A DNA stretch of 47,535 bases, from positions 68,632 through 116,166 of the forward strand of contig JACPQZ010000076.1 of the NCBI GenBank assembly GCA_016190205.1. Direction: 5' to 3'. Shown piece by piece: positions 1 to 47,535 of this stretch. Source of the stretch: Candidatus Omnitrophota bacterium. Its GTDB lineage: Bacteria > Omnitrophota > JACPQZ01. The position numbers were made by a program, and so were the translations under genes. The notes under the pieces are model-generated. The model was not told where the DNA came from. It searched no databases and saw only the letters and a list, made by a program, of their open reading frames with translations. Numbering within the stretch: position 1 is the stretch's first letter; every line of letters starts with the position of its first letter.

Positions 1-932
1 AGGGCCCGCTCATCCAGCGGTTCGAGCGTCGCTACAACGGCCATGCGGCCGATGAACTCCGGGATCATGCCGAATTTCAAGAGGTCCTCGTACTCCACTT
101 GAGCCAGGAGGCGCCCCACGTCCCGGGCAGGGGCGTCTGCCACGCTAGGGGCAAACCCCAGGCCCCCCTGGCGCAATCTGCGCTCGATGATCTTGTCCAG
201 ATAATTGAAGGTCCCCCCGCAGATAAAAAGAATGTTCGTCGTATCGATCTGGATGTATTCCTGCTGGGGGTGCTTGCGTCCGCCTTGGGGCGGCACATTG
301 GAAGTCGTTCCCTCCAATATCTTGAGCAGGGCCTGCTGTACCCCCTCGCCGGAAACGTCGCGGGTGATGGAGATATTCTCGTGGGTGCGCGCGATCTTAT
401 CGATCTCATCAATATAGACGATGCCCCACTCCGCGCGCCGGATATCGTAGTTGGCGGCCTGGATGAGTCTCAAGAGGATATTCTCAACGTCCTCGCCGAC
501 ATAGCCGGCCTCCGTCAAGGTTGTGGCGTCGCAGATGGCGAAGGGGACGTCCAGGATCCGGGCGAGCGTCCGCGCGAGGAGCGTCTTGCCGGACCCCGTG
601 GGCCCGATCAAAAGGACCTTGCTCTTCTCCAGCTCGACTTCATCCTCCGCATGATCGCTCAAACGCTTGTAGTGATTGTGAACGGAAACCGAGAGCTGGC
701 GCTTGGCCTTTTCCTGCCCGATGACGTAGGCATCCAGCTCCTTCTTGATCTCACGCGGCCGGGGAATGCGTTTTAAGACCGGGCGCGCCGAGCCCTTGTC
801 CTGCATCCGATCCTTGGCCAGCATGTCGTGGCAGACCGTGACGCAGAGGTTACAGATGTACACCCCGGGTCCCTGAAAGAGCTTATGAACCCGTTCTTTT
901 TTTGTCCGTCCACAGAAGGAACAGCGTTCCAT
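1..932 (-). CDS. clpX: ClpX, ATP-dependent unfoldase of the ClpXP protease (3' end cut by window edge)
   Basis: ClpX is a hexameric AAA+ unfoldase that feeds tagged substrates to ClpP in the cytoplasm. Translating the minus strand from the ATG at 932 gives 310 residues without a stop. An N-terminal four-cysteine zinc finger (CSFC near residue 4, CNLC near residue 28) dimerises and binds adaptors. It is followed by Walker [12 protein letters not shown], the pore loop GYVGED and Walker [11 protein letters not shown]. About 100 C-terminal residues lie outside the window. A GAGG ribosome site stands about 7 nt before the ATG. No clpP is adjacent; upstream are heptamer repeats and a DUF2442/DUF4160 pair. 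The identification is secure. Confidence 0.97.
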
Positions 933-955
933 CTTACTTCCTCAAATAGCTGCTT

Positions 956-1080
956 CGGTTATCGGTGTTCGGTGATCGGTTATCGCAAGAAAAAGCAATA
1001 TGCCGGGTCTTCGGCTTTCAGCCGTCGGCCATCAGCCTTCGGCTTTCAGCTGACGGCCGACAGCGCGTGCGATTACCGAC
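956..1080. repeat. Heptamer array: GATCGGT/TATCGGT and TCAGCCT families
   Basis: This array fills the gap between clpX and the DUF2442 gene. Positions 956-987 carry degenerate 7-bp repeats of the GGTTATC/GGTGATC type. Positions 1009-1066 carry TCAGCC-type heptamers followed by their inverted complement, so they can fold back. A short GATTACCGAC remnant at 1071-1080 could be the returning arm of the outer family. The same two-family nesting recurs at 1639-1830 and 17288-17478. Confidence 0.85.
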
Positions 1081-1099
1081 AAAGAGCGAAAAAACCTCC

Positions 1100-1390
1100 T
1101 CAAGCAGCTGATTTTCCCTGCTTCTTGTCTTTCTGAAAACTTAAGGGGTAAACCGAAAACTTGAGAAGAGCTCCAACAGATAGATCTTCATCGATTTTAG
1201 GCCAATGGATACCGATCCCACGACCGATCAACCTGCATTGCTTTCGCTGGGCCGATGTTGCCTTACAGAGACGAGGAAACCAAGCAAGGGGTACCTCCAG
1301 TTTCCTCTCATCCACCAGATAAACAATCAAGGCATGGGCCGTGACCTGAATCTTTTCAGCACGTGGCTCATGAGACACGGAAGTACTCAT
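1100..1390 (-). CDS. DUF2442 family protein (possible toxin-antitoxin partner)
   Basis: This 96-residue protein resembles the DUF2442 family, with the typical HALIVYLVDERKLEVPLAWFPRL core around residues 15-40 in which a short strand precedes a PLAWFPRL-like motif. DUF2442 genes are commonly paired with DUF4160 genes in putative toxin-antitoxin-like modules, and here the DUF4160 gene lies immediately upstream and overlaps by about 23 nt. I chose the ATG at 1390 because GAGG stands about 9 nt before it; five codons of further open frame exist upstream. The biochemical role is unknown. The C-terminus runs to the edge of a heptamer array. Assignment to the family is likely, function is not established. 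Confidence 0.75.
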   Translation of the reverse strand: MSTSVSHEPRAEKIQVTAHALIVYLVDERKLEVPLAWFPRLCKATSAQRKQCRLIGRGIGIHWPKIDEDLSVGALLKFSVYPLSFQKDKKQGKSAA

Positions 1391-1607
1391 TCCACTTTTC
1401 CTCAATTTCTTCTTTACGCCGCTGAACGATTTCCCTGATCTTCCTCAATTCAGAACTGGAAAATTTATAGTTTCTATCCAGGCGGACCGGATTCAGCCAA
1501 AACTTGGCATACTTCTCTGCCTTTTCAATATGAACATGCATGGGTTCAGCGCCTTCATTGCTGAAAAAGAAAAATCGGAACCCACGAACGATAAATACCG
1601 TTGGCAT
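1368..1607 (-). CDS. DUF4160 family protein
   Basis: This small protein of 79 residues has the DUF4160 pattern: an N-terminal hydrophobic strand (VFIVRGFRFFFFSNEG), then EPMHVHIEKAEKYAKFWL, and a helical C-terminus rich in Lys, Arg and Glu. The family is best known for sitting next to DUF2442 genes, as it does here, and such pairs are suspected to be mobile toxin-antitoxin-like modules. No catalytic residues are established for the family. The pair stands alone between heptamer arrays, with no clear promoter visible to me. A housekeeping role cannot be excluded. Confidence 0.78.
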   Translation of the reverse strand: MPTVFIVRGFRFFFFSNEGAEPMHVHIEKAEKYAKFWLNPVRLDRNYKFSSSELRKIREIVQRRKEEIEEKWNEYFRVS

Positions 1608-1638
1608 GTTTTGCGTACCGGCATTGCATAACCTTTGT

Positions 1639-1830
1639 CCGGTTATCGGTGTTCGGTGATCGGTTATCGCAAGCGTCGTAAGCTATCAGCTGTCAGCCTT
1701 CAGCCATCAGCTATCTGCTTTCAGCTGACGGCTGACGGCTGAAAGCAGAAAGCCCGTTCTATTTCTTTTCTTGCAATAACCGATCAACGATGACCGATCA
1801 ACGGATTGCGATCACCGATGACCGATTCCC
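1639..1830. repeat. Composite heptamer element: GATCACC family enclosing TCAGCCT family
   Basis: This is a nested repeat with left arm GGTTATC/GGTGATC heptamers at 1639-1671, an inner TCAGCCT array at 1682-1715, its inverted complement GGCTGAC/GGCTGAA at about 1722-1746, and an outer returning arm of ACCGATC-type heptamers at 1777-1830. The 46-bp block 1666-1711 recurs at 17305-17350 with one mismatch. The whole region could form one long branched hairpin. Confidence 0.88.
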
Positions 1831-1856
1831 GAACCGGTGGCTTTTTCGTTGAATAC

Positions 1857-2027
1857 CTGCCCGGCTAGGATTCGGCGCTTTGGGCTCGCAAGGTGGAATC
1901 TGAGTCAGCAGCGCGTTTCCTCTTGCTCGCCCAAAGTCGGCCACTCGCCGCGCCAAGGAATGTCGAGCTCGCTATTCGCTCGCTCGACTTTGTTTTGGGC
2001 GGCGCGGCTCACTTTCGAATCCTAGCC
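1857..2027. repeat. Long imperfect foldback with ends derived from tRNA-Gln
   Basis: Positions 1857-1874 are an exact 18-bp copy of 2050-2067, the 3' part of the tRNA-Gln gene (acceptor and T-arm side). The segment 2016-2027 is the inverted copy of 1863-1874, giving a 12-bp outer stem. Inside are further paired segments: 1878-1892 with 1922-1936, 1947-1954 with 2001-2008, and 1962-1968 with 1982-1988. There is no complete second tRNA here. Together with the heptamers at 1639-1830 this accounts for the gene-free stretch 1608-2049. Confidence 0.8.
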
Positions 2028-2049
2028 TTGGATACAACTCTAAGAAACA

Positions 2050-2120
2050 CTGCCCGGCTAGGATTCGAACCTAGAATATCGGCTCCAAAGGCCGGTGTGT
2101 TACCATTACACTACCGGGCA
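2050..2120 (-). tRNA. tRNA-Gln (anticodon TTG)
   Basis: The minus strand folds as a complete tRNA. The 7-bp acceptor stem TGCCCGG/CCGGGCA closes with discriminator G at 2050. The D-loop is TAGTGTAATGGTAACAC-like, the anticodon loop is CTTTGGA (anticodon TTG, reading CAA), and the T-arm contains GGTTCGAATCC. CCA is not encoded. The 5' nucleotide (2120) follows directly on the spoVG stop codon at 2121-2123, so the tRNA is probably cut out of the ispE-spoVG transcript. A GatCAB amidotransferase is encoded nearby, so charging by way of Glu-tRNA-Gln is possible. Confidence 0.96.
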
Positions 2121-2519
2121 TCACTCGTGGTACGAACGTGTGCCCGGCCCTTTTGCCAGCTCCTTTTGGTAGGCATTCAAGACGGCCTTTTGAATAAACT
2201 CACGGCACTCGAGCGTAATGGGATGGGCTACATCCCGGTGGTCACTCTGCCGGGCGGATTCGTCCTCAATCCTCTCCTTAAAAGGGATCGCCGACCCGCA
2301 TTGGCTGCAATATTTGCTCCTCACCGGATTGCGGTTACCGCACTTCGGGCACGGCTCCTTCAAGCGCCGGGACGGCATGGCCACAAAAAGGCCGTTATTA
2401 CCTTCGATCACCTTCATATCGCGAACCACAAATTGGTTGTCAAAAGTGACCGTGGCAAAGGCCTTGAGCTTCTTATCAGGCCCGTCTTTTATGAACACCC
2501 TAACTTCTGTAATTTCCAC
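2121..2519 (-). CDS. spoVG: SpoVG-family nucleic-acid-binding regulator with inserted zinc ribbon
   Basis: The N-terminal part (EITEVRVFIKDG...LKAFATVTFDNQFVVRDMKVIEG) and the C-terminal part (HPITLECREFIQKAVLNAYQKEL) match SpoVG, a small protein that binds DNA or RNA and affects septation and gene expression. The family is usually about 85-100 residues; this one has 132. The extra length is an insert around residues 57-76, CPKC...CSQC, a classic four-cysteine zinc ribbon after the FVAMPSRR segment. Translation starts at a GTG. It lies 51 nt after ispE and ends on the base before tRNA-Gln. Family call is firm; the effect of the ribbon is not known to me. Confidence 0.9.
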   Translation of the reverse strand: MEITEVRVFIKDGPDKKLKAFATVTFDNQFVVRDMKVIEGNNGLFVAMPSRRLKEPCPKCGNRNPVRSKYCSQCGSAIPFKERIEDESARQSDHRDVAHPITLECREFIQKAVLNAYQKELAKGPGTRSYHE

Positions 2520-2570
2520 TGGAGACGGCCCCTTCCAAGCATATGCCGCACATGATTCGCACCCAGAATG

Positions 2571-3452
2571 TCAGCGACAAAAACTGGACCCAAGCGCCTT
2601 GGCCACAAAAAAACGCGCGGGTCCAGCACCCTGGCTACCCAACTGGCTGCGCAGACGGTCGCGCGTGCGAACCGCCTCCTCTTTCGAAGTAAATAGGGCA
2701 AAAACAGAAGGTCCGCTGCCGGACATGCATACGGATTGAACGCCGATGGAACGCAGGCAGTGGATGAGCCTTCCCACCACCGGTTTTAAGACCACCGTGA
2801 CTTTCTGTAAGTCGTTATGTAGCAATTGGATAATGTCAGAGAGCGGCTGAAGAATCTTACGCGGCATTCTAGCACCCAACACAGGACTTGTCAAGAATGG
2901 CCCCATAGACCCTATATACGAATATATCATATCGGTGCGCACCGGCACGGAGGGGGTTACGATAAGCGCCCAAAAGGGCGCACGCAAGTCAGCGGGCACG
3001 ATCCGGTCACCCCTCGCGAGCCCCCAGGCGCTTCCACAGCCGGACACAAAAAAGGGGACGTCCGCCCCGATGGCCCGGGCCTCCTCGTTCAAAACCTTCC
3101 TCGGCAAACGCAGATTCCAAAGACGGTTGAGTCCCAAGAGGGTTGAGGCGGCATTGGAGCTCGCTCCGCCCAAGCCTGCCGCCACCGGGATGCGTTTTTT
3201 GAGAAAGATTCGAACCCCCTGCCGGCCCCTCGTGAAACGCTCAAGCCGCCTCGCCGCCGCGACGCACAGATTGGTCCCGTCGCGCGGGACCCCGGCGGCC
3301 GATGTGGAAATGGAGACGCCTCGCGGTGCCTGCTCCAAGATAATCTCATCGCAGAGATCGACGAGTTGAAAGAGGGTGCGGATCTCGTGATACCCGTCCG
3401 GCCGTCTCCCCAATACCTCGAGCCGCAGGTTGATCTTGGCAGGAGACTTTAT
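2571..3452 (-). CDS. ispE: IspE, 4-diphosphocytidyl-2-C-methyl-D-erythritol kinase, apparent ATA start
   Basis: IspE is the GHMP kinase of the non-mevalonate (MEP) isoprenoid pathway. The frame shows PAKINLRLEVLGRRPDGYHE at the N-terminus, the ATP-binding glycine-rich loop AAGLGGASSNAAS and the C-terminal GSGPSVFAL motif. The first canonical start (TTG at 3413) would remove PAKINL, which is conserved. Upstream, the frame contains no ATG, GTG or TTG back to its stop. The best fit is ATA at 3452 within ATAA, overlapping the TAA stop of the TPR gene and giving 293 residues beginning (M)KSPAKINL. This looks like an ATGA overlap whose G became A. The function is secure, the start is inferred. Confidence 0.9.
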   Translation of the reverse strand: MKSPAKINLRLEVLGRRPDGYHEIRTLFQLVDLCDEIILEQAPRGVSISTSAAGVPRDGTNLCVAAARRLERFTRGRQGVRIFLKKRIPVAAGLGGASSNAASTLLGLNRLWNLRLPRKVLNEEARAIGADVPFFVSGCGSAWGLARGDRIVPADLRAPFWALIVTPSVPVRTDMIYSYIGSMGPFLTSPVLGARMPRKILQPLSDIIQLLHNDLQKVTVVLKPVVGRLIHCLRSIGVQSVCMSGSGPSVFALFTSKEEAVRTRDRLRSQLGSQGAGPARFFVAKALGSSFCR

Positions 3453-5005
3453 TCGGATGCTTTTAACGGATCTTTCTCCAAGCGGCTCTTTAAGGCTGCC
3501 AGCTTTTCCTGAACCTTACTTTGCCCCGGATCCAGCTTCAGGGACTGCTCCCAGTGCTCCTGGGCCTGGGACCAGAGCTCGAGTTGATTATACATATCTC
3601 CCAAGTGATCTTGGATCACGGGGTCATCGGGCATGAGTTCGCCCGCGCGCTCCAGCCACTTCCGGGCATCCTCCCACATCCCCTTCTTAAAATACACCCA
3701 TCCCAGGCTGTCCACGTAGGCCCCGTTATCTGGCTCGAGCTTAAGGGCCTGCTGAATAAGCTCCAGGGCTTCATCCAGATGCATCCCCGCCTCTGCGTAC
3801 ATATAACCCAGGTAATTGTAGGCATCGGCGTTTTCCGGATTAACCCGGATGGCGCTCTTAAACTCCTCCGCCGCCTTCTCCTTGTCACCCATGCGGTCAT
3901 GCAGGGCGCCCAGCCGGAAATAGACATAATCATTCGTGGATTCGGCGTCCTTGGACTCGTTGAGAAACTGAACCGCCTCCTCATTTTGACCGAGCTCCGC
4001 ATGCGAAATCCCGAGGAGGAAACTCACCTCGTAGTTTTTTCCCGCAAGACCCCGCGCCTTCTCCAACACCCCCACGGCCTCTTCATAGCGCCGCTCCTTT
4101 AAGAGAAGGTAGGCCAGCTCGATGAAGCCGTCCACATGGTCCGGCTTGAGCTCCATGAGAAGTTTGTACTGCTGGATGGCCTCTTCTACCCGCCCGGCCT
4201 GGTAGTACATCTGCCCTAGATGATGGTACACCCTTAAATTCAGGGGATTGACCTTGAGCACCTCCTCGTACTGGGCGATGGACCTGTCCTTTTCGCCCTG
4301 CATCTCATAGATGACGGCAAGCCCCAGGCGCGCCTCCACATAGCCGGGCTTAAGTTCTACGGCCTTGTTGAGCATTGAGAGGGCGGCATCATAGCGGTTC
4401 ATCCGGCTAAACAGGATGCCCAGATTAAAATAGGTGACGGGCTCTGTCCGGCCCGCCGCGATTATTTTTTCATAGACGGCCACGGCCTGCGGCAGCTGGT
4501 CTTCCATGACATAAAGATCCGCCAGCGCGGTCAAGGCCTGTTCGTCTTGAGGCTCCTGCGCCAGGATCTTTTGATAATTCTCAATCGCCTTTGGGTACAT
4601 CTGCCGCGAAGTATAGAGAAGGGCAAGCAGAAAGAGGGGGCGGGTGTTACCAGGATCGAGCTCCTGACTTTTTTCCAGGGCCTCCACGGCCTCGTCAAAA
4701 CGGCCCATGCGAATGAGGCTCGCGCCCAACCGCAGGTGAATGATGGCATTGTCAGGATCGAGGCGCAGGGCCTCCTCGTAAGCATCTATGGCCGCTACGG
4801 TATTGCCGCGGTTGTCGTGCAAAAGGCCGCGCGTGTAGCTGGCCCAGGCCCGAGTCTTGTCGGTATCCGTCTTACCGGTCTTGCGGATGCCCGCGCATCC
4901 GGGCGCGAGGAGGGTGACCAGTATTAGGAGGGAAGCAGCGATTCGTACTGCGTACTGCGTACTGCGTACTGCGAGAGTCGACAGTCGACAGTCGACAGTC
5001 GACAA
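3449..5005 (-). CDS. TPR-repeat lipoprotein with start region inside heptamer repeats
   Basis: From the proposed TTG at 5005 the product has 518 residues. A hydrophobic segment around residues 22-33 is followed by a lipobox-like APGC, with Cys near residue 37, suggesting export and lipidation. The rest is a continuous array of roughly twelve tetratricopeptide repeats (patterns such as AIDAYEEALRLDPDNA), a scaffold for protein-protein contacts. No ATG exists near the signal peptide. The TTG has GGAG seven nt before it; GTG codons at 5020 and 5026 are alternatives. The frame stays open to a GTG at 5221, but that extension is pure heptamer sequence. Residues about 4-21 are encoded by GTCGACA and GTACTGC repeats. 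Binding partners are unknown. Confidence 0.8.
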   Translation of the reverse strand: MSTVDCRLSTLAVRSTQYAVRIAASLLILVTLLAPGCAGIRKTGKTDTDKTRAWASYTRGLLHDNRGNTVAAIDAYEEALRLDPDNAIIHLRLGASLIRMGRFDEAVEALEKSQELDPGNTRPLFLLALLYTSRQMYPKAIENYQKILAQEPQDEQALTALADLYVMEDQLPQAVAVYEKIIAAGRTEPVTYFNLGILFSRMNRYDAALSMLNKAVELKPGYVEARLGLAVIYEMQGEKDRSIAQYEEVLKVNPLNLRVYHHLGQMYYQAGRVEEAIQQYKLLMELKPDHVDGFIELAYLLLKERRYEEAVGVLEKARGLAGKNYEVSFLLGISHAELGQNEEAVQFLNESKDAESTNDYVYFRLGALHDRMGDKEKAAEEFKSAIRVNPENADAYNYLGYMYAEAGMHLDEALELIQQALKLEPDNGAYVDSLGWVYFKKGMWEDARKWLERAGELMPDDPVIQDHLGDMYNQLELWSQAQEHWEQSLKLDPGQSKVQEKLAALKSRLEKDPLKASE

Positions 5006-5219
5006 CCTGCGACTCCGCACATCCACGGCTAGCCTATCACCCCTGCTCCTTCTTGCTTCTTCCTCCGTCTCTCGGCAGACCGTGAACTGTGGACTGTAGA
5101 CAGCGGACAGTGGACCGTGGACCGTGGACTGTGGACGCACAACGCACAACGCACCACGCACCACGCACGACGGGGGATTTTCGGCATGCGATCCCCGATC
5201 CCCGATCCCCGATCCCCGC
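4944..5219. repeat. Five-family heptamer array upstream of and within the TPR lipoprotein start
   Basis: Successive 7-bp arrays are GTACTGC at 4944-4974, GTCGACA at 4977-5005, GTGGACT/GTGGACC at about 5080-5136, CGCACAA/CGCACCA at 5136-5170 and GATCCCC at 5189-5219. Each is tandem with a period of 7 and few mismatches. The array lies between hisG (stop at 5223) and the lipoprotein signal peptide and partly codes for its N-terminus. It is the densest mix of families in the window. Confidence 0.9.
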
Positions 5220-5222
5220 ACG

Positions 5223-6128
5223 TCAGTTTATAACCTTGTTGAGCGGATACTCGATAATCCCCTCCGCGCCGGCGCTCTTGAGGCGTGGGATGAGCACGCG
5301 CACCTCTTTTTCATCCACCACCGTGTCCACATCGTACCAGCCCGGCTGGGTCAGTTTGGCAACGGTAGGGCCCTTCAGCGCCGGAAGGATAGAGGTGACG
5401 CGTTTGAGATCTTTTCCGGAGACGTTCATCTTTAGACCCACCTTTTCGCGGGCCAATAGAGCGCCTTCCAGAAGAAGCGCGATGTTGGCAACCTTGGCAC
5501 GTTTGGCGCGGTCCTTCCAGGCCGCGCGGCTGGCAATGAGAACTGTCCTCGATTCCATCACGGTATCCAAAATGCGCAGGCGGTTGGCCCTCAAGCTCGT
5601 TCCGGTCTCCGTGACCTCCACGATTGCGTCCGCAAGGAGGGGGGGCTTCACCTCCGTCGCACCCCATGAGAACTCCACCCGCGCGCGGACGCCGTTCTTC
5701 TTTAAATAGGCGCGCGTGACCTGGACGAGCTCCGTTGAGATGCGCTTGTCCTTAAGATCGCGCACCGATTGAAACGGAGAGTCCTCCGAAACCGCCAGGA
5801 CCCAGCGCACCTTTCCCAGGCTCTGCTTGGCGTAATCGAGGGCCGTAACCGTCACCACCTTTGATCCGTTTTCCTCAACCCAGTCCTTACCCGTGAGTCC
5901 GCAATCGATGACCCCGTCCTCGACGTAGCGCGACATCTCCTGCGGCCGGAAGAGGATGACTTCTATCTCGGGATCGTCAATCGCGGGGTAATAAGAACGT
6001 GCACTCGCCTGAATATTAAATCCGGCATTCCGGAAAAGGCGGATCGTAGCCTCTTCCAGACTCCCCTTAGGTAACCCGAGCCTCAGGCGTGTCTTAACCC
6101 CTGTTGGTTTATCAGTGGCCTTTGTCAT
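5223..6128 (-). CDS. hisG: HisG, ATP phosphoribosyltransferase (long form)
   Basis: HisG catalyses the first step of histidine synthesis, joining ATP and PRPP. The N-terminus [19 protein letters not shown] and the segment [21 protein letters not shown] are typical. [21 protein letters not shown] is the PRPP-binding signature. At 301 residues with a C-terminal region reaching [18 protein letters not shown]...TVAKL, this is the long, self-sufficient form that carries the ACT-like histidine-feedback domain and does not need HisZ. It overlaps larC by about 17 nt, so translation is probably coupled. No other his gene is in view. Confidence 0.96.
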
Positions 6129-7302
6129 TCAACCTCCTTGCGGCGATCTTCGCTTCTTCATAAACGTTCATGAGCGGCACTCGAAGACGCCGGGCGATGC
6201 GCCGGCAGTCTTCGTACTCCGGGGAAGCCCGGAGGATACGGCCGTTGAGAAGCCCCAGTTTGACCTTCACAGAACCATGCCGGGTCGCGACGGCGGCTTG
6301 CCGCCGCTTAAGCTTCATCCGGCCCCAGTCCGAAAACCGGACCCCGAAGCTCGTCGACTGCTCCAAAAGACACCGGGCGACCTTTTCGCGTGCCTCAACC
6401 GGAGCGATGACCGAGAGCTGGACGGCCGGTCTCTGTTTTTTCATCTGAATGGGCGTGAGGGTCACATCCAGGGCCCCTTTTTCAAACAAGGACTCGAACA
6501 GGACTTCGTAATTTAACGGAAGCATGTCGTCGATATTGGCCTCGATCACCGTCACCCGGTCTTCGTCCAGCTGAGCTTCAAGCTCCCCAATTACGAGGGT
6601 AAGCACATTGGGTCGATCCTTGAGATCAAGGCTGCCAGCGCCATAGCCCACGCGCTCCACCTTGATGCAGGGCTCGCAGTCGAAATCGCGCGACCATTCT
6701 GCGAGCACAGCCGCACCCGTAGGGGTCAAAAGCTCCGTGTCAGGACCGCTCAAGTGCACACGCCGGTTCTCCAAGAGCCCCAGGACCGCTGGCGAGGGCA
6801 CCGGATACTCGCCGTGCTCGGACTGGAACGTACCTTTCCCTGTAAACACATTGCCTACGTACACGTGCTCGAGCCCCAAGGCACGCCGCGCGATACATGC
6901 CCCGACGATATCTACCAAGGAATCGACGGCGCCCACCTCATGAAAATGCACTTGGGAGACACTTTTTCCATGCCGCGCCGCTTCACTCCGGGCCAGGCGT
7001 TTGAAAATGGCCACGGACTCCTCCTTGACCCCTCCGGAAAGCCGGCTCGAGGCGATCAGGCGTTCGATGTCGCGGAACTTCGTTTCAACCCCTCGGGTGC
7101 GCTTGACCCGCACCTCAAGGTGGGTGGCCTTCAGGCCTCCTCTACGCACGCTGCGCGCTTCAAGCGAAAAGGCCCCCCGGGCCAGCTTGAGCTTGGCCAG
7201 CTCGCGCCTCAAGAGCGCGAGCCTAAGCCCGCACTCGAGAAACGCGCCCAGGATCATGTCCCCGGCTGCGCCGCTGAAACAGTTAAAGTAGGCAACTTTC
7301 AT
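6112..7302 (-). CDS. larC: LarC, nickel-pincer cofactor cyclometallase
   Basis: LarC inserts nickel into the pyridinium-3,5-bisthiocarboxylate mononucleotide, the last step in making the cofactor of lactate racemase (LarA) and related enzymes. The N-terminus [20 protein letters not shown] is diagnostic, as are [17 protein letters not shown] and [13 protein letters not shown]. The 396-residue product is a single continuous frame, whereas some lactobacilli make LarC through a frameshift between larC1 and larC2. It lies just downstream of larB, separated by a heptamer array. LarA and LarE are not in the window. Confidence 0.95.
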
Positions 7303-7312
7303 GGCACCTCGT

Positions 7313-7526
7313 TCGTACTGCGTACTGCGTCGTGCGTACTGCGTAACGTCTGGGCGAGCAGGATTCGTACAGCGTTAGGCATGCGACGATTAGCGTAGAG
7401 CGTAGAGCGTATAGCGTAGAGGAAAGGGTTTTACTCTATACGCTATCCGCTATCCGCTATCCGCTATCCGCTAAACGCTATCCGCTAAACGCTTCACGTT
7501 CCACGCTGTACGCAGTACGCTGTACG
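7313..7526. repeat. Nested heptamer element: GTACTGC outer, GCGTAGA/GCTATCC inner
   Basis: The left arm 7313-7375 contains GTACTGC heptamers and a non-repeat core (GTCTGGGCGAGCAGG). It is identical over 63 bp to 43116-43178. The inner part is AGCGTAG-type repeats at 7393-7423 facing CGCTATC/CGCTAAA repeats at 7439-7494, and an outer returning arm ACGCTGT/ACGCAGT at 7498-7526. The geometry is arm, arm, inverted arm, inverted arm. It fills the 227-bp gap between larB and larC. Confidence 0.92.
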
Positions 7527-7529
7527 ATC

Positions 7530-8291
7530 CTATTTCTCCCCAATTCGATTAACGAGATTCGCGAAATACCCGGCCCCGAAACCGTTATCTATATTGACGG
7601 CGACAACACCCGGGGCGCACGTGTTGAGTATAGATAGGAGCGGTACGAATCCGCCCAAATGGGAGCCGTAACCGACGCTCGTAGGAACCGCCACCACCGG
7701 GGCGCTCACAAGGCCTCCGATGACGCTCGGAAGCGCTCCTTCCATTCCGCAGACTACGATGATGACCTTGGCTCGCGCCAGGACCTCTCGGTGTTCCAGC
7801 AAGCGGTGTATGCCCGCCACCCCGACATCATAAAGAGTCTCCACCCGGCTTCCGAAAAGCCTTGCCGTTACCACCGCCTCCTGGGCAACCGGGATGTCAG
7901 CAGTCCCAGCTGTCACCACAAGGACAAGCCCCCTTCCCACGGTGCGAGCGCGGCCATTGGCCGCAGTAATGACACGCCCCAACCGGTCGTAACGCGCTCC
8001 GCGAAACGCGCGGCTGAACTCCTTCCAACAAGCCTGGTCGGCGCGCGTGACCAGGACCGGATCACCCCGCCGCGCGATACGGCGGGCAATTTTCAAGACC
8101 TGCCCGGGAGTCTTTCCCTGCGCGAAGATGACCTCGGGACACCCCTTGCGTAAACTGCGGTGATGGTCCACCCTGGCGAACTTTAGATCCGAATACGGAA
8201 GGTCCTTCAAAAACCGGAACGCCTGCGCTTGAGAGACCTTCCCCTCTTGGAGACCGGAGATCAATCTTTTAAGACGCGCCGCGTTCGACAC
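7530..8291 (-). CDS. larB: LarB, pyridinium-3,5-biscarboxylate mononucleotide synthase
   Basis: LarB carboxylates and hydrolyses nicotinate adenine dinucleotide to start nickel-pincer cofactor synthesis. The 253-residue sequence has the PurE-like (AIR carboxylase) C-terminal domain: VVTAGTADIPVAQEAVVTARLFG, then YDVGVAGIHRLLEH and VVCGMEGALPSVIGGLVSAPVVAVPTSVGYG. The N-terminal part includes DLKFARVDHHRSLRKGCPEVIFAQGKT. Translation starts at a GTG. It lies 12 nt downstream of mgtC and upstream of larC. Its presence with LarC indicates that the cell makes the cofactor even though the client enzyme is not seen here. Confidence 0.95.
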   Translation of the reverse strand: MSNAARLKRLISGLQEGKVSQAQAFRFLKDLPYSDLKFARVDHHRSLRKGCPEVIFAQGKTPGQVLKIARRIARRGDPVLVTRADQACWKEFSRAFRGARYDRLGRVITAANGRARTVGRGLVLVVTAGTADIPVAQEAVVTARLFGSRVETLYDVGVAGIHRLLEHREVLARAKVIIVVCGMEGALPSVIGGLVSAPVVAVPTSVGYGSHLGGFVPLLSILNTCAPGVVAVNIDNGFGAGYFANLVNRIGEK

Positions 8292-8303
8292 ACGCCCCCC
8301 GCC

Positions 8304-8744
8304 TTATTCCCCCTCGTCGCCGCGCTTTGAAAAACGGCGCTCGAGCCGGGAAAAGAAATGCAGGGCTACGAGCGCGATGGCCGTAGTGACGAGGGCCGCG
8401 AAGTAAAAGCCCATCCCGATGGCCAGCCCCACAGCCGCTATAGTCCAGATGCTGGCGGCGGTGGTCAAACCCCGAATCCCGGCGCGCTCCCGGATGATGG
8501 TGCCGGCGCCCAAAAACCCGATGCCCGTCACCACCTGCGCCGCGATGCGCGCCGGATCGGGCGCGGAACCCTGCCATTGTCTGGCAAGCTCGATGGAGAT
8601 GAGCATGAGGAGGGCCGATCCGATGCACACGAGAATATGCGTGCGCAAACCCGCGGCCCGTCCGTGGAGCTCCCGCTCGAGCCCAATCAGCCCGCCGAAT
8701 ATAGCAGCCAGCAATAGACGACACAGTATGGTCAGCTCATTCAT
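8304..8744 (-). CDS. MgtC/SapB family inner-membrane protein
   Basis: This 146-residue protein is mostly hydrophobic, with about four to five membrane segments. It carries the family signature AAIFGGLIGLERELHGRAAGLRTHILVCIGSAL near the N-terminus and GIGFLGAGTIIRERAGIRGLTTAASIW in the middle. MgtC proteins are linked to survival in low magnesium and to regulation of ATP synthase or other pumps, while the general SapB-type members have unclear roles. I start it at the ATG at 8744, just after the tsaD stop. The short form lacks the cytoplasmic C-terminal domain of Salmonella MgtC. Confidence 0.9.
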   Translation of the reverse strand: MNELTILCRLLLAAIFGGLIGLERELHGRAAGLRTHILVCIGSALLMLISIELARQWQGSAPDPARIAAQVVTGIGFLGAGTIIRERAGIRGLTTAASIWTIAAVGLAIGMGFYFAALVTTAIALVALHFFSRLERRFSKRGDEGE

Positions 8745-8748
8745 ATCC

Positions 8749-9783
8749 TCAACCCTCCCCGCAAAAGGCGAGCGCCGGATCACAAGCAAGGTCGAGCGCA
8801 TCAGGCCCCCGCTCCTTAAAAAGCCGAAACCCCCGGAGCGCGACCATCACGGCGTTGTCCGTGGTGTGCTCCCTTCTGGGATAAAAAAGCTTGATCCCGC
8901 GCTCGTTACAGGCCTCCGCCAGGGAGCGCTCCAGGGCACGGTTGGCCGCGACCCCTCCCCCCACGGCCAGGCGCGGGACGCGTCTTAACGCGCAGGCTGC
9001 GACCGCACGTGTCACGAGACTCATCACGACCGTCTTCTGAAAGGCGGCGCACAGGTCCCGGACATGCTGGACTTTTCCTGCTCGCCTCTTGTCAGCGGCA
9101 AGACCGTGCTTTTTCGCATAATAGAGCACCGCTGTTTTGAGTCCGCTGTAGCTAAAATCCAAGCCGAGATCGGAAGATAAATTGGGGAGCCTGACGCGGC
9201 CGGGATCACCCTTCCCCGCCCAGCGCTCGATGCGAGGTCCGCCCGGAAACCCCAGGCCCAATATCTTGGCTGCCTTGTCAAATGCCTCGCCGGCCGCATC
9301 GTCCCGCGTCTCGGCAATGAGCTCATAAAGGTCCACCGCCCGGGCCTTAACCAGCGCGGTATGCCCCCCGCTCACCACAAGACCTATAAAGGGAAACTTG
9401 AGCGCCCGCTGCCCCCCATTTAAAAAGCAGGGCTCCAAATGGGCCTTAAGATGGTTGACGCCGACGATGGGAATTCCCGTCGCTTGAGCCAGGCTCTTGG
9501 CCATGGTCACGCCCACCATGAGGGCGCCCGCGAGCCCCGGCCCGTTCGTTACGGAGATGAGATCGCAATCCTTAAGTCTAAGCCGCGCCTTGGCCAAGGC
9601 GCGCTCCAGCACCGGCTGAAGAAGCCTGACATGCTGCCTCGACGCGATCTCGGGGACCACCCCCATAAAGCGCCGGTGGAATTTAATCTGAGAGGCGACT
9701 TGCGACGCCAGAATCTTCCGGCCATCCTCCACAAGGGCGCACGCCGTTTCATCACAGGAGGTCTCAATCCCCAGTGTGATCAC
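8749..9783 (-). CDS. tsaD: TsaD, tRNA N6-threonylcarbamoyladenosine transferase
   Basis: TsaD transfers the threonylcarbamoyl group to A37 of ANN-decoding tRNAs, working with TsaB and TsaE. The N-terminal LGIETSCDETACALV, metal-binding histidines in VNHLKAHLEP, VSGGHTALV and the C-terminal AVGGGVAANRALE are all present. I start it at GTG 9783, giving 344 residues, the usual family size. The longer frame to 9888 adds non-homologous sequence that is antisense-phase to ctpA. It overlaps the ctpA end by about 20 nt, so the two are translationally linked. Confidence 0.96.
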   Translation of the reverse strand: MITLGIETSCDETACALVEDGRKILASQVASQIKFHRRFMGVVPEIASRQHVRLLQPVLERALAKARLRLKDCDLISVTNGPGLAGALMVGVTMAKSLAQATGIPIVGVNHLKAHLEPCFLNGGQRALKFPFIGLVVSGGHTALVKARAVDLYELIAETRDDAAGEAFDKAAKILGLGFPGGPRIERWAGKGDPGRVRLPNLSSDLGLDFSYSGLKTAVLYYAKKHGLAADKRRAGKVQHVRDLCAAFQKTVVMSLVTRAVAACALRRVPRLAVGGGVAANRALERSLAEACNERGIKLFYPRREHTTDNAVMVALRGFRLFKERGPDALDLACDPALAFCGEG

Positions 9784-11056
9784 CCTGGATATTCCTCCAC
9801 ACCTCGATGCCCTTGATGAGATCAAGCGCTCGGGCAAGCTGACCGTCCAGGGCTGGAGGCTTGGCCTCTCCGGAGTCTGGATTTGCATCAGGCTCTCCCA
9901 CCACCTTCACTTCGCGCTCCGCGATCTTGACCTCTTCCTCATCGGTAAGCTTCACCACGACGTCCGGCTCCACACCCACCTCATGGATGGACTGACCGGC
10001 GGGCGTGTAGTACTTGGCAGTCGTCAGGCGCACGGCGCTGCCATCCCTCAACGGGCTTACAGTTTGCACAGACCCCTTGCCGAATGTCTTGACCCCCAAA
10101 AGGATGCCGCGATGGTGATCCCTGATCGCGCCCGCCACGATTTCGGAGGCGCTGGCCGACCCTTCATTGACGAGGACAACCAGCGGGATATCGCCGTAGA
10201 GGTCTTTCTTTCCCTGGGCCTTAAATTCCATGGCCTGACTTTCCAAACGGCCCCGCGTCGAGACAATCACCTTGCCGCGCGGGATAAAGAACTCGCCGAC
10301 GTCCACCGCAGAATTTAAAAGCCCTCCCGGATTGTTCCTTAAGTCCAGGATAAGGGCCTGCATTCCTTCCTTCTTCAATCTTTCGAGCGCCGCTTCCAGG
10401 TCGCGGGCCGTCTTTTCCTGAAACTCCACGATTTTGATGTACCCCGTGTGCGCGTCGAGCATCTTGGCTTCCTTAATGCTGTTGATTTCAATGATGTCGC
10501 GCGTCACGCGGAATTCCATGAGGGTGTTCACGTCTTCGCGCATGACCGTGAGCACGATCTCGCTCCCCGGTTTTCCGCGCATCATCTTGACGGCATCGAA
10601 GAGGCTCATGTCCTTGGTCGGCTTGTCGTCGATCTTCACAATGCGGTCGCCGGACTTAAGCCCCGAACGGTAGGCGGGTGTATCCTCGAGGGGGGTAACC
10701 ACCGTGAGAAACTGGTCACGTATGGTGATGACGATGCCTAAGCCTCCGAACTCCCCCTTCGTTTCAATCTGCATTTCCTTATACGTATCGGGGTCCATGA
10801 ACTGGCTGTGGGGATCGAGCGACGAGAGCATCCCCTTCAGGGCGCCGTAGATCAGATCCTTCGTCGTGACCTCTTCGACGTAATCGCTCTGGATCACCGA
10901 GACTACATCCGTAAAAAGGGGAATCTCCTTATAAAAATCATCTTCCGCGTCCGACTTGGCGCTTAACTTTACGCCGCCCCCCAGCGCGACACCTAAGACA
11001 AGGGCAACAGCCACCGGGATGATCGACCTTCGAACCCTCTCCCACACCTCGCTCAT
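9764..11056 (-). CDS. ctpA: CtpA-type carboxy-terminal processing protease (S41)
   Basis: This 430-residue periplasmic serine protease has an N-terminal membrane anchor or signal at residues about 11-30. The CTP N-terminal helix region includes GMLSSLDPHSQFMDPDTY. A PDZ domain around residues 90-180 contains GLGIVI and SGLKSGDRIVKIDD. The catalytic core has LRNNPGGLL, the serine in NEGSASASEIVAGA and the lysine in GVKTFGKGSVQ. It trims C-termini of envelope proteins. Its ATG overlaps the gatB stop (ATGA). The C-terminal 60 residues are acidic and less conserved. Confidence 0.96.
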   Translation of the reverse strand: MSEVWERVRRSIIPVAVALVLGVALGGGVKLSAKSDAEDDFYKEIPLFTDVVSVIQSDYVEEVTTKDLIYGALKGMLSSLDPHSQFMDPDTYKEMQIETKGEFGGLGIVITIRDQFLTVVTPLEDTPAYRSGLKSGDRIVKIDDKPTKDMSLFDAVKMMRGKPGSEIVLTVMREDVNTLMEFRVTRDIIEINSIKEAKMLDAHTGYIKIVEFQEKTARDLEAALERLKKEGMQALILDLRNNPGGLLNSAVDVGEFFIPRGKVIVSTRGRLESQAMEFKAQGKKDLYGDIPLVVLVNEGSASASEIVAGAIRDHHRGILLGVKTFGKGSVQTVSPLRDGSAVRLTTAKYYTPAGQSIHEVGVEPDVVVKLTDEEEVKIAEREVKVVGEPDANPDSGEAKPPALDGQLARALDLIKGIEVWRNIQGDHTGD

Positions 11057-12498
11057 AAAGCCCCCCCTTTTTTTACCGCAAGTGCTTTGAGTAAAAGCTG
11101 ATGGGCCAGTGCCGGGTTGGCCTTGCCGCCGGTTTCTTTCATGACCTGCCCCACCAGAAATCCCAGGGCGCGCTCCTTGCCGCTTAAAAAATCCTGGACA
11201 GATTGACCGTTTTTGCGGATCACCTGCTCGACGACGGGCTCGAGCGCGCCCGCGTCGGAGACCTGCTTCAGGCCCTTGCCCCGGACGACCTCATCGGGAT
11301 CTTTTCCAGAATCGATAAGGGCCGGAAGGATCTCCTTGGCCATGGTGTTCGTGAGCGTGCGGTCCTCGATACGCATCAGGAGTTTGGCCAGGGCCTCCGG
11401 TTTGAGACCGAGCTCCCGGATGGTCTTGTGCCGCGCGTTCATCTCGGAAAGCACCGGTCCCGTGAGCCAGTTTGCAACCTGTTTGGGCCGCGGCACCGCG
11501 CGGCACACGGCCTCGAAAAATTCTGAAAGTGCCTTATCGGAAACCAGAACCCCCGCGTCATAAGCACTTAACTCGTACTCCGTTTGAAAGCGATTCAGGC
11601 GCTCGCGGGGAAGTTCGCCGAGCGAGCTTCGAATCTCGTCCACTTCTGCTTGAGATATCCGAAAAGGCACGAGGTCAGGCTCCGGAAAATAGCGGTAGTC
11701 ATGGGCCTCTTCCTTGGAGCGCATGGGCTGGGTCACCGCCTGCCTTTCATCCCACAACCGCGTCTCCTGAATAAGGCGCCCCCCTTCCTCGAGAACCCGG
11801 CGGTGCCGGGACACCTCAAATTCCAGGGCCCTTTCCACCGCCTTAAAAGAGTTCATGTTCTTAAGTTCGGACTTGACCCCAAGTTCTTTGGAGCCGGGCC
11901 TTCGCACCGAGATATTGGCGTCACAGCGCAGGCTCCCCTCCTCCATGTTACAATCACTGACTTCCAAGTACAAGAGGATTGCCTTAAGCTCGCTCAAATA
12001 GAGGGCCGCCTCCTGTGGAGATGAAATATCCGGCTCCGAGACGATCTCAAGGAGCGGCGTGCCCGTCCGGTTAAAATCGACGCGGCTTCCTCCCTTCCCC
12101 ACGTGCATGAGCTTGCCGGCGTCCTCCTCCAGATGCGCCCGCGTGATCCGCACGCGCTTTGGCCCTCCCTCGAAACCCACATCGAGCCACCCGCCGCGTG
12201 CGATGGGGAGATCGTACTGCGAGATCTGGTAGTTCTTGGGCAGATCCGGATAGAAATAGTTTTTGCGGTCGAATTTGGCGACTTGAGAAATCTCGCCATG
12301 AAGCGCGAGCCCCACCTTAACAGCCTTTCTAAAAGCCTCCCGGTTAAGCACCGGCAGCGACCCCGGAAGCCCCAGACACACCGGGCACGTTTGGCTGTTC
12401 GGTTGAGCGCCGAAAAGGGTCGAACAGCCGCAGAAGAGTTTGCTCCGCGTCAGAAGTTGGACGTGTACCTCGAGTCCAATAACCGTTTCGTATTCCAT
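11053..12498 (-). CDS. gatB: GatB, Asp-tRNA(Asn)/Glu-tRNA(Gln) amidotransferase subunit B
   Basis: GatB phosphorylates the mischarged Glu or Asp on tRNA as part of the GatCAB complex. The true N-terminus MEYETVIGLEVHVQLLT begins at the ATG at 12498; an upstream open extension covers a heptamer array and the end of gatA and is not part of the protein. CGCSTLFGAQPNSQTCPVC shows two cysteine pairs that can bind zinc, followed by LGLPGSLPVLN. The C-terminal YqeY-like tail (GFLVGQVMKETGGKANPALA) contacts the tRNA. The length of 481 residues is normal. Confidence 0.97.
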   Translation of the reverse strand: MEYETVIGLEVHVQLLTRSKLFCGCSTLFGAQPNSQTCPVCLGLPGSLPVLNREAFRKAVKVGLALHGEISQVAKFDRKNYFYPDLPKNYQISQYDLPIARGGWLDVGFEGGPKRVRITRAHLEEDAGKLMHVGKGGSRVDFNRTGTPLLEIVSEPDISSPQEAALYLSELKAILLYLEVSDCNMEEGSLRCDANISVRRPGSKELGVKSELKNMNSFKAVERALEFEVSRHRRVLEEGGRLIQETRLWDERQAVTQPMRSKEEAHDYRYFPEPDLVPFRISQAEVDEIRSSLGELPRERLNRFQTEYELSAYDAGVLVSDKALSEFFEAVCRAVPRPKQVANWLTGPVLSEMNARHKTIRELGLKPEALAKLLMRIEDRTLTNTMAKEILPALIDSGKDPDEVVRGKGLKQVSDAGALEPVVEQVIRKNGQSVQDFLSGKERALGFLVGQVMKETGGKANPALAHQLLLKALAVKKGGAL

Positions 12499-12522
12499 AG
12501 CGCTCTCACGAAGGGGATCGTC

Positions 12523-12560
12523 CCACGTCTCACGTCCAACGTCCAACTTCCTACGTCCCT
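12523..12560. repeat. Short heptamer array, CACGTCC/AACGTCC family
   Basis: Five to six degenerate 7-bp units (CACGTCT, CACGTCC, AACGTCC, AACTTCC, TACGTCC) lie in the 91-bp gap between gatA and gatB. There is no clear inverted partner nearby, so this may be a young or decayed array. Confidence 0.7.
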
Positions 12561-12589
12561 CTTCGCTCCTCCCTCCTCTCTCATGCTTG

Positions 12590-14032
12590 TTATAAATCCG
12601 GTAAAAAGGGCCCTCCGACCTTCGTTTCATACGCATGCGCGACACGGAAAAGCGTGGCTTCGTCAAATGGCTTGGCCAGGAGCTGCAGGCCCACGGGAAG
12701 ACTAGGGTCACCTGCCGCGCAGGGAATGGATATTGCGGGCACCCCCGCGAGATTCGTAGAGATCGTGTAAATATCCGAAAGATACATCGTGAGGGGGTCC
12801 TGAATCTTTTCGCCTAAACGAAAGGACACTGTGGGCGACGTCGGAGTTGCCAGCACATCAACACGCTTGAAGGCCTCGTCGAAATCCCTCTTGATCAAAC
12901 TGCGCACCCTAAGGGCCTTGAGATAGTAGGCGTCGTAATACCCGCTTGATAACACATAGGTGCCCAAAAGAACGCGGCGCTTGACTTCCATCCCAAAGCC
13001 CTCGTCGCGTGTCCTGCAATACATGTCCAAAAGGTTTTCGCTGGAGGAGCGCAAGCCATACTGCACCCCATCAAAACGGGCGAGATTAGAGCTCGCCTCC
13101 GCCGTGGCCACAATGTAATAAACGCTGATGGCATATTGCGTATGAGGCATGGAGACAGGGTCACACTGGGCCCCCAGCGAGCGCAGGGTATCGATGGCGA
13201 GCTCAACATTCTCGCGCACCCCCGCGTCCAAACCTTCTCCAAAATATTCCTGGGGAATGCCGATGCGTAAGCCCTGGACGCCCCCCTCCAGAGTCTTTAC
13301 GTAATCCGGAACGGGCATATCCGCAGACGTGGAGTCCATGGGATCCCAGCCCGCGATGACACCCAGCAGAAGGGCTGCGTCACGAACCGTAAGAGCCAAA
13401 GGACCGATCTGGTCAAGACTGGAGGCAAAGGCCACCAGCCCATAACGCGACACACGGCCGTACGTAGGTTTTAAACCCACCACCCCGCAGAACGAGGCGG
13501 GCTGGCGGATGGACCCGCCCGTGTCTGATCCCAGAGCGAGCGGAATTTCTCCGGCCGCGACTGCCGCGGCACTCCCCCCGCTCGAACCTCCCGGCACCCG
13601 TGTTAAATCCCAGGGGTTCGCGGTCTTTTGGAAGGCCGAGTTTTCTGTCGAAGAGCCGAAGGCAAATTCGTCCATATTGGTCGTTCCACAGAGTATCGCC
13701 CCCGCCTGACGCAGCTTTCTGACAACAGTAGCGTCATAAGGCGACTCAAACCCTTCGAGAATTTTAGAGGCACAGCGGGTTTTACGTCCCCGCACAACAA
13801 TATTATCTTTCACGGCCACCGGAACGCCCCAAAGGGGGACGCTTTTGTCCATTGACTCAAGGCCCTTAAGCTGGGTCTCGATCCCCTCCCGGCATGTATC
13901 CAGGAACGCACTTACCTTACCGTCCACCGCCTCCTGCCGCCTTAGGAAATGTCCCACCCCATCCCTGGGGCTTAAAGCTCCGCTCCGGTATCGGTTCAGG
14001 AGTTCGGTGGCGGTGGTTGCCGTCCTAGGCAT
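12590..14032 (-). CDS. gatA: GatA, glutamine amidase subunit of GatCAB
   Basis: GatA releases ammonia from glutamine for the transamidation reaction. The amidase-signature catalytic triad is visible: Lys in PVAVKDN (around residue 73), Ser in [15 protein letters not shown] and the nucleophile Ser in [17 protein letters not shown]. The length of 480 residues is typical. Its start overlaps the gatC stop by 8 nt. The order gatC-gatA-gatB with its own promoter makes a self-contained unit. Together with tRNA-Gln in the same window it is consistent with the indirect route to Gln-tRNA or Asn-tRNA. Confidence 0.97.
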
Positions 14033-14327
14033 CTCCCTTTCCTTCTATGACAAGCGGCACGACGACAAAGCCATCGCTTTTCTTGGGGGCTATTCTCAAA
14101 ACTTCTGCGGGTTGGAGTGATGGTCGGTTCTCGTCGGTCCTGAAGATATTTTCCAGGCTAAGAACATGGGTCGTGGGCTCGATATTCGAGGTATCCACCT
14201 GGTTGAGCTTGGCCACGTAGTCCAAGATCTCAGCCAGGTCCTTCTCGAGCCGGGCCTCCTCCGTCTCGGTCAAGCTCACGCGGGCGAGCTTGGCTATGTA
14301 GTGGACATCCTTACGAGAGATGGACAT
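14025..14327 (-). CDS. gatC: GatC, small subunit of GatCAB amidotransferase
   Basis: GatC is a 100-residue belt-like subunit that wraps around and stabilises GatA and GatB. The N-terminal helix [53 protein letters not shown] region matches the family closely, followed by a tail containing R-T-D-E-N-R-P-S that contacts GatB. GGAG stands about six nt before the ATG. It is the first gene after a good sigma-70-like promoter and a short leader hairpin. Confidence 0.95.
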
Positions 14328-14346
14328 AAAAGCTCCGGAATAGCTA

Positions 14347-14370
14347 GGGACGATCCCTACGGACCGTCCC
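14347..14370 (-). other. Leader stem-loop upstream of gatC
   Basis: GGGACG at one end and CGTCCC at the other form a hairpin in the 5' leader of the gatC transcript, 20 nt before the start codon. It could influence ribosome access, but no ligand-binding motif is apparent. Confidence 0.45.
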
Positions 14371-14412
14371 CAAAGGCCACTTCATTCACTACCCATTGCA
14401 GCAGTGTAAGTT

Positions 14413-14441
14413 ATGTTAGCACGAATGTTGGGATAAGTCAA
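14413..14441 (-). promoter_or_regulatory. Sigma-70-type promoter for gatCAB
   Basis: On the minus strand, TTGACT (14441-14436) is followed by a 17-nt spacer and TAACAT (14418-14413). This matches the -35 consensus at 5 of 6 positions and the -10 at 4 of 6. It lies between the rsmA terminator-like hairpin and gatC, in one of the few gaps without heptamer repeats. It is the clearest promoter in the window. Confidence 0.65.
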
Positions 14442-14465
14442 TCACAGTTCATGTTGGAAAGAAAT

Positions 14466-14487
14466 CCAGACACGACATCGTGTCTGG
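14466..14487 (-). terminator. Terminator-like hairpin after rsmA
   Basis: A near-perfect palindrome, CCAGACACGA then CA then TCGTGTCTGG, begins immediately after the rsmA stop codon. On the minus strand it is followed by ATTTCTTTCC, a moderately U-rich tail. This is consistent with an intrinsic terminator that separates rsmA from the gatC promoter, although the U-tract is interrupted. Confidence 0.6.
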
Positions 14488-14488
14488 G

Positions 14489-15334
14489 CTAGGAAAGCGC
14501 CTTAAATGCTCGTGCCAACACGCTGTATTCCACAAGTGAAAGTTCTTCGGGTCTCTTACCGGAGTCCATCCCCAAGTTCTGCAGAAACTTCTGAATGTCG
14601 CCCTTCTTAAAAGCCGGTGCGAAAAGGCCGGAGAGGGCGTTGTCGATGCGCTTGCGCCTATGCTGAAAGGCTGTCCGCACGACCAATCGAAAGGAATCCA
14701 GGTCCTGTTGAGAGACCCGGGGCTCGGGGAGGGGCGCGAGCTTTACGAAAGCTGATTCGACCTGCGGGGCCGGGTAAAAGGCACGCGCGGGTATAGTAAA
14801 AAGTGTGCGCGCTTCAAACCACACCCCCAAAGAAAGCGTAAGGACTCCGTAGTCTTTGTTCCCCGGCTGTGCCGCGATGCGCTCCGCAACCTCGCGCTGC
14901 ATCGTAAGCCACACGCTTTTGAAAAGCGCGCGAAATTTTAGCAGTTGAAACAGAATGGGAGTCGTGATGTGGTAGGGCAAGTTACCGATGGCAAGTGCCG
15001 CAGGAGACACGAGCTCCGCGAGGTCACAGTCCAAAAAATCCGCCTGGACCACGCGGACGCGCATATTGCCGGCAAAACGCTCCTCAAGATGCCGGGCGAA
15101 GGCCCTGTCCTTCTCGATCGCGACTACCGTCGCGCCGCGCTCCGCGAGACGTTCCGTAAGAATCCCCGTCCCCGCCCCGATTTCGAGGACGCTGTCCCCT
15201 GCACGTACCCCCGTGGCGTCCACGAGCCGTTCCCTGATAGCAGAGTCAATGAGGAAACTTTGGCTCCAGCGCTTTTTTGGATAGACCTTAAGCGCCCTTA
15301 GGGTTTTTCTAACTTCTGCTTTGATGAGGCTCAT
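14489..15334 (-). CDS. rsmA: RsmA (KsgA), 16S rRNA dimethyladenosine transferase
   Basis: RsmA dimethylates two adjacent adenosines near the 3' end of 16S rRNA during small-subunit maturation. SAM-binding motif I LEIGAGTG, acidic motif AIEKDRAFA and the catalytic IGNLPYHIT motif are present, with the C-terminal FRLVVRTAFQHRRKRIDNAL helix region. The product has 281 residues. Its ATG overlaps the stop of the preceding TMTC-like gene as ATGA, so it is translationally coupled to it. A hairpin terminator follows. Confidence 0.96.
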   Translation of the reverse strand: MSLIKAEVRKTLRALKVYPKKRWSQSFLIDSAIRERLVDATGVRAGDSVLEIGAGTGILTERLAERGATVVAIEKDRAFARHLEERFAGNMRVRVVQADFLDCDLAELVSPAALAIGNLPYHITTPILFQLLKFRALFKSVWLTMQREVAERIAAQPGNKDYGVLTLSLGVWFEARTLFTIPARAFYPAPQVESAFVKLAPLPEPRVSQQDLDSFRLVVRTAFQHRRKRIDNALSGLFAPAFKKGDIQKFLQNLGMDSGKRPEELSLVEYSVLARAFKALS

Positions 15335-17271
15335 GGCTTTGAGCCACCCAGTTCAAGGGCCTTCGCAAAATGTTCCATCGCCTCGTCATGCCTTCCTTCC
15401 TCTTGCAGCACCATGCCGAGGTTGCCGTGTACGCGCGGATCGTCCGGCATAAGCTCCAGCGCCCGGTGAAGAGACTTAAGCGCCCGCTTGCTGTCACCTT
15501 TCTTTGCCCACGTAGCCCCCAGGTTATTGTGCGCCTCCGCAAGATCAGGTTGAAGCCTGACCGCCTCCTCAAAGTGCAGGATGGCATCGTCCAGGTTTTC
15601 CTCGCGGGCCAGGGCATTGGCCAGATTGTAATGGGCCATCACGGAATCAGGCTGAAGGCGGAGGGCCTCGCGGTATTCGGCGATCGCTGCCTCCACGCGA
15701 CCCAGCTTTAAGAGCGCATTCCCCAAATTGTAATGGGCCTCCACATGCGCGGGGGTAATGCGGACGGCCTCCTTCAGAGGCCCCAGCGCCTCCTCGAGCC
15801 TCCCCACTTCGCCCAAGGCTATCCCCAAATTATTGAGCGCTGCGGGATAATCGGGCATGAGCTTTATCGCCTTCTCATACATGGGAATTGCCTCATTAAA
15901 ACGCCCCTCGCTCGCGAGAGCCACCCCGAGGTTATAGTGAGCCCGGGGGTTAATGGGCCACTTCGAAATCGTGTCCCGCCAGATGGTTATCGTGCTCTCA
16001 TAATCTAAGTTGCGGCTGGCCGTTACGAGCCCCCATCCCCCGCCCAGAACGATGACCAAGATATATGAGATCCATCGGCGGCCCGCAAAACCCTTCGGGT
16101 CGCGGGCCAGCCGCGCGGCGGGGGCGGTCATCAGGCCGAAAAAATGATCCACCCCCACCACCCCCAAAACGATGACCGCCGCCAGCGGGACATACATCCG
16201 GTGCTCGAAGGCAAGATCTGCCAGAGGGATGAAGCTCGAGGTAGGAAGCAGCATAAGAAAAAAGAACGCCCCCAAAAATCCGAGCCTTGGCCTCGTGTGC
16301 AGGGCCCATAACACCAGCGCGACGAGCACGATGACAGGAATGGAGGGAATGAGCACCTCCATAAAATGCCGGGGAACCCGCCAGGAATAATCCAGCACCA
16401 GGGGATGCGGCCAAAATACGAGCTTAAGGTAATGGAGGATGACACCCGGCTGGGCCGAGAGGTGCTGAAGGGGAGTCACATATTCATATGAAAAACCCGC
16501 GCTGGATGCGGCCGTGGGCGGCTGCGCCAGAAGGAATGCGGCAAAAAGAAACCACGTGGAGGCAAGGCCCAGATAAAGCGCCCGCCGGTTTTCCCATGCA
16601 TTGCGGAAAGAGCCCGCCACACTGCGCCGCGGACCGACGCCCGCCAGAAACGAGCGGTCATAACATAAGACAATAAGCGGGGCCATGACCATAATGAGTT
16701 TGCTCGCCATTCCCATCGCACAGGAAAAAATAGCTAAGGCGTGCCAGCCGCGGGGACGATTGCTCTCTGAAGCCCGTAATACGCTGTAAAGACACAGGAA
16801 AAGGAATAGGCCCATCATGGACTCGGCCCGCTGAATGATGTAAGTCACGCTCTCTGTTTGGAGGGGGTGAACCGTCCAAAGAAGGGTGACGATGAGAGCC
16901 AAATCCTTTGCCCGGCCCCCGTAACGAGCACGCAGAGGCTCCAAAAGGAGGGTGCGCCGGACAATACCGAATAATGTAAGCGCTGCCAAGGCATGAACCA
17001 GCAGATTAAACGCGTGATAACCCCAGGCACTTAACCCCCCCAGCGCGAAGTTTCCAGCCAGTGAAAGGTTGACGAGCGGTCTTAAACCCACGCTCCCCTC
17101 CACGCGCGAATTCATAGCCTCCCACGGCGGCCACAGCGTCCGGATGGAATCGTTGCGGACGATGTGCGCCAAATCGTCGAATACGAATCCGCCAGAAAAA
17201 CTTGTCCCGTAGGCTGCGAGCGCCGCTGCCACTATTAAAACGATCGGAAAAATATTGTGATTATCACGCAT
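15331..17271 (-). CDS. TMTC-like multi-pass membrane protein with C-terminal TPRs (paralog 1)
   Basis: The N-terminal 400 residues hold about ten membrane segments. A luminal or periplasmic loop, FSGGFVFDDLAHIVRNDSIR, near residue 27 resembles the GT-C glycosyltransferase first loop with a DD pair. HPLQTESVTYIIQRAESMMG and FEHRMYVPLA are shared with bacterial and eukaryotic TMTC (DUF1736) proteins, which are O-mannosyltransferases in animals. The C-terminal 230 residues are about six TPRs. The length is 646 residues. It lies next to a 575-residue paralog and is coupled to rsmA. A protein-glycosylation role is an inference from family. Confidence 0.85.
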   Translation of the reverse strand: MRDNHNIFPIVLIVAAALAAYGTSFSGGFVFDDLAHIVRNDSIRTLWPPWEAMNSRVEGSVGLRPLVNLSLAGNFALGGLSAWGYHAFNLLVHALAALTLFGIVRRTLLLEPLRARYGGRAKDLALIVTLLWTVHPLQTESVTYIIQRAESMMGLFLFLCLYSVLRASESNRPRGWHALAIFSCAMGMASKLIMVMAPLIVLCYDRSFLAGVGPRRSVAGSFRNAWENRRALYLGLASTWFLFAAFLLAQPPTAASSAGFSYEYVTPLQHLSAQPGVILHYLKLVFWPHPLVLDYSWRVPRHFMEVLIPSIPVIVLVALVLWALHTRPRLGFLGAFFFLMLLPTSSFIPLADLAFEHRMYVPLAAVIVLGVVGVDHFFGLMTAPAARLARDPKGFAGRRWISYILVIVLGGGWGLVTASRNLDYESTITIWRDTISKWPINPRAHYNLGVALASEGRFNEAIPMYEKAIKLMPDYPAALNNLGIALGEVGRLEEALGPLKEAVRITPAHVEAHYNLGNALLKLGRVEAAIAEYREALRLQPDSVMAHYNLANALAREENLDDAILHFEEAVRLQPDLAEAHNNLGATWAKKGDSKRALKSLHRALELMPDDPRVHGNLGMVLQEEGRHDEAMEHFAKALELGGSKP

Positions 17272-17287
17272 CGATGTTGGTCGCTCG

Positions 17288-17478
17288 TCGTTCGGTTATC
17301 GTTGATCGCAAGCGCCGTAAGCTATCAGCTGTCAGCCTTCAGCCATCAGCAAAAGCTGGAGAAAATAGCTGACGGCCGAAGGCAGAAAGCCCATAATATT
17401 TCTTTTCTTGCGATAACCGATCACCGATAACCGATCACCGAATTGCGATAACCGATCACCGATGACCGATCAACGATC
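17288..17478. repeat. Composite heptamer element: GATCACC family around TCAGCCT family
   Basis: This is the same architecture as 1639-1830: GGTTATC-type repeats, a conserved core at 17305-17350 shared with 1666-1711 (one mismatch in 46 bp), an inverted TCAGC partner at about 17371-17388, and a long returning arm of ATAACCG/ATCACCG heptamers at 17411-17478. The right end reads into the 3' end of the neighbouring TMTC-like gene and supplies its stop codon. Confidence 0.9.
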
Positions 17479-19197
17479 CCCGAACGTTGTGCTTTCCGAC
17501 GCTGCTCCGCCGTGTCCCGACATAAGAAGCACCTGTCCCAGGTTGCGCCCGGCTTCCTCAAGCGCGGGGTCAAGCGCCAGCGCCTCACGATAATACCCCG
17601 CGGCCTCCTTGAGCCTTCCCTGCTCAAAATAGACATTTCCCAGATTATTATAAGCCTGGGCATGGGCCGGGTTCGCCTCAAGCGCTTTTCTTAAATACTC
17701 CTCCGCTTCTGAAAACCGGCCGGTGCGGCTCAGCTCTCCCCCCATATTCGTCAGGGCATCCACATGCCTGGGGCTTAACGACAAGGCCTCCCGGTAGTGC
17801 TTCATGGCCTCGGCGGGATTTCTTCGCCCGCTTTCAACGAGCCCCAGCGCATTGTGCGCATCCGGGTATTCGGCCTTCAGCGCGAGCGCCTTTTTAAGAT
17901 GGTGAGCCGCCTCTTCGTACTGCGCCGAATGGAGGAGGGCGAACCCCAAGTTGTAGTGCGCCCTCGCGTTTGCCGGGCGCTTCTCTACGGTATCACGCCA
18001 GATCTCAGCGTCGCTTTGATAGTCCAGATTGCGAGCCACTGTAAGCACGCCCAGGACGAGGGCAGGGAGCATCGCAAAAGCTGAGCATAGAATGAGACGC
18101 CTTCGTTCCGGTTTCGCCCATTTGTTTAGTGCCCAATACACCGCGAGGGTCGCCAAAGTAGCGACGCAAGCCAGAGGCAAATACATGCGGTGCTCAAACG
18201 CGGGATCCGGTAATGGAATGAAACCGGACGTGGGGGCCAGAATAAGAAAGAAGGCGAGCCCGACGAAACCCACCCTCGGATGCGCAACAGTGGCCCACAG
18301 CGCGAGGACAAAAAGTGCACCGAGGATGAGACCCGGAATCAGCACCCCTTCGCGGGCCACCTGAAGAGGCCAGGCATAATCCAGCACGAGGGGATGAGGC
18401 CAAACGCACAGCTTTAAATACTTGAGAATCACTCCGGGCTGAAGGGCGGCATACTTCAAAGGCGTAAGCTCCGAATAGGTAAACCAGGTGCCCGTCCCGT
18501 GCCTTGCCTGTGCCTGAAGCATAAGCCCCGCAGCCAAAAGTGTCGTTGAGAAAAGGGCAAGGTAAAACCCAAGGCGCCGGGCGAGGGCTTTAAAAAATGA
18601 ACCTGTGACAAAACATCGGTCATAAAGAAGTATGGAGACGGGGACCGTTACCATGACGGGCTTGGCCAGCATGCCTAGGCAAGAGAAAAGAATGCTCGCC
18701 TTAAGCCACCCCTTCCGACCGCGAGGAGTCGTGCCGAGGATGAAGGCATAGAGCGCAGCCAGGTAAAAAAGCCCCATCATGGATTCGCTCCGCTGAATAA
18801 CATACGTCACACTCTCGGTCTGGAGGGGGTGCACGAGCCACAGGAGGGAGATCGAAAAGGCGGGTCCCCACCGGAGCGCGGTCCTCAAGATGAAAAACAA
18901 CAAAAAGGACGCAAGGACGTGGACCGCGAGATTAAACGCATGATACCCCCAAGGATTCAAGCCGCCCAGGCGGTAATTAAAGGCAAGGGACAAATTGAGG
19001 AGCGGTCTTGACTCGCGTTCCCCGGGAATCGCGAAGAGGGTCTCCCACAGAGGCCACAGTTTACGGATGGACGGATTTTTTACAATGTAGCTTTCGTCAT
19101 CAAAGACGAAATCGCCTGAAAAGCTGTTATGGTAAGCGAGGAGGGCGGCCACGAGAAGGAGGATGAGCGAAAGGGCTGTGCCGCGAGTCGCACGCAT
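17470..19197 (-). CDS. TMTC-like multi-pass membrane protein with C-terminal TPRs (paralog 2)
   Basis: This 575-residue product has the same plan as its downstream neighbour. A first hydrophobic segment is followed by FSGDFVFDDESYIVKNPSIR, then HPLQTESVTYVIQRSESMMG, roughly ten membrane helices, FEHRMYLPLA and four to five TPRs at the C-terminus (AHYNLGFALL, ALNNMG-like units). The family fold is GT-C glycosyltransferase; dolichol- or polyprenyl-linked sugar would be the expected donor. The last residues (about TTFGDR) and the stop TGA lie in heptamer sequence, so the original C-terminus may have been replaced. The tandem arrangement suggests gene duplication followed by divergence. Confidence 0.85.
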   Translation of the reverse strand: MRATRGTALSLILLLVAALLAYHNSFSGDFVFDDESYIVKNPSIRKLWPLWETLFAIPGERESRPLLNLSLAFNYRLGGLNPWGYHAFNLAVHVLASFLLFFILRTALRWGPAFSISLLWLVHPLQTESVTYVIQRSESMMGLFYLAALYAFILGTTPRGRKGWLKASILFSCLGMLAKPVMVTVPVSILLYDRCFVTGSFFKALARRLGFYLALFSTTLLAAGLMLQAQARHGTGTWFTYSELTPLKYAALQPGVILKYLKLCVWPHPLVLDYAWPLQVAREGVLIPGLILGALFVLALWATVAHPRVGFVGLAFFLILAPTSGFIPLPDPAFEHRMYLPLACVATLATLAVYWALNKWAKPERRRLILCSAFAMLPALVLGVLTVARNLDYQSDAEIWRDTVEKRPANARAHYNLGFALLHSAQYEEAAHHLKKALALKAEYPDAHNALGLVESGRRNPAEAMKHYREALSLSPRHVDALTNMGGELSRTGRFSEAEEYLRKALEANPAHAQAYNNLGNVYFEQGRLKEAAGYYREALALDPALEEAGRNLGQVLLMSGHGGAASESTTFGDR

Positions 19198-19204
19198 ATC
19201 AATC

Positions 19205-19337
19205 AGTCGCTAGTAACTGGTCGCTAGTCGCTGGCGAATGTTCTTCACGAGAGACTGTTAGCAAACCTCTAGCGACCAGCGACCAGCGACCCGCATCTGC
19301 TTTTTTGCTAGCGACCAGCGACCAGCGACCAGCAACG
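19205..19337. repeat. Heptamer array, GTCGCTA / GCGACCA family
   Basis: The left arm (19205-19237) has GTCGCTAG/GTCGCTGG units. Two returning arms of CGACCAG units lie at 19270-19293 and 19308-19337, separated by a CTTTTTTGCTAG linker. The array fills the gap between pdxA and the TMTC-like paralog 2. The second returning arm nearly duplicates the first. Confidence 0.9.
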
Positions 19338-19344
19338 AGAGGCA

Positions 19345-20307
19345 TCATGACTTTAACGAGAGCTTAACGGCCCAGCGAATGGCCTCGAGCATGGGGCGGG
19401 GGTTGGCCTTTCCCTTGCCGGCGATATCGAAGGCCGTGCCGTGGTCCGGCGCGGTGCGTATAAAAGGAAGCCCGATGGTGACGTTCACCGCCCGGTCGAA
19501 GGCGAGCATCTTTAAGGGGATGAGACCTTGGTCATGATACATCGCCACTACGACGTCAAAACTTCCCCTGCGTGCAGTCCAAAAAGCCGAATCCGGGCTT
19601 AAAGGCCCCTCCACCCGAAACCCCCGCCGCCTCGCACGGGCGATGGCAGGGCGAATCACCTTCTTTTCCTCACGGCCGGTTAAACCCCCTTCACCCGCAT
19701 GGGGGTTGAGACCCAGAACCGCGACCCGTGGGTGCGCGATCTTAAAATATCTTTTGACGAAGCGGTGTGATCGCTCAATCGTGCGCGCGAGCCTTTGGGT
19801 GGTCAGAATGCGGCTTACGTCCCGAAACGGAACGTGGCGAGTCGCAAGGACCACGCGAATGGGCCCCCCCAGGAAAAGCATTTCGGCGTGCTGGACGCCC
19901 GCGCGGTACGCGAGATACTCTGTGACGCCTGGAAACCGGAATCCCACCCCGTGTAGACCTTCTTTGCTGACGGGGGCGGTCACGAGCGCGGAAAGTCCTC
20001 CTTTGAGCGCAAGTAAAGTCCCATATTCCAGGCACGCCAGGGCATAACGTGCCCCCTCCCGGCTGGGCCTGCCCGGCTTTGGCAGCGGACCATTCCAAGA
20101 TAAAGATCGAATCCAGTCAAGACTCGTTAACATGCGCTTGGAGGCAAACTTGTTCAAAAGGCGGGGATCCCCGATCAAAAGACACCGGGACCTCGTCCCG
20201 GCTGGGATGTTCTTAAGCGCCCCGGCCACCACCTCCGGCCCCACCCCGGCCGGATCGCCCAGCGTGATGCCGATCAGAGACGATCCCGCCGTCGGATGCG
20301 GGTTCAT
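19345..20307 (-). CDS. pdxA: PdxA, 4-hydroxythreonine-4-phosphate dehydrogenase
   Basis: PdxA oxidises 4-phosphohydroxy-L-threonine in the DXP-dependent pathway to pyridoxal phosphate. GITLGDPAGVGPEV at the N-terminus, the metal-site histidines in ATRHVPF, GLNPHAGEGG and AMYHDQGLIPLK, and RTAPDHGTAFDIAGKG are all conserved. I start it at ATG 20307, two nt after the M48 gene's stop region, which gives 320 residues. An ATG at 20325 that overlaps the M48 gene is an alternative. No pdxJ is nearby. Confidence 0.94.
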   Translation of the reverse strand: MNPHPTAGSSLIGITLGDPAGVGPEVVAGALKNIPAGTRSRCLLIGDPRLLNKFASKRMLTSLDWIRSLSWNGPLPKPGRPSREGARYALACLEYGTLLALKGGLSALVTAPVSKEGLHGVGFRFPGVTEYLAYRAGVQHAEMLFLGGPIRVVLATRHVPFRDVSRILTTQRLARTIERSHRFVKRYFKIAHPRVAVLGLNPHAGEGGLTGREEKKVIRPAIARARRRGFRVEGPLSPDSAFWTARRGSFDVVVAMYHDQGLIPLKMLAFDRAVNVTIGLPFIRTAPDHGTAFDIAGKGKANPRPMLEAIRWAVKLSLKS

Positions 20308-20311
20308 TCTC

Positions 20312-21769
20312 TCAAGCCGCGACATAACTCTCAATGCGGACCAGGCGGCCGCAGCGCCGGCAGATCATCTGGGGGGCTATGAAAGCGGGAGAGAGGGTCA
20401 GGGTCTGACCGCACCGGCAGGCGAATGATTCCCATCCCGTCCCTCTTCGCCGGTGGATTTGGGGCGCCTCGTCCCCGCGCGCTCCCGAGGGCGCTTTCTT
20501 GCCCGCCGACACTCCTCGGCCCGCCAAAATGGCCGCGGCGGCGGCAAGCTGTGTGAGCGGGACATCCAGAACGCGCGAGCACTTGGGACATGTGATCGTC
20601 GAATGGTTAAACCGGGGAGGGATCTTGATCTTCATTCCGCAGGCGCAAACCAAAAAGGCGAAGTCATTGATAGACCGCATCACATCCATGAGGTCGCGCG
20701 CTTGAGCCTTGCGGCCCCGCGGCTCCTCACTTGCAGGAGACGGGGCCCGAAGCGGGACCTCCGCTTTTTGAGAAAAGGCGGATGGAGGCAAAAGGGACGA
20801 GTCCCTTCCCCTGTAAAAAGAGGCATAGGCCTTTTGATAGCTGGCAAAGCCCGCCCCCTGCGCGATCGCCCTTAAGATACGGATGCGGTCAAGGATGGGC
20901 GGGTGCGTGTGCGTCAAACTCGAAGCGGCCCGCGGCTCAAAAATATACATCGGGGAAGTGATGGGATTTAAGACCGATGAGAACGAACCATCCTGGGAGA
21001 TCTTCTCCAGGGCCGAGGCCAGGCCCTCGGGATAACGCGTCAGGCGCACTGCACAGGCATCGGCGAGATATTCGCGTTTCCGGGAGAGAGAAAAGTAAAA
21101 TATTTGCGCGAGGATGGGACCCAAAATCGCAAAGACAAGCGCCGCCGCGAGGATCACCACCTGCGCCTGGCCCCCCACCCCGGCACGCCCTGCCGTGCGG
21201 TACCGGCGGCGCGAGCCGCCGCCAAACCACATGCCCCTTAAAAAGACGTGGGACAAAAGCCGGATGCTTCCCAGCACGATCCCCGCAAGCGTCATGTAAT
21301 ACACGTCGCGATTCGTGATGTGGCTCATCTCATGCGCGATGACGCCCTGCAGTTCATCGCGATTTAAGCGGGACACAAGCCCCGCCGTGACCGCGACGGC
21401 GCAGCGCTCCGGCTTAATTCCCGTGGCGAAGGCATTCATGCCCGGGTCATCCATCACGTATACCCGGGGCATGTGCGCCAAATTGGACGCGATCTTCATC
21501 TCCTCCACCACGTTGAAAAGCTGGGGATAGAGCTCTTTCGAAACCTCTTCGGCGGCGCTCGAGGAAAGAAGGATCTGGTCTCCGGCCAAAAAACCGAGCG
21601 AGGTGAGAACAACCCAGATGAGCGCGGCCGCCCCGAGTCCATACACCGCACCCTCCGGCCCCAGCCAGGCGAGCCCTATGACACACCCCAGCCCTGCAAG
21701 GACCAGCCCTAGGAGAACCAAAAGGAGGACCGATTTCCTCTGGTTGGCTTGTATCAGTTCCCACATCAT
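20312..21769 (-). CDS. M48 (HtpX-like) membrane metalloprotease with two C-terminal zinc ribbons
   Basis: This is a zinc endopeptidase of the membrane, expected to degrade misfolded membrane proteins. Two N-terminal membrane segments (residues about 14-60) precede VYVMDDPGMNAFATG and the catalytic HEMSH, with the third ligand in KREYLADACAVRLTRYP. After a Ser/Pro-rich linker the last 140 residues hold two ribbon-like units: CACG...CPKC and CRCG...CRRC, each a CxC followed about 15-20 residues later by CxxC. Ordinary HtpX is about 290 residues, whereas this is 485. It follows lemA by a short gap, the common LemA-M48 pairing. Confidence 0.9.
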   Translation of the reverse strand: MMWELIQANQRKSVLLLVLLGLVLAGLGCVIGLAWLGPEGAVYGLGAAALIWVVLTSLGFLAGDQILLSSSAAEEVSKELYPQLFNVVEEMKIASNLAHMPRVYVMDDPGMNAFATGIKPERCAVAVTAGLVSRLNRDELQGVIAHEMSHITNRDVYYMTLAGIVLGSIRLLSHVFLRGMWFGGGSRRRYRTAGRAGVGGQAQVVILAAALVFAILGPILAQIFYFSLSRKREYLADACAVRLTRYPEGLASALEKISQDGSFSSVLNPITSPMYIFEPRAASSLTHTHPPILDRIRILRAIAQGAGFASYQKAYASFYRGRDSSLLPPSAFSQKAEVPLRAPSPASEEPRGRKAQARDLMDVMRSINDFAFLVCACGMKIKIPPRFNHSTITCPKCSRVLDVPLTQLAAAAAILAGRGVSAGKKAPSGARGDEAPQIHRRRGTGWESFACRCGQTLTLSPAFIAPQMICRRCGRLVRIESYVAA

Positions 21770-21796
21770 GAGCGCTGTAAAGCCGGCGGGCCGGTG

Positions 21797-22351
21797 CTAA
21801 AACTTGACCTGCGGGGCGGCGCGGTGCGCCGCATCGTCCATCTGGAAATATTCGCCCTGCTTAAACTGAAAGCACCCCGCAACCACATTGGAAGGGAACA
21901 TCTGCAGTTTATTGTTATAGAAAAGGATTTGATCGTTGTAGCTCTGACGTGCAAAGGCGATTTTGTTCTCCGTGGAGCGGAGTTCCTCCTGCAGGGCCAT
22001 GAAATTTTGGTTGGCCTTAAGCTCCGGATAATTTTCCACCACAAGAAAAAACTTGTTCACGGAATCCGTCAAGGCCCCTTCCGCGCGGGACTTTTCCCCC
22101 ACGGATTGGGCACTCATGGCCTGCGAACGGGCGCGCGTTACGTTTTCGAGGGTCGCCCTTTCATGGCCCATATAACCCTTGACCGCCTCCAGGAGATTGG
22201 GGATAAGGTCATACCGCCGCTTAAGCTGCACGTCGATCTGCGACCACGCGTTCTGGGTTTGATTCCTTAACGCCACGAGCGAGTTAAAGATCCCTATGAA
22301 CATCAAAACCGCCAGGACGGCTGCGCCCAGCACAATCCAAAGAATCATCAT
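21797..22351 (-). CDS. lemA: LemA family membrane-anchored coiled-coil protein
   Basis: A single N-terminal membrane segment (residues about 4-24) is followed by FNSLVALRNQTQNAWSQIDVQLKRRYDLIPNLLEAVKGYMGHE, the LemA signature, and a helical body ending in FNNKLQMFPSNVVA-like sequence. LemA proteins have unknown molecular function but are repeatedly found next to M48 proteases, as here. I start at ATG 22351, which overlaps the preceding zinc-ribbon gene as ATGA and has GGAGG-like sequence upstream. The product has 184 residues. Confidence 0.93.
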   Translation of the reverse strand: MMILWIVLGAAVLAVLMFIGIFNSLVALRNQTQNAWSQIDVQLKRRYDLIPNLLEAVKGYMGHERATLENVTRARSQAMSAQSVGEKSRAEGALTDSVNKFFLVVENYPELKANQNFMALQEELRSTENKIAFARQSYNDQILFYNNKLQMFPSNVVAGCFQFKQGEYFQMDDAAHRAAPQVKF

Positions 22352-22761
22352 GGTCCTTCTCCTCCTCTCACTGTGTCTTGCGCTGCAAACACTTTCTGAA
22401 GGAACTGCCCCGTCGTGCGCGTGTCGCCGAGGCCCCCGCCCACCATAAGCTCGCCCAGCTCCCCCCGGTCGCACCAGAGCCCGTGCAGGCGCGGGCAGCG
22501 GTCTACGAGCACCTTCCGGTCTACGCCATGCGCCACCTTCCTCATCCGCATCCGGCAGATGGGACAGCGCCTCTTTTTTTCACGGGACTTCAAGTCCTCC
22601 GCCCCGAACGACAAAAACACGCGAGCCCTCTCCGAGCCTTCCAGCAAAAGTTCCAACTCACCCTCATCGAGCCACACCCCCCCGCAGTCCATACAGTGGT
22701 CCAGCTCCACTTCATCTAGTTCCAGCACCACCATAGGATCTTTGCAGGCCGGGCAATTCAT
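22348..22761 (-). CDS. Tandem TFIIB-type zinc-ribbon protein
   Basis: The 137-residue protein has two copies of the small ribbon known as zf-TFIIB: CPAC...CMDCGGVWLDEGELELLL near the N-terminus and CPICRMRM...DRCPRLHGLWCDRGELGELM in the middle. Such proteins are soluble and presumed zinc-binding; no enzymatic function is known. The second copy has CxxC then CPRLHGLWC, so one zinc ligand may be unusual. The gene overlaps lemA by 4 nt and thus belongs to a LemA/M48 zinc-linked operon. Confidence 0.85.
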   Translation of the reverse strand: MNCPACKDPMVVLELDEVELDHCMDCGGVWLDEGELELLLEGSERARVFLSFGAEDLKSREKKRRCPICRMRMRKVAHGVDRKVLVDRCPRLHGLWCDRGELGELMVGGGLGDTRTTGQFLQKVFAAQDTVRGGEGP

Positions 22762-23903
22762 TTGATCGAAATAAATGCCTCTTCTTTAAGTTCATTCACC
22801 CATGTCCGGAAGGCCGCAGAGAATTTTTCCTGGTAGAGCGCGTTCTCAATCTCATCGTTAACTTCTTGAAACGCAGGCAGGGATGCCTCCTGTCTCACAT
22901 CCACCCTGAAGAAGTGGTAGCCCACGCGGGACTCGACGGGGCCCGAAATTTCGCTCACCTTCAAAGAAAAGAGGGTCTTGTCAATCTCTTCCACCATTTC
23001 CCCCCGGGAAACGAACCCTAAGTCCCCGCCCTCGTCGCGGTTGGGGCCTTCGGAATACTGCTTGCAGACTTCCTCGAAGGGGGTCCCTTGCTCAAGAAGA
23101 GCGCGCACGCGCTCCAGTTTTTCAAGGACGAGGTCCTGACCCTCCACCGTTGCCTCGTCCTCCGCCTCCCCAAGGCCATCGCCGGCCGGGGCCTCATCTT
23201 CGGGGCGCGCCTTGCGTATGAGGATCATCCTGGCTCTAACCTTCTCCGGCGTCTTAAAATCGTCCGCATGAGCACTATAGTAATCTTGTATCTCCTTGGG
23301 AGATACGATGATACGAGATCTGACCTCCATTCCGATAAGCTGCTGAATCAGGTGCTGGTCCCTGTACTTTTGCCTCAATTCTTCCAGCGAGAGCCCCTGC
23401 TCGCTCACAGCCTGATGGAAGGCTTCCTCCGATTCGAATTTTCCAATGACCTCGCGGACGCGCTCCTCCACCTGCTCGGCGCTCGCCTCGAGTCCCTTTT
23501 CACGCGCCCTCTGCAGAATGAGGTGATCCTCGATGATCTGCCCCAGAATATCCCTGCGTGCCTCGGAGATCTTTCGCACAAGCCCTTCTCCCTGATAAAC
23601 CGTCTGATACTGCGCGACAATGGGATTCAGGCGCTCCATGAGCTCGCTCTGCGTGACGATGTCTTCGTTGACGACCGCGACAATCCTGTCGACTACCTCT
23701 GCCACCGCTATAGATATAACAGGACGGAACCATGATTCGGGAAGCGGGAAGCGGGAAGCGGGAAGCGAAAGAAACCAGATACCAGAAACCAGCAACCAGA
23801 AGAAACCAGTTACCAGAAACCAGAGATGGGGCGAACGGATCTTTTTCTGGTATCTGGTATCTGGTATCCTCTGGTATCTGGTTACTGGTTTCTGGTTACT
23901 CAT
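22758..23903 (-). CDS. surA: SurA-like periplasmic chaperone/peptidyl-prolyl isomerase
   Basis: The mature part starts near residue 69 with EVVDRIVAVVNEDIVTQSEL, the SurA N-terminal domain, and has one parvulin domain around residues 220-345 (ARMILIRKAR, then GGDLGFVSRGEM, and SRVGYHFFRV). SurA assists folding of outer-membrane proteins, so an outer membrane is implied. The start ATG at 23903 overlaps the mfd stop. The first 68 residues have a basic stretch then a hydrophobic one (residues 27-47), and almost all of this is encoded by ACCAGAA and GAAGCGG heptamers. No other canonical start precedes the mature domain except a GTG at 23705 that would lack any signal. Function firm, start moderately sure. 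Confidence 0.87.
   Translation of the reverse strand: MSNQKPVTRYQRIPDTRYQKKIRSPHLWFLVTGFFWLLVSGIWFLSLPASRFPLPESWFRPVISIAVAEVVDRIVAVVNEDIVTQSELMERLNPIVAQYQTVYQGEGLVRKISEARRDILGQIIEDHLILQRAREKGLEASAEQVEERVREVIGKFESEEAFHQAVSEQGLSLEELRQKYRDQHLIQQLIGMEVRSRIIVSPKEIQDYYSAHADDFKTPEKVRARMILIRKARPEDEAPAGDGLGEAEDEATVEGQDLVLEKLERVRALLEQGTPFEEVCKQYSEGPNRDEGGDLGFVSRGEMVEEIDKTLFSLKVSEISGPVESRVGYHFFRVDVRQEASLPAFQEVNDEIENALYQEKFSAAFRTWVNELKEEAFISIK
23739..23900. repeat. Heptamer arrays ACCAGAA and GAAGCGG, coding for the SurA-like signal peptide
   Basis: GAAGCGG occurs about four times at 23739-23768. ACCAGAA/ACCAGCA heptamers cover 23775-23825, and their inverted arm TATCTGG/TTTCTGG covers 23847-23900. The region lies inside the surA-like frame and reaches the mfd stop codon. 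Period 7 is maintained throughout. Confidence 0.9.
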
Positions 23904-25806
23904 GACGCCCACGCCCTCGTCCTTTCAACCGCTCCACTTCCTGTTTCAGCAACTGACAGTACAAATCGAATCCCACTGCAATGATCCAGCCGTGCTGCTC
24001 CGACCCCAGGATATTGCCCGCCCCCCGTATCTCCAAGTCCTCCATCGCGATGTTAAACCCGGAACCCAGTTCCGTAAAGCGCTCGATCGCCTTGAGACGG
24101 CGGCTCCCCTTCTCTGGAATAACCTGCCTGCCGGGATACAGGAAATAGGCATAGGCCTGCCGGTTAAACCGGCCCACGCGACCCCGCAACTGGTAGAGGT
24201 CGGCCAGCCCGAACTGATCGGCCCGGTTGACGATGAGTGTATTCGCGTTTGGGATGTCCAGCCCAGACTCAATGATGTTCGTCGCGACCAGGACATCCAG
24301 CTTTCCGTCCATAAACTTAAGGATGATCTCCTCAAGTTCATGTTCGTCCATCTGCCCGTGGCATATATCCATCTTAGCCTGCGGAACGAGCTTGCGCAAG
24401 CGTTCTGCCACATTTTCTATGCCCTCCACGCGGTTGTGCACGAAGAAAACCTGTCCCCCGCGCTTAAGCTCACGGCACATGGCATCCTGCACCACCTCAT
24501 CGTTATAGGGCTCCACGTGAGTTTCGATGGGGACGCGGTTCTGGGGAGGAGTGCTCACGATCGAAAAATCCTTGATACCCATCAGAGACATATAGAGCGT
24601 TCGCGGGATAGGCGTCGCGGTGAGTGTCAGGACATCCACCACGGTGCGGAAGGACTTGAGTTTCTCCTTGTGACGGACCCCGAAGCGCTGCTCCTCGTCG
24701 ATCACCACGAGCCCCAGCTTCCGGAAGCGGATGTCTTTGGAAAGGAGCCGGTGCGTTCCGATAACGACGTCGCAGGAACCTTCGTCCAAAGCCTTAACCG
24801 TTTGTTTGAGTTCTTGAGAGCTTCGGAACCTAGATAGCATTTGCACGTCGATAGGATATGGGGCGAACCGCTTCTTAAAGGTCCGGTAATGCTGTTCCGC
24901 GAGAATCGTGGTAGGCACGAGCAGAGCGGCCTGCTTGCCGCTCTCAACAGCCTTAAAAACCGCCCGGAGCGCCACCTCCGTTTTTCCGTAACCGACGTCG
25001 CCGCAGATGAGGCGATCCATAGGATAAAGGCGCTCCATGTCACGCTTGACCTCTTCGCTTGACCGGGTCTGGTCGAGCGTCTCCTCAAACTCGAACGACG
25101 CCTCCAGCTCCTTCTGCCACGCGCCGTCAGGCCCGAAGGCAAAACCCCGCTTCGCACGCCGAACAGCCTCCAGCCTCAATAAATCCTCGGCGAGATGACC
25201 CACCGCAAGCCGGGCCTTTTTCTTCATCCGCCCCCATTCCGAGCCCTGCATCCGGCTCAATTTCGGGGCCCTTCCCCCCACCCCGACGTAGCGCCTCAAA
25301 AGCCCCGCCTGATCCACCGGGCAATAAAGCCTTTCATTATCCGCGTATCGTATGACGAGGTGCTCGACCCGGCGGCGCTCAATCTCAAGGTACTCCCATC
25401 CCACGAAGCGGCCGATGCCATATTGAATGTGCACCACGTGATCTCCGGGTTCCAGGGTGCGCAACTCATCGATGGGCGCGATCTCCCGCCATCCAAAGGG
25501 GGCCTCCTTGATTTGGGCGGGTTTAACGCAGCGGGCGGGGAGGATAACAACGCGCTGGTGGCTGGCGAGAAAGTGCCCTGCCTGATCGTCAAAGCTCCGC
25601 ACAGAAATGACGGAATCTCCGGAAAACTCAACACGCAGGGGGCTGTGGTGGGTGATGGGGAAAATATCCACGAGCCCGCCGCGCACGCAAAAATCGCCCC
25701 GTTCCGCCACCCGGCGAACGCCCTGGTAGCCCAGCTCAACGAGGCGACTGGCAACTATGCTTGGCGAGCTTTTCTTATGTACTTCTACGGTGAGTAAATC
25801 AAACAC
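23896..25806 (-). CDS. mfd: Short Mfd-like transcription-repair translocase (mini-Mfd)
   Basis: The 636 residues keep a UvrB-like domain 2 (about 1-92, with FCVRGGLVDIFP), the CarD-like RNA-polymerase-interacting domain (about 121-180, HIQYGIGRF), and both RecG-type motor domains: Walker A GDVGYGKTE near residue 269, DEEQRFG, TATPIPRTL and QLRGRVGR. Bacterial Mfd is about 1,100 residues. Absent are domain 1a, the domain 1b/3 block normally between domain 2 and the polymerase domain, and the autoinhibitory C-terminal domain 7. The start is a GTG with an in-frame TAA five codons upstream. The frame ends exactly at a heptamer array. It is intact as a reading frame, so possibly functional as a polymerase translocase rather than a full coupling factor. 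Confidence 0.85.
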   Translation of the reverse strand: MFDLLTVEVHKKSSPSIVASRLVELGYQGVRRVAERGDFCVRGGLVDIFPITHHSPLRVEFSGDSVISVRSFDDQAGHFLASHQRVVILPARCVKPAQIKEAPFGWREIAPIDELRTLEPGDHVVHIQYGIGRFVGWEYLEIERRRVEHLVIRYADNERLYCPVDQAGLLRRYVGVGGRAPKLSRMQGSEWGRMKKKARLAVGHLAEDLLRLEAVRRAKRGFAFGPDGAWQKELEASFEFEETLDQTRSSEEVKRDMERLYPMDRLICGDVGYGKTEVALRAVFKAVESGKQAALLVPTTILAEQHYRTFKKRFAPYPIDVQMLSRFRSSQELKQTVKALDEGSCDVVIGTHRLLSKDIRFRKLGLVVIDEEQRFGVRHKEKLKSFRTVVDVLTLTATPIPRTLYMSLMGIKDFSIVSTPPQNRVPIETHVEPYNDEVVQDAMCRELKRGGQVFFVHNRVEGIENVAERLRKLVPQAKMDICHGQMDEHELEEIILKFMDGKLDVLVATNIIESGLDIPNANTLIVNRADQFGLADLYQLRGRVGRFNRQAYAYFLYPGRQVIPEKGSRRLKAIERFTELGSGFNIAMEDLEIRGAGNILGSEQHGWIIAVGFDLYCQLLKQEVERLKGRGRGRHE

Positions 25807-25853
25807 GTCAACCCACTTTTACGTCGGGCCGATTTAAGCAGAGAACGCCCGGC

Positions 25854-26082
25854 CCGGCCCCTCGGGCCGCCTGCGGGCCGATCTCAAGCATCCAGGATAC
25901 TGCACCCGGGGCCGGCACCCTTCTCCGCGAAACGTTCGCGCCCCAGCGAGGCGCTCACTCTGCATTTTTTGTGCACCGCAGCCCTCTTAAGCGAGCGGGC
26001 GGACCGTGCTGCACAAAAAATGAGGTTCGCTCCGAAGGGCGCCGCCCCCGGCTGCGATCGGCCCGCTGGCCCCAGGGGTCGG
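25854..26082. repeat. Giant foldback H1 between mfd and rplQ
   Basis: Nested inverted segments are 25854-25862 with 26074-26082, an 11-bp perfect pair 25873-25883 with 26056-26066, 25906-25923 with 26034-26051 (imperfect), and a 13-bp perfect pair 25963-25975 with 26010-26022. A small hairpin lies at 25927-25940. The region can form one 229-nt branched stem. I see no gene in it; open frames there have no recognisable product. Confidence 0.82.
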
Positions 26083-26096
26083 ATGACAGAAATTGA

Positions 26097-26372
26097 GAAC
26101 GCCCGGCTCGGACCCTGAAGGCCGCTTCGGCTGTTTTAGGTGTTCTCCGCAGACGGCGAGGGATAGAGAACGGCTGCTGTCTGAGGCCCGATTCGAGCGC
26201 GATCCGCCGAAGGCGGAAAAATCAGCCAGTGGGCTGATTTTGGAAGCGCGAGTGCTTAATCGGGCCGAGTTCAGCCGTTCCCCGAGCCGGCCAGGAGAAC
26301 ACCGACCCCCTGGATGCTTGGTGGTACGGTGGGAAAACAGACGGCGGCCTGAAGGGGACGAGACGGGCGTTC
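26097..26372. repeat. Giant foldback H2 between mfd and rplQ
   Basis: At least eight nested pairs were found: 26097-26105 with 26364-26372, 26120-26125 with 26344-26349, 26131-26137 with 26334-26340, 26139-26148 with 26294-26303, 26168-26176 with 26272-26280, 26185-26193 with 26258-26266, and apical hairpins 26204-26216 and 26218-26241. The order is strictly nested, as in a structured RNA or a decayed inverted repeat. Conserved motifs of RNase P RNA, tmRNA, SRP RNA and group II intron domain V are absent. Confidence 0.82.
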
Positions 26373-26374
26373 TA

Positions 26375-26537
26375 GAAGCTATCCCGAAACCCCCTTTCTG
26401 CTGCAATCGCTGCTTTTGGCCTGCGCCTTTGCGCCGCTCAGCTTGCGCACCGCTACGGGTGCGCGGCGCCTCACGCCGCTGCGGCTCGGCCTCAAAAGCA
26501 GCGATTTCGCTACGAAATGAGGTTTCGGGATAGCTTC
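26375..26537. repeat. Giant foldback H3 immediately downstream of rplQ
   Basis: The ends 26375-26391 and 26521-26537 are a perfect 17-bp inverted repeat. Inside, 26405-26421 pairs with 26488-26506 (two-base bulge), and GCGCACC at 26445 pairs with GGTGCGC ending at 26464. It begins 10 nt after the rplQ stop codon and could serve as a terminator or processing structure for the alpha-operon transcript. H1-H3 together account for most of the 741-bp gene-free stretch 25807-26547. Confidence 0.83.
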
Positions 26538-26547
26538 CAGTTTACGG

Positions 26548-27105
26548 TCAGGTGCCGCCGCGGCGGCGGAATATCGTGCGGAGCTTGCCTAGGAAGCTCT
26601 TCCCTTGGTCCTTCGGTCCGGGCTTAGTGTGCGGCGGGGCCTTGGGTTTGGCAGGTTTTTCAGCGGGCGTTTCCGCCTTGGGAGCCGCTTTCGGAGACTC
26701 CTCCTTCTTTTCCTTTTTGGGCTTGGGAGGCTTGGGCAGGGCCACCATCCGTTTTTCGACGAGTTCCAAAAGGGCCACAGGGGCACCATCGCCGCGGCGC
26801 CCGCCCAGATCCAGGATGCGCGTGTAACCCCCCTTACGATCCTTGTAGAGCGGAGCTACCTCGTTGAAGAGCATCTTAACCAGCGACCGGTCCTTCAAAA
26901 TGGCAAAGGCATGCCGGCGCGCCGCGAGGCTCCCCTCTTTGCCCAGCGTGATCATGCGGTCCGCGAGCCGGCCGGCCGCAGAGGCCTTGGCCGCAGTCGT
27001 CCGAATCCTCTGGTAACGGATAAGGCTTGAGACCATGGCCCCCAGCATGGCTTCCCGGTGAGAACTCGTCCGGCCCAGTTTGGGCCCGCGTTTGGCGTGT
27101 CGCAT
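26548..27105 (-). CDS. rplQ: Ribosomal protein L17 with long Lys/Ala/Pro-rich tail
   Basis: L17 binds 23S rRNA near the exit tunnel. MRHAKRGPKLGRTSSHREAMLGAMVSSL and the ITLGKEGSLAARRHAFAIL region are typical. The core ends around residue 130 (ARIILELV-type segment VALLELVEKRM). The following 55 residues are almost only Lys, Pro, Ala and Glu, an extension not found in most L17 proteins. The gene is the last of the alpha operon, 4 nt after rpoA, and is followed by foldback H3. Confidence 0.95.
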   Translation of the reverse strand: MRHAKRGPKLGRTSSHREAMLGAMVSSLIRYQRIRTTAAKASAAGRLADRMITLGKEGSLAARRHAFAILKDRSLVKMLFNEVAPLYKDRKGGYTRILDLGGRRGDGAPVALLELVEKRMVALPKPPKPKKEKKEESPKAAPKAETPAEKPAKPKAPPHTKPGPKDQGKSFLGKLRTIFRRRGGT

Positions 27106-27109
27106 GATT

Positions 27110-28117
27110 TTACGTGTTGATCTCGGCCTGCTGTGTCACGGCTTCCTGTGCCTGATCCATTTTCATTCCCAGGGAAAGGCTCATGCCCTCCAGGATCTTT
27201 TGAATCTCCGTCAGGGATTTCTTTCCAAAGTTCCGGTATTTCAGCATCTGGGCCTCCGTCTTTTGCACCAGGTCATGCAGGGTCTTGATATTGGCCGCCC
27301 GCAGGCAATTGGCGCTGCGCACCGAAAGCTCGAGTTCTGAAATAGGTTTATTCAAGAGATCCCGCAGGGCCTTTTCCTCTTGGGACTCCTCCTTCTCCTC
27401 CTCCTCCGGCGGAAGCTCACCCAAAGTCAAAAAGATATCCAGATGGCGCTTGAGAATGTGAGAGGCCGCGAGCACAGCCTCCTCCGGTGTAATACTGGAA
27501 TCGGTCCACACCTCGAGTATCAGACGGTCGTAATCCGTCATCTGGCCCACGCGTGTGTCCTCCACAGAGAAGTTGACACGGCGCACGGGGGTGAACACGG
27601 AATCGGTTGGGATCACACCGATCGGTTTATCTTCGACACGGTTTCGCTCGGCGGGCACGAAGCCCCGCCCTTTGGAGACGGTAAGCTCCACACTGAACTT
27701 CACCTTCTTGGTGAGCGTGGCGATGTGCGCGTCCTTGCTCAACACCTCGACCGTGTCATCGGTCTGGATGTCCGCGCCGGTGACATCCCCGAGGCGCTCC
27801 ACCTGGATACGGACCGTCTTGGGTTGACCGCTGTGAGAGCGGAAGACCAGCCTCTTGATGTTCATGATGATCTGGGGGACGTCCTCAAGTACCCCCGGAA
27901 TGGATGAAAACTCATGCTGCACACCTTCCATCTTGACGCTGGTGACCGCTGCCCCCTCAATGCTCGAGATCAAAACGCGCCGCAGCGAATTTCCGATGGT
28001 CGCCCCGAAACCCCGCTCAAAAGGCTCGGCGACGAAACGACCGTAGGTCGATGTCAGCGTCGATCGATCGACCTCGATCCGTTTTGGTACCTCAAACGTC
28101 CTCCAACGAATCCCCAT
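27110..28117 (-). CDS. rpoA: RNA polymerase alpha subunit
   Basis: The alpha subunit dimerises to start assembly of RNA polymerase and its C-terminal domain contacts UP elements and activators. The N-terminal domain contains PFERGFGATIGNSLRRVLISSIEGAAVT. The C-terminal domain with LSVRSANCLRAANIKTLHDLVQKTEAQMLKYRNFGKKSLTEI follows a linker rich in glutamate (PPEEEEKEE). The length of 335 residues is normal. It is placed between rpsD and rplQ as in most bacteria. Confidence 0.98.
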   Translation of the reverse strand: MGIRWRTFEVPKRIEVDRSTLTSTYGRFVAEPFERGFGATIGNSLRRVLISSIEGAAVTSVKMEGVQHEFSSIPGVLEDVPQIIMNIKRLVFRSHSGQPKTVRIQVERLGDVTGADIQTDDTVEVLSKDAHIATLTKKVKFSVELTVSKGRGFVPAERNRVEDKPIGVIPTDSVFTPVRRVNFSVEDTRVGQMTDYDRLILEVWTDSSITPEEAVLAASHILKRHLDIFLTLGELPPEEEEKEESQEEKALRDLLNKPISELELSVRSANCLRAANIKTLHDLVQKTEAQMLKYRNFGKKSLTEIQKILEGMSLSLGMKMDQAQEAVTQQAEINT

Positions 28118-28180
28118 TTGTCCTCCTTATTGATCCCTCGTCGCCGCTAGGTCGCGGCTCCTCGGGATAAATTCGCCCGG

Positions 28181-28214
28181 ACGGCTTGACGCTCCCTTTT
28201 GTCGCGCAAGCCGT
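28181..28214 (-). other. Intercistronic hairpin between rpsD and rpoA
   Basis: ACGGCTTG at 28181-28188 pairs with CAAGCCGT at 28207-28214 across an 18-nt loop. No run of uridines follows, so it is more likely a processing or stability hairpin than a terminator. This is one of the few operon gaps without heptamer repeats. Confidence 0.5.
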
Positions 28215-28222
28215 GTGCTCAT

Positions 28223-28849
28223 TTATTTTGAATAAAGCTCGACGATCAATTGCTCCTGTATCTCACCGCCCACATCCGCACGGGTGGGACGGGCCAGGAC
28301 CTCTCCAGTGAGTGCGGCGGGGTCCAGCTTAAGCCACGCGGGAGTCGGACGATCCTTCCAGCTCTCCAGGCGTTCCTTGACTGCCTTCAAAAACTGTTCT
28401 TTGGCCTTGATTTCGATGCGGTCCTTCTGGCTCACCAGATAAGATGGGATGCTTACTGCACGTCCGTTGACGTGTACAAATCCGTGCCGGACCATCTGGC
28501 GCGCCTGGGCCCGCGAAGCAGCCAGATTAAGCCGGTAGACACAGTTGTCCAGACGGCGTTCAAGCGCGCTCAAGAGGAGCTCCCCGGTAACACCCTTGGT
28601 ACGCGCCGCGCTGCGAAAGATATTGCGAAACTGTGTTTCCAATAAGCCATAGATGCGCTTCACCTTCTGCTTCTCTCGAAGCTGTGTCCCGTAATCCGAG
28701 CGCTTCTTGCGCACCTTGCCGTGGAGACCCGGCGCATACTCGCGCCGCGTGATCGCGCATTTGTCCGTGTGGCAGCGCGTCCCTTTCAAAAAGAGCTTCA
28801 CCCCCTCACGGCGGCATAGGCGGCACACGCTTCCGGTATGTCTGGCCAT
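28223..28849 (-). CDS. rpsD: Ribosomal protein S4
   Basis: S4 is a primary binder of 16S rRNA and nucleates small-subunit assembly; in many bacteria it also represses its own operon. The N-terminus shows [15 protein letters not shown]...CHTDKCAI, a four-cysteine zinc motif of the C+ type. The S4 RNA-binding domain [40 protein letters not shown] is clear. The product has 208 residues. The ATG shares its A with the rpsK stop (TAATG). Confidence 0.98.
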
Positions 28850-29220
28850 TACACCCTCCTCCGCTTCGGCGGACGGCAGCCGTTATGCGGGATGGGCGTC
28901 ACATCCCGGATGACGCTGATCTTAAGCCCCGCTGCAGAAAGCGCGCGGATGGCAGACTCGCGCCCGGAACCAGGGCCCTTCACGCGGACCTCAACTTCCT
29001 TCATGCCCATGGCCATGGCCTTGCGAGCAGCCTGCTCGCTTGCAATTTGAGCGGCGAAAGGGGTTGATTTTTTCGATCCCTTGAAACCCGACGTTCCTGT
29101 GGATGACCACACCAGGGCATCCCCCTTCCGATCCGTGATGGTAATGATGGTGTTATTGAACGATGCCTGGATATGAGCGATCCCGCGCTCCACGATCTGT
29201 GTTTTTTTAACTTTGGCCAT
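28849..29220 (-). CDS. rpsK: Ribosomal protein S11
   Basis: S11 lies in the platform of the 30S subunit and helps shape the Shine-Dalgarno cleft. [40 protein letters not shown] and the C-terminal [20 protein letters not shown] are conserved. The product has 123 residues, a normal size. It overlaps rpsD by one nt and is separated from rpsM by a short heptamer array. Confidence 0.98.
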
Positions 29221-29231
29221 TCATCCTTCTC

Positions 29232-29264
29232 CTTGCACTCTGCACTCTGCACTATGCACTAGCA
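29232..29264. repeat. Short heptamer array, TGCACTC family
   Basis: Four tandem units (TGCACTC, TGCACTC, TGCACTA, TGCACTA) occupy the 52-bp gap between rpsK and rpsM. There is no inverted arm, so this array is one-sided. Confidence 0.85.
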
Positions 29265-29272
29265 TATGTCGC

Positions 29273-29749
29273 CTATTTCTCTTTCGAAGCTGGAGGAGCC
29301 GCCGCCTGCTTCGCAGGCGCCGTCTTAGGAGCGGGCGCTGCCTTTGCAGCCGAAGCTGCCTTGACTACGGTCGGTGCGCCACCCGCGCGGACACCGCCGA
29401 TCCTGGTCCGACGGCCTTTACGCGTCCGGGCGTTCGTGTGCGTCCGCTGGCCGCGGACCGGAAGCCCCTTGCGGTGCCGCATGCCCCTGTACGACCCGAT
29501 ATCAATCAGGCGCTTGATATTCTGTGCGATATCGCGCCTTAACTCCCCCTCTACCTTATAATCCTTCTGAATGATACCGGTGAGGCGCGAGACCTCATCT
29601 CCCGTCAGGTCCTTGGCACGGGTAGCCGGGTTGATATTTGCCTTGCTGACAATCTGCGCCGCCAGGACCCGGCCGATTCCATAGATATACGTCAGCGCCG
29701 TTTCCACGCGCTTTTCCCTGGGCACTTCTACACCCACTATTCTCGGCAT
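29273..29749 (-). CDS. rpsM: Ribosomal protein S13 with Ala-rich tail
   Basis: S13 sits in the 30S head and contacts P-site tRNA and the 50S subunit. [29 protein letters not shown] and [13 protein letters not shown] are conserved. I start it at ATG 29749, so the upstream open extension that covers rpmJ is excluded. The product has 158 residues; after [11 protein letters not shown] about 40 residues of Ala, Pro and Lys follow, which is more than the usual short basic tail that enters the decoding region. Confidence 0.96.
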
Positions 29750-29753
29750 ACGT

Positions 29754-29867
29754 TTATCCCTGTCTCTGTTTGTGCTTTGGATTGGAGCAAATGACCCGGA
29801 GTACACCTTTCCGGCGCACGATCTTGCACTGCTCGCAAATCCGTTTGACGCTCGCCCGTACCTTCAT
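29754..29867 (-). CDS. rpmJ: Ribosomal protein L36 (zinc type)
   Basis: This 37-residue protein reads [20 protein letters not shown] then [17 protein letters not shown]. The zinc ligands CxxC, C and H of the C+ form are all present. It stabilises 23S rRNA in the 50S subunit. The start ATG is at 29867 with the stop 4 nt before rpsM. It is too short to stand out in a standard frame list but is unambiguous. Confidence 0.97.
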
Positions 29868-29874
29868 AATACTC

Positions 29875-30172
29875 CTTCGTATCTCGTATCTCGTGAAGCG
29901 TATTTCGCAAACCATTTGCCGCAAGATAACAATAGCCGCTGGCAGCTCGTGTCGTGTGCCGTGAATCGTGGATCGTGATTCGAAAGTGTTCAAATCCGAA
30001 TCTCGAAATGCGAAGCACGAACAAATCTGAAGCGCGAAATTCGAAATTCAAAACCAGCCGTTTCGAATTTCGGACTTCATCTCATCGCTGGTTTCTTTTT
30101 TGCGATTCACGATCCACGAATCACAATTAACGAGATGGCGCTTCACGCTTCACGAACGACGAGCGACGAACA
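29875..30172. repeat. Nested heptamer-type array between infA and rpmJ
   Basis: This gene-free 308-bp gap holds TCGTATC/TCGTGAA units at 29877-29905, GTGAATC/GTGGATC/GTGATTC units at about 29959-29982, a central TTCGAAATTC-rich part with AT-rich inverted arms (about 29993-30085), the returning arm CACGATC/CACGAAT at about 30105-30125, and CTTCACG/CGAGCGA units to 30172. The repeats are more degenerate than elsewhere. The arrangement is again arm, centre, inverted arm. Confidence 0.78.
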
Positions 30173-30175
30173 AAT

Positions 30176-30394
30176 TTATTTTGCCCTATAAATAATGCGG
30201 CCGCGCGTCAGGTCATACGGCGAAAGTTCCACCGTCACCTTGTCGCCGGGCAGGATCTTGATATAGTTCATCCGCATCTTGCCCGAGATATGGGCCAGGA
30301 CTTTATGCCCTTTCTCCAGCTCGACCCGGAACATGGCGTTGGGAAGGGGCTCGATGACCGTCCCCTCCACCTCAATCGCATCTTCCTTAGGCAT
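30176..30394 (-). CDS. infA: Translation initiation factor IF-1
   Basis: IF-1 is a single OB-fold protein of 72 residues that binds the A site of the 30S subunit during initiation. [61 protein letters not shown] is the whole typical fold. The usual order map-infA-rpmJ-rpsM is kept. It overlaps map by 8 nt. Confidence 0.98.
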
Positions 30395-31133
30395 TCGTCA
30401 AAACCTCCGTTCCACGCTCGGTCAGTGCCACGGTGTCCTCAAAATGTGCAGAGAGCATTCCGTCACACGTTACCACCGTCCATTGATCCTCGAGCACCCG
30501 CACGTCTGGTTTACCCATGTTGACCATCGGCTCGATGGCGAGCGTCATGCCTTCCACCAGGCGCGGGCCTGTCCCCGGCTCGCCAAAATTAGGAACCTGC
30601 GGATCCTCATGCAGGTCGCGCCCAATGCCATGTCCCACAAACTCCCTCACGACACTGAACTCGTGCGCCTCCACGTAACCCTGCACGGCGGCCCCAATAT
30701 CAGAGAGCCGTCCGCCGGCACGGAAACGCCCAATGCCTTCCCGCAAAGATTCCCGGGTAACCTCGATCAAGAGCTGGGCGCTCTTGCCGATCTTGCCGAC
30801 CGCAAAGGTGCGCGCCGCATCGCCGTGGTAACCTTCCACTCGCACCCCCACATCCACCCCCACAATATCGCCTTCTTCGAGACGCCGTTCGCCGGGGATG
30901 CCGTGCACCACCTCTTCATTGACCGAGGTGCAGATATGGGCCGGGAACCCGCGGTAACCCTTGAAGGCCGATTCCCCTCCGCGGGTCTTAATGATTTCAT
31001 AGGCCTTCATGTCTAGATCCAGGGTCCGGATGCCCGGCCGGATCTGGCCCGCCAGCCGCTCCAGAAGCTCCCGAACAATGCCGCATGCGCGCCGGATGAG
31101 CTCAAGCTCCCGTTCTGATTTTAGCAGGATCAC
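30387..31133 (-). CDS. map: Methionine aminopeptidase, type I
   Basis: MAP removes the initiator methionine co-translationally. The metal ligands can be followed: Asp in [19 protein letters not shown] (two Asp), His in [12 protein letters not shown] and Glu in MTLAIEPMV plus a C-terminal Glu in the WTVVTCDGM-preceding LEDQ. The product has 248 residues, a type Ia size. It begins with GTG, overlapping the adk stop as GTGA. It lies in the spc operon between adk and infA as in many bacteria. Confidence 0.97.
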
Positions 31134-31783
31134 TTCGCTTTTCTTTCAAATAGCCTCTTGAGCTCTGCGTACTGATCCCCGGCTGTCTGCGCGCCGGAGA
31201 CTTTGTGCAAAAGATCTTTCTTGCGGTAAAACTTAACCAGCGGACGCGCGAAGTCCTCGTACACCCGAATGCGCTGCTCGACGGTCTGATCCTGGTCATC
31301 GGGGCGGATCATAAGCTCCCCCCCGCAACGGCTGCACCGCCCGTTGGGCGAGGGGGGCAGGGCCTTCAAATGAAAATTGGTCCCGCAACTGGAGCACACC
31401 CTCCGCCCCATGAGCCGGTCCCTGACGACCTCGACGGGCGTCTCAAAATGCACCACCAGGTCGAGCGGAATTTCCTCCTCCGCCAGAATCTCGTCGAGGG
31501 CCAAGGCCTGGGCCTGATTTCTCGGGTAACCGTCGAGGATGAACCCCCGGTGCCTGCGCGCCGCGCGGAGCCTTTCCCGCACGAGCGCCGTCACGAGCTC
31601 ATCCGGGACGAGCTCCCCGCGCTCCATGTACACGCGGGCCTTCCGGCCGAGCTCGGAATTATCCTTGATCGTGCCGCGCAGAAGGTCTCCGGTCGAGATG
31701 TGCATGAGCTGATACGCCTCGGAGATCCTTTGGGCCTGCGTCCCCTTTCCGGCCCCGGGGGGCCCCAAAAATATCGCCCTCAC
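31130..31783 (-). CDS. adk: Adenylate kinase, zinc-LID form
   Basis: Adk interconverts AMP, ADP and ATP. The P-loop GPPGAGKGTQ, DGYPRNQAQALALDEIL and the LID domain with four cysteines (CSSC...CSRC) show a long, zinc-binding Gram-positive-like type. The length is 217 residues. The start GTG overlaps the secY stop as GTGA, so secY-adk-map are tightly coupled. Confidence 0.98.
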   Translation of the reverse strand: MRAIFLGPPGAGKGTQAQRISEAYQLMHISTGDLLRGTIKDNSELGRKARVYMERGELVPDELVTALVRERLRAARRHRGFILDGYPRNQAQALALDEILAEEEIPLDLVVHFETPVEVVRDRLMGRRVCSSCGTNFHLKALPPSPNGRCSRCGGELMIRPDDQDQTVEQRIRVYEDFARPLVKFYRKKDLLHKVSGAQTAGDQYAELKRLFERKAK

Positions 31784-33126
31784 CGCCTGCCCCGTAGCCG
31801 GCCCTTCTTCACGAAACCATCGTAATGCCTCATGAGCAGATGCGATTCGACCTGCTTCATCGTGTCCAGCATCACCCCAACGATGATCAAAAGCCCCGTC
31901 CCGCCGAAGAAGCTCGCTACGAGAAAGTCAATGCGAAATCCGCTGGCCACATAGGTCGGGAGTATCGCAATAAACGCAAGAAATATGGCGCCCGCGAGCG
32001 TGATGCGCGTCATCACGAAATCAAAGAACGCGGCGGTGGGCTTGCCCGGCCGGATGCCCGGCACAAAACCGCCGTACTTTTTCATATTGTCCGCCACCTC
32101 AACAGGATTGAAGATGATGGCCGTGTAAAAGTAACAAAAGAACACGATGAGCAGCGAATAAAGAGCGGTGTGCAACAGCTGACCAGGCTGAAGGGCATTC
32201 GCAAGAGACTGTATAAACGTGTTGGGAAAGAGCCCCCCGATGGTCGCCGGAAAAAGGATTATAGATTGGGCGAAGATGATTGGGATGACCCCCGCGAGGT
32301 TCACCCTCAAAGGGATATAGGTGCTTAAACCCCCAAACATCTTGCGCCCCACCACCCGCTTGGCATACTGGATGGGGATGCGGCGCTGACCCTGTGTGAT
32401 CAAGATCACCGCTATCACCACCCCCACTCCCATCGCGAGCATCACAAGAAAGGTGAGACCGTCGAGCTGTCTGCGGGCCGGATCCAGCGGCGAAAGGAGC
32501 TGCCAGACCCTGTAACCTGCCGTCGGCATGGCCGAGATGATTCCCACCGTGATGATGAGTGAGATGCCGTTTCCGATGCCCTTCACATCGATCTGCTCAC
32601 CCAGCCACATGATAAAGGCGGTCCCGGTCGTGAGCGTGATGACCGCAAGGAGCCTGAAGCCCCAGCCGGGCAAGGCCACCAACTGGTACCCCTGGAAATT
32701 CTGCGGATTTTCCAGCCACAGGGCGATGAAGAACGATTGGATGATGGATAGAACCACCGTTCCGTAGCGCGTGTACTGGATGATTTTCTTGCGCCCTTCC
32801 TCGCCCTCCTTGGACAGCTTCTCCAGGTGCGGGATCACCACCGTCAAAAGCTGCAGGATGATCGACGCCGAGATATACGGCATAATCCCCAAGGCAAAGA
32901 TCGTGAGCCTCTCCATGGCACCCCCGCTGAAGAGATTCATGATGCCGAAGAGCGTACCTCCCGCCGTCTGCGAAATATTCTGCACAAATTGAGAAAGAGC
33001 TGCGGTATTAATCCCCGGCGTGGGAATGTAGGCCCCAATCCGGTAGACGATAAACATGCCGAAGGTAAAGAGGATCTTTTGCCTGAGATCCGGAATTCTT
33101 AAAGTATTCGCAAACGCTTGCAGCAT
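31780..33126 (-). CDS. secY: SecY, translocon channel subunit
   Basis: SecY is the ten-helix channel that exports and inserts proteins at the inner membrane. The N-terminus MLQAFANTLRIPDLRQKILFTFGMFIVYRIGAYIPTPGI, the NLFSGGAMERLTIFALGIMPYISASIILQLL region and VVGRKMFGGLSTYIPLRVNLAGVIPIIFAQS are characteristic. I start it at ATG 33126; a GTG at 33135 is also possible. The product has 448 residues. A heptamer array of the CTCACCA family separates it from rplO. Confidence 0.97.
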   Translation of the reverse strand: MLQAFANTLRIPDLRQKILFTFGMFIVYRIGAYIPTPGINTAALSQFVQNISQTAGGTLFGIMNLFSGGAMERLTIFALGIMPYISASIILQLLTVVIPHLEKLSKEGEEGRKKIIQYTRYGTVVLSIIQSFFIALWLENPQNFQGYQLVALPGWGFRLLAVITLTTGTAFIMWLGEQIDVKGIGNGISLIITVGIISAMPTAGYRVWQLLSPLDPARRQLDGLTFLVMLAMGVGVVIAVILITQGQRRIPIQYAKRVVGRKMFGGLSTYIPLRVNLAGVIPIIFAQSIILFPATIGGLFPNTFIQSLANALQPGQLLHTALYSLLIVFFCYFYTAIIFNPVEVADNMKKYGGFVPGIRPGKPTAAFFDFVMTRITLAGAIFLAFIAILPTYVASGFRIDFLVASFFGGTGLLIIVGVMLDTMKQVESHLLMRHYDGFVKKGRLRGRR

Positions 33127-33151
33127 ATCACCCACCGTCTCTTAAGCGTTT

Positions 33152-33224
33152 GTCGTGAGTGGTGCGTGGAGTGTGATGAGTCTTGTCTAAGTCACTCACC
33201 ACTCACCACACATCACTCATCACA
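33152..33224. repeat. Heptamer array, GTCGTGA / ACTCACC-CTCATCA family
   Basis: The left arm GTGAGTG/GTGCGTG/GTGTGAT lies at about 33154-33180 and the returning arm ACTCACC/ACTCACC/ACATCAC/TCATCAC at 33192-33224. It lies between rplO and secY in the spc operon. Confidence 0.85.
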
Positions 33225-33650
33225 GCCGTGGCGCGCGATCAATATGGCTTTACCACCTGCTAGTTCGATCGCCTTCCGCGCCCCATCGGAAAACCCATGG
33301 GCCTTAACCGTCACAGACCGCTTCAGCTCTCCGCCGGCCAAGACCTTGATCCGCTCGGTTCCTCGCCGCACGAGCCCGGCCGCGACCATCTCCGCAGGCC
33401 CTACGCTGGGCTGTGTCAAGCGCCCCAGATCCCCGACTTTTACGATAGCCCGTGTGGCCGCAAAACGCGCGTTGGAAAACCCGCGCTTCGGGACGCGCCG
33501 GATAAGCGGAAACTGTCCCCCCTCAAATCCCGGGCGGCTGCCCCCGCCCCTTCCCGAACGGGAGCGCTGGCCCTTGACTCCCCGCGTGGCGGTCTTGCCC
33601 ATTCCCGAACCGGGCCCGCGCCCGATCCGCCGCCTAGGGGTTCGAAACAC
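33213..33650 (-). CDS. rplO: Ribosomal protein L15, shortened N-terminus
   Basis: L15 binds 23S rRNA late in 50S assembly. [28 protein letters not shown] and [17 protein letters not shown] are conserved. The usual first 10-12 residues (HDLRPAPG-like) are missing: the product starts at GTG 33650, six nt after a GGGAGG ribosome site inside the end of rpsE. rpmD, which normally lies between rpsE and rplO, has no room, because the two genes overlap by 17 nt. The product has 145 residues. Confidence 0.95.
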
Positions 33651-34110
33651 CGAAAACCTCCCTCTTCCGCAAGGAAGTAAGCCCGTTTATAGTCGCCTTC
33701 GCGGTATTCAATGGATTCTGGGAACCCAGGCTTTTGGTCAAGATATCCTTGATGCCGGAGGCCTCGCAGATCGCCCGCACCGCTCCTCCTGCAATGATGC
33801 CGGTCCCGGGTGAGGCCGGCCTCAAAACGACCCTCCCGCTCCCAAAGTGTCCCACGATCTCGTGCGGGATGGTAGGCCCGTCGAGGGGGACCTCAATAAC
33901 ACTCTTGCGGCATTCCTGACTCCCCTTGCGGATAGCGTCCACGACCTCCTTCGCCTTCCCAAATCCCAAACCCACCCGCCCCTGCCCATCTCCCAGTGCG
34001 ACCAGGGCACTGAATGAAAACCGGCGGCCTCCCTTCACCACCTTGGCGCAGCGGTTTATCTTGATGACCTTTTCAATAATCGTCTCTTCATTGAGCGCAA
34101 GCTTCTGCAT
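33634..34110 (-). CDS. rpsE: Ribosomal protein S5
   Basis: S5 helps control decoding accuracy and mRNA unwinding at the entry channel. [40 protein letters not shown] is the double-stranded RNA-binding S5 signature, followed by [48 protein letters not shown]. The product has 158 residues. The ATG overlaps the rplR stop (TGATG). Confidence 0.98.
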
Positions 34111-34475
34111 CAGAATTTCAGCCCTTTCTCCCTGGCCCCATCGGCCAGCGCCTTGATCCTTCCATGATACGGCAGGCCCCCGCGGTCAAAAACGACCCGC
34201 TCGATACCCTTTTTGACGGCAGCCTCACCCACCATTCTCCCCAACACCAAGGCCGCCTGGACGGTGCCGCCCGTCTTCATCTCCTTGCGGAAGCGTTTGC
34301 TCAATGTTGACTCGGAGAACAGGGTGCGGCCCTCGTGATCATTGATAATCTGAACGAACATATTCTGGTTACCGCGAAAAACCGACAGCCGCGGCCGGTC
34401 CGGCCGGCCTATGATCCTGCGGCGCAGCCTCCGATGGCGGATCCAACGCGCTTCGAGCGCACTATCGACTCCCAT
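34110..34475 (-). CDS. rplR: Ribosomal protein L18
   Basis: L18 binds 5S rRNA in the central protuberance. [40 protein letters not shown] and the C-terminal [28 protein letters not shown] are typical. The product has 121 residues. It follows rplF by 14 nt. Confidence 0.98.
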
Positions 34476-34489
34476 ATGGACAGACCTTT

Positions 34490-35026
34490 CTAACCGACTG
34501 CCTTGCCTTGCTTCCTTCTAATCTGCTCGCCCGCATAATGCACGCCCTTTCCTTTATAGGGTTCGGGCGGATAGAAACTGCGAATCCGCGCTGCGGCCTG
34601 GCCCACTTGGCCCTTATCAATACCCTCTATAAGAATGGAGTTGGGTTTGGGTGTTTTGATGACCAGGCCTTTTTCAATGGGAAAGATGACCGGGTGGGAA
34701 AATCCAAGCGCTATCTCCAGCGACTGTCCCTTGACCGAGGCGCGAAAACCGACCCCCTCGAGCTCCAGCGCGCGGGTATATCCCTGGGTCACCCCCACCA
34801 GCATCTGCTGAAGGAGCCCCCTGACCAACCCCTGATAAACCGCCCCTTGAGGATGGCCCGGTTCGACGCCCACTGTGACCTGGGAGTCCTTCACCGTAGC
34901 CTGGACGCCCTTCGGCAGTGCGCGCACCAGCCTGCCTTTCGGGCCCTCTACCACCAGACCCTCGGGCCCGGTGCTCACCTTAACCTTATCCGGTATTGCC
35001 AACGGCTTCTTGCCGATCTTAGCCAT
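34490..35026 (-). CDS. rplF: Ribosomal protein L6
   Basis: L6 lies near the sarcin-ricin loop and the factor-binding centre. KIGKKPLAIPDKVKV and the C-terminal PEPYKGKGVHYAGEQIRRKQGK are diagnostic of the two-domain L6. The product has 178 residues. The promoter-proximal side is a long heptamer region in the gap to rpsH. Confidence 0.98.
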   Translation of the reverse strand: MAKIGKKPLAIPDKVKVSTGPEGLVVEGPKGRLVRALPKGVQATVKDSQVTVGVEPGHPQGAVYQGLVRGLLQQMLVGVTQGYTRALELEGVGFRASVKGQSLEIALGFSHPVIFPIEKGLVIKTPKPNSILIEGIDKGQVGQAAARIRSFYPPEPYKGKGVHYAGEQIRRKQGKAVG

Positions 35027-35049
35027 GATTTCTACTCTTAAAGCTTTAC

Positions 35050-35275
35050 GCTTGTCGCTAGTCGCTAGATGCTAGTCGCTAGCAGAAAAGCAGTCGCTAG
35101 TGACTGGTCGCTAGCAAGAGTCGATAGACCACAGTCCATAGTCCACAAGCCAAACCGTGGACTGTTGACCGTGGACTGAGGACTACAGGCGCCCAGCGAC
35201 TTTTTTCTTGCCAGCGACTGGCGACCAGCGACTTTTTTCTTGCCAGCGACTGGCGACCAGCGACTAGCGACTAAA
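35050..35275. repeat. Nested heptamer array: GTCGCTA outer, GTCCACA inner
   Basis: GTCGCTA units at 35053-35115 are followed by CCACAGT/CCATAGT units at 35120-35148, the inverse GTGGACT/GTTGACC at 35155-35185, and CGACCAG/CGACTAG units at 35191-35275. Within the last part a 32-bp block (35194-35225) is repeated exactly in tandem (35226-35257). It fills the 253-bp gap between rplF and rpsH. Confidence 0.92.
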
Positions 35276-35279
35276 CCTG

Positions 35280-35681
35280 TTAATATACCTTGCATAGTAT
35301 CTCCCCGCCCACTTTAAGCTGTTTCGCTTTCCTATGAGTCATAATGCCCTTGGGTGTTGACAGAATGGAAATGCCCATGCCGCGCAATACAGCCGGGATC
35401 GCACCATAGCCCGCGTACACCCTCCGGGACGATTTCGACACGCGTGCAATATGCTGAATGGGCGGATTCGCCTTGTCCTGGGGTTTGAGCTGCACCCGGA
35501 TCAAGGACTGGGGCGGATGATCCTGAACGATGCGGTAATTGAGGATGTAGCCCTCCTCTTTTAAAACGCGGATGACTTCGCTCAAGGTCCGGGAACACGG
35601 TATCGTCACGCGCTCGCGCCCGGCATGTATCGCATTTCGGACCTGCGTTAAACCGTCGGCCAGTATATCGTTTTGTGCCAT
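35280..35681 (-). CDS. rpsH: Ribosomal protein S8
   Basis: S8 binds the central domain of 16S rRNA and, in E. coli, represses the spc operon. ILADGLTQVRNAIHAGRERVTIPCSRTLSEVIRVLKEEGYI and the C-terminal STPKGIMTHRKAKQLKVGGEILCKVY are conserved. The product has 133 residues. It is flanked on both sides by heptamer arrays of two different families. Confidence 0.98.
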   Translation of the reverse strand: MAQNDILADGLTQVRNAIHAGRERVTIPCSRTLSEVIRVLKEEGYILNYRIVQDHPPQSLIRVQLKPQDKANPPIQHIARVSKSSRRVYAGYGAIPAVLRGMGISILSTPKGIMTHRKAKQLKVGGEILCKVY

Positions 35682-35703
35682 TCTATCCTCTCAATCGAAA
35701 CGC

Positions 35704-35779
35704 TTGTCGTGAGTCTTGTGTGATGGGTGGTGAGGCTTGTCATTCCTTATTCACCACACACCACTCATCACTCACCACC
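35704..35779. repeat. Heptamer array, GTCTTGT-GTGATGG / ACCACTC family
   Basis: A GTGAGTC/GTGTGAT/GGGTGGT arm (about 35707-35738) faces CACCACA/CACCACT/CATCACT/CACCACC (35752-35779). It lies between rpsH and rpsN. Confidence 0.82.
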
Positions 35780-35786
35780 GACGTAG

Positions 35787-35972
35787 CTACCAACTTGCTT
35801 TTGTGATGCCCGGAATCATGCCTGTCATGGCCAGTTCCCTGAAGCACAGCCTGCACAGCTTGAACTTGCGCAAGTAGCCGCGCACCCGCCCGCATTTCTG
35901 ACAGCGGTTGTAGGCCCTCACCTTAAACTTGGGCTTCCTCCGCTGCTTCACCATCAGGGATTTCTTTGCCAC
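35787..35972 (-). CDS. rpsN: Ribosomal protein S14, zinc type
   Basis: This is the 61-residue short (type Z) S14 with zinc ligands CQKC...CRLC around residues 24-43 and ending in [14 protein letters not shown]14 is in the 30S head next to S3 and S10. The short form is typical of many Gram-positive and deep-branching bacteria. Confidence 0.98.
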
Positions 35973-35999
35973 TTTTTACTCCTCAATTACCGCGTCGGT

Positions 36000-36083
36000 C
36001 GTGAGTCTTGTGTGATGTGTGGCGAGCCTCGTCTTTCTAACTCACTACTCACCACTCATCACTCACGACTCATCACTCACCAC
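36000..36083. repeat. Heptamer array, ACTCATC-ACTCACC family, overlapping the rplE 3' end
   Basis: GTGAGTC/TTGTGTG/ATGTGTG units at about 36000-36025 are followed by ACTCACT/ACTCACC/ACTCATC/ACTCACG/ACTCATC/ACTCACC at 36038-36083. Because rplE ends at 36073, the array runs about ten bases into that coding region and likely supplied its stop codon. Confidence 0.85.
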
Positions 36084-36663
36084 TTACCTTGTCGCCTACA
36101 GGTGCTTGGGCCGCCGTCTCCTGCCGGGCAAACGGCATCCCGAAGAGTTCAAGAAGCGTGCGGGCCACGGCGTCGTTTGCGGCCGTCGTCACAAACGTGA
36201 TATCCATACCCTGCGTCTGCTTTATTTGATCGGCCACAATTTCTGGAAATACGGTCTGCTCGCGTATCCCCAAGGAATAATTCCCTCTTCCATCGAAAGA
36301 ACGGCCGGATACCCCGCGAAAATCCCTCAAGCGGGGCAGCACCACGTGGATCAGCCTCTGCATGAATTCGAACATGCGCTCCCCCCGCAGCGTCACCTTA
36401 CACCCCAGGGGCATATCCTTTCGGATCTTGAACCCCGAAATCGATTTTTTCGCGCGGGTCACCAAAGGTTTCTGGCCCGTAATCCGGGCCAGATCCGCCG
36501 AGGCCTCGTCGAGTTTCTTGACATCCTCAACGGCCTCGCCTACACCCATGTTGACCACGATCTTCTCCAGACGCGGCACGGCGAGCGCATTTTTAAGGTG
36601 ATAGGTCTTCATGAGCTGCGGCACGATTGTTTTCCTATAATGCTCTTTCAAAACGGCCGGCAT
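36073..36663 (-). CDS. rplE: Ribosomal protein L5
   Basis: L5 is a 5S rRNA-binding protein of the central protuberance. [57 protein letters not shown] and [17 protein letters not shown] are conserved. I start it at ATG 36663, which shares its first base with the rplX stop (TAATG); six further upstream codons are open but belong to rplX. The product has 196 residues; the last 20 are variable and reach into heptamer sequence. Confidence 0.97.
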
Positions 36664-36977
36664 TAAACTTCCTCCCCGCACTTCTTACAGACCCTCACAC
36701 GATTACCGTCCGGGCGCCGCTCGCGACGCGCGCGCGTGCCCTTGCTGCACCGAGGGCACACGAGCACCACATTCGAAATATGGATCGAGCCCTCGATCGT
36801 CTGGATGCCTCCCTGCGGAAAATCCTTCGACGGGCGCATGGCCCTTTTCACAAAATGAATGCCCTGGACCACCACACGCGCTTTGGCAGGCATCACCTGC
36901 AAGATCTTCCCCTTCTTGCCCTTGTCCCGGCCCGAAAGGATCTGAACCAGGTCATCCCTTCTGACGAAACTTGCCAT
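36663..36977 (-). CDS. rplX: Ribosomal protein L24
   Basis: L24 starts 50S assembly at the tunnel exit. [41 protein letters not shown] is the KOW-domain signature, and [25 protein letters not shown] with four cysteines (CPRC...CKKC) is the zinc-binding C-terminal form. The product has 104 residues. It overlaps rplN and rplE by one base each. Confidence 0.98.
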
Positions 36978-37345
36978 CAGACCACCTCCGGGGCAAGAGA
37001 CACAATCTTCATAAACTCCTTGTCCCTCAACTCGCGCGCGACGGGGCCAAAGACGCGCGTTCCGATAGGATTCTTCTGATTATCAATCACCACCATCGCA
37101 TTGGAATCAAACCGGACTGACGAACCGTCACGCCGCCGCACATGGGCCGCGGTGCGGACGACGACCGCCTTGACCACCTGCCCCTTTTTAACGGTGGCCT
37201 CGGGGATGGCTTCCTTGATGTGCGCAGTGATGATGTCGCCCACAGAAGCGTAACGGCGGTGGGTGCGCCCCATCACCTGGATGCACGCCGCCTTGCGCGC
37301 CCCCGTATTATCGGCCACCGTCAAGATTGAACGTAACTGAACCAT
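36977..37345 (-). CDS. rplN: Ribosomal protein L14
   Basis: L14 lies at the subunit interface and is one of the most conserved ribosomal proteins. [25 protein letters not shown] and [43 protein letters not shown] are diagnostic. The product has 122 residues. It is followed on the 5' side by a 177-bp gap of GTACTGC-type repeats before rpsQ. Confidence 0.99.
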
Positions 37346-37365
37346 TTTCCGTCCTGCATTACATG

Positions 37366-37520
37366 CCCGTACTGCGTACTGCGTACAGCGTACTGCGTCA
37401 TAGTCTAGTCACCAGGTTTACAGCCATTCGGCTCATTTGCCCGTACTGCGTACAACGTACCGCGTGAAGAATCAGAATGGTTTTTCTTTCGCTGTACGCA
37501 CGACGCTGTACGCTGTACGA
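37366..37520. repeat. Heptamer array, GTACTGC / ACGCTGT family
   Basis: GTACTGC/GTACAGC units at 37369-37397, GTACTGC/GTACAAC/GTACCGC at 37441-37463 and returning ACGCTGT/ACGCTGT at 37494-37520 lie between rplN and rpsQ. The centre (37398-37440) is unrelated sequence. Confidence 0.85.
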
Positions 37521-37522
37521 AC

Positions 37523-37774
37523 TTATTTTCCCAGTATAGTGACCAGCCTCCACCTCTTGTCCTTGGAAAGAGGCCGTGTCTCCCGAATCATGACCCGGTC
37601 GCCGATCTGCGCCTTATTTTTCTCATCGTGGGCCTTAAACTTCGTAAAGCGGCGAACCACCTTTCCGTAACGCGCATGGCCGACCAGCCGGTCCACCCGA
37701 ACCGTAATGGTTTTCTGCATCTTATTGCTGGTCACCACGCCGATCCGGGTCTTCGTGTAACCCCTATTTTCCAT
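37523..37774 (-). CDS. rpsQ: Ribosomal protein S17
   Basis: S17 is an OB-fold primary 16S rRNA binder. [69 protein letters not shown] covers almost the entire protein. It has 83 residues. It overlaps rpmC by about 11 nt. Confidence 0.98.
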
Positions 37775-37961
37775 TCTTGCGGACCTCCCGCTTCAGTGTC
37801 AGGATGCGTGCGATATCCTTTCGAATTCTGGAAACCTGACTTGGTTTTTCCAGCTTCCCGGTCCGGGCGCGGGACCGGAGGTCATAGAGCTCGCGCATTA
37901 GACCAGAGAGTTTCTGGTCCCACTCGGTCGCTGACATTTGCCGTAAGTCCTTCGCCTTCAA
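37764..37961 (-). CDS. rpmC: Ribosomal protein L29, TTG start next to a heptamer array
   Basis: L29 sits at the tunnel exit. The sequence (M)[28 protein letters not shown] fits the family from its first residue if translation begins at TTG 37961, which has GAGG six nt upstream. The frame remains open another 22 codons through a CCTGGGA array, but that extension (with ETWDLGPGT) is repeat-encoded and unlikely to be translated. The product has 65 residues. Confidence 0.93.
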
Positions 37962-37975
37962 AAAAACCTCGCTTG

Positions 37976-38060
37976 TCCCAGGTCCCAAGTCCCAAGTCTC
38001 CGACCTTCGGAGCGGAACACGGAACACAAGACCTGGGACCTGGGACCTGGGACCTGGGAC
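37976..38060. repeat. Heptamer array, CCTGGGA / TCCCAGG family
   Basis: An arm of TCCCAGG/TCCCAAG/TCCCAAG at 37976-37997, a non-repeat centre and a returning arm of CCTGGGA repeated four to five times (38031-38060) lie between rpmC and rplP. This is one of the most perfect arrays. Confidence 0.9.
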
Positions 38061-38066
38061 ATGGAA

Positions 38067-38480
38067 CTATCCTTTAGTCCTAGTTATAAACTTCGTCCGC
38101 AGGGGCAACTTATGCGCGCAAAGTCTCAAGGCCTCCCTGGCCAGCGGCTCGGGGATCCCCTCCATTTCAAAAAGGATCTTTCCCCTCCGAACCACGCTCA
38201 CCCAGTGCAGCGGCTCACCTTTGCCTTTGCCCATCCGGGTCTCGGCCGGTTTCTTGGTCACCGGCTTATCTGGAAATACCCGGATGAGGACCTTTCCTCC
38301 CAGGTGCACATGGCGCGCCAATGCCACACGGGCCGCTTCGATCTGGATATTGGTCACCCAGCCGTTTTCGAGGGCCTTCACGCCGAATGCGCCGAAATTC
38401 AAAGTAGACCCTCGCAGGGCGATCCCGGTGCGGCGTCCCCTTTGAGCCTTCCTGAACTTTACCCGCTTAGGGAAAAGCAT
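38067..38480 (-). CDS. rplP: Ribosomal protein L16
   Basis: L16 positions A-site tRNA in the 50S subunit. [42 protein letters not shown]-like sequence and [31 protein letters not shown] are characteristic. The product has 137 residues. It follows rpsC after 5 nt. Confidence 0.98.
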
Positions 38481-38485
38481 GATTT

Positions 38486-39307
38486 TTAAGACCTCATCCG
38501 GCTCGCATCACGGGGCCCCGTACCCCTGCCCCTGCGCGGGCGTTTTTGCCCGGAGAATAGCTCGTCACTGGACCAGGCATCGGTCTGCTTGGTCGGAAGA
38601 CCTTCTTCAGACCTCTCCCGGGTAGCGCCCTTGATGCGGTCTTTGATCTCCTGCTCCCGGCCCTCCCGGCTCGGACCCAGGACCTCGCCCTTATACACCC
38701 AAACTTTCACCCCGATGGTGCCATAGGTAGTCTGCGCCTCGCTGAAACCATACTGCACATCGGCCCGAAATGTCTGGAGCGGAACCTTGCCTTCATGATA
38801 GGTTTCCTTACGTGCAATCTCGGCGCCCGCGAGCCTCCCGCCGACTTTGATCTTGATCCCCTGGGCCCCCCGTGCCATGGCCGTTTGGATCGCCTTCTTC
38901 ATGGCTCGCCTGAAAGCGACGCGCCTCACAAGCTGAAATGACACATTTTCCGCGATAAGCTGTGCGTCTATCTGGGGATGCTTGACCTCCTCTACATCGA
39001 TCTTTATGTCGGGGGTGTCCCGGCCGGTCATCTTCGCGAAATCCGCGGTCAGGCGCTCGATCTCCTGACCCTTGCGCCCGATGATGACCCCTGGTCTTGC
39101 CGTCTTCAAAATAATGCGAATGCGGTTTGGGGTCCTCTCGATCTCAATCTTGGAGATCGCAGCATAGCCCAGCTCCTTTCGGATATGCTCACGGATGCGG
39201 ATATCCTCATGGAGCTGCTTGGCAAATTCGTGGCGTGCATACCAACGTGAATTCCAAGTCTCGATGACTCCCAGTCGTACGCTTAAAGGATGTGCCTTTT
39301 GTCCCAT
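38486..39307 (-). CDS. rpsC: Ribosomal protein S3 with C-terminal extension
   Basis: S3 forms part of the mRNA entry tunnel and has helicase activity there. [24 protein letters not shown], the KH-domain [13 protein letters not shown] and [56 protein letters not shown] are conserved. I start it at ATG 39307, with GAGG six nt before it; two other start-like codons precede. At 273 residues it exceeds the common 210-235 by a basic, Arg/Gly-rich tail ([14 protein letters not shown]). Confidence 0.96.
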
Positions 39308-39327
39308 CATCAACCTCTATAAACTTT

Positions 39328-39436
39328 TGCTTGTCGCTTGTAGTCCACAGTCCGCAGTCGACAGTCCACGGATTGGCTTGTGGACTATGGACTGTGGTCT
39401 GTCGACTCATGCTAGCGACCAGCGACTAGCGACTGA
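39328..39436. repeat. Nested heptamer array: GTCCACA inner, GCGACTA outer
   Basis: GTCGCTT at 39331-39338, CCACAGT/CCGCAGT/CGACAGT at 39343-39369, returning GTGGACT/ATGGACT/GTGGTCT at 39381-39404, and GCGACCA/GCGACTA at 39413-39436. It is a smaller version of the element at 35050-35275. It lies between rpsC and rplV. Confidence 0.87.
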
Positions 39437-39443
39437 AATCTTT

Positions 39444-39881
39444 TTACGTCTTTGCCCCGGCTGCCATTTTCTTCAACCGGCGCCCCGCAGCCTGGATCCT
39501 CGCCGCTGCCGACTGCTGAACGGGAGTTCGCTTCACAGGCGACTGCCCGGGACGAAGATCAAGCTCTACATGAATGTGGCTCGTCCGCTTCAAGATCCTG
39601 GAGGAGCGGCCCATGGCACGTGGACGGAACCTTTTCATGCTGGGGCCTATGTCTGCCGTAATCTTCGAGATGTACAACTGATCGGCCGTGTGACCTAAAC
39701 GGCTTTCCACATTCGCCAGGGCCGAACGCAGGAGCTTCCCTACATGAAAGCCCGCCCTCTTATTGAGGTGCACTAACTGGGCGAGCGCCCAAGGGCAGTC
39801 TTTGCCCCGGATCACGTTTATGACCTGACGCACCTTCCGTGCCGACATCCGGACATACGTAACACTCGCCTTACCTACCAC
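39444..39881 (-). CDS. rplV: Ribosomal protein L22 with basic tail
   Basis: L22 lines the polypeptide exit tunnel. [53 protein letters not shown] and the beta-hairpin region [33 protein letters not shown] are typical. The product has 145 residues; the last 30 are Ala/Lys/Arg-rich and not part of the usual 110-residue protein. Confidence 0.97.
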   Translation of the reverse strand: [145 protein letters not shown]

Positions 39882-39894
39882 GTGTGTAGCTACT

Positions 39895-40012
39895 CCTGTC
39901 GCTAGTCGCTAGCAAAATAGGACCGTTCATAACGACTGACGAAGTTTTTGTTTGCCAGCGACTGGCGACCAGCGACTGCTTTTTGCCAGCGACTGGCGAC
40001 CAGCAACTGACG
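39895..40012. repeat. Heptamer array, GTCGCTA / CGACCAG family
   Basis: GTCGCTAG at 39898-39911 faces CAGCGACTGGCGACC blocks at 39955-39977 and 39987-40009, the blocks being direct repeats separated by CTTTTTG. It occupies the gap between rplV and rpsS. Confidence 0.88.
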
Positions 40013-40297
40013 CTATGTTTTCTCAGCAGATTCCACGCCCACCGCACCGTGCCTGCGAAACATGCGCGTGGGCGCGAACTCACCCAGTTTGTGGCCTACC
40101 ATGGCCTCAGTGACATACACCGGCAGAAATTTATTCCCATTGTGGACGTTGAATGTTACCCCCACAAAATCAGGGGTAACGGTCGACCGGCGTGACCACG
40201 TCTTGATCGGGGCGCGATCCTTGGTCTTCTTCGCGCGCAGGACCTTCTGCATGAGTTTCTCATCCACATAAGGACCCTTGGAAAGCGATCGTCCCAT
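40013..40297 (-). CDS. rpsS: Ribosomal protein S19
   Basis: S19 sits in the 30S head beside S13. [75 protein letters not shown] is nearly the complete conserved protein. It has 94 residues and follows directly on rplB. Confidence 0.99.
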
Positions 40298-41125
40298 CTA
40301 TTTCCTCCGCTCCACGATAAAACGGTCCGAGGGCTTGGCCCGGCGCCGCGTCTTGTACCCCTTAGAAGGACGGCCATAGAAATCACACGGGTGCCGGCCC
40401 CCGGCAGACTTGCCCTCGCCGCCGCCCAGCGGATGGTCCACAGGATTCATAGCCCGGGGCCGCGTGCGCGGCCTCCTTCCCTTCCAGCGATTGCGCCCTG
40501 CCTTACCCAACTGGACATTGACATGATCGGCATTGGATACCTGCCCGATCGTGGCAGAACAATCTTCCGGAAACCTGCGCACCTCACCCGATGGCAGTCT
40601 CACATGTGCCATGCCCTCTTCCTTGGAAAGAATAGTGGCGCTCGAGCCTGCGGAACGGACCAGGGTTCCCCCCCTTCCCTTGATGAGCTCTATGTTGAAA
40701 ATAGGGGTCCCGGGCGGGATCTTGGACAAGGGGAGCGTGTTTCCCGGAGCTATCGGGGCGTCCGGACCGGACATGACCTTCTGTCCCACCTGAGCCCCTT
40801 CTGGTGCGAGGACATAGCTTTTCTCTTTATTTTCATACTCAATGAGGGCAATGCGTCCTGTCCGGTTCGGATCGTACTCTATCGTCCGCACGGAGGCAGG
40901 GATATTGACGAACCGTGACCGCGTAAAATCGATGAGGCGATAGCGCCTACGGTGCCCGCCGCCCCTGTATTTCGCGGTGATGTGCCCGTGTACGTTCCGC
41001 CCCCCCCGCTTGCGGGAAGCCTCCGTCAGTGGACGGTAAGGCCTGTCCGCAGTTACCTCCGCAAACGTAGGCAGCGACGCTTTCCGCTGACCGGGGGTCA
41101 CTGGATTCAATTTTCTGATAGCCAT
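40298..41125 (-). CDS. rplB: Ribosomal protein L2
   Basis: L2 is needed for subunit joining and peptidyl transfer. The C-terminal MNPVDHPLGGGEGKSAGGRHP has the conserved histidine close to the catalytic centre; GRNVHGHITAKYRGGGHRRRYRLIDF is the RNA-binding OB region. The product has 275 residues. It abuts rpsS without a gap, and a heptamer array precedes it on the rplW side. Confidence 0.99.
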   Translation of the reverse strand: MAIRKLNPVTPGQRKASLPTFAEVTADRPYRPLTEASRKRGGRNVHGHITAKYRGGGHRRRYRLIDFTRSRFVNIPASVRTIEYDPNRTGRIALIEYENKEKSYVLAPEGAQVGQKVMSGPDAPIAPGNTLPLSKIPPGTPIFNIELIKGRGGTLVRSAGSSATILSKEEGMAHVRLPSGEVRRFPEDCSATIGQVSNADHVNVQLGKAGRNRWKGRRPRTRPRAMNPVDHPLGGGEGKSAGGRHPCDFYGRPSKGYKTRRRAKPSDRFIVERRK

Positions 41126-41145
41126 GTTTACCGATATTGCCTTGT

Positions 41146-41235
41146 TGTCGCTAGTGTCTAGTCGCTGGTCGCTAGCAAAATGAGTTGTTCATTAACAGTT
41201 GACGAGGTTTTTATTTGCCAGCGACTGGCGACCCA
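41146..41235. repeat. Heptamer array, GTCGCTA / GCGACTG family
   Basis: GTCGCTAGTGTCTAGTCGCTGGTCGCTAG-type units (41149-41176) face GCCAGCGACTGGCGACC (41217-41233). It lies between rplW and rplB. The middle is AT-rich (ATGAGTTGTTCATTAACAG). Confidence 0.86.
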
Positions 41236-41240
41236 CGCCG

Positions 41241-41519
41241 TTATGTAATCTCAATTTTCTCGCCGGCGGCCAGCGTCACCACCGCCCTCTTCACATCGGG
41301 ACGGTACCCCGGCCGGGTACGCACTCGTTTGAGTTTTCCCCTCCGGATCGCCGTGTTTACCTGCACCACTTTCACTTTATACAGCTCTTCAACAGCCCGC
41401 TTGATATCATGCTTGTTGGAATGGCGGTCTACCGCAAAGAGGTATTTGCCCTGCGGGCCCATGAGGGACCCCTTTTCGGTCAATAACGGGTAGCGAATGA
41501 CTTCAGTTGGGTGCTTCAT
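41241..41519 (-). CDS. rplW: Ribosomal protein L23
   Basis: L23 is at the tunnel exit and docks trigger factor and SRP. EVIRYPLLTEKGSLMGPQGKYLFAVDRHSNKHDIKRAVEELYKVKVVQVNTAIRRGKLKRV is the family signature. It has 92 residues and is followed by heptamer arrays on both sides. Confidence 0.98.
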   Translation of the reverse strand: MKHPTEVIRYPLLTEKGSLMGPQGKYLFAVDRHSNKHDIKRAVEELYKVKVVQVNTAIRRGKLKRVRTRPGYRPDVKRAVVTLAAGEKIEIT

Positions 41520-41550
41520 GTCAAGCTATCCTTCTTCCACGCGAGCAATG

Positions 41551-41630
41551 CCTGTCGTGAGGGGTGTGTGAAGTGTGATGAGGGGTACGATTGTTTCATC
41601 ACTCATCACTCATCACTCACGACTCATCAC
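41551..41630. repeat. Heptamer array, GTCGTGA / ACTCATC family
   Basis: The arm GTCGTGA/GGGGTGT/GTGAAGT/GTGATGA (41553-41581) faces ATCACTC repeated about five times (41599-41630). It lies between rplD and rplW and reaches the rplD stop region. Confidence 0.88.
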
Positions 41631-42275
41631 GGCCGCTGTTCTTCCGTTCCATAAGAGCCTCTGCGTCACCATCCCCAGGGCCTCTCTTGAAAAAACGCAC
41701 TGATCGTGAGATGCGACATCCTGCGCGGTCAAATCCTGGGCCGTCCGCGTATCGAGCCCGGGTACGTTGCGCCCGCAGCGTTCCACAGCCCTGTCCCTCG
41801 TCTCGATCACAAGGAGCGGCTTTGAGGTTGCTCCCAAACGCTTGAGCCCCTCCAGGAGCTCCTTCGTTTTAGCCTTTTCCAGGCCCACCCGGTCAACGAT
41901 GATCAGTTTTTCCTGGCCGATTTTCTGGTTCAAGACAGAGCGCAGGGCGCCCAGGCGCATCTTGCGGGGCAGGTGATACCTGATCGTCTTGGGATGCGGT
42001 CCGAATACGGTCCCTCCGCCTTTCCAGTGCGGCGCGCGAATCGAAGAGGTGCGGGCCCTGCCCGTTCCTTTCTGCCGCCATGGCTTGCGGCCGCCTCCCC
42101 GTACCTCCCCGAAGGTGCGGGTGGAAGCGGTAAAGGCGCGCCGATTCTGCCCGTAAGACCACAGCACCTCGTGGACCAGGGCGGGATTCAACTTTCCGTC
42201 AAAGACCTTGAGATCCAGAGGGGCCTCGCCCACTTTCTTCGCCTGCTTCCAGTCCAGTATAGGTAATCCAGCCAC
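41613..42275 (-). CDS. rplD: Ribosomal protein L4
   Basis: L4 lines the exit tunnel and in E. coli represses the S10 operon. The loop segment RTFGEVRGGGRKPWRQKGTGRARTSSIRAPHWKGGGTVFGPHPKTIRYHLPRKMRLGALRS is diagnostic. The product has 220 residues; the C-terminal 15 or so (LLWNGRTAAVMSRE) extend into the region of a CTCATCA array and may have been altered by it. Confidence 0.97.
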   Translation of the reverse strand: MAGLPILDWKQAKKVGEAPLDLKVFDGKLNPALVHEVLWSYGQNRRAFTASTRTFGEVRGGGRKPWRQKGTGRARTSSIRAPHWKGGGTVFGPHPKTIRYHLPRKMRLGALRSVLNQKIGQEKLIIVDRVGLEKAKTKELLEGLKRLGATSKPLLVIETRDRAVERCGRNVPGLDTRTAQDLTAQDVASHDQCVFSREALGMVTQRLLWNGRTAAVMSRE

Positions 42276-42299
42276 TTTATCCCTCTAAAAACTTGCCCG

Positions 42300-42394
42300 T
42301 CGCTCGTTGATCGGTTATCGTTGATCGCAAGCCGATACCTATGCTTTTTTTCTTGCGATCACCGATGACCGATGACCGATAACCGATCCACGAA
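42300..42394. repeat. Heptamer array, GATCGGT-TATCGTT / ACCGATG family
   Basis: GTTGATCGGTTATCGTTGATCGCAAG at 42306-42331 faces GCGATCACCGATGACCGATGACCGATAACCGATCC at 42355-42389. It fills the gap between rplC and rplD. It is a compact version of the composite elements at 1639-1830 and 17288-17478, without the TCAGCCT insert. Confidence 0.9.
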
Positions 42395-43102
42395 TCATTG
42401 TTTCTTAACCCGCGCTTTGGCCTTTAGTTTCTTGGCGACCTGCTCAATACGTTCTTTACGGCGCGGCCGCTTGAGCGCCTTTTCGATCACCAGGTACTCG
42501 TTGCGCGGACCCGGAACTTGACCCTTGACGATAAGAAGATTCTTGTCAACCATGACATCCACCACTTCCACGTTTTCAACCGTTCGGACGCGGTGACCCA
42601 TATGCCCCGGCATGTGATGCCCCGGGAACACGCGCGACGGAAAAGAGCTCGCACCGATAGAACCCGGCCGGCGGTGCGTCATGGAACCGTGGGTCTCATC
42701 CCCGCCTCTCCAATTCCAGCGGCGGACCCCCCCCTGGAAACCTTTGCCGATGGTAGTGCCCGTCACATCCACGCACTCGCCCGCGCTAAACCGGTCCACC
42801 TTCACCGGCTGGCCCTGGGCGTATGAATTCCGCTCCTCCTGTGACTTGATCTTGAATTCCCGGACAAAGCGCCGCGGCGCGACCGCCGCCTTCTTATACT
42901 CCCCCAGCTGGGGCTTGGGCGTCCGCTTCTCTTTGGCGCTCCCGAACCCCATGATCACCGCCTCGTACCCATCGGCTTCTTGGGTCTTAAAGCGAATCAC
43001 GTCGCAGGGTCCGGCCTCGATAACCGTCACCGGCACGCGCTCGCCGGAGGGGTCGTAGACCTGGGTCATACCTAACTTCTTACCTAGAATGCCTATAGCC
43101 AT
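42395..43102 (-). CDS. rplC: Ribosomal protein L3
   Basis: L3 is an early assembly protein close to the peptidyl transferase centre. The true N-terminus is MAIGILGKKLGMTQVYDPSG at ATG 43102; the open frame continues 62 codons further through GTACTGC-type repeats but that part is not L3. VDVTGTTIGKGFQGGVRRWNWRGGDETHGSMTHRRPGSIG is the conserved loop. The product has 235 residues, about 20-25 more than average because of a Lys/Arg-rich tail. Confidence 0.96.
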   Translation of the reverse strand: MAIGILGKKLGMTQVYDPSGERVPVTVIEAGPCDVIRFKTQEADGYEAVIMGFGSAKEKRTPKPQLGEYKKAAVAPRRFVREFKIKSQEERNSYAQGQPVKVDRFSAGECVDVTGTTIGKGFQGGVRRWNWRGGDETHGSMTHRRPGSIGASSFPSRVFPGHHMPGHMGHRVRTVENVEVVDVMVDKNLLIVKGQVPGPRNEYLVIEKALKRPRRKERIEQVAKKLKAKARVKKQ

Positions 43103-43114
43103 GAAGAGACCTTG

Positions 43115-43275
43115 CTCGTACTGCGTACTGCGTCGTGCGTACTGCGTAACGTCTGGGCGAGCAGGATTCGTACAGCGTACAGCGTCGTGCGTACAGCGAA
43201 CGAAAACCCATTCTCTACTTTCACGCAGTACGCCGTACGCAGTACGCTGTACGCTGTACGCGGTACGCTGTACGT
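43115..43275. repeat. Nested heptamer element, GTACTGC / TACGCTG family
   Basis: Positions 43116-43178 are identical to 7313-7375 over 63 bp, including a non-repeat core. Then TACAGCG units (to 43198), a central GAAAACCCATTCTC block, and a returning arm of ACGCAGT/ACGCCGT/ACGCTGT units at 43223-43275. It lies between rplC and rpsJ. Confidence 0.92.
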
Positions 43276-43291
43276 AACCTGCAGCCAACGA

Positions 43292-43621
43292 TCATGTCTT
43301 AATCTCCACATCCACGCCCGCCGGAAGATCGAGCTTCATGAGCGCATCCACCGTCTTTGCCGTAGGATTCATAATATCGATCAGGCGCTTATGCGTTTTG
43401 ATCTGAAACTGATCCCGCGACTTTTTGTCGATCACAGGACTGCGCAATACGGTATAGTCTTCCCGCTTGGTCGGAAGAGGGATCGGCCCCGATACCAGCG
43501 CGCCGGTCCTCAAGGCCGTGCTTACAATTTCAGCCGCAGACTTATCCAAGATGCGGTGGTCGTAGGCCCTGAGCCTGATCCTTACCTTCTGTTTCGCTTT
43601 AACAGGCGCTGTGGTTGTCAT
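43292..43621 (-). CDS. rpsJ: Ribosomal protein S10
   Basis: S10 belongs to the 30S head and also forms part of antitermination complexes with Nus[73 protein letters not shown] is the family signature. It has 109 residues with a short N-terminal extension ([11 protein letters not shown]). Confidence 0.99.
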
Positions 43622-43649
43622 CTTTCACCCTCTTAGCGAGCCCGGTCCG

Positions 43650-43775
43650 TGCTTCGTTCTTCGTTCTTCGTGCTTCGTGCTTCGTGCGTCGTGCGTCCCA
43701 CAGACTGCCGGGTAACGAGTGAGGGGATCTTTTTTAGCTGTTACGAAGCACGAGGCACGCGGCACGAAGCACGCC
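43650..43775. repeat. Heptamer array, GTGCTTC / ACGAAGC family
   Basis: The left arm CGTTCTT/CGTTCTT/CGTGCTT/CGTGCTT/CGTGCGT/CGTGCGT (43651-43697) faces ACGAAGCACGAGGCACGCGGCACGAAGCACG-type units (43743-43773). It lies between rpsJ and rpmG. Confidence 0.9.
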
Positions 43776-43780
43776 CTGTG

Positions 43781-43933
43781 CTATTTATGCTCCTTGTGCT
43801 CAGTATGCTTCCGGCAGAACGGGCAATATTTCGAGCGCACCAATCGATCGGTATGCGTTTTCCGATTCTTGCGGGTTGTATAATTGCGCCGGCTGCAAAC
43901 GCCGCACGCCATCGTTATAACCTCTGCCGCCAT
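43781..43933 (-). CDS. rpmG: Ribosomal protein L33, zinc type
   Basis: Translating from ATG 43933 gives 50 residues that begin [20 protein letters not shown], continue [20 protein letters not shown] and end in [10 protein letters not shown]. Zinc ligands CxxC and CxxC are present. L33 is on the 50S E-site side. Its position between tuf and rpsJ is less common than between tuf and secE, since the usual tRNA-Trp/secE/nusG unit is absent here. It is too short for the usual frame cut-off but fully supported. Confidence 0.97.
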
Positions 43934-43957
43934 CTTTCACTCTCTAAGCTTGCACGG

Positions 43958-44053
43958 TTCGTACTGCGTCTTGCGTCGTGCGTACTGCGAAAGAAAAACC
44001 ATTCTCGTCCTTCACGCTGTACGCAGTACGCAGTACGCTGTACGCTTCACGCG
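43958..44053. repeat. Heptamer array, GTACTGC / GTACGCA family
   Basis: GTACTGCGTCTTGCGTCGTGCGTACTGCG units (43960-43989) face ACGCTGTACGCAGTACGCAGTACGCTGTACGC units (44013-44046). It lies between rpmG and tuf and ends at the tuf stop codon. Confidence 0.9.
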
Positions 44054-45234
44054 ATGATTTCACTGACTACCCCGGCCCCCACGGTGTGGCCGCCTTCGCG
44101 GATGGCGAAGCGCACTTCCTTTTCCATGGCGATGGGGGCGATGAGCTCGATCTCGAGGTCGATGTTGTCCCCCGGCATGACCATCTCGACCCCTTTGGGA
44201 AGGGTGGCCACCCCGGTCACATCCGTCGTGCGGAAATAGAACTGGGGCCGGTAGCCTGAAAAGAAGGGGGTGTGCCGGCCGCCTTCCTCCTTGGTGAGAC
44301 AATAGACCTTGGCCTTAAACTTGGTGTGGGGGGTAATCGTCCCGGGATGGGCCAAGACCTGTCCGCGCTGGAGGTCCTTTTTGTCGGTGCCCCGTAAGAG
44401 GACCCCCACGTTGTCCCCGGCCTGGCCTTCATCGAGGAGCTTGCGGAACATCTCGATGCCCGTGACGACCGTCTTTTTGGTGGGGGCGAGCCCCACGATC
44501 TCGATCTCTTCATTGAGTTTCACCTTTCCCCGCTCGATTCTCCCGGTGCCCACGGTGCCCCGTCCGGTGATGGAGAAGACGTCTTCCACCGGCATGAGAA
44601 AGGGCTTATCCGTCTGCCGCACGGGGGTGGGGACGTAACTATCGACCTTCTCCATCAGGGCCTCAATCCCCTTGCTCGCCTCGGCGTCTCCCTGCATGGC
44701 CTTCAAGGCACTTCCCCTTATGATGGGCACGTCCGAGCCGGGAAACTCGTATTTGGTCAAGAGGTCTCTCACTTCAAGCTCCACCAGATCCAAAAGCTCG
44801 GGGTCGTCGACCTGGTCCACCTTGTTTAGGAAGACCACGATGGAAGGGACTCCCACCTGACGGGCCAAGAGGATGTGCTCCCGGGTTTGGGGCATGGGGC
44901 CGTCGGGGGCACTCACTACCAGAATCGCTCCATCCATCTGCGCCGCGCCGGTCACCATGTTTTTGATGTAGTCGGCGTGCCCGGGGCAGTCCACGTGGGC
45001 ATAGTGGCGTTTGTCGGTCTGGTACTCCACGTGGCTCACCGCAATCGTGATCCCGCGCTCCTTTTCCTCGGGGGCATTGTCGATGGAATCAAAGCTTCTC
45101 ACCTCGCACAGGCCCTTCTTCGCCAAAACGGTCGTGATGGCGCTTGTCAAGGTAGTCTTGCCGTGATCCACATGCCCGATGGTGCCGATATTGATATGGG
45201 GTTTGGTGCGCGTGAATTTTTCCTTGGTGGCCAT
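44047..45234 (-). CDS. tuf: Elongation factor Tu
   Basis: EF-Tu delivers aminoacyl-tRNA to the ribosome. GTP-binding motifs [18 protein letters not shown] and NKVD are present, followed by the beta-barrel domains with [25 protein letters not shown] and FRTTDVTG. The length of 395 residues is standard. It follows fusA after a heptamer array of about 120 bp. Confidence 0.99.
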
Positions 45235-45258
45235 TATTAATCCTCCATGCTAGCTTTC

Positions 45259-45341
45259 CCCGTGCTTCGTGCCTCGTGCCTCGTGCTTCGTAACGGTTGA
45301 CGATGAACGAAGCACGATGAACGAAGAACGAAGCACGAACA
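45259..45341. repeat. Heptamer array, GTGCTTC / ACGAAGC family
   Basis: GTGCTTCGTGCCTCGTGCCTCGTGCTTCG (45261-45289) faces ACGAAGCACGATGAACGAAGAACGAAGCACG (about 45308-45340). It lies between tuf and fusA and is the same family as 43650-43775. Confidence 0.9.
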
Positions 45342-45359
45342 CATTATTTATGACTTAAT

Positions 45360-47438
45360 CTATGACTTAGCTACGATGACTTTCTCCGAGACATGCTTTG
45401 GAACCTCTTGATAATGATGCGGTTCCATGGTGTAAGTCGCCCGCCCTTGTGTCAGACTCCGGAGCGCTGTGGCATAGCCAAACACCTCGCTCAAGGGCAC
45501 AAACCCGTCGAGGATCCGCATCTTGCCCCGGTCGCGCATGTTGGTGACCTGTGCCCTGCGGGAATTAAGGTCCCCGATCACGTCACCCATGTTCTCCTCC
45601 GGAGTAATGACCTCAATTTTCATAATGGGTTCCAAAAGAACGGGGTTCGCCTTCTTCGCCGCCGCTTGAAAGGCAATGGAGCCGGCGATCTTAAACGCGA
45701 TATCCGAAGAATCGACCTCGTGATAGGAACCGTCCGTAAGCGTGACGCGGAAATCGATCACCGGGTACCCGGCCAGGGGGCCAGTTCTCAAAGCCTCTTC
45801 CACACCTTCCTCCACAGAGGAGATATACTCCTTCGGGATTCTCCCGCCTGTAATCTTGTCCACGAATTCAAAACCAGACCCCGCCTCCAGCGGCTCGAGT
45901 TCGATGTATACATGGCCATACTGGCCGTGTCCCCCCGTCTGCCGGATGAACTTGCCCTCCTGCTCCACTTTCTTGCGGACGGTTTCTTTGTAGGCCACCT
46001 GCGGCTTCCCCACATTGGCATCCACCTTAAACTCCCGCAGCATGCGGTCTTTCAAGACGTCGAGGTGGAGCTCCCCCATCCCCGAAATAATGGTCTGGCC
46101 GGTCTCACGGTCAGAACGGATCCTGAAGGTCGGATCCTCGTCCGCCAGGCGGCTTAAGGCTACCGAGAGCTTATCCTGATCCGCCTTGGTCTTGGGCTCG
46201 ATGGCCATGCTGATCACGGGGTCCGGAAAGTTCATTGACTCCAGAACGATCGGATGGTCTTCATCCGAGAGGGTATCGCCTGTCTTTACATCCTTGAGCC
46301 CCACGCAGGCCACGATGTCGCCCGCGAAGGCCTCCGGATAGTCCTCGCGCTTGTTCGCATGCATGAGGAGCAGCCGGTTGATCCGCTCCCTGCTGTTTTT
46401 CGTCGCGTTATACACGTAAGACCCCGACTTAAGCATCCCTGAATAAACCCGCACGTACGTGAGCTTCCCCACAAAAGGATCGGCTGAAATCTTAAAGGCC
46501 AGCCCGCTGAATGGTTCATCGTCACTGGGCTTGCGCTTGTCGGCCCCGTTTTGGGAACCCGGCCGCGTTCCTTCCACCGCCGTGATGTCGCTGGGCGCGG
46601 GGAGGTAATCCACCACGGCATCCAGAAGGGGCTGAACCCCCTTGTTTTTAAATGACGATCCGCAGAGGACGGGCACCACCTGGCTTTGAACAGTCTGCCT
46701 GCGCAGGGAAGCTGCGATTTCTTCAATGCTCGGCTTTTTATCTTCGATATAATATTCCATCATACGCTCATCATGCTCGGCCAGACGCTCTATGAGATCG
46801 TGATGCGCCTTTTCGGCCTCCTTTTTAAACTCGGCCGGGATTTCGATCACGTCATATTGGGCACCTAGGGTCTCATCGTGATAAATGAGGGCCCTCATCC
46901 GCACGAGATCAATGACGCCCTTGTGCTGGTCTTCGACCCCCAATGGAATCTGGATGGGCACGGCATTCGACCCCAGGCGGTCCCGCATCTCCTCCACCGC
47001 CTTCCAAAAGTTGGCCTCGATGCGGTCCATCTTGTTCACAAACGCAAGGCGCGGCACCTTGTACCGGTCGGCCTGCCTCCAGACGGTCTCGGACTGCGGC
47101 TCCACACCACCCACACCGCAAAAGACGCCCACCGCTCCATCCAGGACCCTTAGGGAGCGCTCCACCTCCATCGTAAAATCTACGTGGCCGGGCGTATCGA
47201 TGATGTTGATGCGGTGCTCGCGCCAAAAACAGGTCGTGGCGGCAGAGGTAATCGTGATCCCGCGCTCCTGCTCCTGCACCATCCAGTCCATGGTGGCGGT
47301 CCCGTCATGGACCTCACCCATCCGGTGCAGCTTCCCCGTGTAATAGAGAATGCGCTCCGTGGTCGTGGTCTTGCCCGCATCGATATGGGCGATGATTCCG
47401 ATATTTCTCGTTTTCTCTAAGCTATATTGTCGCGGCAT
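45360..47438 (-). CDS. fusA: Elongation factor G
   Basis: EF-G drives translocation and, with RRF, ribosome recycling. The P-loop [15 protein letters not shown] at residues about 18-32, [12 protein letters not shown] and the domain III/IV sequences [14 protein letters not shown] and [21 protein letters not shown] are conserved. The length of 692 residues is typical. The upstream rpsG/rpsL of a str operon would lie beyond the right edge. Confidence 0.99.
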
Positions 47439-47441
47439 ATG

Positions 47442-47535
47442 ACATCCGTGATTCGTGATTCGTGAAACGTAGTTGACGGCTTGAGTAACCAGAAACCAGC
47501 AACCAGATACCAGAAGATTCCAGAGACCAGATACC
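47442..47535. repeat. Heptamer arrays GTGATTC and ACCAGAA upstream of fusA (runs off the window)
   Basis: GTGATTC/GTGATTC/GTGAAAC units occupy 47446-47469 and ACCAGAA/ACCAGCA/ACCAGAT units occupy 47488-47535, reaching the window edge. The second family is that of the SurA-like signal region. Any inverted arm lies outside. Confidence 0.85.

Follow-up and report, generated by a model that had tools for sequence, protein, structure and literature searches.

The seven-base tandem repeats found between the genes of this Omnitrophota bacterium are more aptly regarded as hairpin elements, imperfect in their pairing, copied and nested, than as arrays independent of one another. They are built from an arm A, a spacer and an inverted arm B; they nest within one another, recur as dispersed copies, lie shortly behind stop codons in gaps that are widened relative to those of other members of the phylum, and carry facing heptamers that are anti-matched, which leaves a mismatch in nearly every one.

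An excess of period seven, as asserted by the initial annotation of this sequence, is present both in the window (the whole 47,535-nt stretch of DNA that was analysed) and across the genome. In the window there are 31 runs of at least ten identical bases at lag 7, with most other lags having none or one, the harmonics at 14, 21 and 28 aside. The assembly consists of 1.65 Mb in 76 contigs and is 92.8% complete; the 1.09 Mb of it that was sampled, taken as stretches, contains 223 runs of this kind at lag 7, whereas most non-harmonic lags have 7-19, lag 24 being the exception with 37. A looser detector applied to the same sample returned 411 segments (13.9 kb) at lag 7, whereas lags 4-6 and 8-12 gave 4-61 each.

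Distribution and structure of the arrays

Running Tandem Repeats Finder at a low threshold identified period-7 rows at 26 gap loci in the window, extending from 955 to 47515. At least 17 unit families can be distinguished among these rows when they are grouped by the analyst, so that the originally reported figures of 26 loci and approximately 17 unrelated heptamers are both reproduced. Period seven dominates all others, although it is not exactly seven throughout, as had been proposed, because a fixed 3-nt jog interrupts the arm of the ACCAG family.

Positions of the individual elements are given without a strand unless one is stated. TCGGTGA and AGCYNTC type arrays are located at 955..1064, followed at 1640..1826 by a nested element comprising a CGGTKAT arm, AGCYNTC arms and an inverted CGATNAC arm; a second copy of this compound (1640-1832) lies at 17280..17485. 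The gap between the gene for a TPR protein and the gene upstream of it contains CGTACTG, CGACAGT, GACCGTG, ACGCACA and CGATCCC arrays (4944..5218), while at 7303..7527 a CGTACTG element, the left part of which is 97% identical to 43110-43178, encloses nested inverted AGCGTAG / CTATCCG arms. A CGTCCCA array separates gatA from gatB (12519..12582), and inverted AGTCGCT / AGCGACC arms are found at 19205..19333. The ACCAG-family element at 23728..23906 has a CGGGAAG array, then an arm B (xxACCAG four times, the 3-nt jog, xxACCAG three times), a 20-nt spacer and an inverted arm A. TGCACTC, TCGTATC, CGTGAAT, CGAAATT and CGCTTCA arrays occupy consecutive gaps at 29234..30171.

Most non-overlapping gaps in the ribosomal-protein operons hold elements. 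Inverted GTGAGTG / CACTCAC arms lie between L15 and secY (33144..33223), nested GTCGCTA and AGTCCAC elements between S8 and L6 (35027..35279, reverse strand), and TCACCAC / ACTCACC arms on both sides of S14 (35698..36088). A CGTACTG-family element fills the S17-L14 gap (37346..37522, reverse strand), inverted GTCCCAA / GACCTGG arms are present between L16 and L29 (37975..38064), and the AGTCCAC / TGTGGAC element of the L22-S3 gap (39342..39434) is an inverted copy of 35091-35197 (89% identity). Inverted GTCGCTA arms recur between S19 and L22, facing CCAGCGA (39898..40009), and between L23 and L2, facing AGCGACT (41147..41233). The L4-L23 gap carries a GTGATGA / TCATCAC element (41546..41630), the L3-L4 gap inverted CGGTTAT / CGATNAC arms (42304..42387) and the S10-L3 gap a CGTACTG / CGTACAG element (43103..43291, reverse strand), copies of which are dispersed throughout the genome. 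Further inverted arms are CGTGCTT / ACGAAGC at 43648..43773, CGTACTG / ACGCTGT between EF-Tu and the next downstream gene (43960..44046), and CGTGCCT / ACGAAGA between EF-G and EF-Tu (45261..45339). Finally, a CGTGATT array leading into an ACCAG-family arm at 47447..47535 represents one end of a compound element, cut by the end of both the window and the contig.

The suggestion that such arrays fill most gaps is true of the ribosomal stretch, but genome-wide they are found in 126 of the 325 same-strand gaps longer than 60 bp. Approximately 85% of array bases are intergenic, in general agreement with the reported confinement to gaps and gene ends. Both of these figures depend upon a crude, home-made gene call, which gave a coding fraction of 0.865 and missed some small genes. 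Some arrays do extend into the ends of coding sequences, as at 41596-41630, where the end of the GTGATGA / TCATCAC element encodes the C-terminus and stop codon of L4.

Copying, nesting and the mismatch rule

Evidence for copying comes from several families. The S10-L3 element (43116-43274) has copies elsewhere of approximately 140-159 bp with 86-91% identity, and the two copies of the compound element are 83.5% identical over 182 bp (1651-1832 against 17290-17469). Arms of the ACCAG family occur at 59 places in the 1.09 Mb sample, and wherever two are adjacent (25 of 25 pairs) they are inverted. In approximately nine places the same nested stack is observed, with TCGTGAA outermost, ACCAG in the middle and CGAAATT innermost, both the order and the right-hand junction being identical; no outer element lacking its inner element was found at this junction. 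Nesting is as originally described, while an independent origin at each site is not supported, given the dispersed copies, the copied compound and the shared junctions. Copying, as indicated by the 59 ACCAG locations, the dispersed copies and the identical nested junctions, explains much of the spread of these repeats. The earlier proposal of an enzyme that counts seven, in place of common descent, hence survives in part: many arrays are homologous copies, yet a mechanism acting on seven nucleotides is still needed because the period is common to unrelated families.

The heptamer unit consists of a fixed core with one or two free positions. In an alignment of 45 ACCAG arms, each of approximately 58 bp, the core columns are mostly 93-100% conserved (approximate values), and the dinucleotide between cores is variable. 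The inverted layout is mostly as claimed, but falls short of a strict palindrome: in 83 arm pairs, the longest uninterrupted inverted match ranges from 5 to 20 bp, with a mode of 12-13 bp. A different repeat of the same genome, at 25820-26545, has a foot of approximately 21 perfect pairs, so that perfect duplex is not strictly excluded.

Perfectly matched facing heptamers are scarce in ACCAG elements, numbering 2 of 77 against 7.8 expected (permutation p = 0.0003), and when the same arm types are taken from different elements, 13% of facing heptamers match perfectly. Eleven of 12 ACCAG elements pair two different arm types, and 80 of the 95 mismatches in the free dinucleotide are exchanges between A and T in either direction, which become A.A or U.U in the folded strand. 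For the CGTACNG family, the identity of the free letter between left and right arms is 0.298, compared with 0.459 by permutation (p = 0.004); both this and the preceding p value are optimistic, because elements were treated as independent and the copies are related by shared ancestry. On the mRNA strand the free position of CGTACNG is more often A (156 units) than T (50 units), irrespective of arm orientation, a preference that is absent from the ACCAG family. Oppositely oriented copies inflate the comparison of longest perfect runs between elements, such that the test controlled for arm type is the reliable one. When all families are considered, here and in other phyla, the spacing between mismatches peaks at 7, 14 and 21 nt (z scores of 10.6, 8.9 and 7.7).

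Genomic context, relatives and possible origins

The elements sit between co-directional genes, with the array starting a median of 10 nt past the upstream stop codon and finishing a median of 29.5 nt short of the following start codon. Folding of the transcripts would yield long hairpins in which mismatches recur at intervals of roughly 7 nt. The predicted transcript-strand folds of four gaps have z scores of -3.3, -9.7, -11.4 and -2.7; that with a z score of -11.4 is the S8-L6 gap, modelled as a single long stem of -138 kcal/mol, and the ACCAG element at 23728..23906 (z score of -9.7) is predicted to form a paired ladder with mismatches approximately every 7 nt. Searching the window with Rfam models matched only a tRNA.

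Comparison was made with 20 relatives from the phylum, none of which shares class or any lower rank with this genome, allowing gains and losses to be dated only coarsely. Between EF-Tu and Map, the gaps containing arrays are 93-253 bp in length here, against medians of mostly -4 to 50 bp in the relatives: 177 bp against -4 for S17-L14, 93 against -1 for L4-L23, 133 against 8.5 for L22-S3 and 253 against 11 for S8-L6. Lag-7 arrays are almost absent from the matching stretches of the relatives, with the exception of one genome (G009) that has TAGTAGG arrays of its own, and the CGTACTG dimer is missing from relatives. No RNase III gene was detected in the bin with TIGR02191 or PF14622, whereas most genomes of the phylum have one; incompleteness of the bin could account for this. 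The absence of RNase III is not by itself predictive of arrays, because the lag-7 counts of five phylum genomes lacking it are low, G009 again excepted. SbcCD was also considered as a selective agent, but SbcD falls below the cut-off in all 38 phylum genomes searched, this one included, and so cannot explain the difference from the relatives.

Outside the phylum, a trimer of AGCYATC was found in 78 viral-contig stretches and at least 116 species-genome stretches from many phyla. Other heptamer families are also common at these loci, where neighbouring arrays are more often inverted (77 cases) than direct (26), the sample being biased by its selection with a single family. Arrays of the same kind exist in genomes of isolates, including Moorena bouillonii and a complete Chitinophagaceae chromosome.

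On balance, it is somewhat more likely than not that these repeats are imperfect palindromes of an extragenic, dispersed and non-autonomous kind, termed 'heptad-arm hairpin elements', and that they grow through 7-nt slippage, spread by copying and persist as tolerated or useful mRNA hairpins. Heptamer tracts would grow and turn over through slippage by seven nucleotides, and whole elements may be copied into gaps just behind stop codons. Once inserted, they might be retained because the hairpin is tolerated, or because it is useful between cistrons in protecting 3' ends or separating the cistrons, and the regular mismatches may stop the stem, whether in RNA or in DNA, from behaving as an extended duplex with perfect pairing. 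The copying of the elements, their anatomy and their position are established by the sequence data, from which we infer the cellular function, the role in mRNA, the mobilising mechanism and the origin of the period in slippage. A broader reading, possible but doubtful, is that this is a bacterium-wide intercistronic class in which selection maintains a heptad ladder, with a pairing core and one homo-mismatch per seven bases; it would supply hairpins that are resistant to, or independent of, RNase III as a general cistron spacer in many operons, the ribosomal ones included, and the same architecture, with unrelated sequences, would have arisen again and again across many phyla.

The simplest of the rival explanations is that these are ordinary heptanucleotide simple sequence repeats (SSRs), generated by local slippage with a preference for seven bases and acquiring inverted arms through template switching, without constituting an element or having a function. 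Heptanucleotides are the most abundant class of long-unit SSR in many bacteria, for which polymerase slippage and a 7-nt polymerase footprint have been proposed (reviewed in PMC4679880 and PMC4692102); the heptamer excess in many phyla and the perfect tandem lag-7 runs of up to 31 matches are in keeping with this. Nevertheless, it appears unlikely, as dispersed copies share non-repeat spacers and junctions, with homology between unlinked sites observed for two families, the inverted layout predominates, and template switching at quasipalindromes should match the arms rather than leave them anti-matched. The sites could alternatively be arrays bound by proteins, at the level of DNA or RNA, with the core being read and the free positions serving as linkers, by analogy with a proposal for Geobacter metallireducens. 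The strong conservation of the core beside free dinucleotides would suit such a role, opposite-strand paired hepta- and octamers of G. metallireducens are annotated as global regulator sites (PMC2700814), and CspB is described as binding with one protein per heptamer (PMC4679880). Yet around 20 families would require around 20 readers sharing one spacing, and the location after stop codons, the nesting and the anti-matching would be left unexplained, making this quite improbable.

A comparably small chance is given to the elements being similar to REP or BIME sequences that owe their mobility to a RAYT/TnpA-REP type of Y1 (HUH) transposase. They are multi-copy extragenic palindromes, and the genome encodes four Y1_Tnp (PF01797) genes; of the three inspected, however, only one lies close to a heptamer array (CGTCCCA, approximately 110 bp away), and the Y1 genes thus show little linkage to the elements. 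Neither a GTAG/CGTC foot tag nor a 20-40 bp unit was seen in the arm alignments inspected by eye, the arms greatly exceeding the 20-40 bp stated for REPs in the abstract of PMC3733652. That the arrays are artefacts of a short-read metagenome bin is extremely improbable: the assembly is in many contigs, some ends of which fall within elements, but most arrays are inside long contigs with unique flanks, differ from gap to gap, and have counterparts in the isolate genomes mentioned above.

If they are copied hairpin elements, as favoured here, the dominance of heptamers among long-unit repeats in bacteria, an old question, is met in this genome in the form of repeats that are the arms of copied hairpins. 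The sequence rule of a paired core and a mismatched free position can be tested across phyla and by transcript mapping. It is also evident that essential ribosomal operons can accommodate long hairpins inserted time after time, and they do so in a genome in which RNase III was not found.

Comparison with known repeat systems

The initial annotation regarded the system as unfamiliar, which requires qualification: an excess of heptamers and paired arrays of multiple classes have already been described, but no description of nested arms or of the rule for facing mismatches was found in a literature search that covered few subscription journals. Hence while seven-base repeats are known, their construction into hairpins and recurrence in other phyla appear undescribed, and the combination of a fixed core, one or two free positions and anti-matched facing heptamers appears to be new.

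The closest likeness is to the paired sites of G. metallireducens (PMC2700814, Additional files 6-9), compared by description rather than sequence, since there too several classes of tandem repeat, with units of 7 or 8 nt, lie in intergenic regions as opposite-strand pairs whose spacing varies. Those sites comprise few classes with dozens of copies, one class being also intragenic, and no nesting, mismatch rule or placement in ribosomal operons is reported in the text consulted, all of which are seen here. Long heptanucleotide SSRs (Mrazek et al. 2007, as cited in PMC4679880 and PMC4692102) share the dominance of period seven, with 7-nt units commoner than other lengths, the intergenic location and the breadth of phyla. 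They are described there as simple tandem tracts, whereas in this genome the heptamers form the inverted arms of imperfect palindromes, which are nested into compounds and copied to dispersed sites.

Degenerate intergenic heptamers with a conserved core are likewise known as GGGAATC in Xanthomonas, where some arrays form convergent inverted pairs, and GGGGAYT in Nostoc, where such pairs are exceptional; each genome has one G-rich family, interpreted as G-quadruplexes (PMC4692102). Cyanobacterial STRR and the TAACTGA repeats of Beggiatoaceae are also tandem heptamers between genes, but mostly of a single family and direct, those of Beggiatoaceae lying upstream of starts (PMC4679880), in contrast to the inverted arms behind stops described here. 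Membership of the STRR group was rejected, given an Omnitrophota host and inverted pairs. As dispersed, high-copy extragenic palindromes in gaps behind genes, the elements resemble REP/BIME sequences and MITEs, and with the latter they share terminal inverted repeats on a short, non-coding, multi-copy sequence. They differ from both in lacking a visible GTAG/CGTC tag, in showing no target-site duplication (mean flank identity of 4.0 nt against 3.7 nt by chance at 15 sites, with one 8-bp case), and in having arms that are themselves heptamer arrays of approximately 30-60 bp.

Long and duplicated repeats outside the heptamer arrays

Between the gene for an Mfd-like helicase and rplQ lies a dispersed repeat of approximately 530-700 bp (25844-26540), which is not built of heptamers and is distinct from the arrays. 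At least ten copies, with identities of 75-92%, were found, several of which are located at contig ends. The minus strand of this repeat has a predicted fold of -420 kcal/mol (z -16.5), with about 21 perfect pairs at its foot, and no match to the sequence was found in Pfam.

The stretch 44028-44162 is repeated with 99% identity where contig C71 ends (L106:12968-13102), which suggests that EF-Tu has a second gene or that the two contigs overlap in the assembly. Near the tRNA-Gln gene (2050-2120), there seems to be a second copy of the 3' part of the tRNA near 1859, within 1859-2068, and this part occurs again, inverted, near 2017-2028. The copies enclose a palindrome, which has a 79% copy at L103:120-273.

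Gene content and orientation

Three TPR-repeat proteins are encoded in the window (3449-5221, 15331-17271 and 17470-19197). The first scores 216 bits against the MamA equivalog, above the cut-off of 200, probably reflecting generic TPR similarity. Nearly all neighbouring genes in the 1.09 Mb genome sample are co-oriented, with 783 same-strand pairs against 20 convergent and 21 divergent, as judged by a crude gene call.

RNase III, SbcD and Y1 transposases, and arrays in a relative

SbcD scored above the cut-off in none of the 38 phylum genomes searched. RNase III is present in 27-28 of 38, but was not found with two models in the window's own genome, and was likewise undetected in the relative G009. 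At G000:C66:4946-5197, in the window's own genome, one of four Y1 transposase genes (PF01797) is approximately 110 bp from a CGTCCCA array. G009 carries inverted arrays of its own, composed of TAGTAGG/CCTACTA (L371 and L447).

Follow-up and report, generated by a model that had tools for sequence, protein, structure and literature searches.

The window analysed here is a stretch of 47,535 nt from a Candidatus Omnitrophota genome (a 1.65-Mb draft metagenome assembly, the sole member of its class among the genomes compared), and it encodes on the reverse strand a TPR protein whose gene lies 3' of hisG and 5' of a GHMP kinase gene (Pfam) in the same orientation (Table 1). The gene product matches TPR families in Pfam and shares 35–43% identity with nine Omnitrophota homologs, and a hisG C-terminal motif is also found upstream of the TPR gene in 28 of the 46 loci compared below. 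From its Pfam TPR match, predicted N-terminal export signal and upstream hisG, it appears to be the TPR protein of the Omnitrophota hisG neighbourhood. Between hisG and the hydrophobic segment of this protein, TRF confirmed the five heptamer arrays that the initial annotation had read there, and a second set of arrays lies at the start of a SurA-like foldase gene in the same window.

Table 1 Features at the TPR and SurA starts (positions are those of the window)
Feature	Position	Strand	Reading and evidence
TPR lipoprotein gene	3449..5005	-	Most likely start TTG 5005, 518 aa; Pfam TPR families, homologs, gene finder
Candidate lipid-modified Cys (APGC)	4895..4897	-	GCAG at the same place in homologs L053, L048, L055 and L050
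Hydrophobic segment IAASLLILVTLLAPG	4898..4942	-	Not repeat-built; translation
CGTACTG array	4944..4973	-	Sense peptide AVRSTQY; second part of predicted n-region, over homologous start position; TRF
CGACAGT array	4972..5004	-	Sense peptide STVDCRL; first part of predicted n-region; TRF and translation
GGAG, Shine-Dalgarno-like site	5013..5016	-	7 nt before TTG 5005; read directly
GACCGTG/GACTGTG array	5078-5136		Open in TPR frame; TRF
ACGCACA array	5135-5172		Open in TPR frame; TRF
CGATCCC array	5189-5218		Open in TPR frame; TRF
hisG	5223..6128	-	Directly upstream of TPR gene; Pfam HisG
SurA-like foldase gene	22758..23903	-	Pfam SurA_N and Rotamase; predicted signal peptide from inverted heptamer pair
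CGGGAAG array	23738..23767	-	Sense SLPASRFP; directly after SurA hydrophobic region; TRF
Array, sense TCTGGTT/TCTGGTA	23770..23824	-	Hairpin 3' arm; predicted hydrophobic region of SurA; TRF
Array, sense AGATACC/AACCAGA	23846..23896	-	Hairpin 5' arm; predicted charged n-region of SurA; TRF

Read directly, the TPR frame holds no ATG before the hydrophobic segment, as had been noted, and it does contain TTG 5005, GTG 5020 and GTG 5026, with the GGAG in its place before the first of these. They are not the sole candidates that the initial annotation had taken them to be, since GTG 5140, TTG 5149, GTG 5161, GTG 5164 and GTG 5221 are in frame as well. The next in-frame starts downstream of the arrays (TTG 4822, TTG 4729 and ATG 4708) all lie past the lipobox Cys, so that any ATG, GTG or TTG start that keeps the signal peptide must lie upstream of both leader arrays. 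Among the in-frame starts upstream of the segment, only TTG 5005 has a well-placed GGAG, and our home-made gene finder, which is blind to arrays, independently chose the same codon, making it the most likely translation start. The missing ATG itself was rejected as an oddity of this gene, because starts other than ATG are common in the family, 14 of 42 other TPR homologs likewise having no ATG.

Read from TTG 5005, the predicted n-region has Arg at residues 7, 14 and 21 and one Asp, and is thus positively charged. The hydrophobic segment and lipobox-like site together read IAASLLILVTLLAPGC, and the APGC reported earlier is present. With Pro at -2, APGC falls outside the PROSITE lipobox pattern; several TPR homologs have GC or GCAG at this place, and others (such as L012 and L018) have no Cys there. 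The three arrays nearer to hisG (5078..5218) are probably untranslated leader. Folding gave no significant hairpin at the TPR start (z -1.0 and -1.7), and this leader is therefore not of the full hairpin type described below for SurA.

Comparison with homologs bears directly on where the start used to be. The count of starts covered 46 loci, namely the window, 15 other Omnitrophota loci and 31 of the 80 loci of a further set (47 were tried, and L011, in which no segment passed, was dropped), with L056 and L071-L118 (49 of the 80) and the partial matches L025-L038 lying outside it; L020 and L052 are identical in this comparison and seem to be a single contig that carries two names. L049, L063 and L066 yielded no start; the L063 gene lies at a contig edge. 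In all 42 other homologs with a start in the available sequence, 2-12 codons separate the nearest start from the hydrophobic segment, versus 21 in the window, and the homologous start position in the window falls on the CGTACTG array, with no start codon there. The proposal that repeats had invaded the start region is thus supported, and the ortholog comparison that had been suggested for locating the ancestral start places it inside the repeats and not outside them. Since the CGTACTG array covers the homologous position, we infer that the start has moved upstream. Lag-7 arrays occur in the signal zone of four of the 46 loci (the window, L053, L063 and L060, the array of L060 appearing to lie upstream of the ATG), and arrays of seven other periods in none. 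In one further genome (L031:840-960, G035), AGAGAAC is repeated 11.9 times directly after a hisG-like end, upstream of a TPR homolog but outside its leader; the gap between hisG and the TPR gene may be especially prone to heptamer arrays.

The SurA-like gene of the same window carries a leader of a different kind. From ATG 23903, SurA overlaps the stop (23898-23896) of the upstream frame, and its leader peptide would read MSNQKPVTRYQRIPDTRYQKKIRSPHLWFLVTGFFWLLVSGIWFL. The leader stretch folds as one hairpin of -72.5 kcal/mol (z -10.6), with none of 200 shuffles as good. Our gene finder placed the SurA start at 23705, downstream of the arrays, so the evidence for the array-built leader is ATG 23903 and our inspection of the sequence.

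At the genome scale, heptamer arrays are far beyond chance: 447,535 nt of the source genome contain 93 lag-7 runs, versus 0–4 at each of lags 4-6, 8-13 and 15, with 81 runs at lag 14, which is twice the unit. Most of these arrays (81 of the 93) are mostly intergenic, and they are diverse, the 33 longer ones falling into 22 unit classes. An inverted partner array lies within 150 nt for 15 of 93 arrays in the source genome, 16 of 60 in the Nitrospinota genome G286 and 6 of 38 in the Omnitrophota genome G285, whereas random array pairs match as inverted partners in 4–6% of cases. The claim that a heptamer array encodes a seven-residue periodic peptide in every frame, often without stops, held up on computation: over seven codons, every base of the unit takes the second codon position exactly once, so all frames give the same cyclic peptide, and 11,260 of the 16,384 heptamers (69%) are stop-free in all three frames. 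The idea of frame-proof oligomer repeats is reportedly Ohno's. Each of the 11,260 stop-free heptamers contains as many T as its peptide repeat contains F, L, I, M and V residues together, such that a T-rich arm yields a hydrophobic peptide and its A-rich reverse complement one with K, E, Q, N, D and similar residues.

Other leaders in the source genome appear to be built in this way. Among 110 sampled genes with an N-terminal hydrophobic segment (called with a home-made hexamer model rather than a standard tool, and with signal peptides assigned by a hydropathy rule rather than SignalP), six have in the signal zone a lag-7 array that would have to be translated, and none has one at lags 5, 6, 8, 9, 10, 11 or 13; they include SurA, a DsbD_N protein and an M16 peptidase (Pfam). 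The unit CAGTACG forms 12 distinct arrays (19 matches), five of which encode leaders, those of TPR, two proteins with a start of the same type (one weakly PilX_N-like, one with a Sec-type signal) and two prepilin-like proteins. An imperfect array also forms the N-terminus of the L131:205 protein (Pfam PilX_N and T2SSK, labelled PilX/GspK-like). The TPR protein had been called a second exported protein with a repeat-built N-terminus; it does appear to be one such protein, but the count was too low, given SurA and several other leaders. Cytosolic proteins whose predicted N-termini hold arrays (CoaBC-like in L142; IspD-like and ABC-transporter ATPase-like in L134) were not counted as array-built, because possible starts lie downstream of their arrays. 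At L131:100-215, L131:3290-3400 and L165:1380-1500, an array is followed by a mini-frame ending in EPNGCKPGD or similar, a conserved spacer, and an ATG with an array. Separately, in an IspG-like gene (L175, G000:C67, ~1497-1550) a CAGTACG array separates the main part from the C-terminal portion with MGCEVNGPGE, and a stop in the same frame comes after the array; this could be a split gene, a pseudogene or an assembly error.

Beyond the source genome, both the SurA and the TPR leaders appear, on sequence reading, to be array-built in three array-rich genomes, the source genome and G285 (Omnitrophota) and G286 (Nitrospinota), with different units. In G285 the TPR homolog (L053), which has a hisG-like end directly upstream, takes its hydrophobic region LAAGCWLLAAGC from TGCTGGC, and in G286 the homolog (L063) has an n-region RQEARGKRQETR from GAGGCAA followed by a hydrophobic region FFLLLASCFLLL from TTCTTGC, both frames being intact. 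Since these two genomes were chosen for an array in the TPR gene, TPR is not independent there; SurA played no part in the choice. SurA orthologs of five genomes comprise three that are array-built, from TCTGGTT in the source genome, CTGTTCA in G285 and TCTGTTA/TCTGTCT in G286, and two that are ordinary (G171 and G253), with matches in G096 and G035 standing outside this comparison. Among 29 other Omnitrophota SurA loci (from 116 genomes with a match) we found no array-built leader; one, L317, has a lag-7 array near the start, where a downstream ATG serves.

Single units are reused within these genomes. In G285, TGCTGGC forms four distinct arrays (eight matches), one at a C-terminus and three in leaders (TPR, another lipoprotein-like protein and an N_methyl prepilin). 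In G286, TTCTTGC forms 17 distinct arrays (25 matches), which we read as 11 N-terminal leaders, three internal arrays and three that are not evidently translated. Nine of the 11 leader proteins were searched against Pfam and all nine matched, to HtrA-type protease, polysaccharide deacetylase, cytochrome, periplasmic binding protein, SCO1, SurA, PpiC-type, FecR and ATP synthase b families; four G286 leaders fold as hairpins (z -6.6 to -9.7). Random samples gave lag-7 signal-zone arrays in 8 of 55 genes of G286 (two of them probably spurious), with two at lag 6 and one at lag 9, and in none of 39 genes of G285, with one at lag 9. General use of TTCTTGC across Omnitrophota was rejected, as three perfect copies occur in only 3 of 285 genomes, and none of the seven loci inspected among 14 matches there (L148, L149, L150, L154, L155, L157 and L159) has a clear array-built leader.

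Thus, we posit, with a probability of about 0.72, that arrays overwrote an older TPR start and now encode the charged part of the signal peptide, with translation beginning at TTG 5005. The gene would encode a conserved envelope lipoprotein, and the heptamer arrays of the hisG-TPR gap would have either expanded or been introduced across the start codon and n-region that it first had. The two arrays downstream of TTG 5005 would supply a charged n-region MSTVDCRLSTLAVRSTQYAVR, with Arg every seven residues, leading into the hydrophobic segment, which the repeats left intact, and then APGC, the predicted cleavage site for signal peptidase II. Charge followed by hydrophobicity suffices for a Sec signal peptide, which is afterwards removed. 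Because leaders are judged by composition and then discarded, and because the cyclic peptide encoded by an array does not depend on the frame and is usually free of stops, arrays would be tolerated there and could even serve. Carried further, the same process would write whole signal peptides, as predicted for SurA, with an A-rich arm supplying the charge and the T-rich arm inverted relative to it supplying the hydrophobicity.

Other readings of the TPR start are less probable. Translation is unlikely to begin at GTG 5020, GTG 5026 or further upstream, bringing more repeat families into the protein as a long N-terminal extension. The frame, earlier followed to 5221, is indeed open as far as 5227, with seven GTG or TTG codons upstream of 5005, and one of the six frames is open across 4943-5221, versus 3.6% expected for 93 random codons at this GC. 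However, so many heptamers are stop-free that an open frame is weak evidence of translation to 5221; we rejected it as proof, the openness being largely a by-product of stop-free units, and both the short n-regions of the homologs and the GGAG argue for TTG 5005. A phase-variation switch, in which gain or loss of one 7-nt unit would shift the frame and turn the lipoprotein off, would fit arrays placed between TTG 5005 and the hydrophobic segment, and the other two frames stop 5 and 23 codons downstream of the array. We nevertheless consider it improbable, as TRF counts only 4.3 and 4.7 copies in the two leader arrays, the analysis covers a single assembly, and the GHMP kinase gene downstream does not suggest a surface-variation locus.

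Somewhat more weight, though still well short of favouring it, goes to the reading that the arrays are DNA or RNA control elements (promoter spacing, an attenuator or an RNA-binding site) and that their translation is incidental. The predominance of intergenic arrays and the strong hairpins at the SurA and Nitrospinota leaders are consistent with such a role, and the TAACTGA heptamers of Beggiatoaceae have been proposed to act in translation (PMC4679880). Against it, units differ between neighbouring arrays and between genomes, the repeated leaders in L131, L165 and L001 have no Rfam match, and the TPR leader folds weakly. It is very improbable that the TPR N-terminus is simply broken, by pseudogene formation or misassembly, and the protein not made: a draft metagenome assembly with short repeats is prone to assembly error, and the IspG-like gene of the same genome has an in-frame stop after its array, but the TPR frame is intact and conserved, and array-built TPR leaders with intact frames are found in two other genomes.

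Beyond the overwriting of the TPR start, we tentatively suggest, with distinctly less confidence, that inverted heptamer arrays may be ready-made, self-generating signal-peptide cassettes with which array-rich lineages repeatedly replace native export leaders, among them those of SurA, TPR lipoproteins, HtrA-type proteases, PpiC-type lipoproteins and others. Because A and T are complementary, charged codons on one strand correspond to hydrophobic codons on the other, whichever frame is read, such that a purine-rich 5' arm and its pyrimidine-rich partner would spell 'charged then hydrophobic' on both strands, and a hairpin in the mRNA at this position may in addition couple translation of export genes to a control signal. 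Array-built leaders in general would offer a testable route from non-coding repeats to functional protein sequence: almost any sequence that is first charged and then hydrophobic is tolerated in a leader destined for removal, and heptamers provide one in whichever frame they are read. They also give a possible reason for in-frame heptamer arrays in exported proteins. From a practical perspective, automated gene calling in array-rich genomes will put starts in the wrong place or overlook signal peptides.

Heptamer over-representation, intergenic position and seven-residue translation are already known (PMC4692102, PMC4679880). Heptamers are over-represented in many bacteria (PMC4692102), and the arrays here follow suit, with period 7 far above neighbouring periods and mostly intergenic. 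The TAACTGA heptamers of Beggiatoaceae (MacGregor 2015, PMC4679880) are abundant intergenic direct repeats, mostly just before start codons and some in open frames, usually at protein ends, with seven-residue translation discussed; ours resemble them in abundance and occasional open frames, but comprise many units rather than one and form predicted leaders of SurA, TPR and prepilin-like proteins, and the sections of that paper drawn on here do not describe signal peptides. Enterobacterial RU elements and Rickettsia palindromic elements are MITE-like, about 100-170 bp and of fixed sequence (Delihas 2007, PMC2759123, PMC2229807; citing Ogata 2000). The source-genome arrays resemble them as dispersed repeats in frame in several genes (13 overlap predicted genes, some internally), yet are not a fixed sequence with terminal inverted repeats; they comprise many heptamer units whose base composition would shape the leaders, and the same genes are affected repeatedly (compare PMC2759123, PMC2229807). 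The GGGAATC heptamers of Xanthomonas and Nostoc, likewise intergenic arrays and some of them inverted, are treated in the account drawn on here as G-quadruplex regulators, not coding sequence (PMC4692102). Tandem repeats of archaeal Borgs are, as here, both intergenic and in frame, often in extracellular or membrane proteins, but encode perfect amino-acid repeats that are commonly disordered, whereas the leaders described here are expected to be cut off (PMC9879509). In the literature searched, mostly outside subscription journals, neither heptamer arrays nor heptamer hairpins were described as recurrent signal peptides.

Arrays were also seen in the middle of proteins. A dihydrolipoamide-dehydrogenase-like gene (L143:6998-8431) has an in-frame CGGGAAG array mid-protein; the labels TMTC-like, TolC-like, Lpd-like, CoaBC, IspD, IspG and ABC-transporter ATPase-like come from sequence reading, not family search. 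In G286, a glycosyltransferase-like frame (L196) has a RQEARGKKQEE insert mid-protein, and two similar membrane-protein frames (L190 and L202) have an array-built charged stretch and hydrophobic segment mid-protein.

Follow-up and report, generated by a model that had tools for sequence, protein, structure and literature searches.

Heptamer hairpins, often nested and with one family holding a duplicated 63-bp block, are dispersed through the intergenic gaps of an Omnitrophota genome

The window, a stretch of 47,535 nt from an Omnitrophota genome (1.65 Mb, a draft in 76 contigs), carries the same 63-bp block in two gaps between different genes. An earlier note on this DNA had named the gene context correctly: copy 1 is flanked by larC (PF01969) and a gene for a larB-like AIRC protein (PF00731), and copy 2 by the genes for ribosomal proteins L3 and S10. 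Both blocks belong to larger hairpins, and both of these fold far better than shuffled sequence. The CGTACWG elements of the window are as follows, with the strand given where one applies.

7313–7375, plus strand: 63-bp module, consisting of a CGTACTG arm, a 21-nt core (AACGTCTGGGCGAGCAGGATT) and the opening heptamers of the array that follows
7313–7527: composite hairpin element in the gap between larC and the larB-like gene, with outer CGTACWG arms and the ends TCGTAC...GTACGA; DNA fold z -6.8
7391–7466: inner hairpin of AGCGTAG and CTATCCG heptamers
43116–43178, plus strand: second exact copy of the 63-bp module
43116–43274: CGTACWG hairpin element in the rpsJ/rplC gap, consisting of the module, a second direct arm, a AAAACCCATTCTC spacer and inverted arms; DNA fold z -4.5
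43960–44044: CGTACWG hairpin directly 3' of tuf
37369–37519: CGTACWG element in the gap between the L14 and S17 genes

The duplicated block is exact and multicopy. As the earlier note had claimed, the two window copies agree over all 63 bp. They agree over no further base on either side, and their flanks are unrelated. They form the longest exact repeat of the window, the runner-up being a 41-bp local tandem. The GTACTGC heptamers noted in the block occur 24 times against 2.4 expected. A search of the whole genome returned 92 matches. Sixteen are whole units with 84–100% identity, on ten contigs and at 13 places; the remainder are arms or other parts. The proposal that the block was copied as a piece thus holds, whether by gene conversion or by mobility, and 16 copies at 13 places make it a real multicopy sequence and rule out a local duplication or assembly error. 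The outcome that the earlier note had named as a refutation, a lack of more copies together with a local assembly duplication, did not arise. Units stand as tandem doubles at 3 of the 13 places, with a period of 51–52 bp. Among the 16, the two window copies are mutual nearest relatives: they have CGTACTG arms and CTGGGCGAG, and the other units have CGGGGCGAG or similar.

Two points had been missed: the 63-bp unit is a module, arm plus core, within a hairpin element, and dozens of heptamer families share the same arrangement, CGTACWG being just one. The unit runs from an arm (CGTACWG CGTACWG CGTCGTG CGTACWG CG) through a core of about 21 nt to the arm again in the same direction. In most full copies a spacer, AACGAAAACCCATTCTCAACTTTCA, follows, and then the heptamers inverted, so that the whole is a hairpin of 160–215 bp. 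Positions 7313 and 43116 are outer ends of such elements. The points where the copies diverge, 7376 and 43179, had been taken as the unit's boundary, but both are internal to elements: copy 1 there enters the inner AGCGTAG hairpin, and copy 2 carries on in heptamers. Exact identity thus runs from the outer end into an array, and the place where it stops is not a unit boundary.

CGTACWG arms enclose at least four interiors: the 21-nt core, the AGCGTAG hairpin, a TGCAAAG hairpin (at L018 and at L059 8299) and a 42-nt cassette around GAGCAAATGAGCCGAATGGCTG (at window position 37408, L055, L013–L015 and others). The composite at 7313–7527 recurs inverted at L050 7726–7952, with about 88% identity over 220 bp and different flanks, and both copies end in TCGTAC and GTACGA. 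At L055 1–290 and 3134–3469, CGTACWG arrays alternate with the 42-nt cassette in a layout that resembles repeats and spacers.

A step of exactly 7 bases pervades the genome. We measured periodicity as self-similarity at a fixed lag, requiring at least 75% of 21 comparisons to be equal. The window has 43 segments at lag 7, none at lags 4–6 and 8–13, and 28 at lag 14. Across 436,166 bp, comprising the window and 20 further stretches of its genome, 148 lag-7 segments were found against 0–2 in five shuffles; control lags gave 0–3 segments (lags 3–6, 8–11 and 13) and 7 (lag 12). Peaks recur at multiples of 7, and the 21 segments at lag 24 are mostly CAGAAAC arrays with a 3-base slip. The 148 segments have 73 distinct consensus heptamers. 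The window, with 43 segments in 47.5 kb, is richer in them than the other stretches, with 105 in 388.6 kb, and 50 kb of E. coli K-12 around the same operon has no lag-7 segment.

The repeat is a non-coding DNA hairpin whose arms consist of about 4–7 near-identical 7-mers, with the same heptamer inverted in the partner arm. We took the 400-bp surroundings of each segment in reverse complement and aligned the segment to them, with random placement as the null. An inverted partner scoring at least 25 was found for 99 of the 148 segments and for 1 of 148 in the null; at a score of at least 30 the numbers are 83 and 1. Pairs scoring at least 30 merge into 41 element loci, with a median span of 145 bp and a maximum of 373. 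Several elements are concentric. At L047 and L063, CGTGATT heptamers lie outside, CAGAAAC in the middle and AAATTCG inside, and the two composites are 91% identical over 270 bp. Other families form hairpins at these places in the window.

1638–1805: element of the CGGTTAT family, with inner AGCTATC heptamers
17289–17486: outer hairpin of the CGGTTAT family, related to 1638–1805
23770–23900: CAGAAAC/CTGGTAT-family hairpin
35054–35271: CTAGCGA-family hairpin
39333–39419: GTCCACA/TGGACTG-family hairpin
41554–41631: TCATCAC-family hairpin in the gap between rplD and the next open reading frame
42304–42394: CGATGAC/CGGTTAT-family hairpin in the rplC/rplD gap
43648–43775: CGTGCTT-family hairpin upstream of rpsJ
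45261–45337: CGTGCTT-family hairpin upstream of tuf

Upstream of a gene for a TPR protein, at 4937–5218, five arrays follow one another (CGTACTG, CGACAGT, GACCGTG, ACGCACA and CGATCCC). An Rfam scan of the window returned only one tRNA.

Elements sit between cistrons. Of 6,664 bases in heptad segments, 5,627 (84%) lie outside predicted genes, and non-coding sequence makes up 16% of the sample. Among gaps of at least 10 bp, segments occur in 63 of the 235 between co-directional genes, in 5 of the 19 convergent ones and in 2 of the 15 divergent ones, counts that are approximate because gene positions come from a custom open reading frame caller that misses some ribosomal genes. The 41 element loci divide into 34 between co-directional genes, 2 convergent, 1 divergent and 4 unclear. 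In the S10 operon the distance from rpsJ to rplC is 189 bp, versus 32 in E. coli, and adjacent gaps of this operon hold different, unrelated heptamers.

Relatives share the step in a patchy fashion. A search with L3 assigns the window's genome to Omnitrophota: most of the best 80 loci bear that name, beside a few Methylomirabilota and others. Of these 80 loci, 23 have lag-7 segments (71 in 1.17 Mb) and 12 have lag-8 segments (30). The step is not always 7, since L072, from another Omnitrophota genome, has clear octamer hairpins (4863–5540 and 14612–15070, GTTAGCCG/AACTGGCT). Arrays with a 9-base step (CAACAAACT, GAGTTCATT) lie in gaps of a ribosomal gene cluster at L076 17317–17380 and 19289–19370 and at L096 14733; lag-9 rows other than these look like coding sequence. 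We call the phenomenon patchy because a further set of 26 relatives, each with at least 8 kb of readable sequence, holds 24 lag-7 segments in 698 kb, and these fall in 11 of the genomes. The exact CGTACWG three-heptamer pattern occurs in 4 of 384 genomes of the phylum, the window's own included, with 46 sites there and 5 in the other three. This family is therefore nearly private, whereas the 7-base step is shared. Plasmids and viral contigs gave no match to the CGTACWG element or its arm pattern.

Close relatives replace their hairpins rapidly. L085 and L094 (Methylomirabilota, 91% identical) carry arrays in the same spacers but with different heptamers, which in one spacer differ completely, with GAGCCGG in one genome and GATTGGT in the other. 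In a second pair, L076 and L080, which are roughly 88–97% identical in aligned blocks, we aligned ten spacer regions of the ribosomal cluster and read them by eye: hairpins in one genome are absent from the other or swapped there for another. Two L080 spacers contain an AGTAACC-armed element that both L076 counterparts lack. At L080 15383–15500 and 16343–16440 it ends in a small hairpin, CCCGAACGNAGYGAGGG, immediately 5' of a start codon. The GAGGG of CCCGAACGNAGYGAGGG could act as a Shine-Dalgarno sequence, in which case the insertion may carry a ribosome-binding site with it.

Pairing within the hairpins decays much as under random change. In five pairs of paralogous elements of the window's genome, taking the first of each as reference, 315 base pairs are unchanged, 50 are broken, 21 are changed on one side and still standard, and 1 is changed on both sides and standard, besides gaps. 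Three orthologous L085/L094 spacers have 59 unchanged pairs, 3 changed on one side and still pairing, 1 changed on both sides and pairing, and 21 broken. Compensatory changes are thus practically lacking, at 1 in the five paralogous pairs and 1 in the three orthologous spacers, although weak covariation could be missed because the alignment of periodic sequence is ambiguous. We judge the 21 of 71 broken or one-side-changed pairs that still pair to be about what random change gives, which we estimate at one in six to one in three. Pairing therefore probably reflects the origin of the arms and not later selection.

We favour, at roughly even confidence, an origin by slippage together with recombination or template switching between arrays, with the 63-bp block as a module of a dispersed non-coding hairpin repeat. 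Replication slippage would extend an array by 7-base steps. Matching arms, whatever their heptamer, would follow from hairpin-templated (quasi-palindrome) synthesis that copied the array into an inverted partner. Similar arrays at many loci could then anchor gene conversion or template switching that copies the interior, here the 21-nt core, and tracts of identity made in this way would end inside arrays. Selection would mainly exclude elements from coding sequence; nothing indicates that it maintains the pairing. To reach a new gap in the first place, an element would need a non-homologous step.

Several observations argue for this origin: the exact period of 7, inverted partners, non-coding placement, varied interiors, tandem doubling, the mutual closeness of the window copies, the lack of target duplications and the drift-like pairing. 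Two genomes, G023 and G041 (93% and 87% complete), also have CGTACWG arrays and no match to the Y1 family (PF01797). Against it stand whole composites with both outer ends at unrelated flanks and in opposite orientation (7313–7527 and L050; L047 and L063), a dispersal that looks more like transposition than conversion, and the presence of the AGTAACC element in two L080 spacers but in neither L076 counterpart.

A mobilising enzyme is the strongest rival, and we hold it as a tentative possibility. The elements would be REPIN- or MITE-like, miniature and non-autonomous, and an enzyme that recognises hairpins and not a sequence, for instance a RAYT (REP-associated tyrosine transposase), would mobilise them in trans. 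Composites are dispersed whole, with ends intact and in both orientations, and we keep a substantial minority weight on such an enzyme because both ends occur together at unrelated sites. The elements have terminal inverted repeats, and an autonomous partner was sought in the Y1 family. The genome has four Y1_Tnp genes, all with NF047646 as best NCBIfam match and one above its cut-off. The L3 loci gave access to 28 genomes, 14 picked for heptads there and 14 without. Across these, heptad density correlated with the number of Y1 genes per Mb (rho 0.55, p 0.003) but not with phage integrase (PF00589; rho -0.05).

Other relatives do not reproduce this correlation. A second set began as 40 relatives; leaving out 12 that had less than 8 kb of readable sequence and 2 that belonged to the first set gave the 26 described above, and two stretches picked earlier for CGTACWG matches were not counted. 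Here heptad density and Y1 gave rho -0.12 (p 0.55). Thirty Y1 loci of 12 genomes hold 5 lag-7 segments, no denser than elsewhere, and an array directly adjoins one of the four Y1 genes of the window's genome (L044, upstream), which is not the flanking by repeats expected of RAYT genes. CGTACWG elements start (G)TTCGTAC and end GTACGA(AC), without a GTAG or CGTC tag at the palindrome foot, and other families start differently. The earlier note had suggested that a flanking target-site duplication would support transposition: none of the 41 element loci has one of at least 5 bp, where 0.5 were expected by chance, so transposition with target duplication leaves no signal. RAYT as the driver was set aside and kept only as a rival, given the failed correlation in 26 genomes and the choice of 14 of the 28 for heptads. 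The same failure, the arrays of G023 and G041 with no Y1 match, the lack of enrichment at Y1 loci and the missing target duplications are why we prefer slippage, hairpin-templated synthesis and array-anchored conversion.

A bolder reading, which we consider rather doubtful, is that structure-specific, sequence-blind copying builds the hairpins by a fixed increment, 7 bases here and 8 or 9 in some relatives. If so, any heptamer could serve as an arm, the machinery (a polymerase, a reverse transcriptase or a hairpin-recognising nuclease) and not the sequence would dictate the step, and many intergenic gaps would be remodelled, those of ribosomal operons included.

Selected signals between cistrons, such as terminators, mRNA stabilisers or processing sites, or binding sites for nucleoid proteins, are an improbable explanation. 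Such a role would suit the 34 of 41 loci between co-directional genes and the fold scores of the two window elements, and the similar paired arrays of Geobacter were proposed to bind IHF/HU (excerpted account in PMC2700814). Yet compensatory changes are hardly found, and the sequence is not conserved, since neighbouring gaps of one operon hold unrelated heptamers and close relatives replace them. Terminators in particular would be odd in most gaps of a ribosomal operon, and 39200–45400 has 8 terminator-like sites (a G+C-rich stem and a T run) against 7.0 in shuffles. An assembly artefact or duplicated contig ends is very improbable: some contigs of this 76-contig draft do start or end in such repeats (C54, C13), but both window copies are internal to a single 116-kb contig, where their flanks and neighbouring genes differ, the 14 further copies on other contigs differ from this pair and from each other, and heptamer hairpins occur in independent assemblies of other genomes.

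Heptamer diversity, nesting and module swapping set these elements apart from known paired arrays. One of the closest parallels is the GGGAATC repeat of Xanthomonas, according to the excerpted text of Rehm et al. 2015 (PMC4692102): it is likewise an intergenic heptamer array, with 70 inverted pairs in Xcc and 75 in Xac, and two species share the gene context of 83% of the repeats, with variable length and sequence. That system has a single G-rich, G4-forming heptamer, whereas a quarter of one genome here holds 73 consensus heptamers over 148 segments, with nesting and dispersed cores. In Geobacter metallireducens, paired "global regulator binding sites" of classes 1–3 are multicopy, on opposite strands and at variable distance, with 3–5 tandem 7–8-mers (8 in class 1, 7 in class 3; Aklujkar et al. 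2009, PMC2700814). Tandem 7-mers on opposite strands recur here, and Omnitrophota relatives also have 8-mers. The Geobacter sites have a few fixed consensus sequences, read as IHF/HU sites, and the excerpted description mentions no nesting or module exchange.

Further parallels are partial. REPs and REPINs are dispersed extragenic palindromes, often in inverted pairs and mostly between unidirectional or convergent genes; REPs are 20–40 bp long with a GTAG or CGTC tag, and the excerpted account describes no 7-base repeat (PMC3733652). The elements here are also dispersed extragenic palindromes, but we found neither the tag nor a RAYT linkage. TAACTGA repeats of Beggiatoaceae and cyanobacteria are intergenic and occur in ribosomal protein operons too; by the excerpted account they are a single heptamer in direct orientation, with one indirect repeat reported, versus the inverted pairs here (PMC4679880). 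A word-matched search of open-licence PubMed Central returned no publication describing such arrays for Omnitrophota. What seems to be new is how many heptamers a single genome holds, together with concentric nesting, the exchange of interiors and rapid turnover within ribosomal operons.

This genome separates the 7-base step from any sequence, with dozens of heptamers, one step and paired arms. Over-represented heptamers in bacterial genomes have been reported, with a polymerase footprint guessed to set the unit (work cited in the excerpted text of PMC4692102); with the step isolated from a particular sequence, what sets it becomes a testable question. Close relatives offer natural mutation-accumulation lines in which elements can be compared. 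In ribosomal operons the spacers between cistrons are replaced rapidly, and the inserted hairpins are under no visible constraint.

Repeats of other kinds are also present. The start of contig C34 (L049 1–6394) has repeated sequence around a Y1 transposase gene, which we take to be RHS-like. At 25901–26380 the window has a dispersed G+C-rich repeat without heptads, with the motif ATTTTTTGCGCA, and this recurs at 83–94% identity in L055 (two places), L059, L060 and L061.

Follow-up and report, generated by a model that had tools for sequence, protein, structure and literature searches.

The n- and h-regions of the export signal of a SurA-like parvulin chaperone in an uncultured bacterium of Candidatus Omnitrophota have probably been replaced by a copy of a dispersed inverted-heptamer element, which lies at the mfd-surA junction and would be read from ATG 23903 as a Sec signal. 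The copy lies in the window, by which we mean the whole stretch of 47,535 nucleotides that was analysed. In the mechanism we propose, translation most likely starts at ATG 23903 and is coupled to the termination of mfd; the first arm of the element would then code for a polar, basic n-region and the second for a 19-residue hydrophobic helix, after which a CGGGAAG array and the ancestral c-region, still retained, would lead in frame into the mature SurA domain. Such a replacement would be possible because the heptapeptide encoded by a 7-nt array does not depend on the frame and because two inverted arrays give a polar, basic segment followed by a hydrophobic one. The junction comprises the following features:

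23896-25806, minus strand: mfd, transcription-repair coupling factor, upstream of surA (TIGR00580, 2e-261)
22758-23903, minus strand: surA-like parvulin chaperone gene, 381 aa read from ATG 23903
23896-23903, minus strand: ATGAGTAA, the surA start codon overlapping the mfd stop
23846-23900, minus strand: first arm, ACCAG heptamers (four units, a 3-nt slip, three units), coding the basic/polar n-region, about residues 2-20
23824-23845, no strand assigned: spacer or loop of the inverted pair, 22 nt, coding about residues 20-27 (KKIRSPHL)
23770-23823, minus strand: second, inverted arm, CTGGT heptamers, coding most of the hydrophobic run LWFLVTGFFWLLVSGIWFL
23769-23825, minus strand: hydrophobic run, residues 27-45, within the AlphaFold2 helix 26-46
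23738-23767, minus strand: separate CGGGAAG array of 4.3 perfect units, coding about residues 46-56 (SLPASRFPLPE)
23700-23731, minus strand: retained ancestral signal c-region, WFRPVISIAVA|E, aligning with the cleavage region of orthologs

Both the SurA N-terminal and the parvulin PPIase domains are present in the product (Pfam SurA_N, 9.9e-14; SurA_N_3; Rotamase, 4.2e-19), and the PDB folds nearest to its AlphaFold2 model are SurA first, then PrsA and PEB4. The product fell short of the NCBIfam SurA equivalog cut-off and is therefore labelled SurA-like rather than a proven SurA; it is the sole SurA-like match found in the genome. Re-reading of the sequence returned the coordinates, frame and translation given for ATG 23903 in the preliminary description: on the minus strand, the frame is open from GTG 23912 and ATG 23903 through 22758, and ATG 23903 is in frame with the SurA_N and Rotamase domains. 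The TAA stop of mfd sits within the first unit of the element (AGTAACC), and in many relatives mfd is found directly upstream of surA. The Mfd of the window is short, beginning in the UvrB-interaction domain with stops in the upstream frames to 26548, and no match to the TRCF C-terminal domain was detected in it; the Mfd of relatives likewise terminates shortly after GFDLYC.

The arms in surA form an inverted repeat of seven units each, and the N-terminal peptide read from ATG 23903 is MSNQKPVTRYQRIPDTRYQKKIRSPH-LWFLVTGFFWLLVSGIWFL-SLPASRFPLPE-SWFRPVISIAVA|EVVDRIVAVVN. Translated in the surA frame, the first arm gives the basic segment and the inverted arm the hydrophobic run, as had been described from the start. 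The accompanying statement that the first 57 residues are repeats holds as far as the N-terminus is repeat-coded, with the amendment that residues ~22-27 are spacer and residues 46-56 belong to the CGGGAAG array. In this copy, the coding strand is open in one frame only, which is the frame in use.

The capacity to encode such a sequence is a generic property of the family. As 7 is not a multiple of 3, successive units are read in all three frames one after another, and the heptapeptide that an array encodes is the same whichever frame is entered. In the ACCAG sense, 70 arms had a mean Kyte-Doolittle value of -1.83 and a charge of +1.65, with 125 of 210 frames free of stops; in the CTGGT sense, 70 arms gave a mean of +1.24 and a charge of about 0, and 169 of 210 frames lacked stops. 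Because the arms are inverted, a basic segment is followed by a hydrophobic one on either strand, and the inverted symmetry together with the 7-nt period likely produces this order in most open frames. Taken whole, paired elements have 52 open frames out of 210.

The repeat in surA is no local feature; it belongs to a family found across the genome. We detected at least 48 copies in the genome, 35 of them paired, and a pattern of three ACCAG units had 159 matches in the 1.65-Mb genome, compared with 0 for the reversed control. The copies share an architecture in which a slip of 3 or 4 nt separates four units from three more and a variable spacer then leads to the same arm inverted; the outer ends are AGNNACCAG. 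The arms are inverted and complementary to the ends, constituting terminal inverted repeats, as in a MITE; a MITE with target-site duplication was rejected on finding no consistent flanking duplication across the 35 paired copies. Many copies adjoin or overlap the stop and start codons of their neighbours. Nearly all copies other than that in surA are intergenic, and the downstream gene has its own ATG 3' of the element (fusA, pdxJ, dnaJ, sucC-like and others, named from sequence), whereas surA has none. The window contains a second copy:

47484-47530, plus strand: one arm of the element, cut by the window end, upstream of fusA, whose own ATG comes after it

At a fixed threshold, 35 period-7 segments were found in the window, far more than chance would give: periods 4-6 and 8-12 yielded 0, as did shuffles. 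Over 320 kb of the genome there were 82, against 0-1. Varied heptamer units, often in inverted pairs, occur at many intergenic sites of the window (1640-1753, 5079-5218, 7314-7526, 43648-43773 and 45261-45339), and period-7 arrays were also seen near surA in other Omnitrophota (L113, L115, L124 and L153). The occurrence of period-7 arrays of many units, also in other Omnitrophota, suggests some mechanism making 7-nt arrays of any sequence. The ACCAG heptamer itself was rejected as a phylum-wide sequence, ACCAG arrays being present in 30 of 384 genomes; in G056, a relative that bears them, the surA signal is ordinary.

As RNA, the surA arms fold into a hairpin of -80.9 kcal/mol (z -7.8) that starts immediately 3' of the surA start codon; Rfam returned a single tRNA in the window and no known RNA family at the element. 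A hairpin at this position could impede initiation unless translation is coupled, and it counts against our preferred explanation. It also bears on an alternative that we regard as unlikely while giving it real weight, namely that the element is kept for a DNA or RNA hairpin between mfd and surA, with a role in mRNA processing, stability, attenuation or protein binding, and that the signal is a tolerated by-product. The complementarity of the arms is kept, as that z value indicates, the copies lie mostly between genes, and a regulatory role is ascribed to the heptanucleotide elements of other bacteria in the portions of two reports used here (PMC2700814, PMC4679880). Alone, however, a hairpin role leaves the export of surA unexplained, and since it is compatible with the replacement of the n- and h-regions, both may be true.

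We compared surA with its counterparts in 109 relatives from the phylum (29 and a further 80) and found an ordinary compact signal peptide at the same point in 107 of them. In the 29, surA has a start of its own, followed by a compact signal that ends at the same mature start, and the gene often comes right after mfd; the further 80 agree except for two, and a separate count gave 45 of 47. Given that relatives carry an ordinary signal here, we take this to be the ancestral layout. Alignment with orthologs had been proposed as a check in the preliminary description, and relatives do carry a normal signal peptide at precisely this position. In the window gene, the c-region (SIAVA|E) is kept, and the n- and h-regions consist of array sequence. 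Of the two options put forward earlier, that the repeat had created or replaced the signal, replacement is favoured over creation because the c-region of the orthologs persists downstream; we infer the pre-insertion state of this surA copy from distant orthologs. An ancestral start at ATG 23733 was rejected, as this codon is out of frame and, if shifted, would yield a signal of 12 residues only.

The two exceptions among the 109 relatives carry unrelated dispersed repeats within the same surA signal. In L143 (JACOVG010000011.1), the signal MIRKFLSLLLFFLTAYCLQLTAVFLTAVLPEE, which has a GTG start, is partly written by a CTTACTG/CTTACAG heptamer array, and the CTTACTG-type motif is dispersed, with 34 matches in its own genome compared with 2 control matches. 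In L123 (JAHJGB010000102.1), the n-region contains a 102-bp in-frame insert between MDLINIRK and IKIIIIS; 41 places in the L123 genome match this insert, and in the close relative L122 the site is cleanly empty. The idea that surA signals throughout the phylum draw on repeats systematically was rejected, such use being limited to two of the 109 relatives.

Other N-termini in this genome are also written by arrays. In a sample of 664 kb (about 40% of the genome, 510 called genes), an array overlaps the N-terminus of 35 called genes, most of which have an ATG after the array; N-termini with a usable ATG or GTG after it were left out of the array-coded count. Where no start follows the array, the proteins are mostly exported. 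Array-written leaders were found in the following:

3449-5221, minus strand: TPR lipoprotein gene of the window, with the signal n-region before lipobox IAASLLILVTLLAPGC written by CGTACTG/CGACAGT arrays (4944-5004)
C13: prepilin, with the N_methyl motif right after the array and no ATG after the array
C36: GspK/PilX-like protein and its neighbour, array-written N-termini
C11: M16 peptidase, array-written N-terminus
C15: large beta-propeller protein, array-written N-terminus
C34: TPR/peptidase-MA protein, array-written N-terminus
L084:1920-2612 (C37): GspG pseudopilin, with a leader of ~98 residues of ACCAG, TCACGAA and GCAGTAC arrays

The GspG leader has an ATG with a GGAGG site at its start and runs straight into A|FTLIELMVVVII; Ala stands in place of Gly before the FTLIE processing site. 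Hydrophobic N-termini were present in 7 of 11 array-coded genes and in 117 of 476 others (Fisher p 0.008), in a small automatic test whose cut-off was picked after seeing the data (at the stricter values of 2.3 and 2.5, p was 0.04 and 0.09). This reads as a real tendency of array-coded N-termini to belong to exported proteins and not as proof of selection for repeats, and the tendency probably arises because n-regions tolerate almost any basic sequence.

Several further observations concern these loci. A module of ~76 nt, GAGCCGAATGGCTGTAAACCTGGTGACTAGACT-ATG-ACGCAGTACGCAGTACG, is tandemly repeated, has its own ATG with GGTG 8 nt upstream, and carries this ATG into the N-termini of the GspK-like protein, its neighbour (L189:1-5400, C36) and the prepilin (L204:354-896, C13). 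A gene without a visible ATG (L082:3-731, C37) has a hydrophobic N-terminus formed by the CTGGT arm of another element copy, followed by YFVLQLTCAWGA|PQ; Pfam gave no family for its product, and it is a possible second case like surA, on a contig that begins too near to show the start. At L076:2062-2631 (C26), no ATG lies between a prepilin-like GFLLFEVLVAVAIVS and a TCACGAA array with an ACCAG element arm. Within the body of a called gene (L204/L205, C13:16638-17972), there is a heptamer-like array (SSVVRRPSSVVRRK), possibly a tolerated linker insertion.

These recurrences bear on a second alternative, assembly or consensus error, in which arrays were collapsed or mis-stitched in the metagenome-assembled genome and the real surA signal is normal. 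Such repeats are hard to assemble, and contigs of this genome end in arrays, as does the window. Nevertheless, the surA copy has the standard architecture of its family with an ORF open across it, two independent genomes carry other dispersed repeats in the same surA signal, and the same pattern is seen in other exported genes of this genome. The cases of L143 and L123 thus make an assembly accident less likely as a general explanation, and we consider such an error improbable.

The n-region of surA has a net charge of +6 over ~26 residues and is longer than in most orthologs. The hydrophobic run, of ~19-20 residues, is also longer than in most of them, its KD11 of 2.38 lies inside the ortholog range of 2.24-3.85, and its 19-residue insertion sum is favourable on a published scale. 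The AlphaFold2 model of the product has a helix at 26-46 flanked by disordered stretches, and from residue 69 onwards a SurA-like fold is predicted with confidence. The charge, the KD11 value and the modelled helix bear out the shape of an export signal, with a basic n-region and a hydrophobic core, that had been proposed. The ancestral cleavage site, AVA68|E69, is located ~21 residues past the hydrophobic run, and this long c-region argues against ordinary cleavage there; LPA49|S50 follows the core by 4 residues and has L at -3. Owing to the distance of the ancestral c-region from the run, we consider cleavage at AVA68|E69 no more likely than an uncleaved N-in/C-out anchor or a cut at LPA49|S50 as a new site. 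Acting as a Sec signal, the helix would probably be a signal-anchor, or be cut at LPA49|S50 rather than at the ancestral site, and the anchored or the cleaved form would each place the chaperone domain outside the cytoplasm. Export to the periplasm is suggested by the orthologs and by the hydrophobic segment that the array encodes.

It had been stated that GTG 23705 was the only other start in the frame; this does not hold, as an in-frame GTG lies upstream at 23912 and a TTG lies in the second arm at 23795. Initiation at GTG 23705, or at a codon near the mature domain, would leave the repeat untranslated at the 5' end, and surA would encode a cytosolic protein or be a pseudogene in decay. We give this a slim chance: elsewhere the element is nearly always upstream and non-coding, but GTG 23705 falls inside the conserved c-region, the preceding TATATCTATAGCG is no ribosome-binding site, the orthologs of this periplasmic chaperone all have signals, and the mature domain is intact and well modelled in the one SurA-like gene found. 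A start at TTG 23795, although in frame, is highly improbable, as it has no ribosome-binding site, would lie within a stable hairpin, and would give a short signal MLVSGIWFLSLPASRFPLPESWFRPVISIAVA without a basic n-region and with half of the hydrophobic run missing (11 residues, KD11 1.99, poor 19-residue insertion score). The account we prefer is the replacement of the n- and h-regions by the element, with translation from ATG 23903 and a putative export, anchoring and insertion history of this surA copy. Overall, the preliminary description stands in the shape of the signal and its position relative to orthologs, lacks support for a cleavable signal peptide and needs correction in detail on the absence of an alternative start.

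Several known repeat families resemble the element in part, and the comparisons concern the portions of the cited reports used here. Rickettsia palindromic elements (RPE) are short dispersed palindromic repeats of about 150 bp, found in frame within genes, where they add a peptide segment (PMC10969869). Our element resembles them in being palindromic and dispersed and in having an open frame within a gene (at least 48 copies, inverted arms, surA), and the stronger case is L123 with the empty site in L122. In those portions, however, RPE insert into unrelated metabolic genes and no heptamer arrays are described, whereas our element is mostly intergenic and in surA would supply a targeting signal (PMC10969869). 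We keep the two apart because phylum and unit structure differ, a separation made on the descriptions. In Geobacter metallireducens, heptanucleotide elements of four tandem GGGACCG units occupy 49 intergenic and intragenic sites (PMC2700814). Like our element, with its 4 + 3 units per arm, they consist of short tandem runs of heptamers, number in the tens and lie within genes in some cases, but they have another unit sequence and are predicted regulatory RNA elements, with no export-signal role described in the portion used (PMC2700814). The TAACTGA heptamers of marine Beggiatoaceae are abundant and crowded near start codons, and their translation products were weighed, with possible tolerance at protein ends (PMC4679880). 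They share with our element abundant period-7 repeats near starts; they are, however, direct repeats with forward-sense stop codons and essentially no inverted pairs, for which translational regulation was proposed (PMC4679880). PARCELs are dyad-symmetric DNA repeats that code protein segments, many in membrane-targeted proteins, but they form a 25-residue repeated domain in the protein body, with neither a start-site signal nor heptamers in what we drew from that source (PMC2996958). The G-rich heptamers of Xanthomonas and Nostoc are genome-wide, prefer ~four units and lie between genes, close to ORF ends, and in these respects of distribution, unit number and intergenic location they are like our element; they differ as G-quadruplex formers that are not inverted pairs, and no signal peptides are described in the portion used (PMC4692102).

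In-frame repeat insertions and heptamer repeats were already known separately, and what would be new is their use as the export signal of a core chaperone; a literature search on Omnitrophota tandem repeats and repeat-derived signal peptides found no precedent in the portions of the sources it reached. If our explanation is true, it would show how protein targeting sequences that function can come from non-coding repeats, with independent cases in one gene of three lineages and further cases in other exported proteins of this genome. It would also be a warning that automated start-codon assignment puts N-termini in the wrong place in Omnitrophota genomes rich in repeats. A broader idea, which we hold as speculative and rather doubtful, is that inverted heptamer elements serve as portable export leaders that largely do not depend on the frame, basic then hydrophobic on any strand and in any open frame, with some modules bringing their own ATG, and that heptamer-rich lineages repeatedly rebuild signal and prepilin leaders from them. 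One 7-nt unit gained or lost between start and mature domain would shift the frame, so that, if this idea is true, such changes could act as an on/off switch for the export of proteins such as SurA and GspG. The system would allow testing of how new signal peptides arise, and since several other exported proteins seem to have repeat-built leaders, repeat DNA that spreads may find a second use in addressing proteins.

Follow-up and report, generated by a model that had tools for sequence, protein, structure and literature searches.

Buchnera, whose genome has no uvrABC, possesses a naturally shortened Mfd that lacks the UvrA-binding end but retains the C-terminal one. In the full-length Mfd/TRCF of E. 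coli (1148 aa; TIGR00580), the motor is derepressed once either D7 or D1-3 has been deleted, the UvrA-binding face of D2 is covered by D7, and the protein without D7 still carries out TCR in vitro and in vivo; a second engineered form lacks the UvrB homology module, which comprises D1a, D2 and D1b (PMC3025350). In current models, D7-D2 masking and a multistep rearrangement of D1-D3 and D7 act as a safeguard, holding Mfd inactive unless it meets a genuinely stalled polymerase (PMC7864632). Here we describe what is, judging from sequence comparison, a phylum-wide clamp-free variant of Mfd, of which we found no earlier description in the open-access literature.

The window, a 47,535-nucleotide stretch of a Candidatus Omnitrophota contig, carries a 636-residue mini-Mfd (Table 1) that begins with GTG and whose frame is only 640 aa from stop to stop, so that no longer or hidden N-terminus is possible in frame. 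Its TIGR00580 match covers profile positions 1-73 and then 303-825 of 907 and, at 870.3 bits, exceeds the equivalog cut-off of 800, so that automatic annotation would label it Mfd unremarked. The Pfam domains UvrB_inter, CarD_TRCF_RID, DEAD and Helicase_C follow one another in an Mfd-like order, and the Walker A, DEEQ, motif VI and TRG residues are all intact, in agreement with the initial annotation, which had read the gene as a UvrB-like D2, an RNA-polymerase-interacting domain (RID) and two motor domains with intact motifs. MFD_D3 and TRCF (D7), however, have no Pfam match in the mini-Mfd, whereas E. coli Mfd scanned likewise shows both. Aligned to E. coli Mfd (44% identity over aligned columns), the protein starts near the D1a-D2 boundary, has only a short linker between D2 and the residues immediately preceding the RID, and stops right after the TRG helices. 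A tblastn search of the whole window with D1a, D1b/D3 and D7 of six full-length Mfds returned chance-level matches only, and the same search recovered D2 at E values down to 1e-17. Weak matches (E 0.006-0.009), the better D7 ones lying in the EF-G and rplD frames, were weighed as possible remnants of D7 or D1 at other places in the window and rejected as chance. The proposed absence of domains 1a, 1b/3 and 7 is thus borne out by Pfam, the alignment, the stop-to-stop frame and tblastn, and because D7 (PF03461) is missing we describe the protein as an Mfd variant rather than a canonical Mfd. The UvrA-recruiting part had also been called shortened, which holds for the lost D1a and D1b but not for D2 itself, a complete domain that covers positions 1-89 of the 91 in its Pfam profile.

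Table 1. Features of the mini-mfd locus (window positions) and the uvrC gene of the same genome
Feature	Position	Strand	Basis
mini-mfd CDS, 636 aa + stop	23896..25806	-	ORF list, NCBIfam TIGR00580, Pfam
D2, UvrB-like interaction domain, aa 5-92	25531..25794	-	Pfam PF17757 (UvrB_inter), E 1.7e-18; alignments
D2 residue equivalents: R42 = E. coli R165, R58 = R181, S62 = F185			alignments
D2-RID linker, aa 93-117, in place of D1b + D3 of full-length Mfd	25456..25530	-	AlphaFold pLDDT < 50 for aa 95-113; alignment gap
RNA-polymerase-interacting domain (RID), aa 118-174	25285..25455	-	Pfam PF02559 (CarD_TRCF_RID), E 3.4e-17
Relay helix, aa 189-218	25153..25242	-	unbroken helix in the AlphaFold model; E. 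coli Mfd alignment
Translocation domain 1 / D5, DEAD core, aa 263-404; Walker A K275, DEEQ 370-373	24595..25020	-	Pfam PF00270 (DEAD)
Translocation domain 2 / D6, Helicase_C, aa 442-548	24163..24483	-	Pfam PF00271 (Helicase_C)
TRG helical-hairpin region, aa 570-629; protein end just beyond	23920..24099	-	R953, Q963 equivalents
surA/PpiC-type chaperone gene, downstream of mini-mfd	22758..23912	-	Pfam Rotamase + SurA_N
Heptamer arrays abutting mini-mfd stop codon	23738-23767, 23770-23824, 23846-23896	.	TRF
uvrC of the window's genome	L186 446-1885 (G000 C64)		examined with L187, L189

Motor and TRG residues vary little or not at all. The equivalents of K634, D729 and E730 (D5), R902 and R905 (D6) and R953 and Q963 (TRG) are present in 83 of 83 aligned minis, and both PF02559 (RID) and PF17757 (D2) were found in all 32 mini proteins scanned. 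The AlphaFold model (pLDDT 81, pTM 0.68) finds its best structural matches among solved Mfds (Foldseek, VIA-align). A structure prediction had been suggested as a check on whether the D2-RID junction folds; D2, RID and motor are indeed folded with fair confidence, but the junction itself is disordered over aa 95-113, leaving D2 on a low-confidence tether.

Relatives with full-length mfd, which the initial annotation had named as a refutation of its reading, did not turn up within the phylum: every Omnitrophota Mfd that we fetched is the short form (59 complete proteins, 626-656 aa). A strong mfd match (E<=1e-150) is present in 258 of 285 Omnitrophota genomes; among the matches listed (about 150), ends fall at about position 820-844 of the 907 positions of TIGR00580 and open frames are nearly all 620-680 aa. 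Unusually long open frames in two genomes (G043, G095) owe their extra sequence (L099, L182) to a SecD/SecF-like upstream gene and not to Mfd domains. The D7 domain (PF03461) was found nowhere in any of the 285 genomes, while 10 of 10 bacterial controls were positive, as were the tested genomes of verrucomicrobial, nitrospirotal, chloroflexal and actinobacterial origin. The survey covered Omnitrophota and one control phylum, reached via a verrucomicrobial locus, in which mfd occurs in 140 of 145 genomes with open frames mostly of 1,025-1,320 aa (almost all >1,000 aa) and matches mostly reaching about profile position 900. The best named relatives come from Candidatus Omnitrophota contigs, on which the gene is colinear and equal in size, and relatives from Bacillota, Chloroflexi, Verrucomicrobia and Nitrospirota measure 1,072-1,253 aa with 126-170 residues beyond the motor. 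The full-length comparators, taken from the best matches of the query with E. coli added, do not form a balanced sample. For its own family and order, the window's genome (G000) was the only one returned.

The missing domains could in principle be supplied in trans by separate proteins. This we hold to be very improbable, as the TIGR00580 search of the window's own genome yielded only the mini-mfd and other helicase-like matches, PF03461 is lacking across the phylum, and neither D1a, D1b/D3 nor D7 rises above chance in the window. The same search answers the suggestion that a second, full-length mfd be looked for: none was found, and the mini is the sole mfd of its genome.

In a tree of the RID and motor (rooting imposed), a single branch with an SH-aLRT of 91 sets off the 59 minis, whose neighbours are a Nitrospirota and a Verrucomicrobia protein. 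This grouping is consistent with a single origin, and since all other sampled phyla have D7, a single loss, at the phylum's base or close to it, would be the simplest reading. The short Mfd thus appears to be an old inherited design of Omnitrophota and not local damage. Some lineages have lost mfd altogether (G002, G003, G006, G009, G012, G015, G045 and G119), and 15 of 16 mfd-negative genomes checked with the RID profile are also without any RID.

The heptamer arrays reported at the end of the gene do exist and touch the stop codon, which had led to the proposal of a repeat-driven truncation. This proposal did not survive the comparison, as Omnitrophota homologues end 0-23 residues from the aligned end of the window protein, 40 further minis from many families of the phylum end 0-19 residues from it, and comparable 7-base periodicity near the stop occurs in only 1 of 94 homologues. 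From the common end point and the rarity of the periodicity it follows that the arrays did not create the short form, and their position at the stop is best regarded as coincidental. A local truncation, pseudogene or assembly error therefore has practically nothing to recommend it beyond the adjoining arrays: the architecture and end point are common to the whole phylum, the catalytic motifs are all intact, and the phylum survey rules out a pseudogene, assembly artefact or repeat truncation as the origin of the short Mfd.

Among the 94 loci whose sequence extends far enough, 83 have a SurA/PpiC gene directly downstream of mini-mfd. The same is true of the window, where the start region of this gene (23738-23912) overlaps the arrays, so that the N-terminal residues may be encoded by the repeat or wrongly called. 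Heptamer and 14-mer arrays occur at many places in the window (for example 4944-5218, 17408-17483, 23738-23896, 35188-35271 and 43223-44046), with the unit CGTACTG seen again at 4944, 7314, 37368 and 43117. Mini-mfd and rplQ lie about 740 bases apart, and the sequence between them (25807-26547) holds many imperfect inverted repeats, such as 25963-26022 and 26372-26540.

Compared with full-length Mfd, the mini-Mfd has in common D2, RID, relay helix, D5-D6 motor and TRG; it differs in lacking D1a, D1b, D3 and D7, in the loss of F185 and the QR[S/T] motif, and in the gain of Y572Q and Q895D/E. Among its closest counterparts is the engineered E. coli Mfd without D7, which likewise lacks the autoinhibitory C-terminal domain and retains TCR (PMC3025350). 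Unlike the engineered mutants, the natural protein combines the loss of D7 with that of D1a, D1b and D3 while keeping D2; as both clamp parts are absent and D2 is tethered, it resembles a D7 deletion from which the D1/D3 scaffold has also been removed. Within the open-access literature we found no description of this combination or of any naturally D7-less Mfd, nor a mention of Omnitrophota or Omnitrophica together with mfd. The Thermus thermophilus Mfd (978 aa, PDB 6m6a) also has a shortened N-terminal part, its RID-motor match starting with residue 317 where that of E. coli starts with 472, but in contrast to the mini it has about 148 residues after the motor, so that the C-terminal domain is presumably kept. 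RecG has a motor and TRG of the same family, and its structure (PDB 1gm5) aligns over 415 residues at an rmsd of 3.8, but it has neither RID nor UvrB-like D2. An identification of the mini as RecG was rejected, as RecG models score it at 188-396 bits, each below its own cut-off, and RID and D2 are present instead; a separate RecG-like match exists in the window's genome (C11).

We found uvrA in 139 of 146 Omnitrophota genomes, that of the window included, uvrB in 137 of 146 and uvrC in 94 of 97. A check for uvrA, uvrB and uvrC in the window's genome had been recommended; uvrA and a uvrC gene (Table 1) are present, and uvrB was not found in the assembly, which is 92.8% complete. UvrA and UvrB matches in the phylum are full length, and many larger-genome Omnitrophota (families f2, f7, f12 and others) have two UvrA matches, the first of about 1,220-1,290 bits and the second of about 1,000-1,085. 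UvrC is slimmed in most genomes to about 400-510 aa, with profile positions about 233-365 missing; the Pfam domain UvrC_RNaseH (PF22920), which E. coli UvrC possesses, has no match in the three Omnitrophota UvrCs scanned, and the UvrC of L189 is also without a C-terminal helix-hairpin-helix match.

Moreover, mfd tends to disappear together with uvrA: strong mfd is absent in 4 of 7 uvrA-less versus 6 of 139 uvrA-bearing genomes (Fisher p 3.6e-4, kinship ignored), with families f3, f21 and f35 behind the co-loss. At the thresholds applied, one genome (G045) has none of mfd, uvrA, uvrB and uvrC, and the mfd-less f3 genome and two f21 genomes are also without uvrA and uvrB. Several mfd-less f4 genomes retain uvrA, and mostly uvrB too.

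The D2 residues R165, R181 and F185 are those substituted in an E. coli Mfd mutant without UvrA binding and TCR (PMC3025350). Counting minis as sequences and not as independent events, F185, an F in all 25 full-length proteins of the comparison, gives way to D, E, S, N or other residues in 114 of 119 and is kept in five of the 119, R165 is kept in 105 of 118 and lost in 13, and R181 is kept in every mini that has a residue at that position. The minis have also lost the QR[S/T] motif, conserved elsewhere, which lies in D2 at E. coli residues 200-202. Since F185 is replaced and R181 kept, UvrA docking by the mini D2 may be tuned down or altered, and with R165 also lost in 13 of 118 some lineages may dock UvrA weakly or no longer at all. 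On the UvrA side, R216 and E222, which are needed for the UvrB-type contact, are kept in 10 of 10 UvrAs. Mean pairwise identity of D2 is 0.435 among minis versus 0.504 among full-length proteins, against 0.625 versus 0.669 for D6, so that D2 conservation relative to the motor is close to that in full-length Mfd.

These substitutions bear on the possibility that RID and motor serve a repair-independent rescue or clearance of RNA polymerase, with D2 kept for folding or for another partner and no longer recruiting UvrA. The replacement of F185 and the loss of the QR[S/T] motif would fit such a role, as would the change of R165 to I or L in several lineages (for example L085, L093, L110 and L113), including L110 and L093 from the uvrA-bearing genomes G094 and G011, and the retention of a mini-Mfd with an ordinary-looking D2 in the uvrA-less genomes G069 and G110. 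We nevertheless consider it unlikely, because R181 is preserved, D2 is conserved relative to the motor almost as in full-length Mfd, and mfd loss follows uvrA loss in several families. The specialised polymerase translocase of the initial annotation was close and, as to a specialised Mfd, partly right, but with D2 kept and NER genes common in the phylum, a repair-coupled role is likelier than a purely transcriptional one. Either UvrA docking may have been weakened as a substitute for masking, or D2 may have lost UvrA in part of the phylum.

We regard it as probable that the Omnitrophota Mfd is a natural clamp-free transcription-repair coupling factor inherited across the phylum, the best reading given that removal of D7 from E. 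coli Mfd leaves TCR working. Of this, the comparisons show the domain content, the absence of the clamp domains, the grouping on a single branch, the retention of motor and RID, the common NER genes and the co-loss of mfd and uvrA. In such a model the RID would bind the stalled RNA polymerase, the D5-D6/TRG motor would translocate on upstream DNA, pushing or removing the polymerase, and D2 on its flexible tether would recruit UvrA. With neither half of the autoinhibitory clamp left, be it the D1-D3 scaffold or D7, the motor and D2 are expected to be accessible at all times, as they are in the E. coli Mfd that lacks D7, and the loss of F185 would lower or alter UvrA docking, offsetting the missing mask. 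For the mini-Mfd we thus infer a derepressed motor, UvrA binding by D2 and TCR in vivo. The always active motor suggested earlier would follow soundly from the E. coli mutants without D7 or D1-D3 (PMC3025350).

It is possible, though rather doubtful, that the mini-Mfd is short and not deregulated, with compensatory substitutions or a D2 docked on the motor holding basal activity low, a question of phenotype only and compatible with the coupling role. Changes fixed in the relay helix and motor of the minis, among them Y572 to Q (110 of 119), Q895 to D or E (118 of 119) and F673 to L/M, could have reset basal activity; however, D2 sits on a low-confidence tether in the AlphaFold model and no known inhibitory domain is left. 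Taking the clamp-free coupling factor further, we tentatively suggest that TCR across the phylum may proceed with an exposed D2 detuned by the loss of F185 instead of masked by D7, weak constitutive affinity replacing conformational gating, and with a UvrC without the central RNase H-like domain.

The loss of the D7-D2 safeguard in a phylum that keeps the motor, the RID and D2 suggests that this safeguard is dispensable in nature, and the half-size coupling factor offers a test case for what determines UvrA recruitment, processivity and polymerase discrimination.
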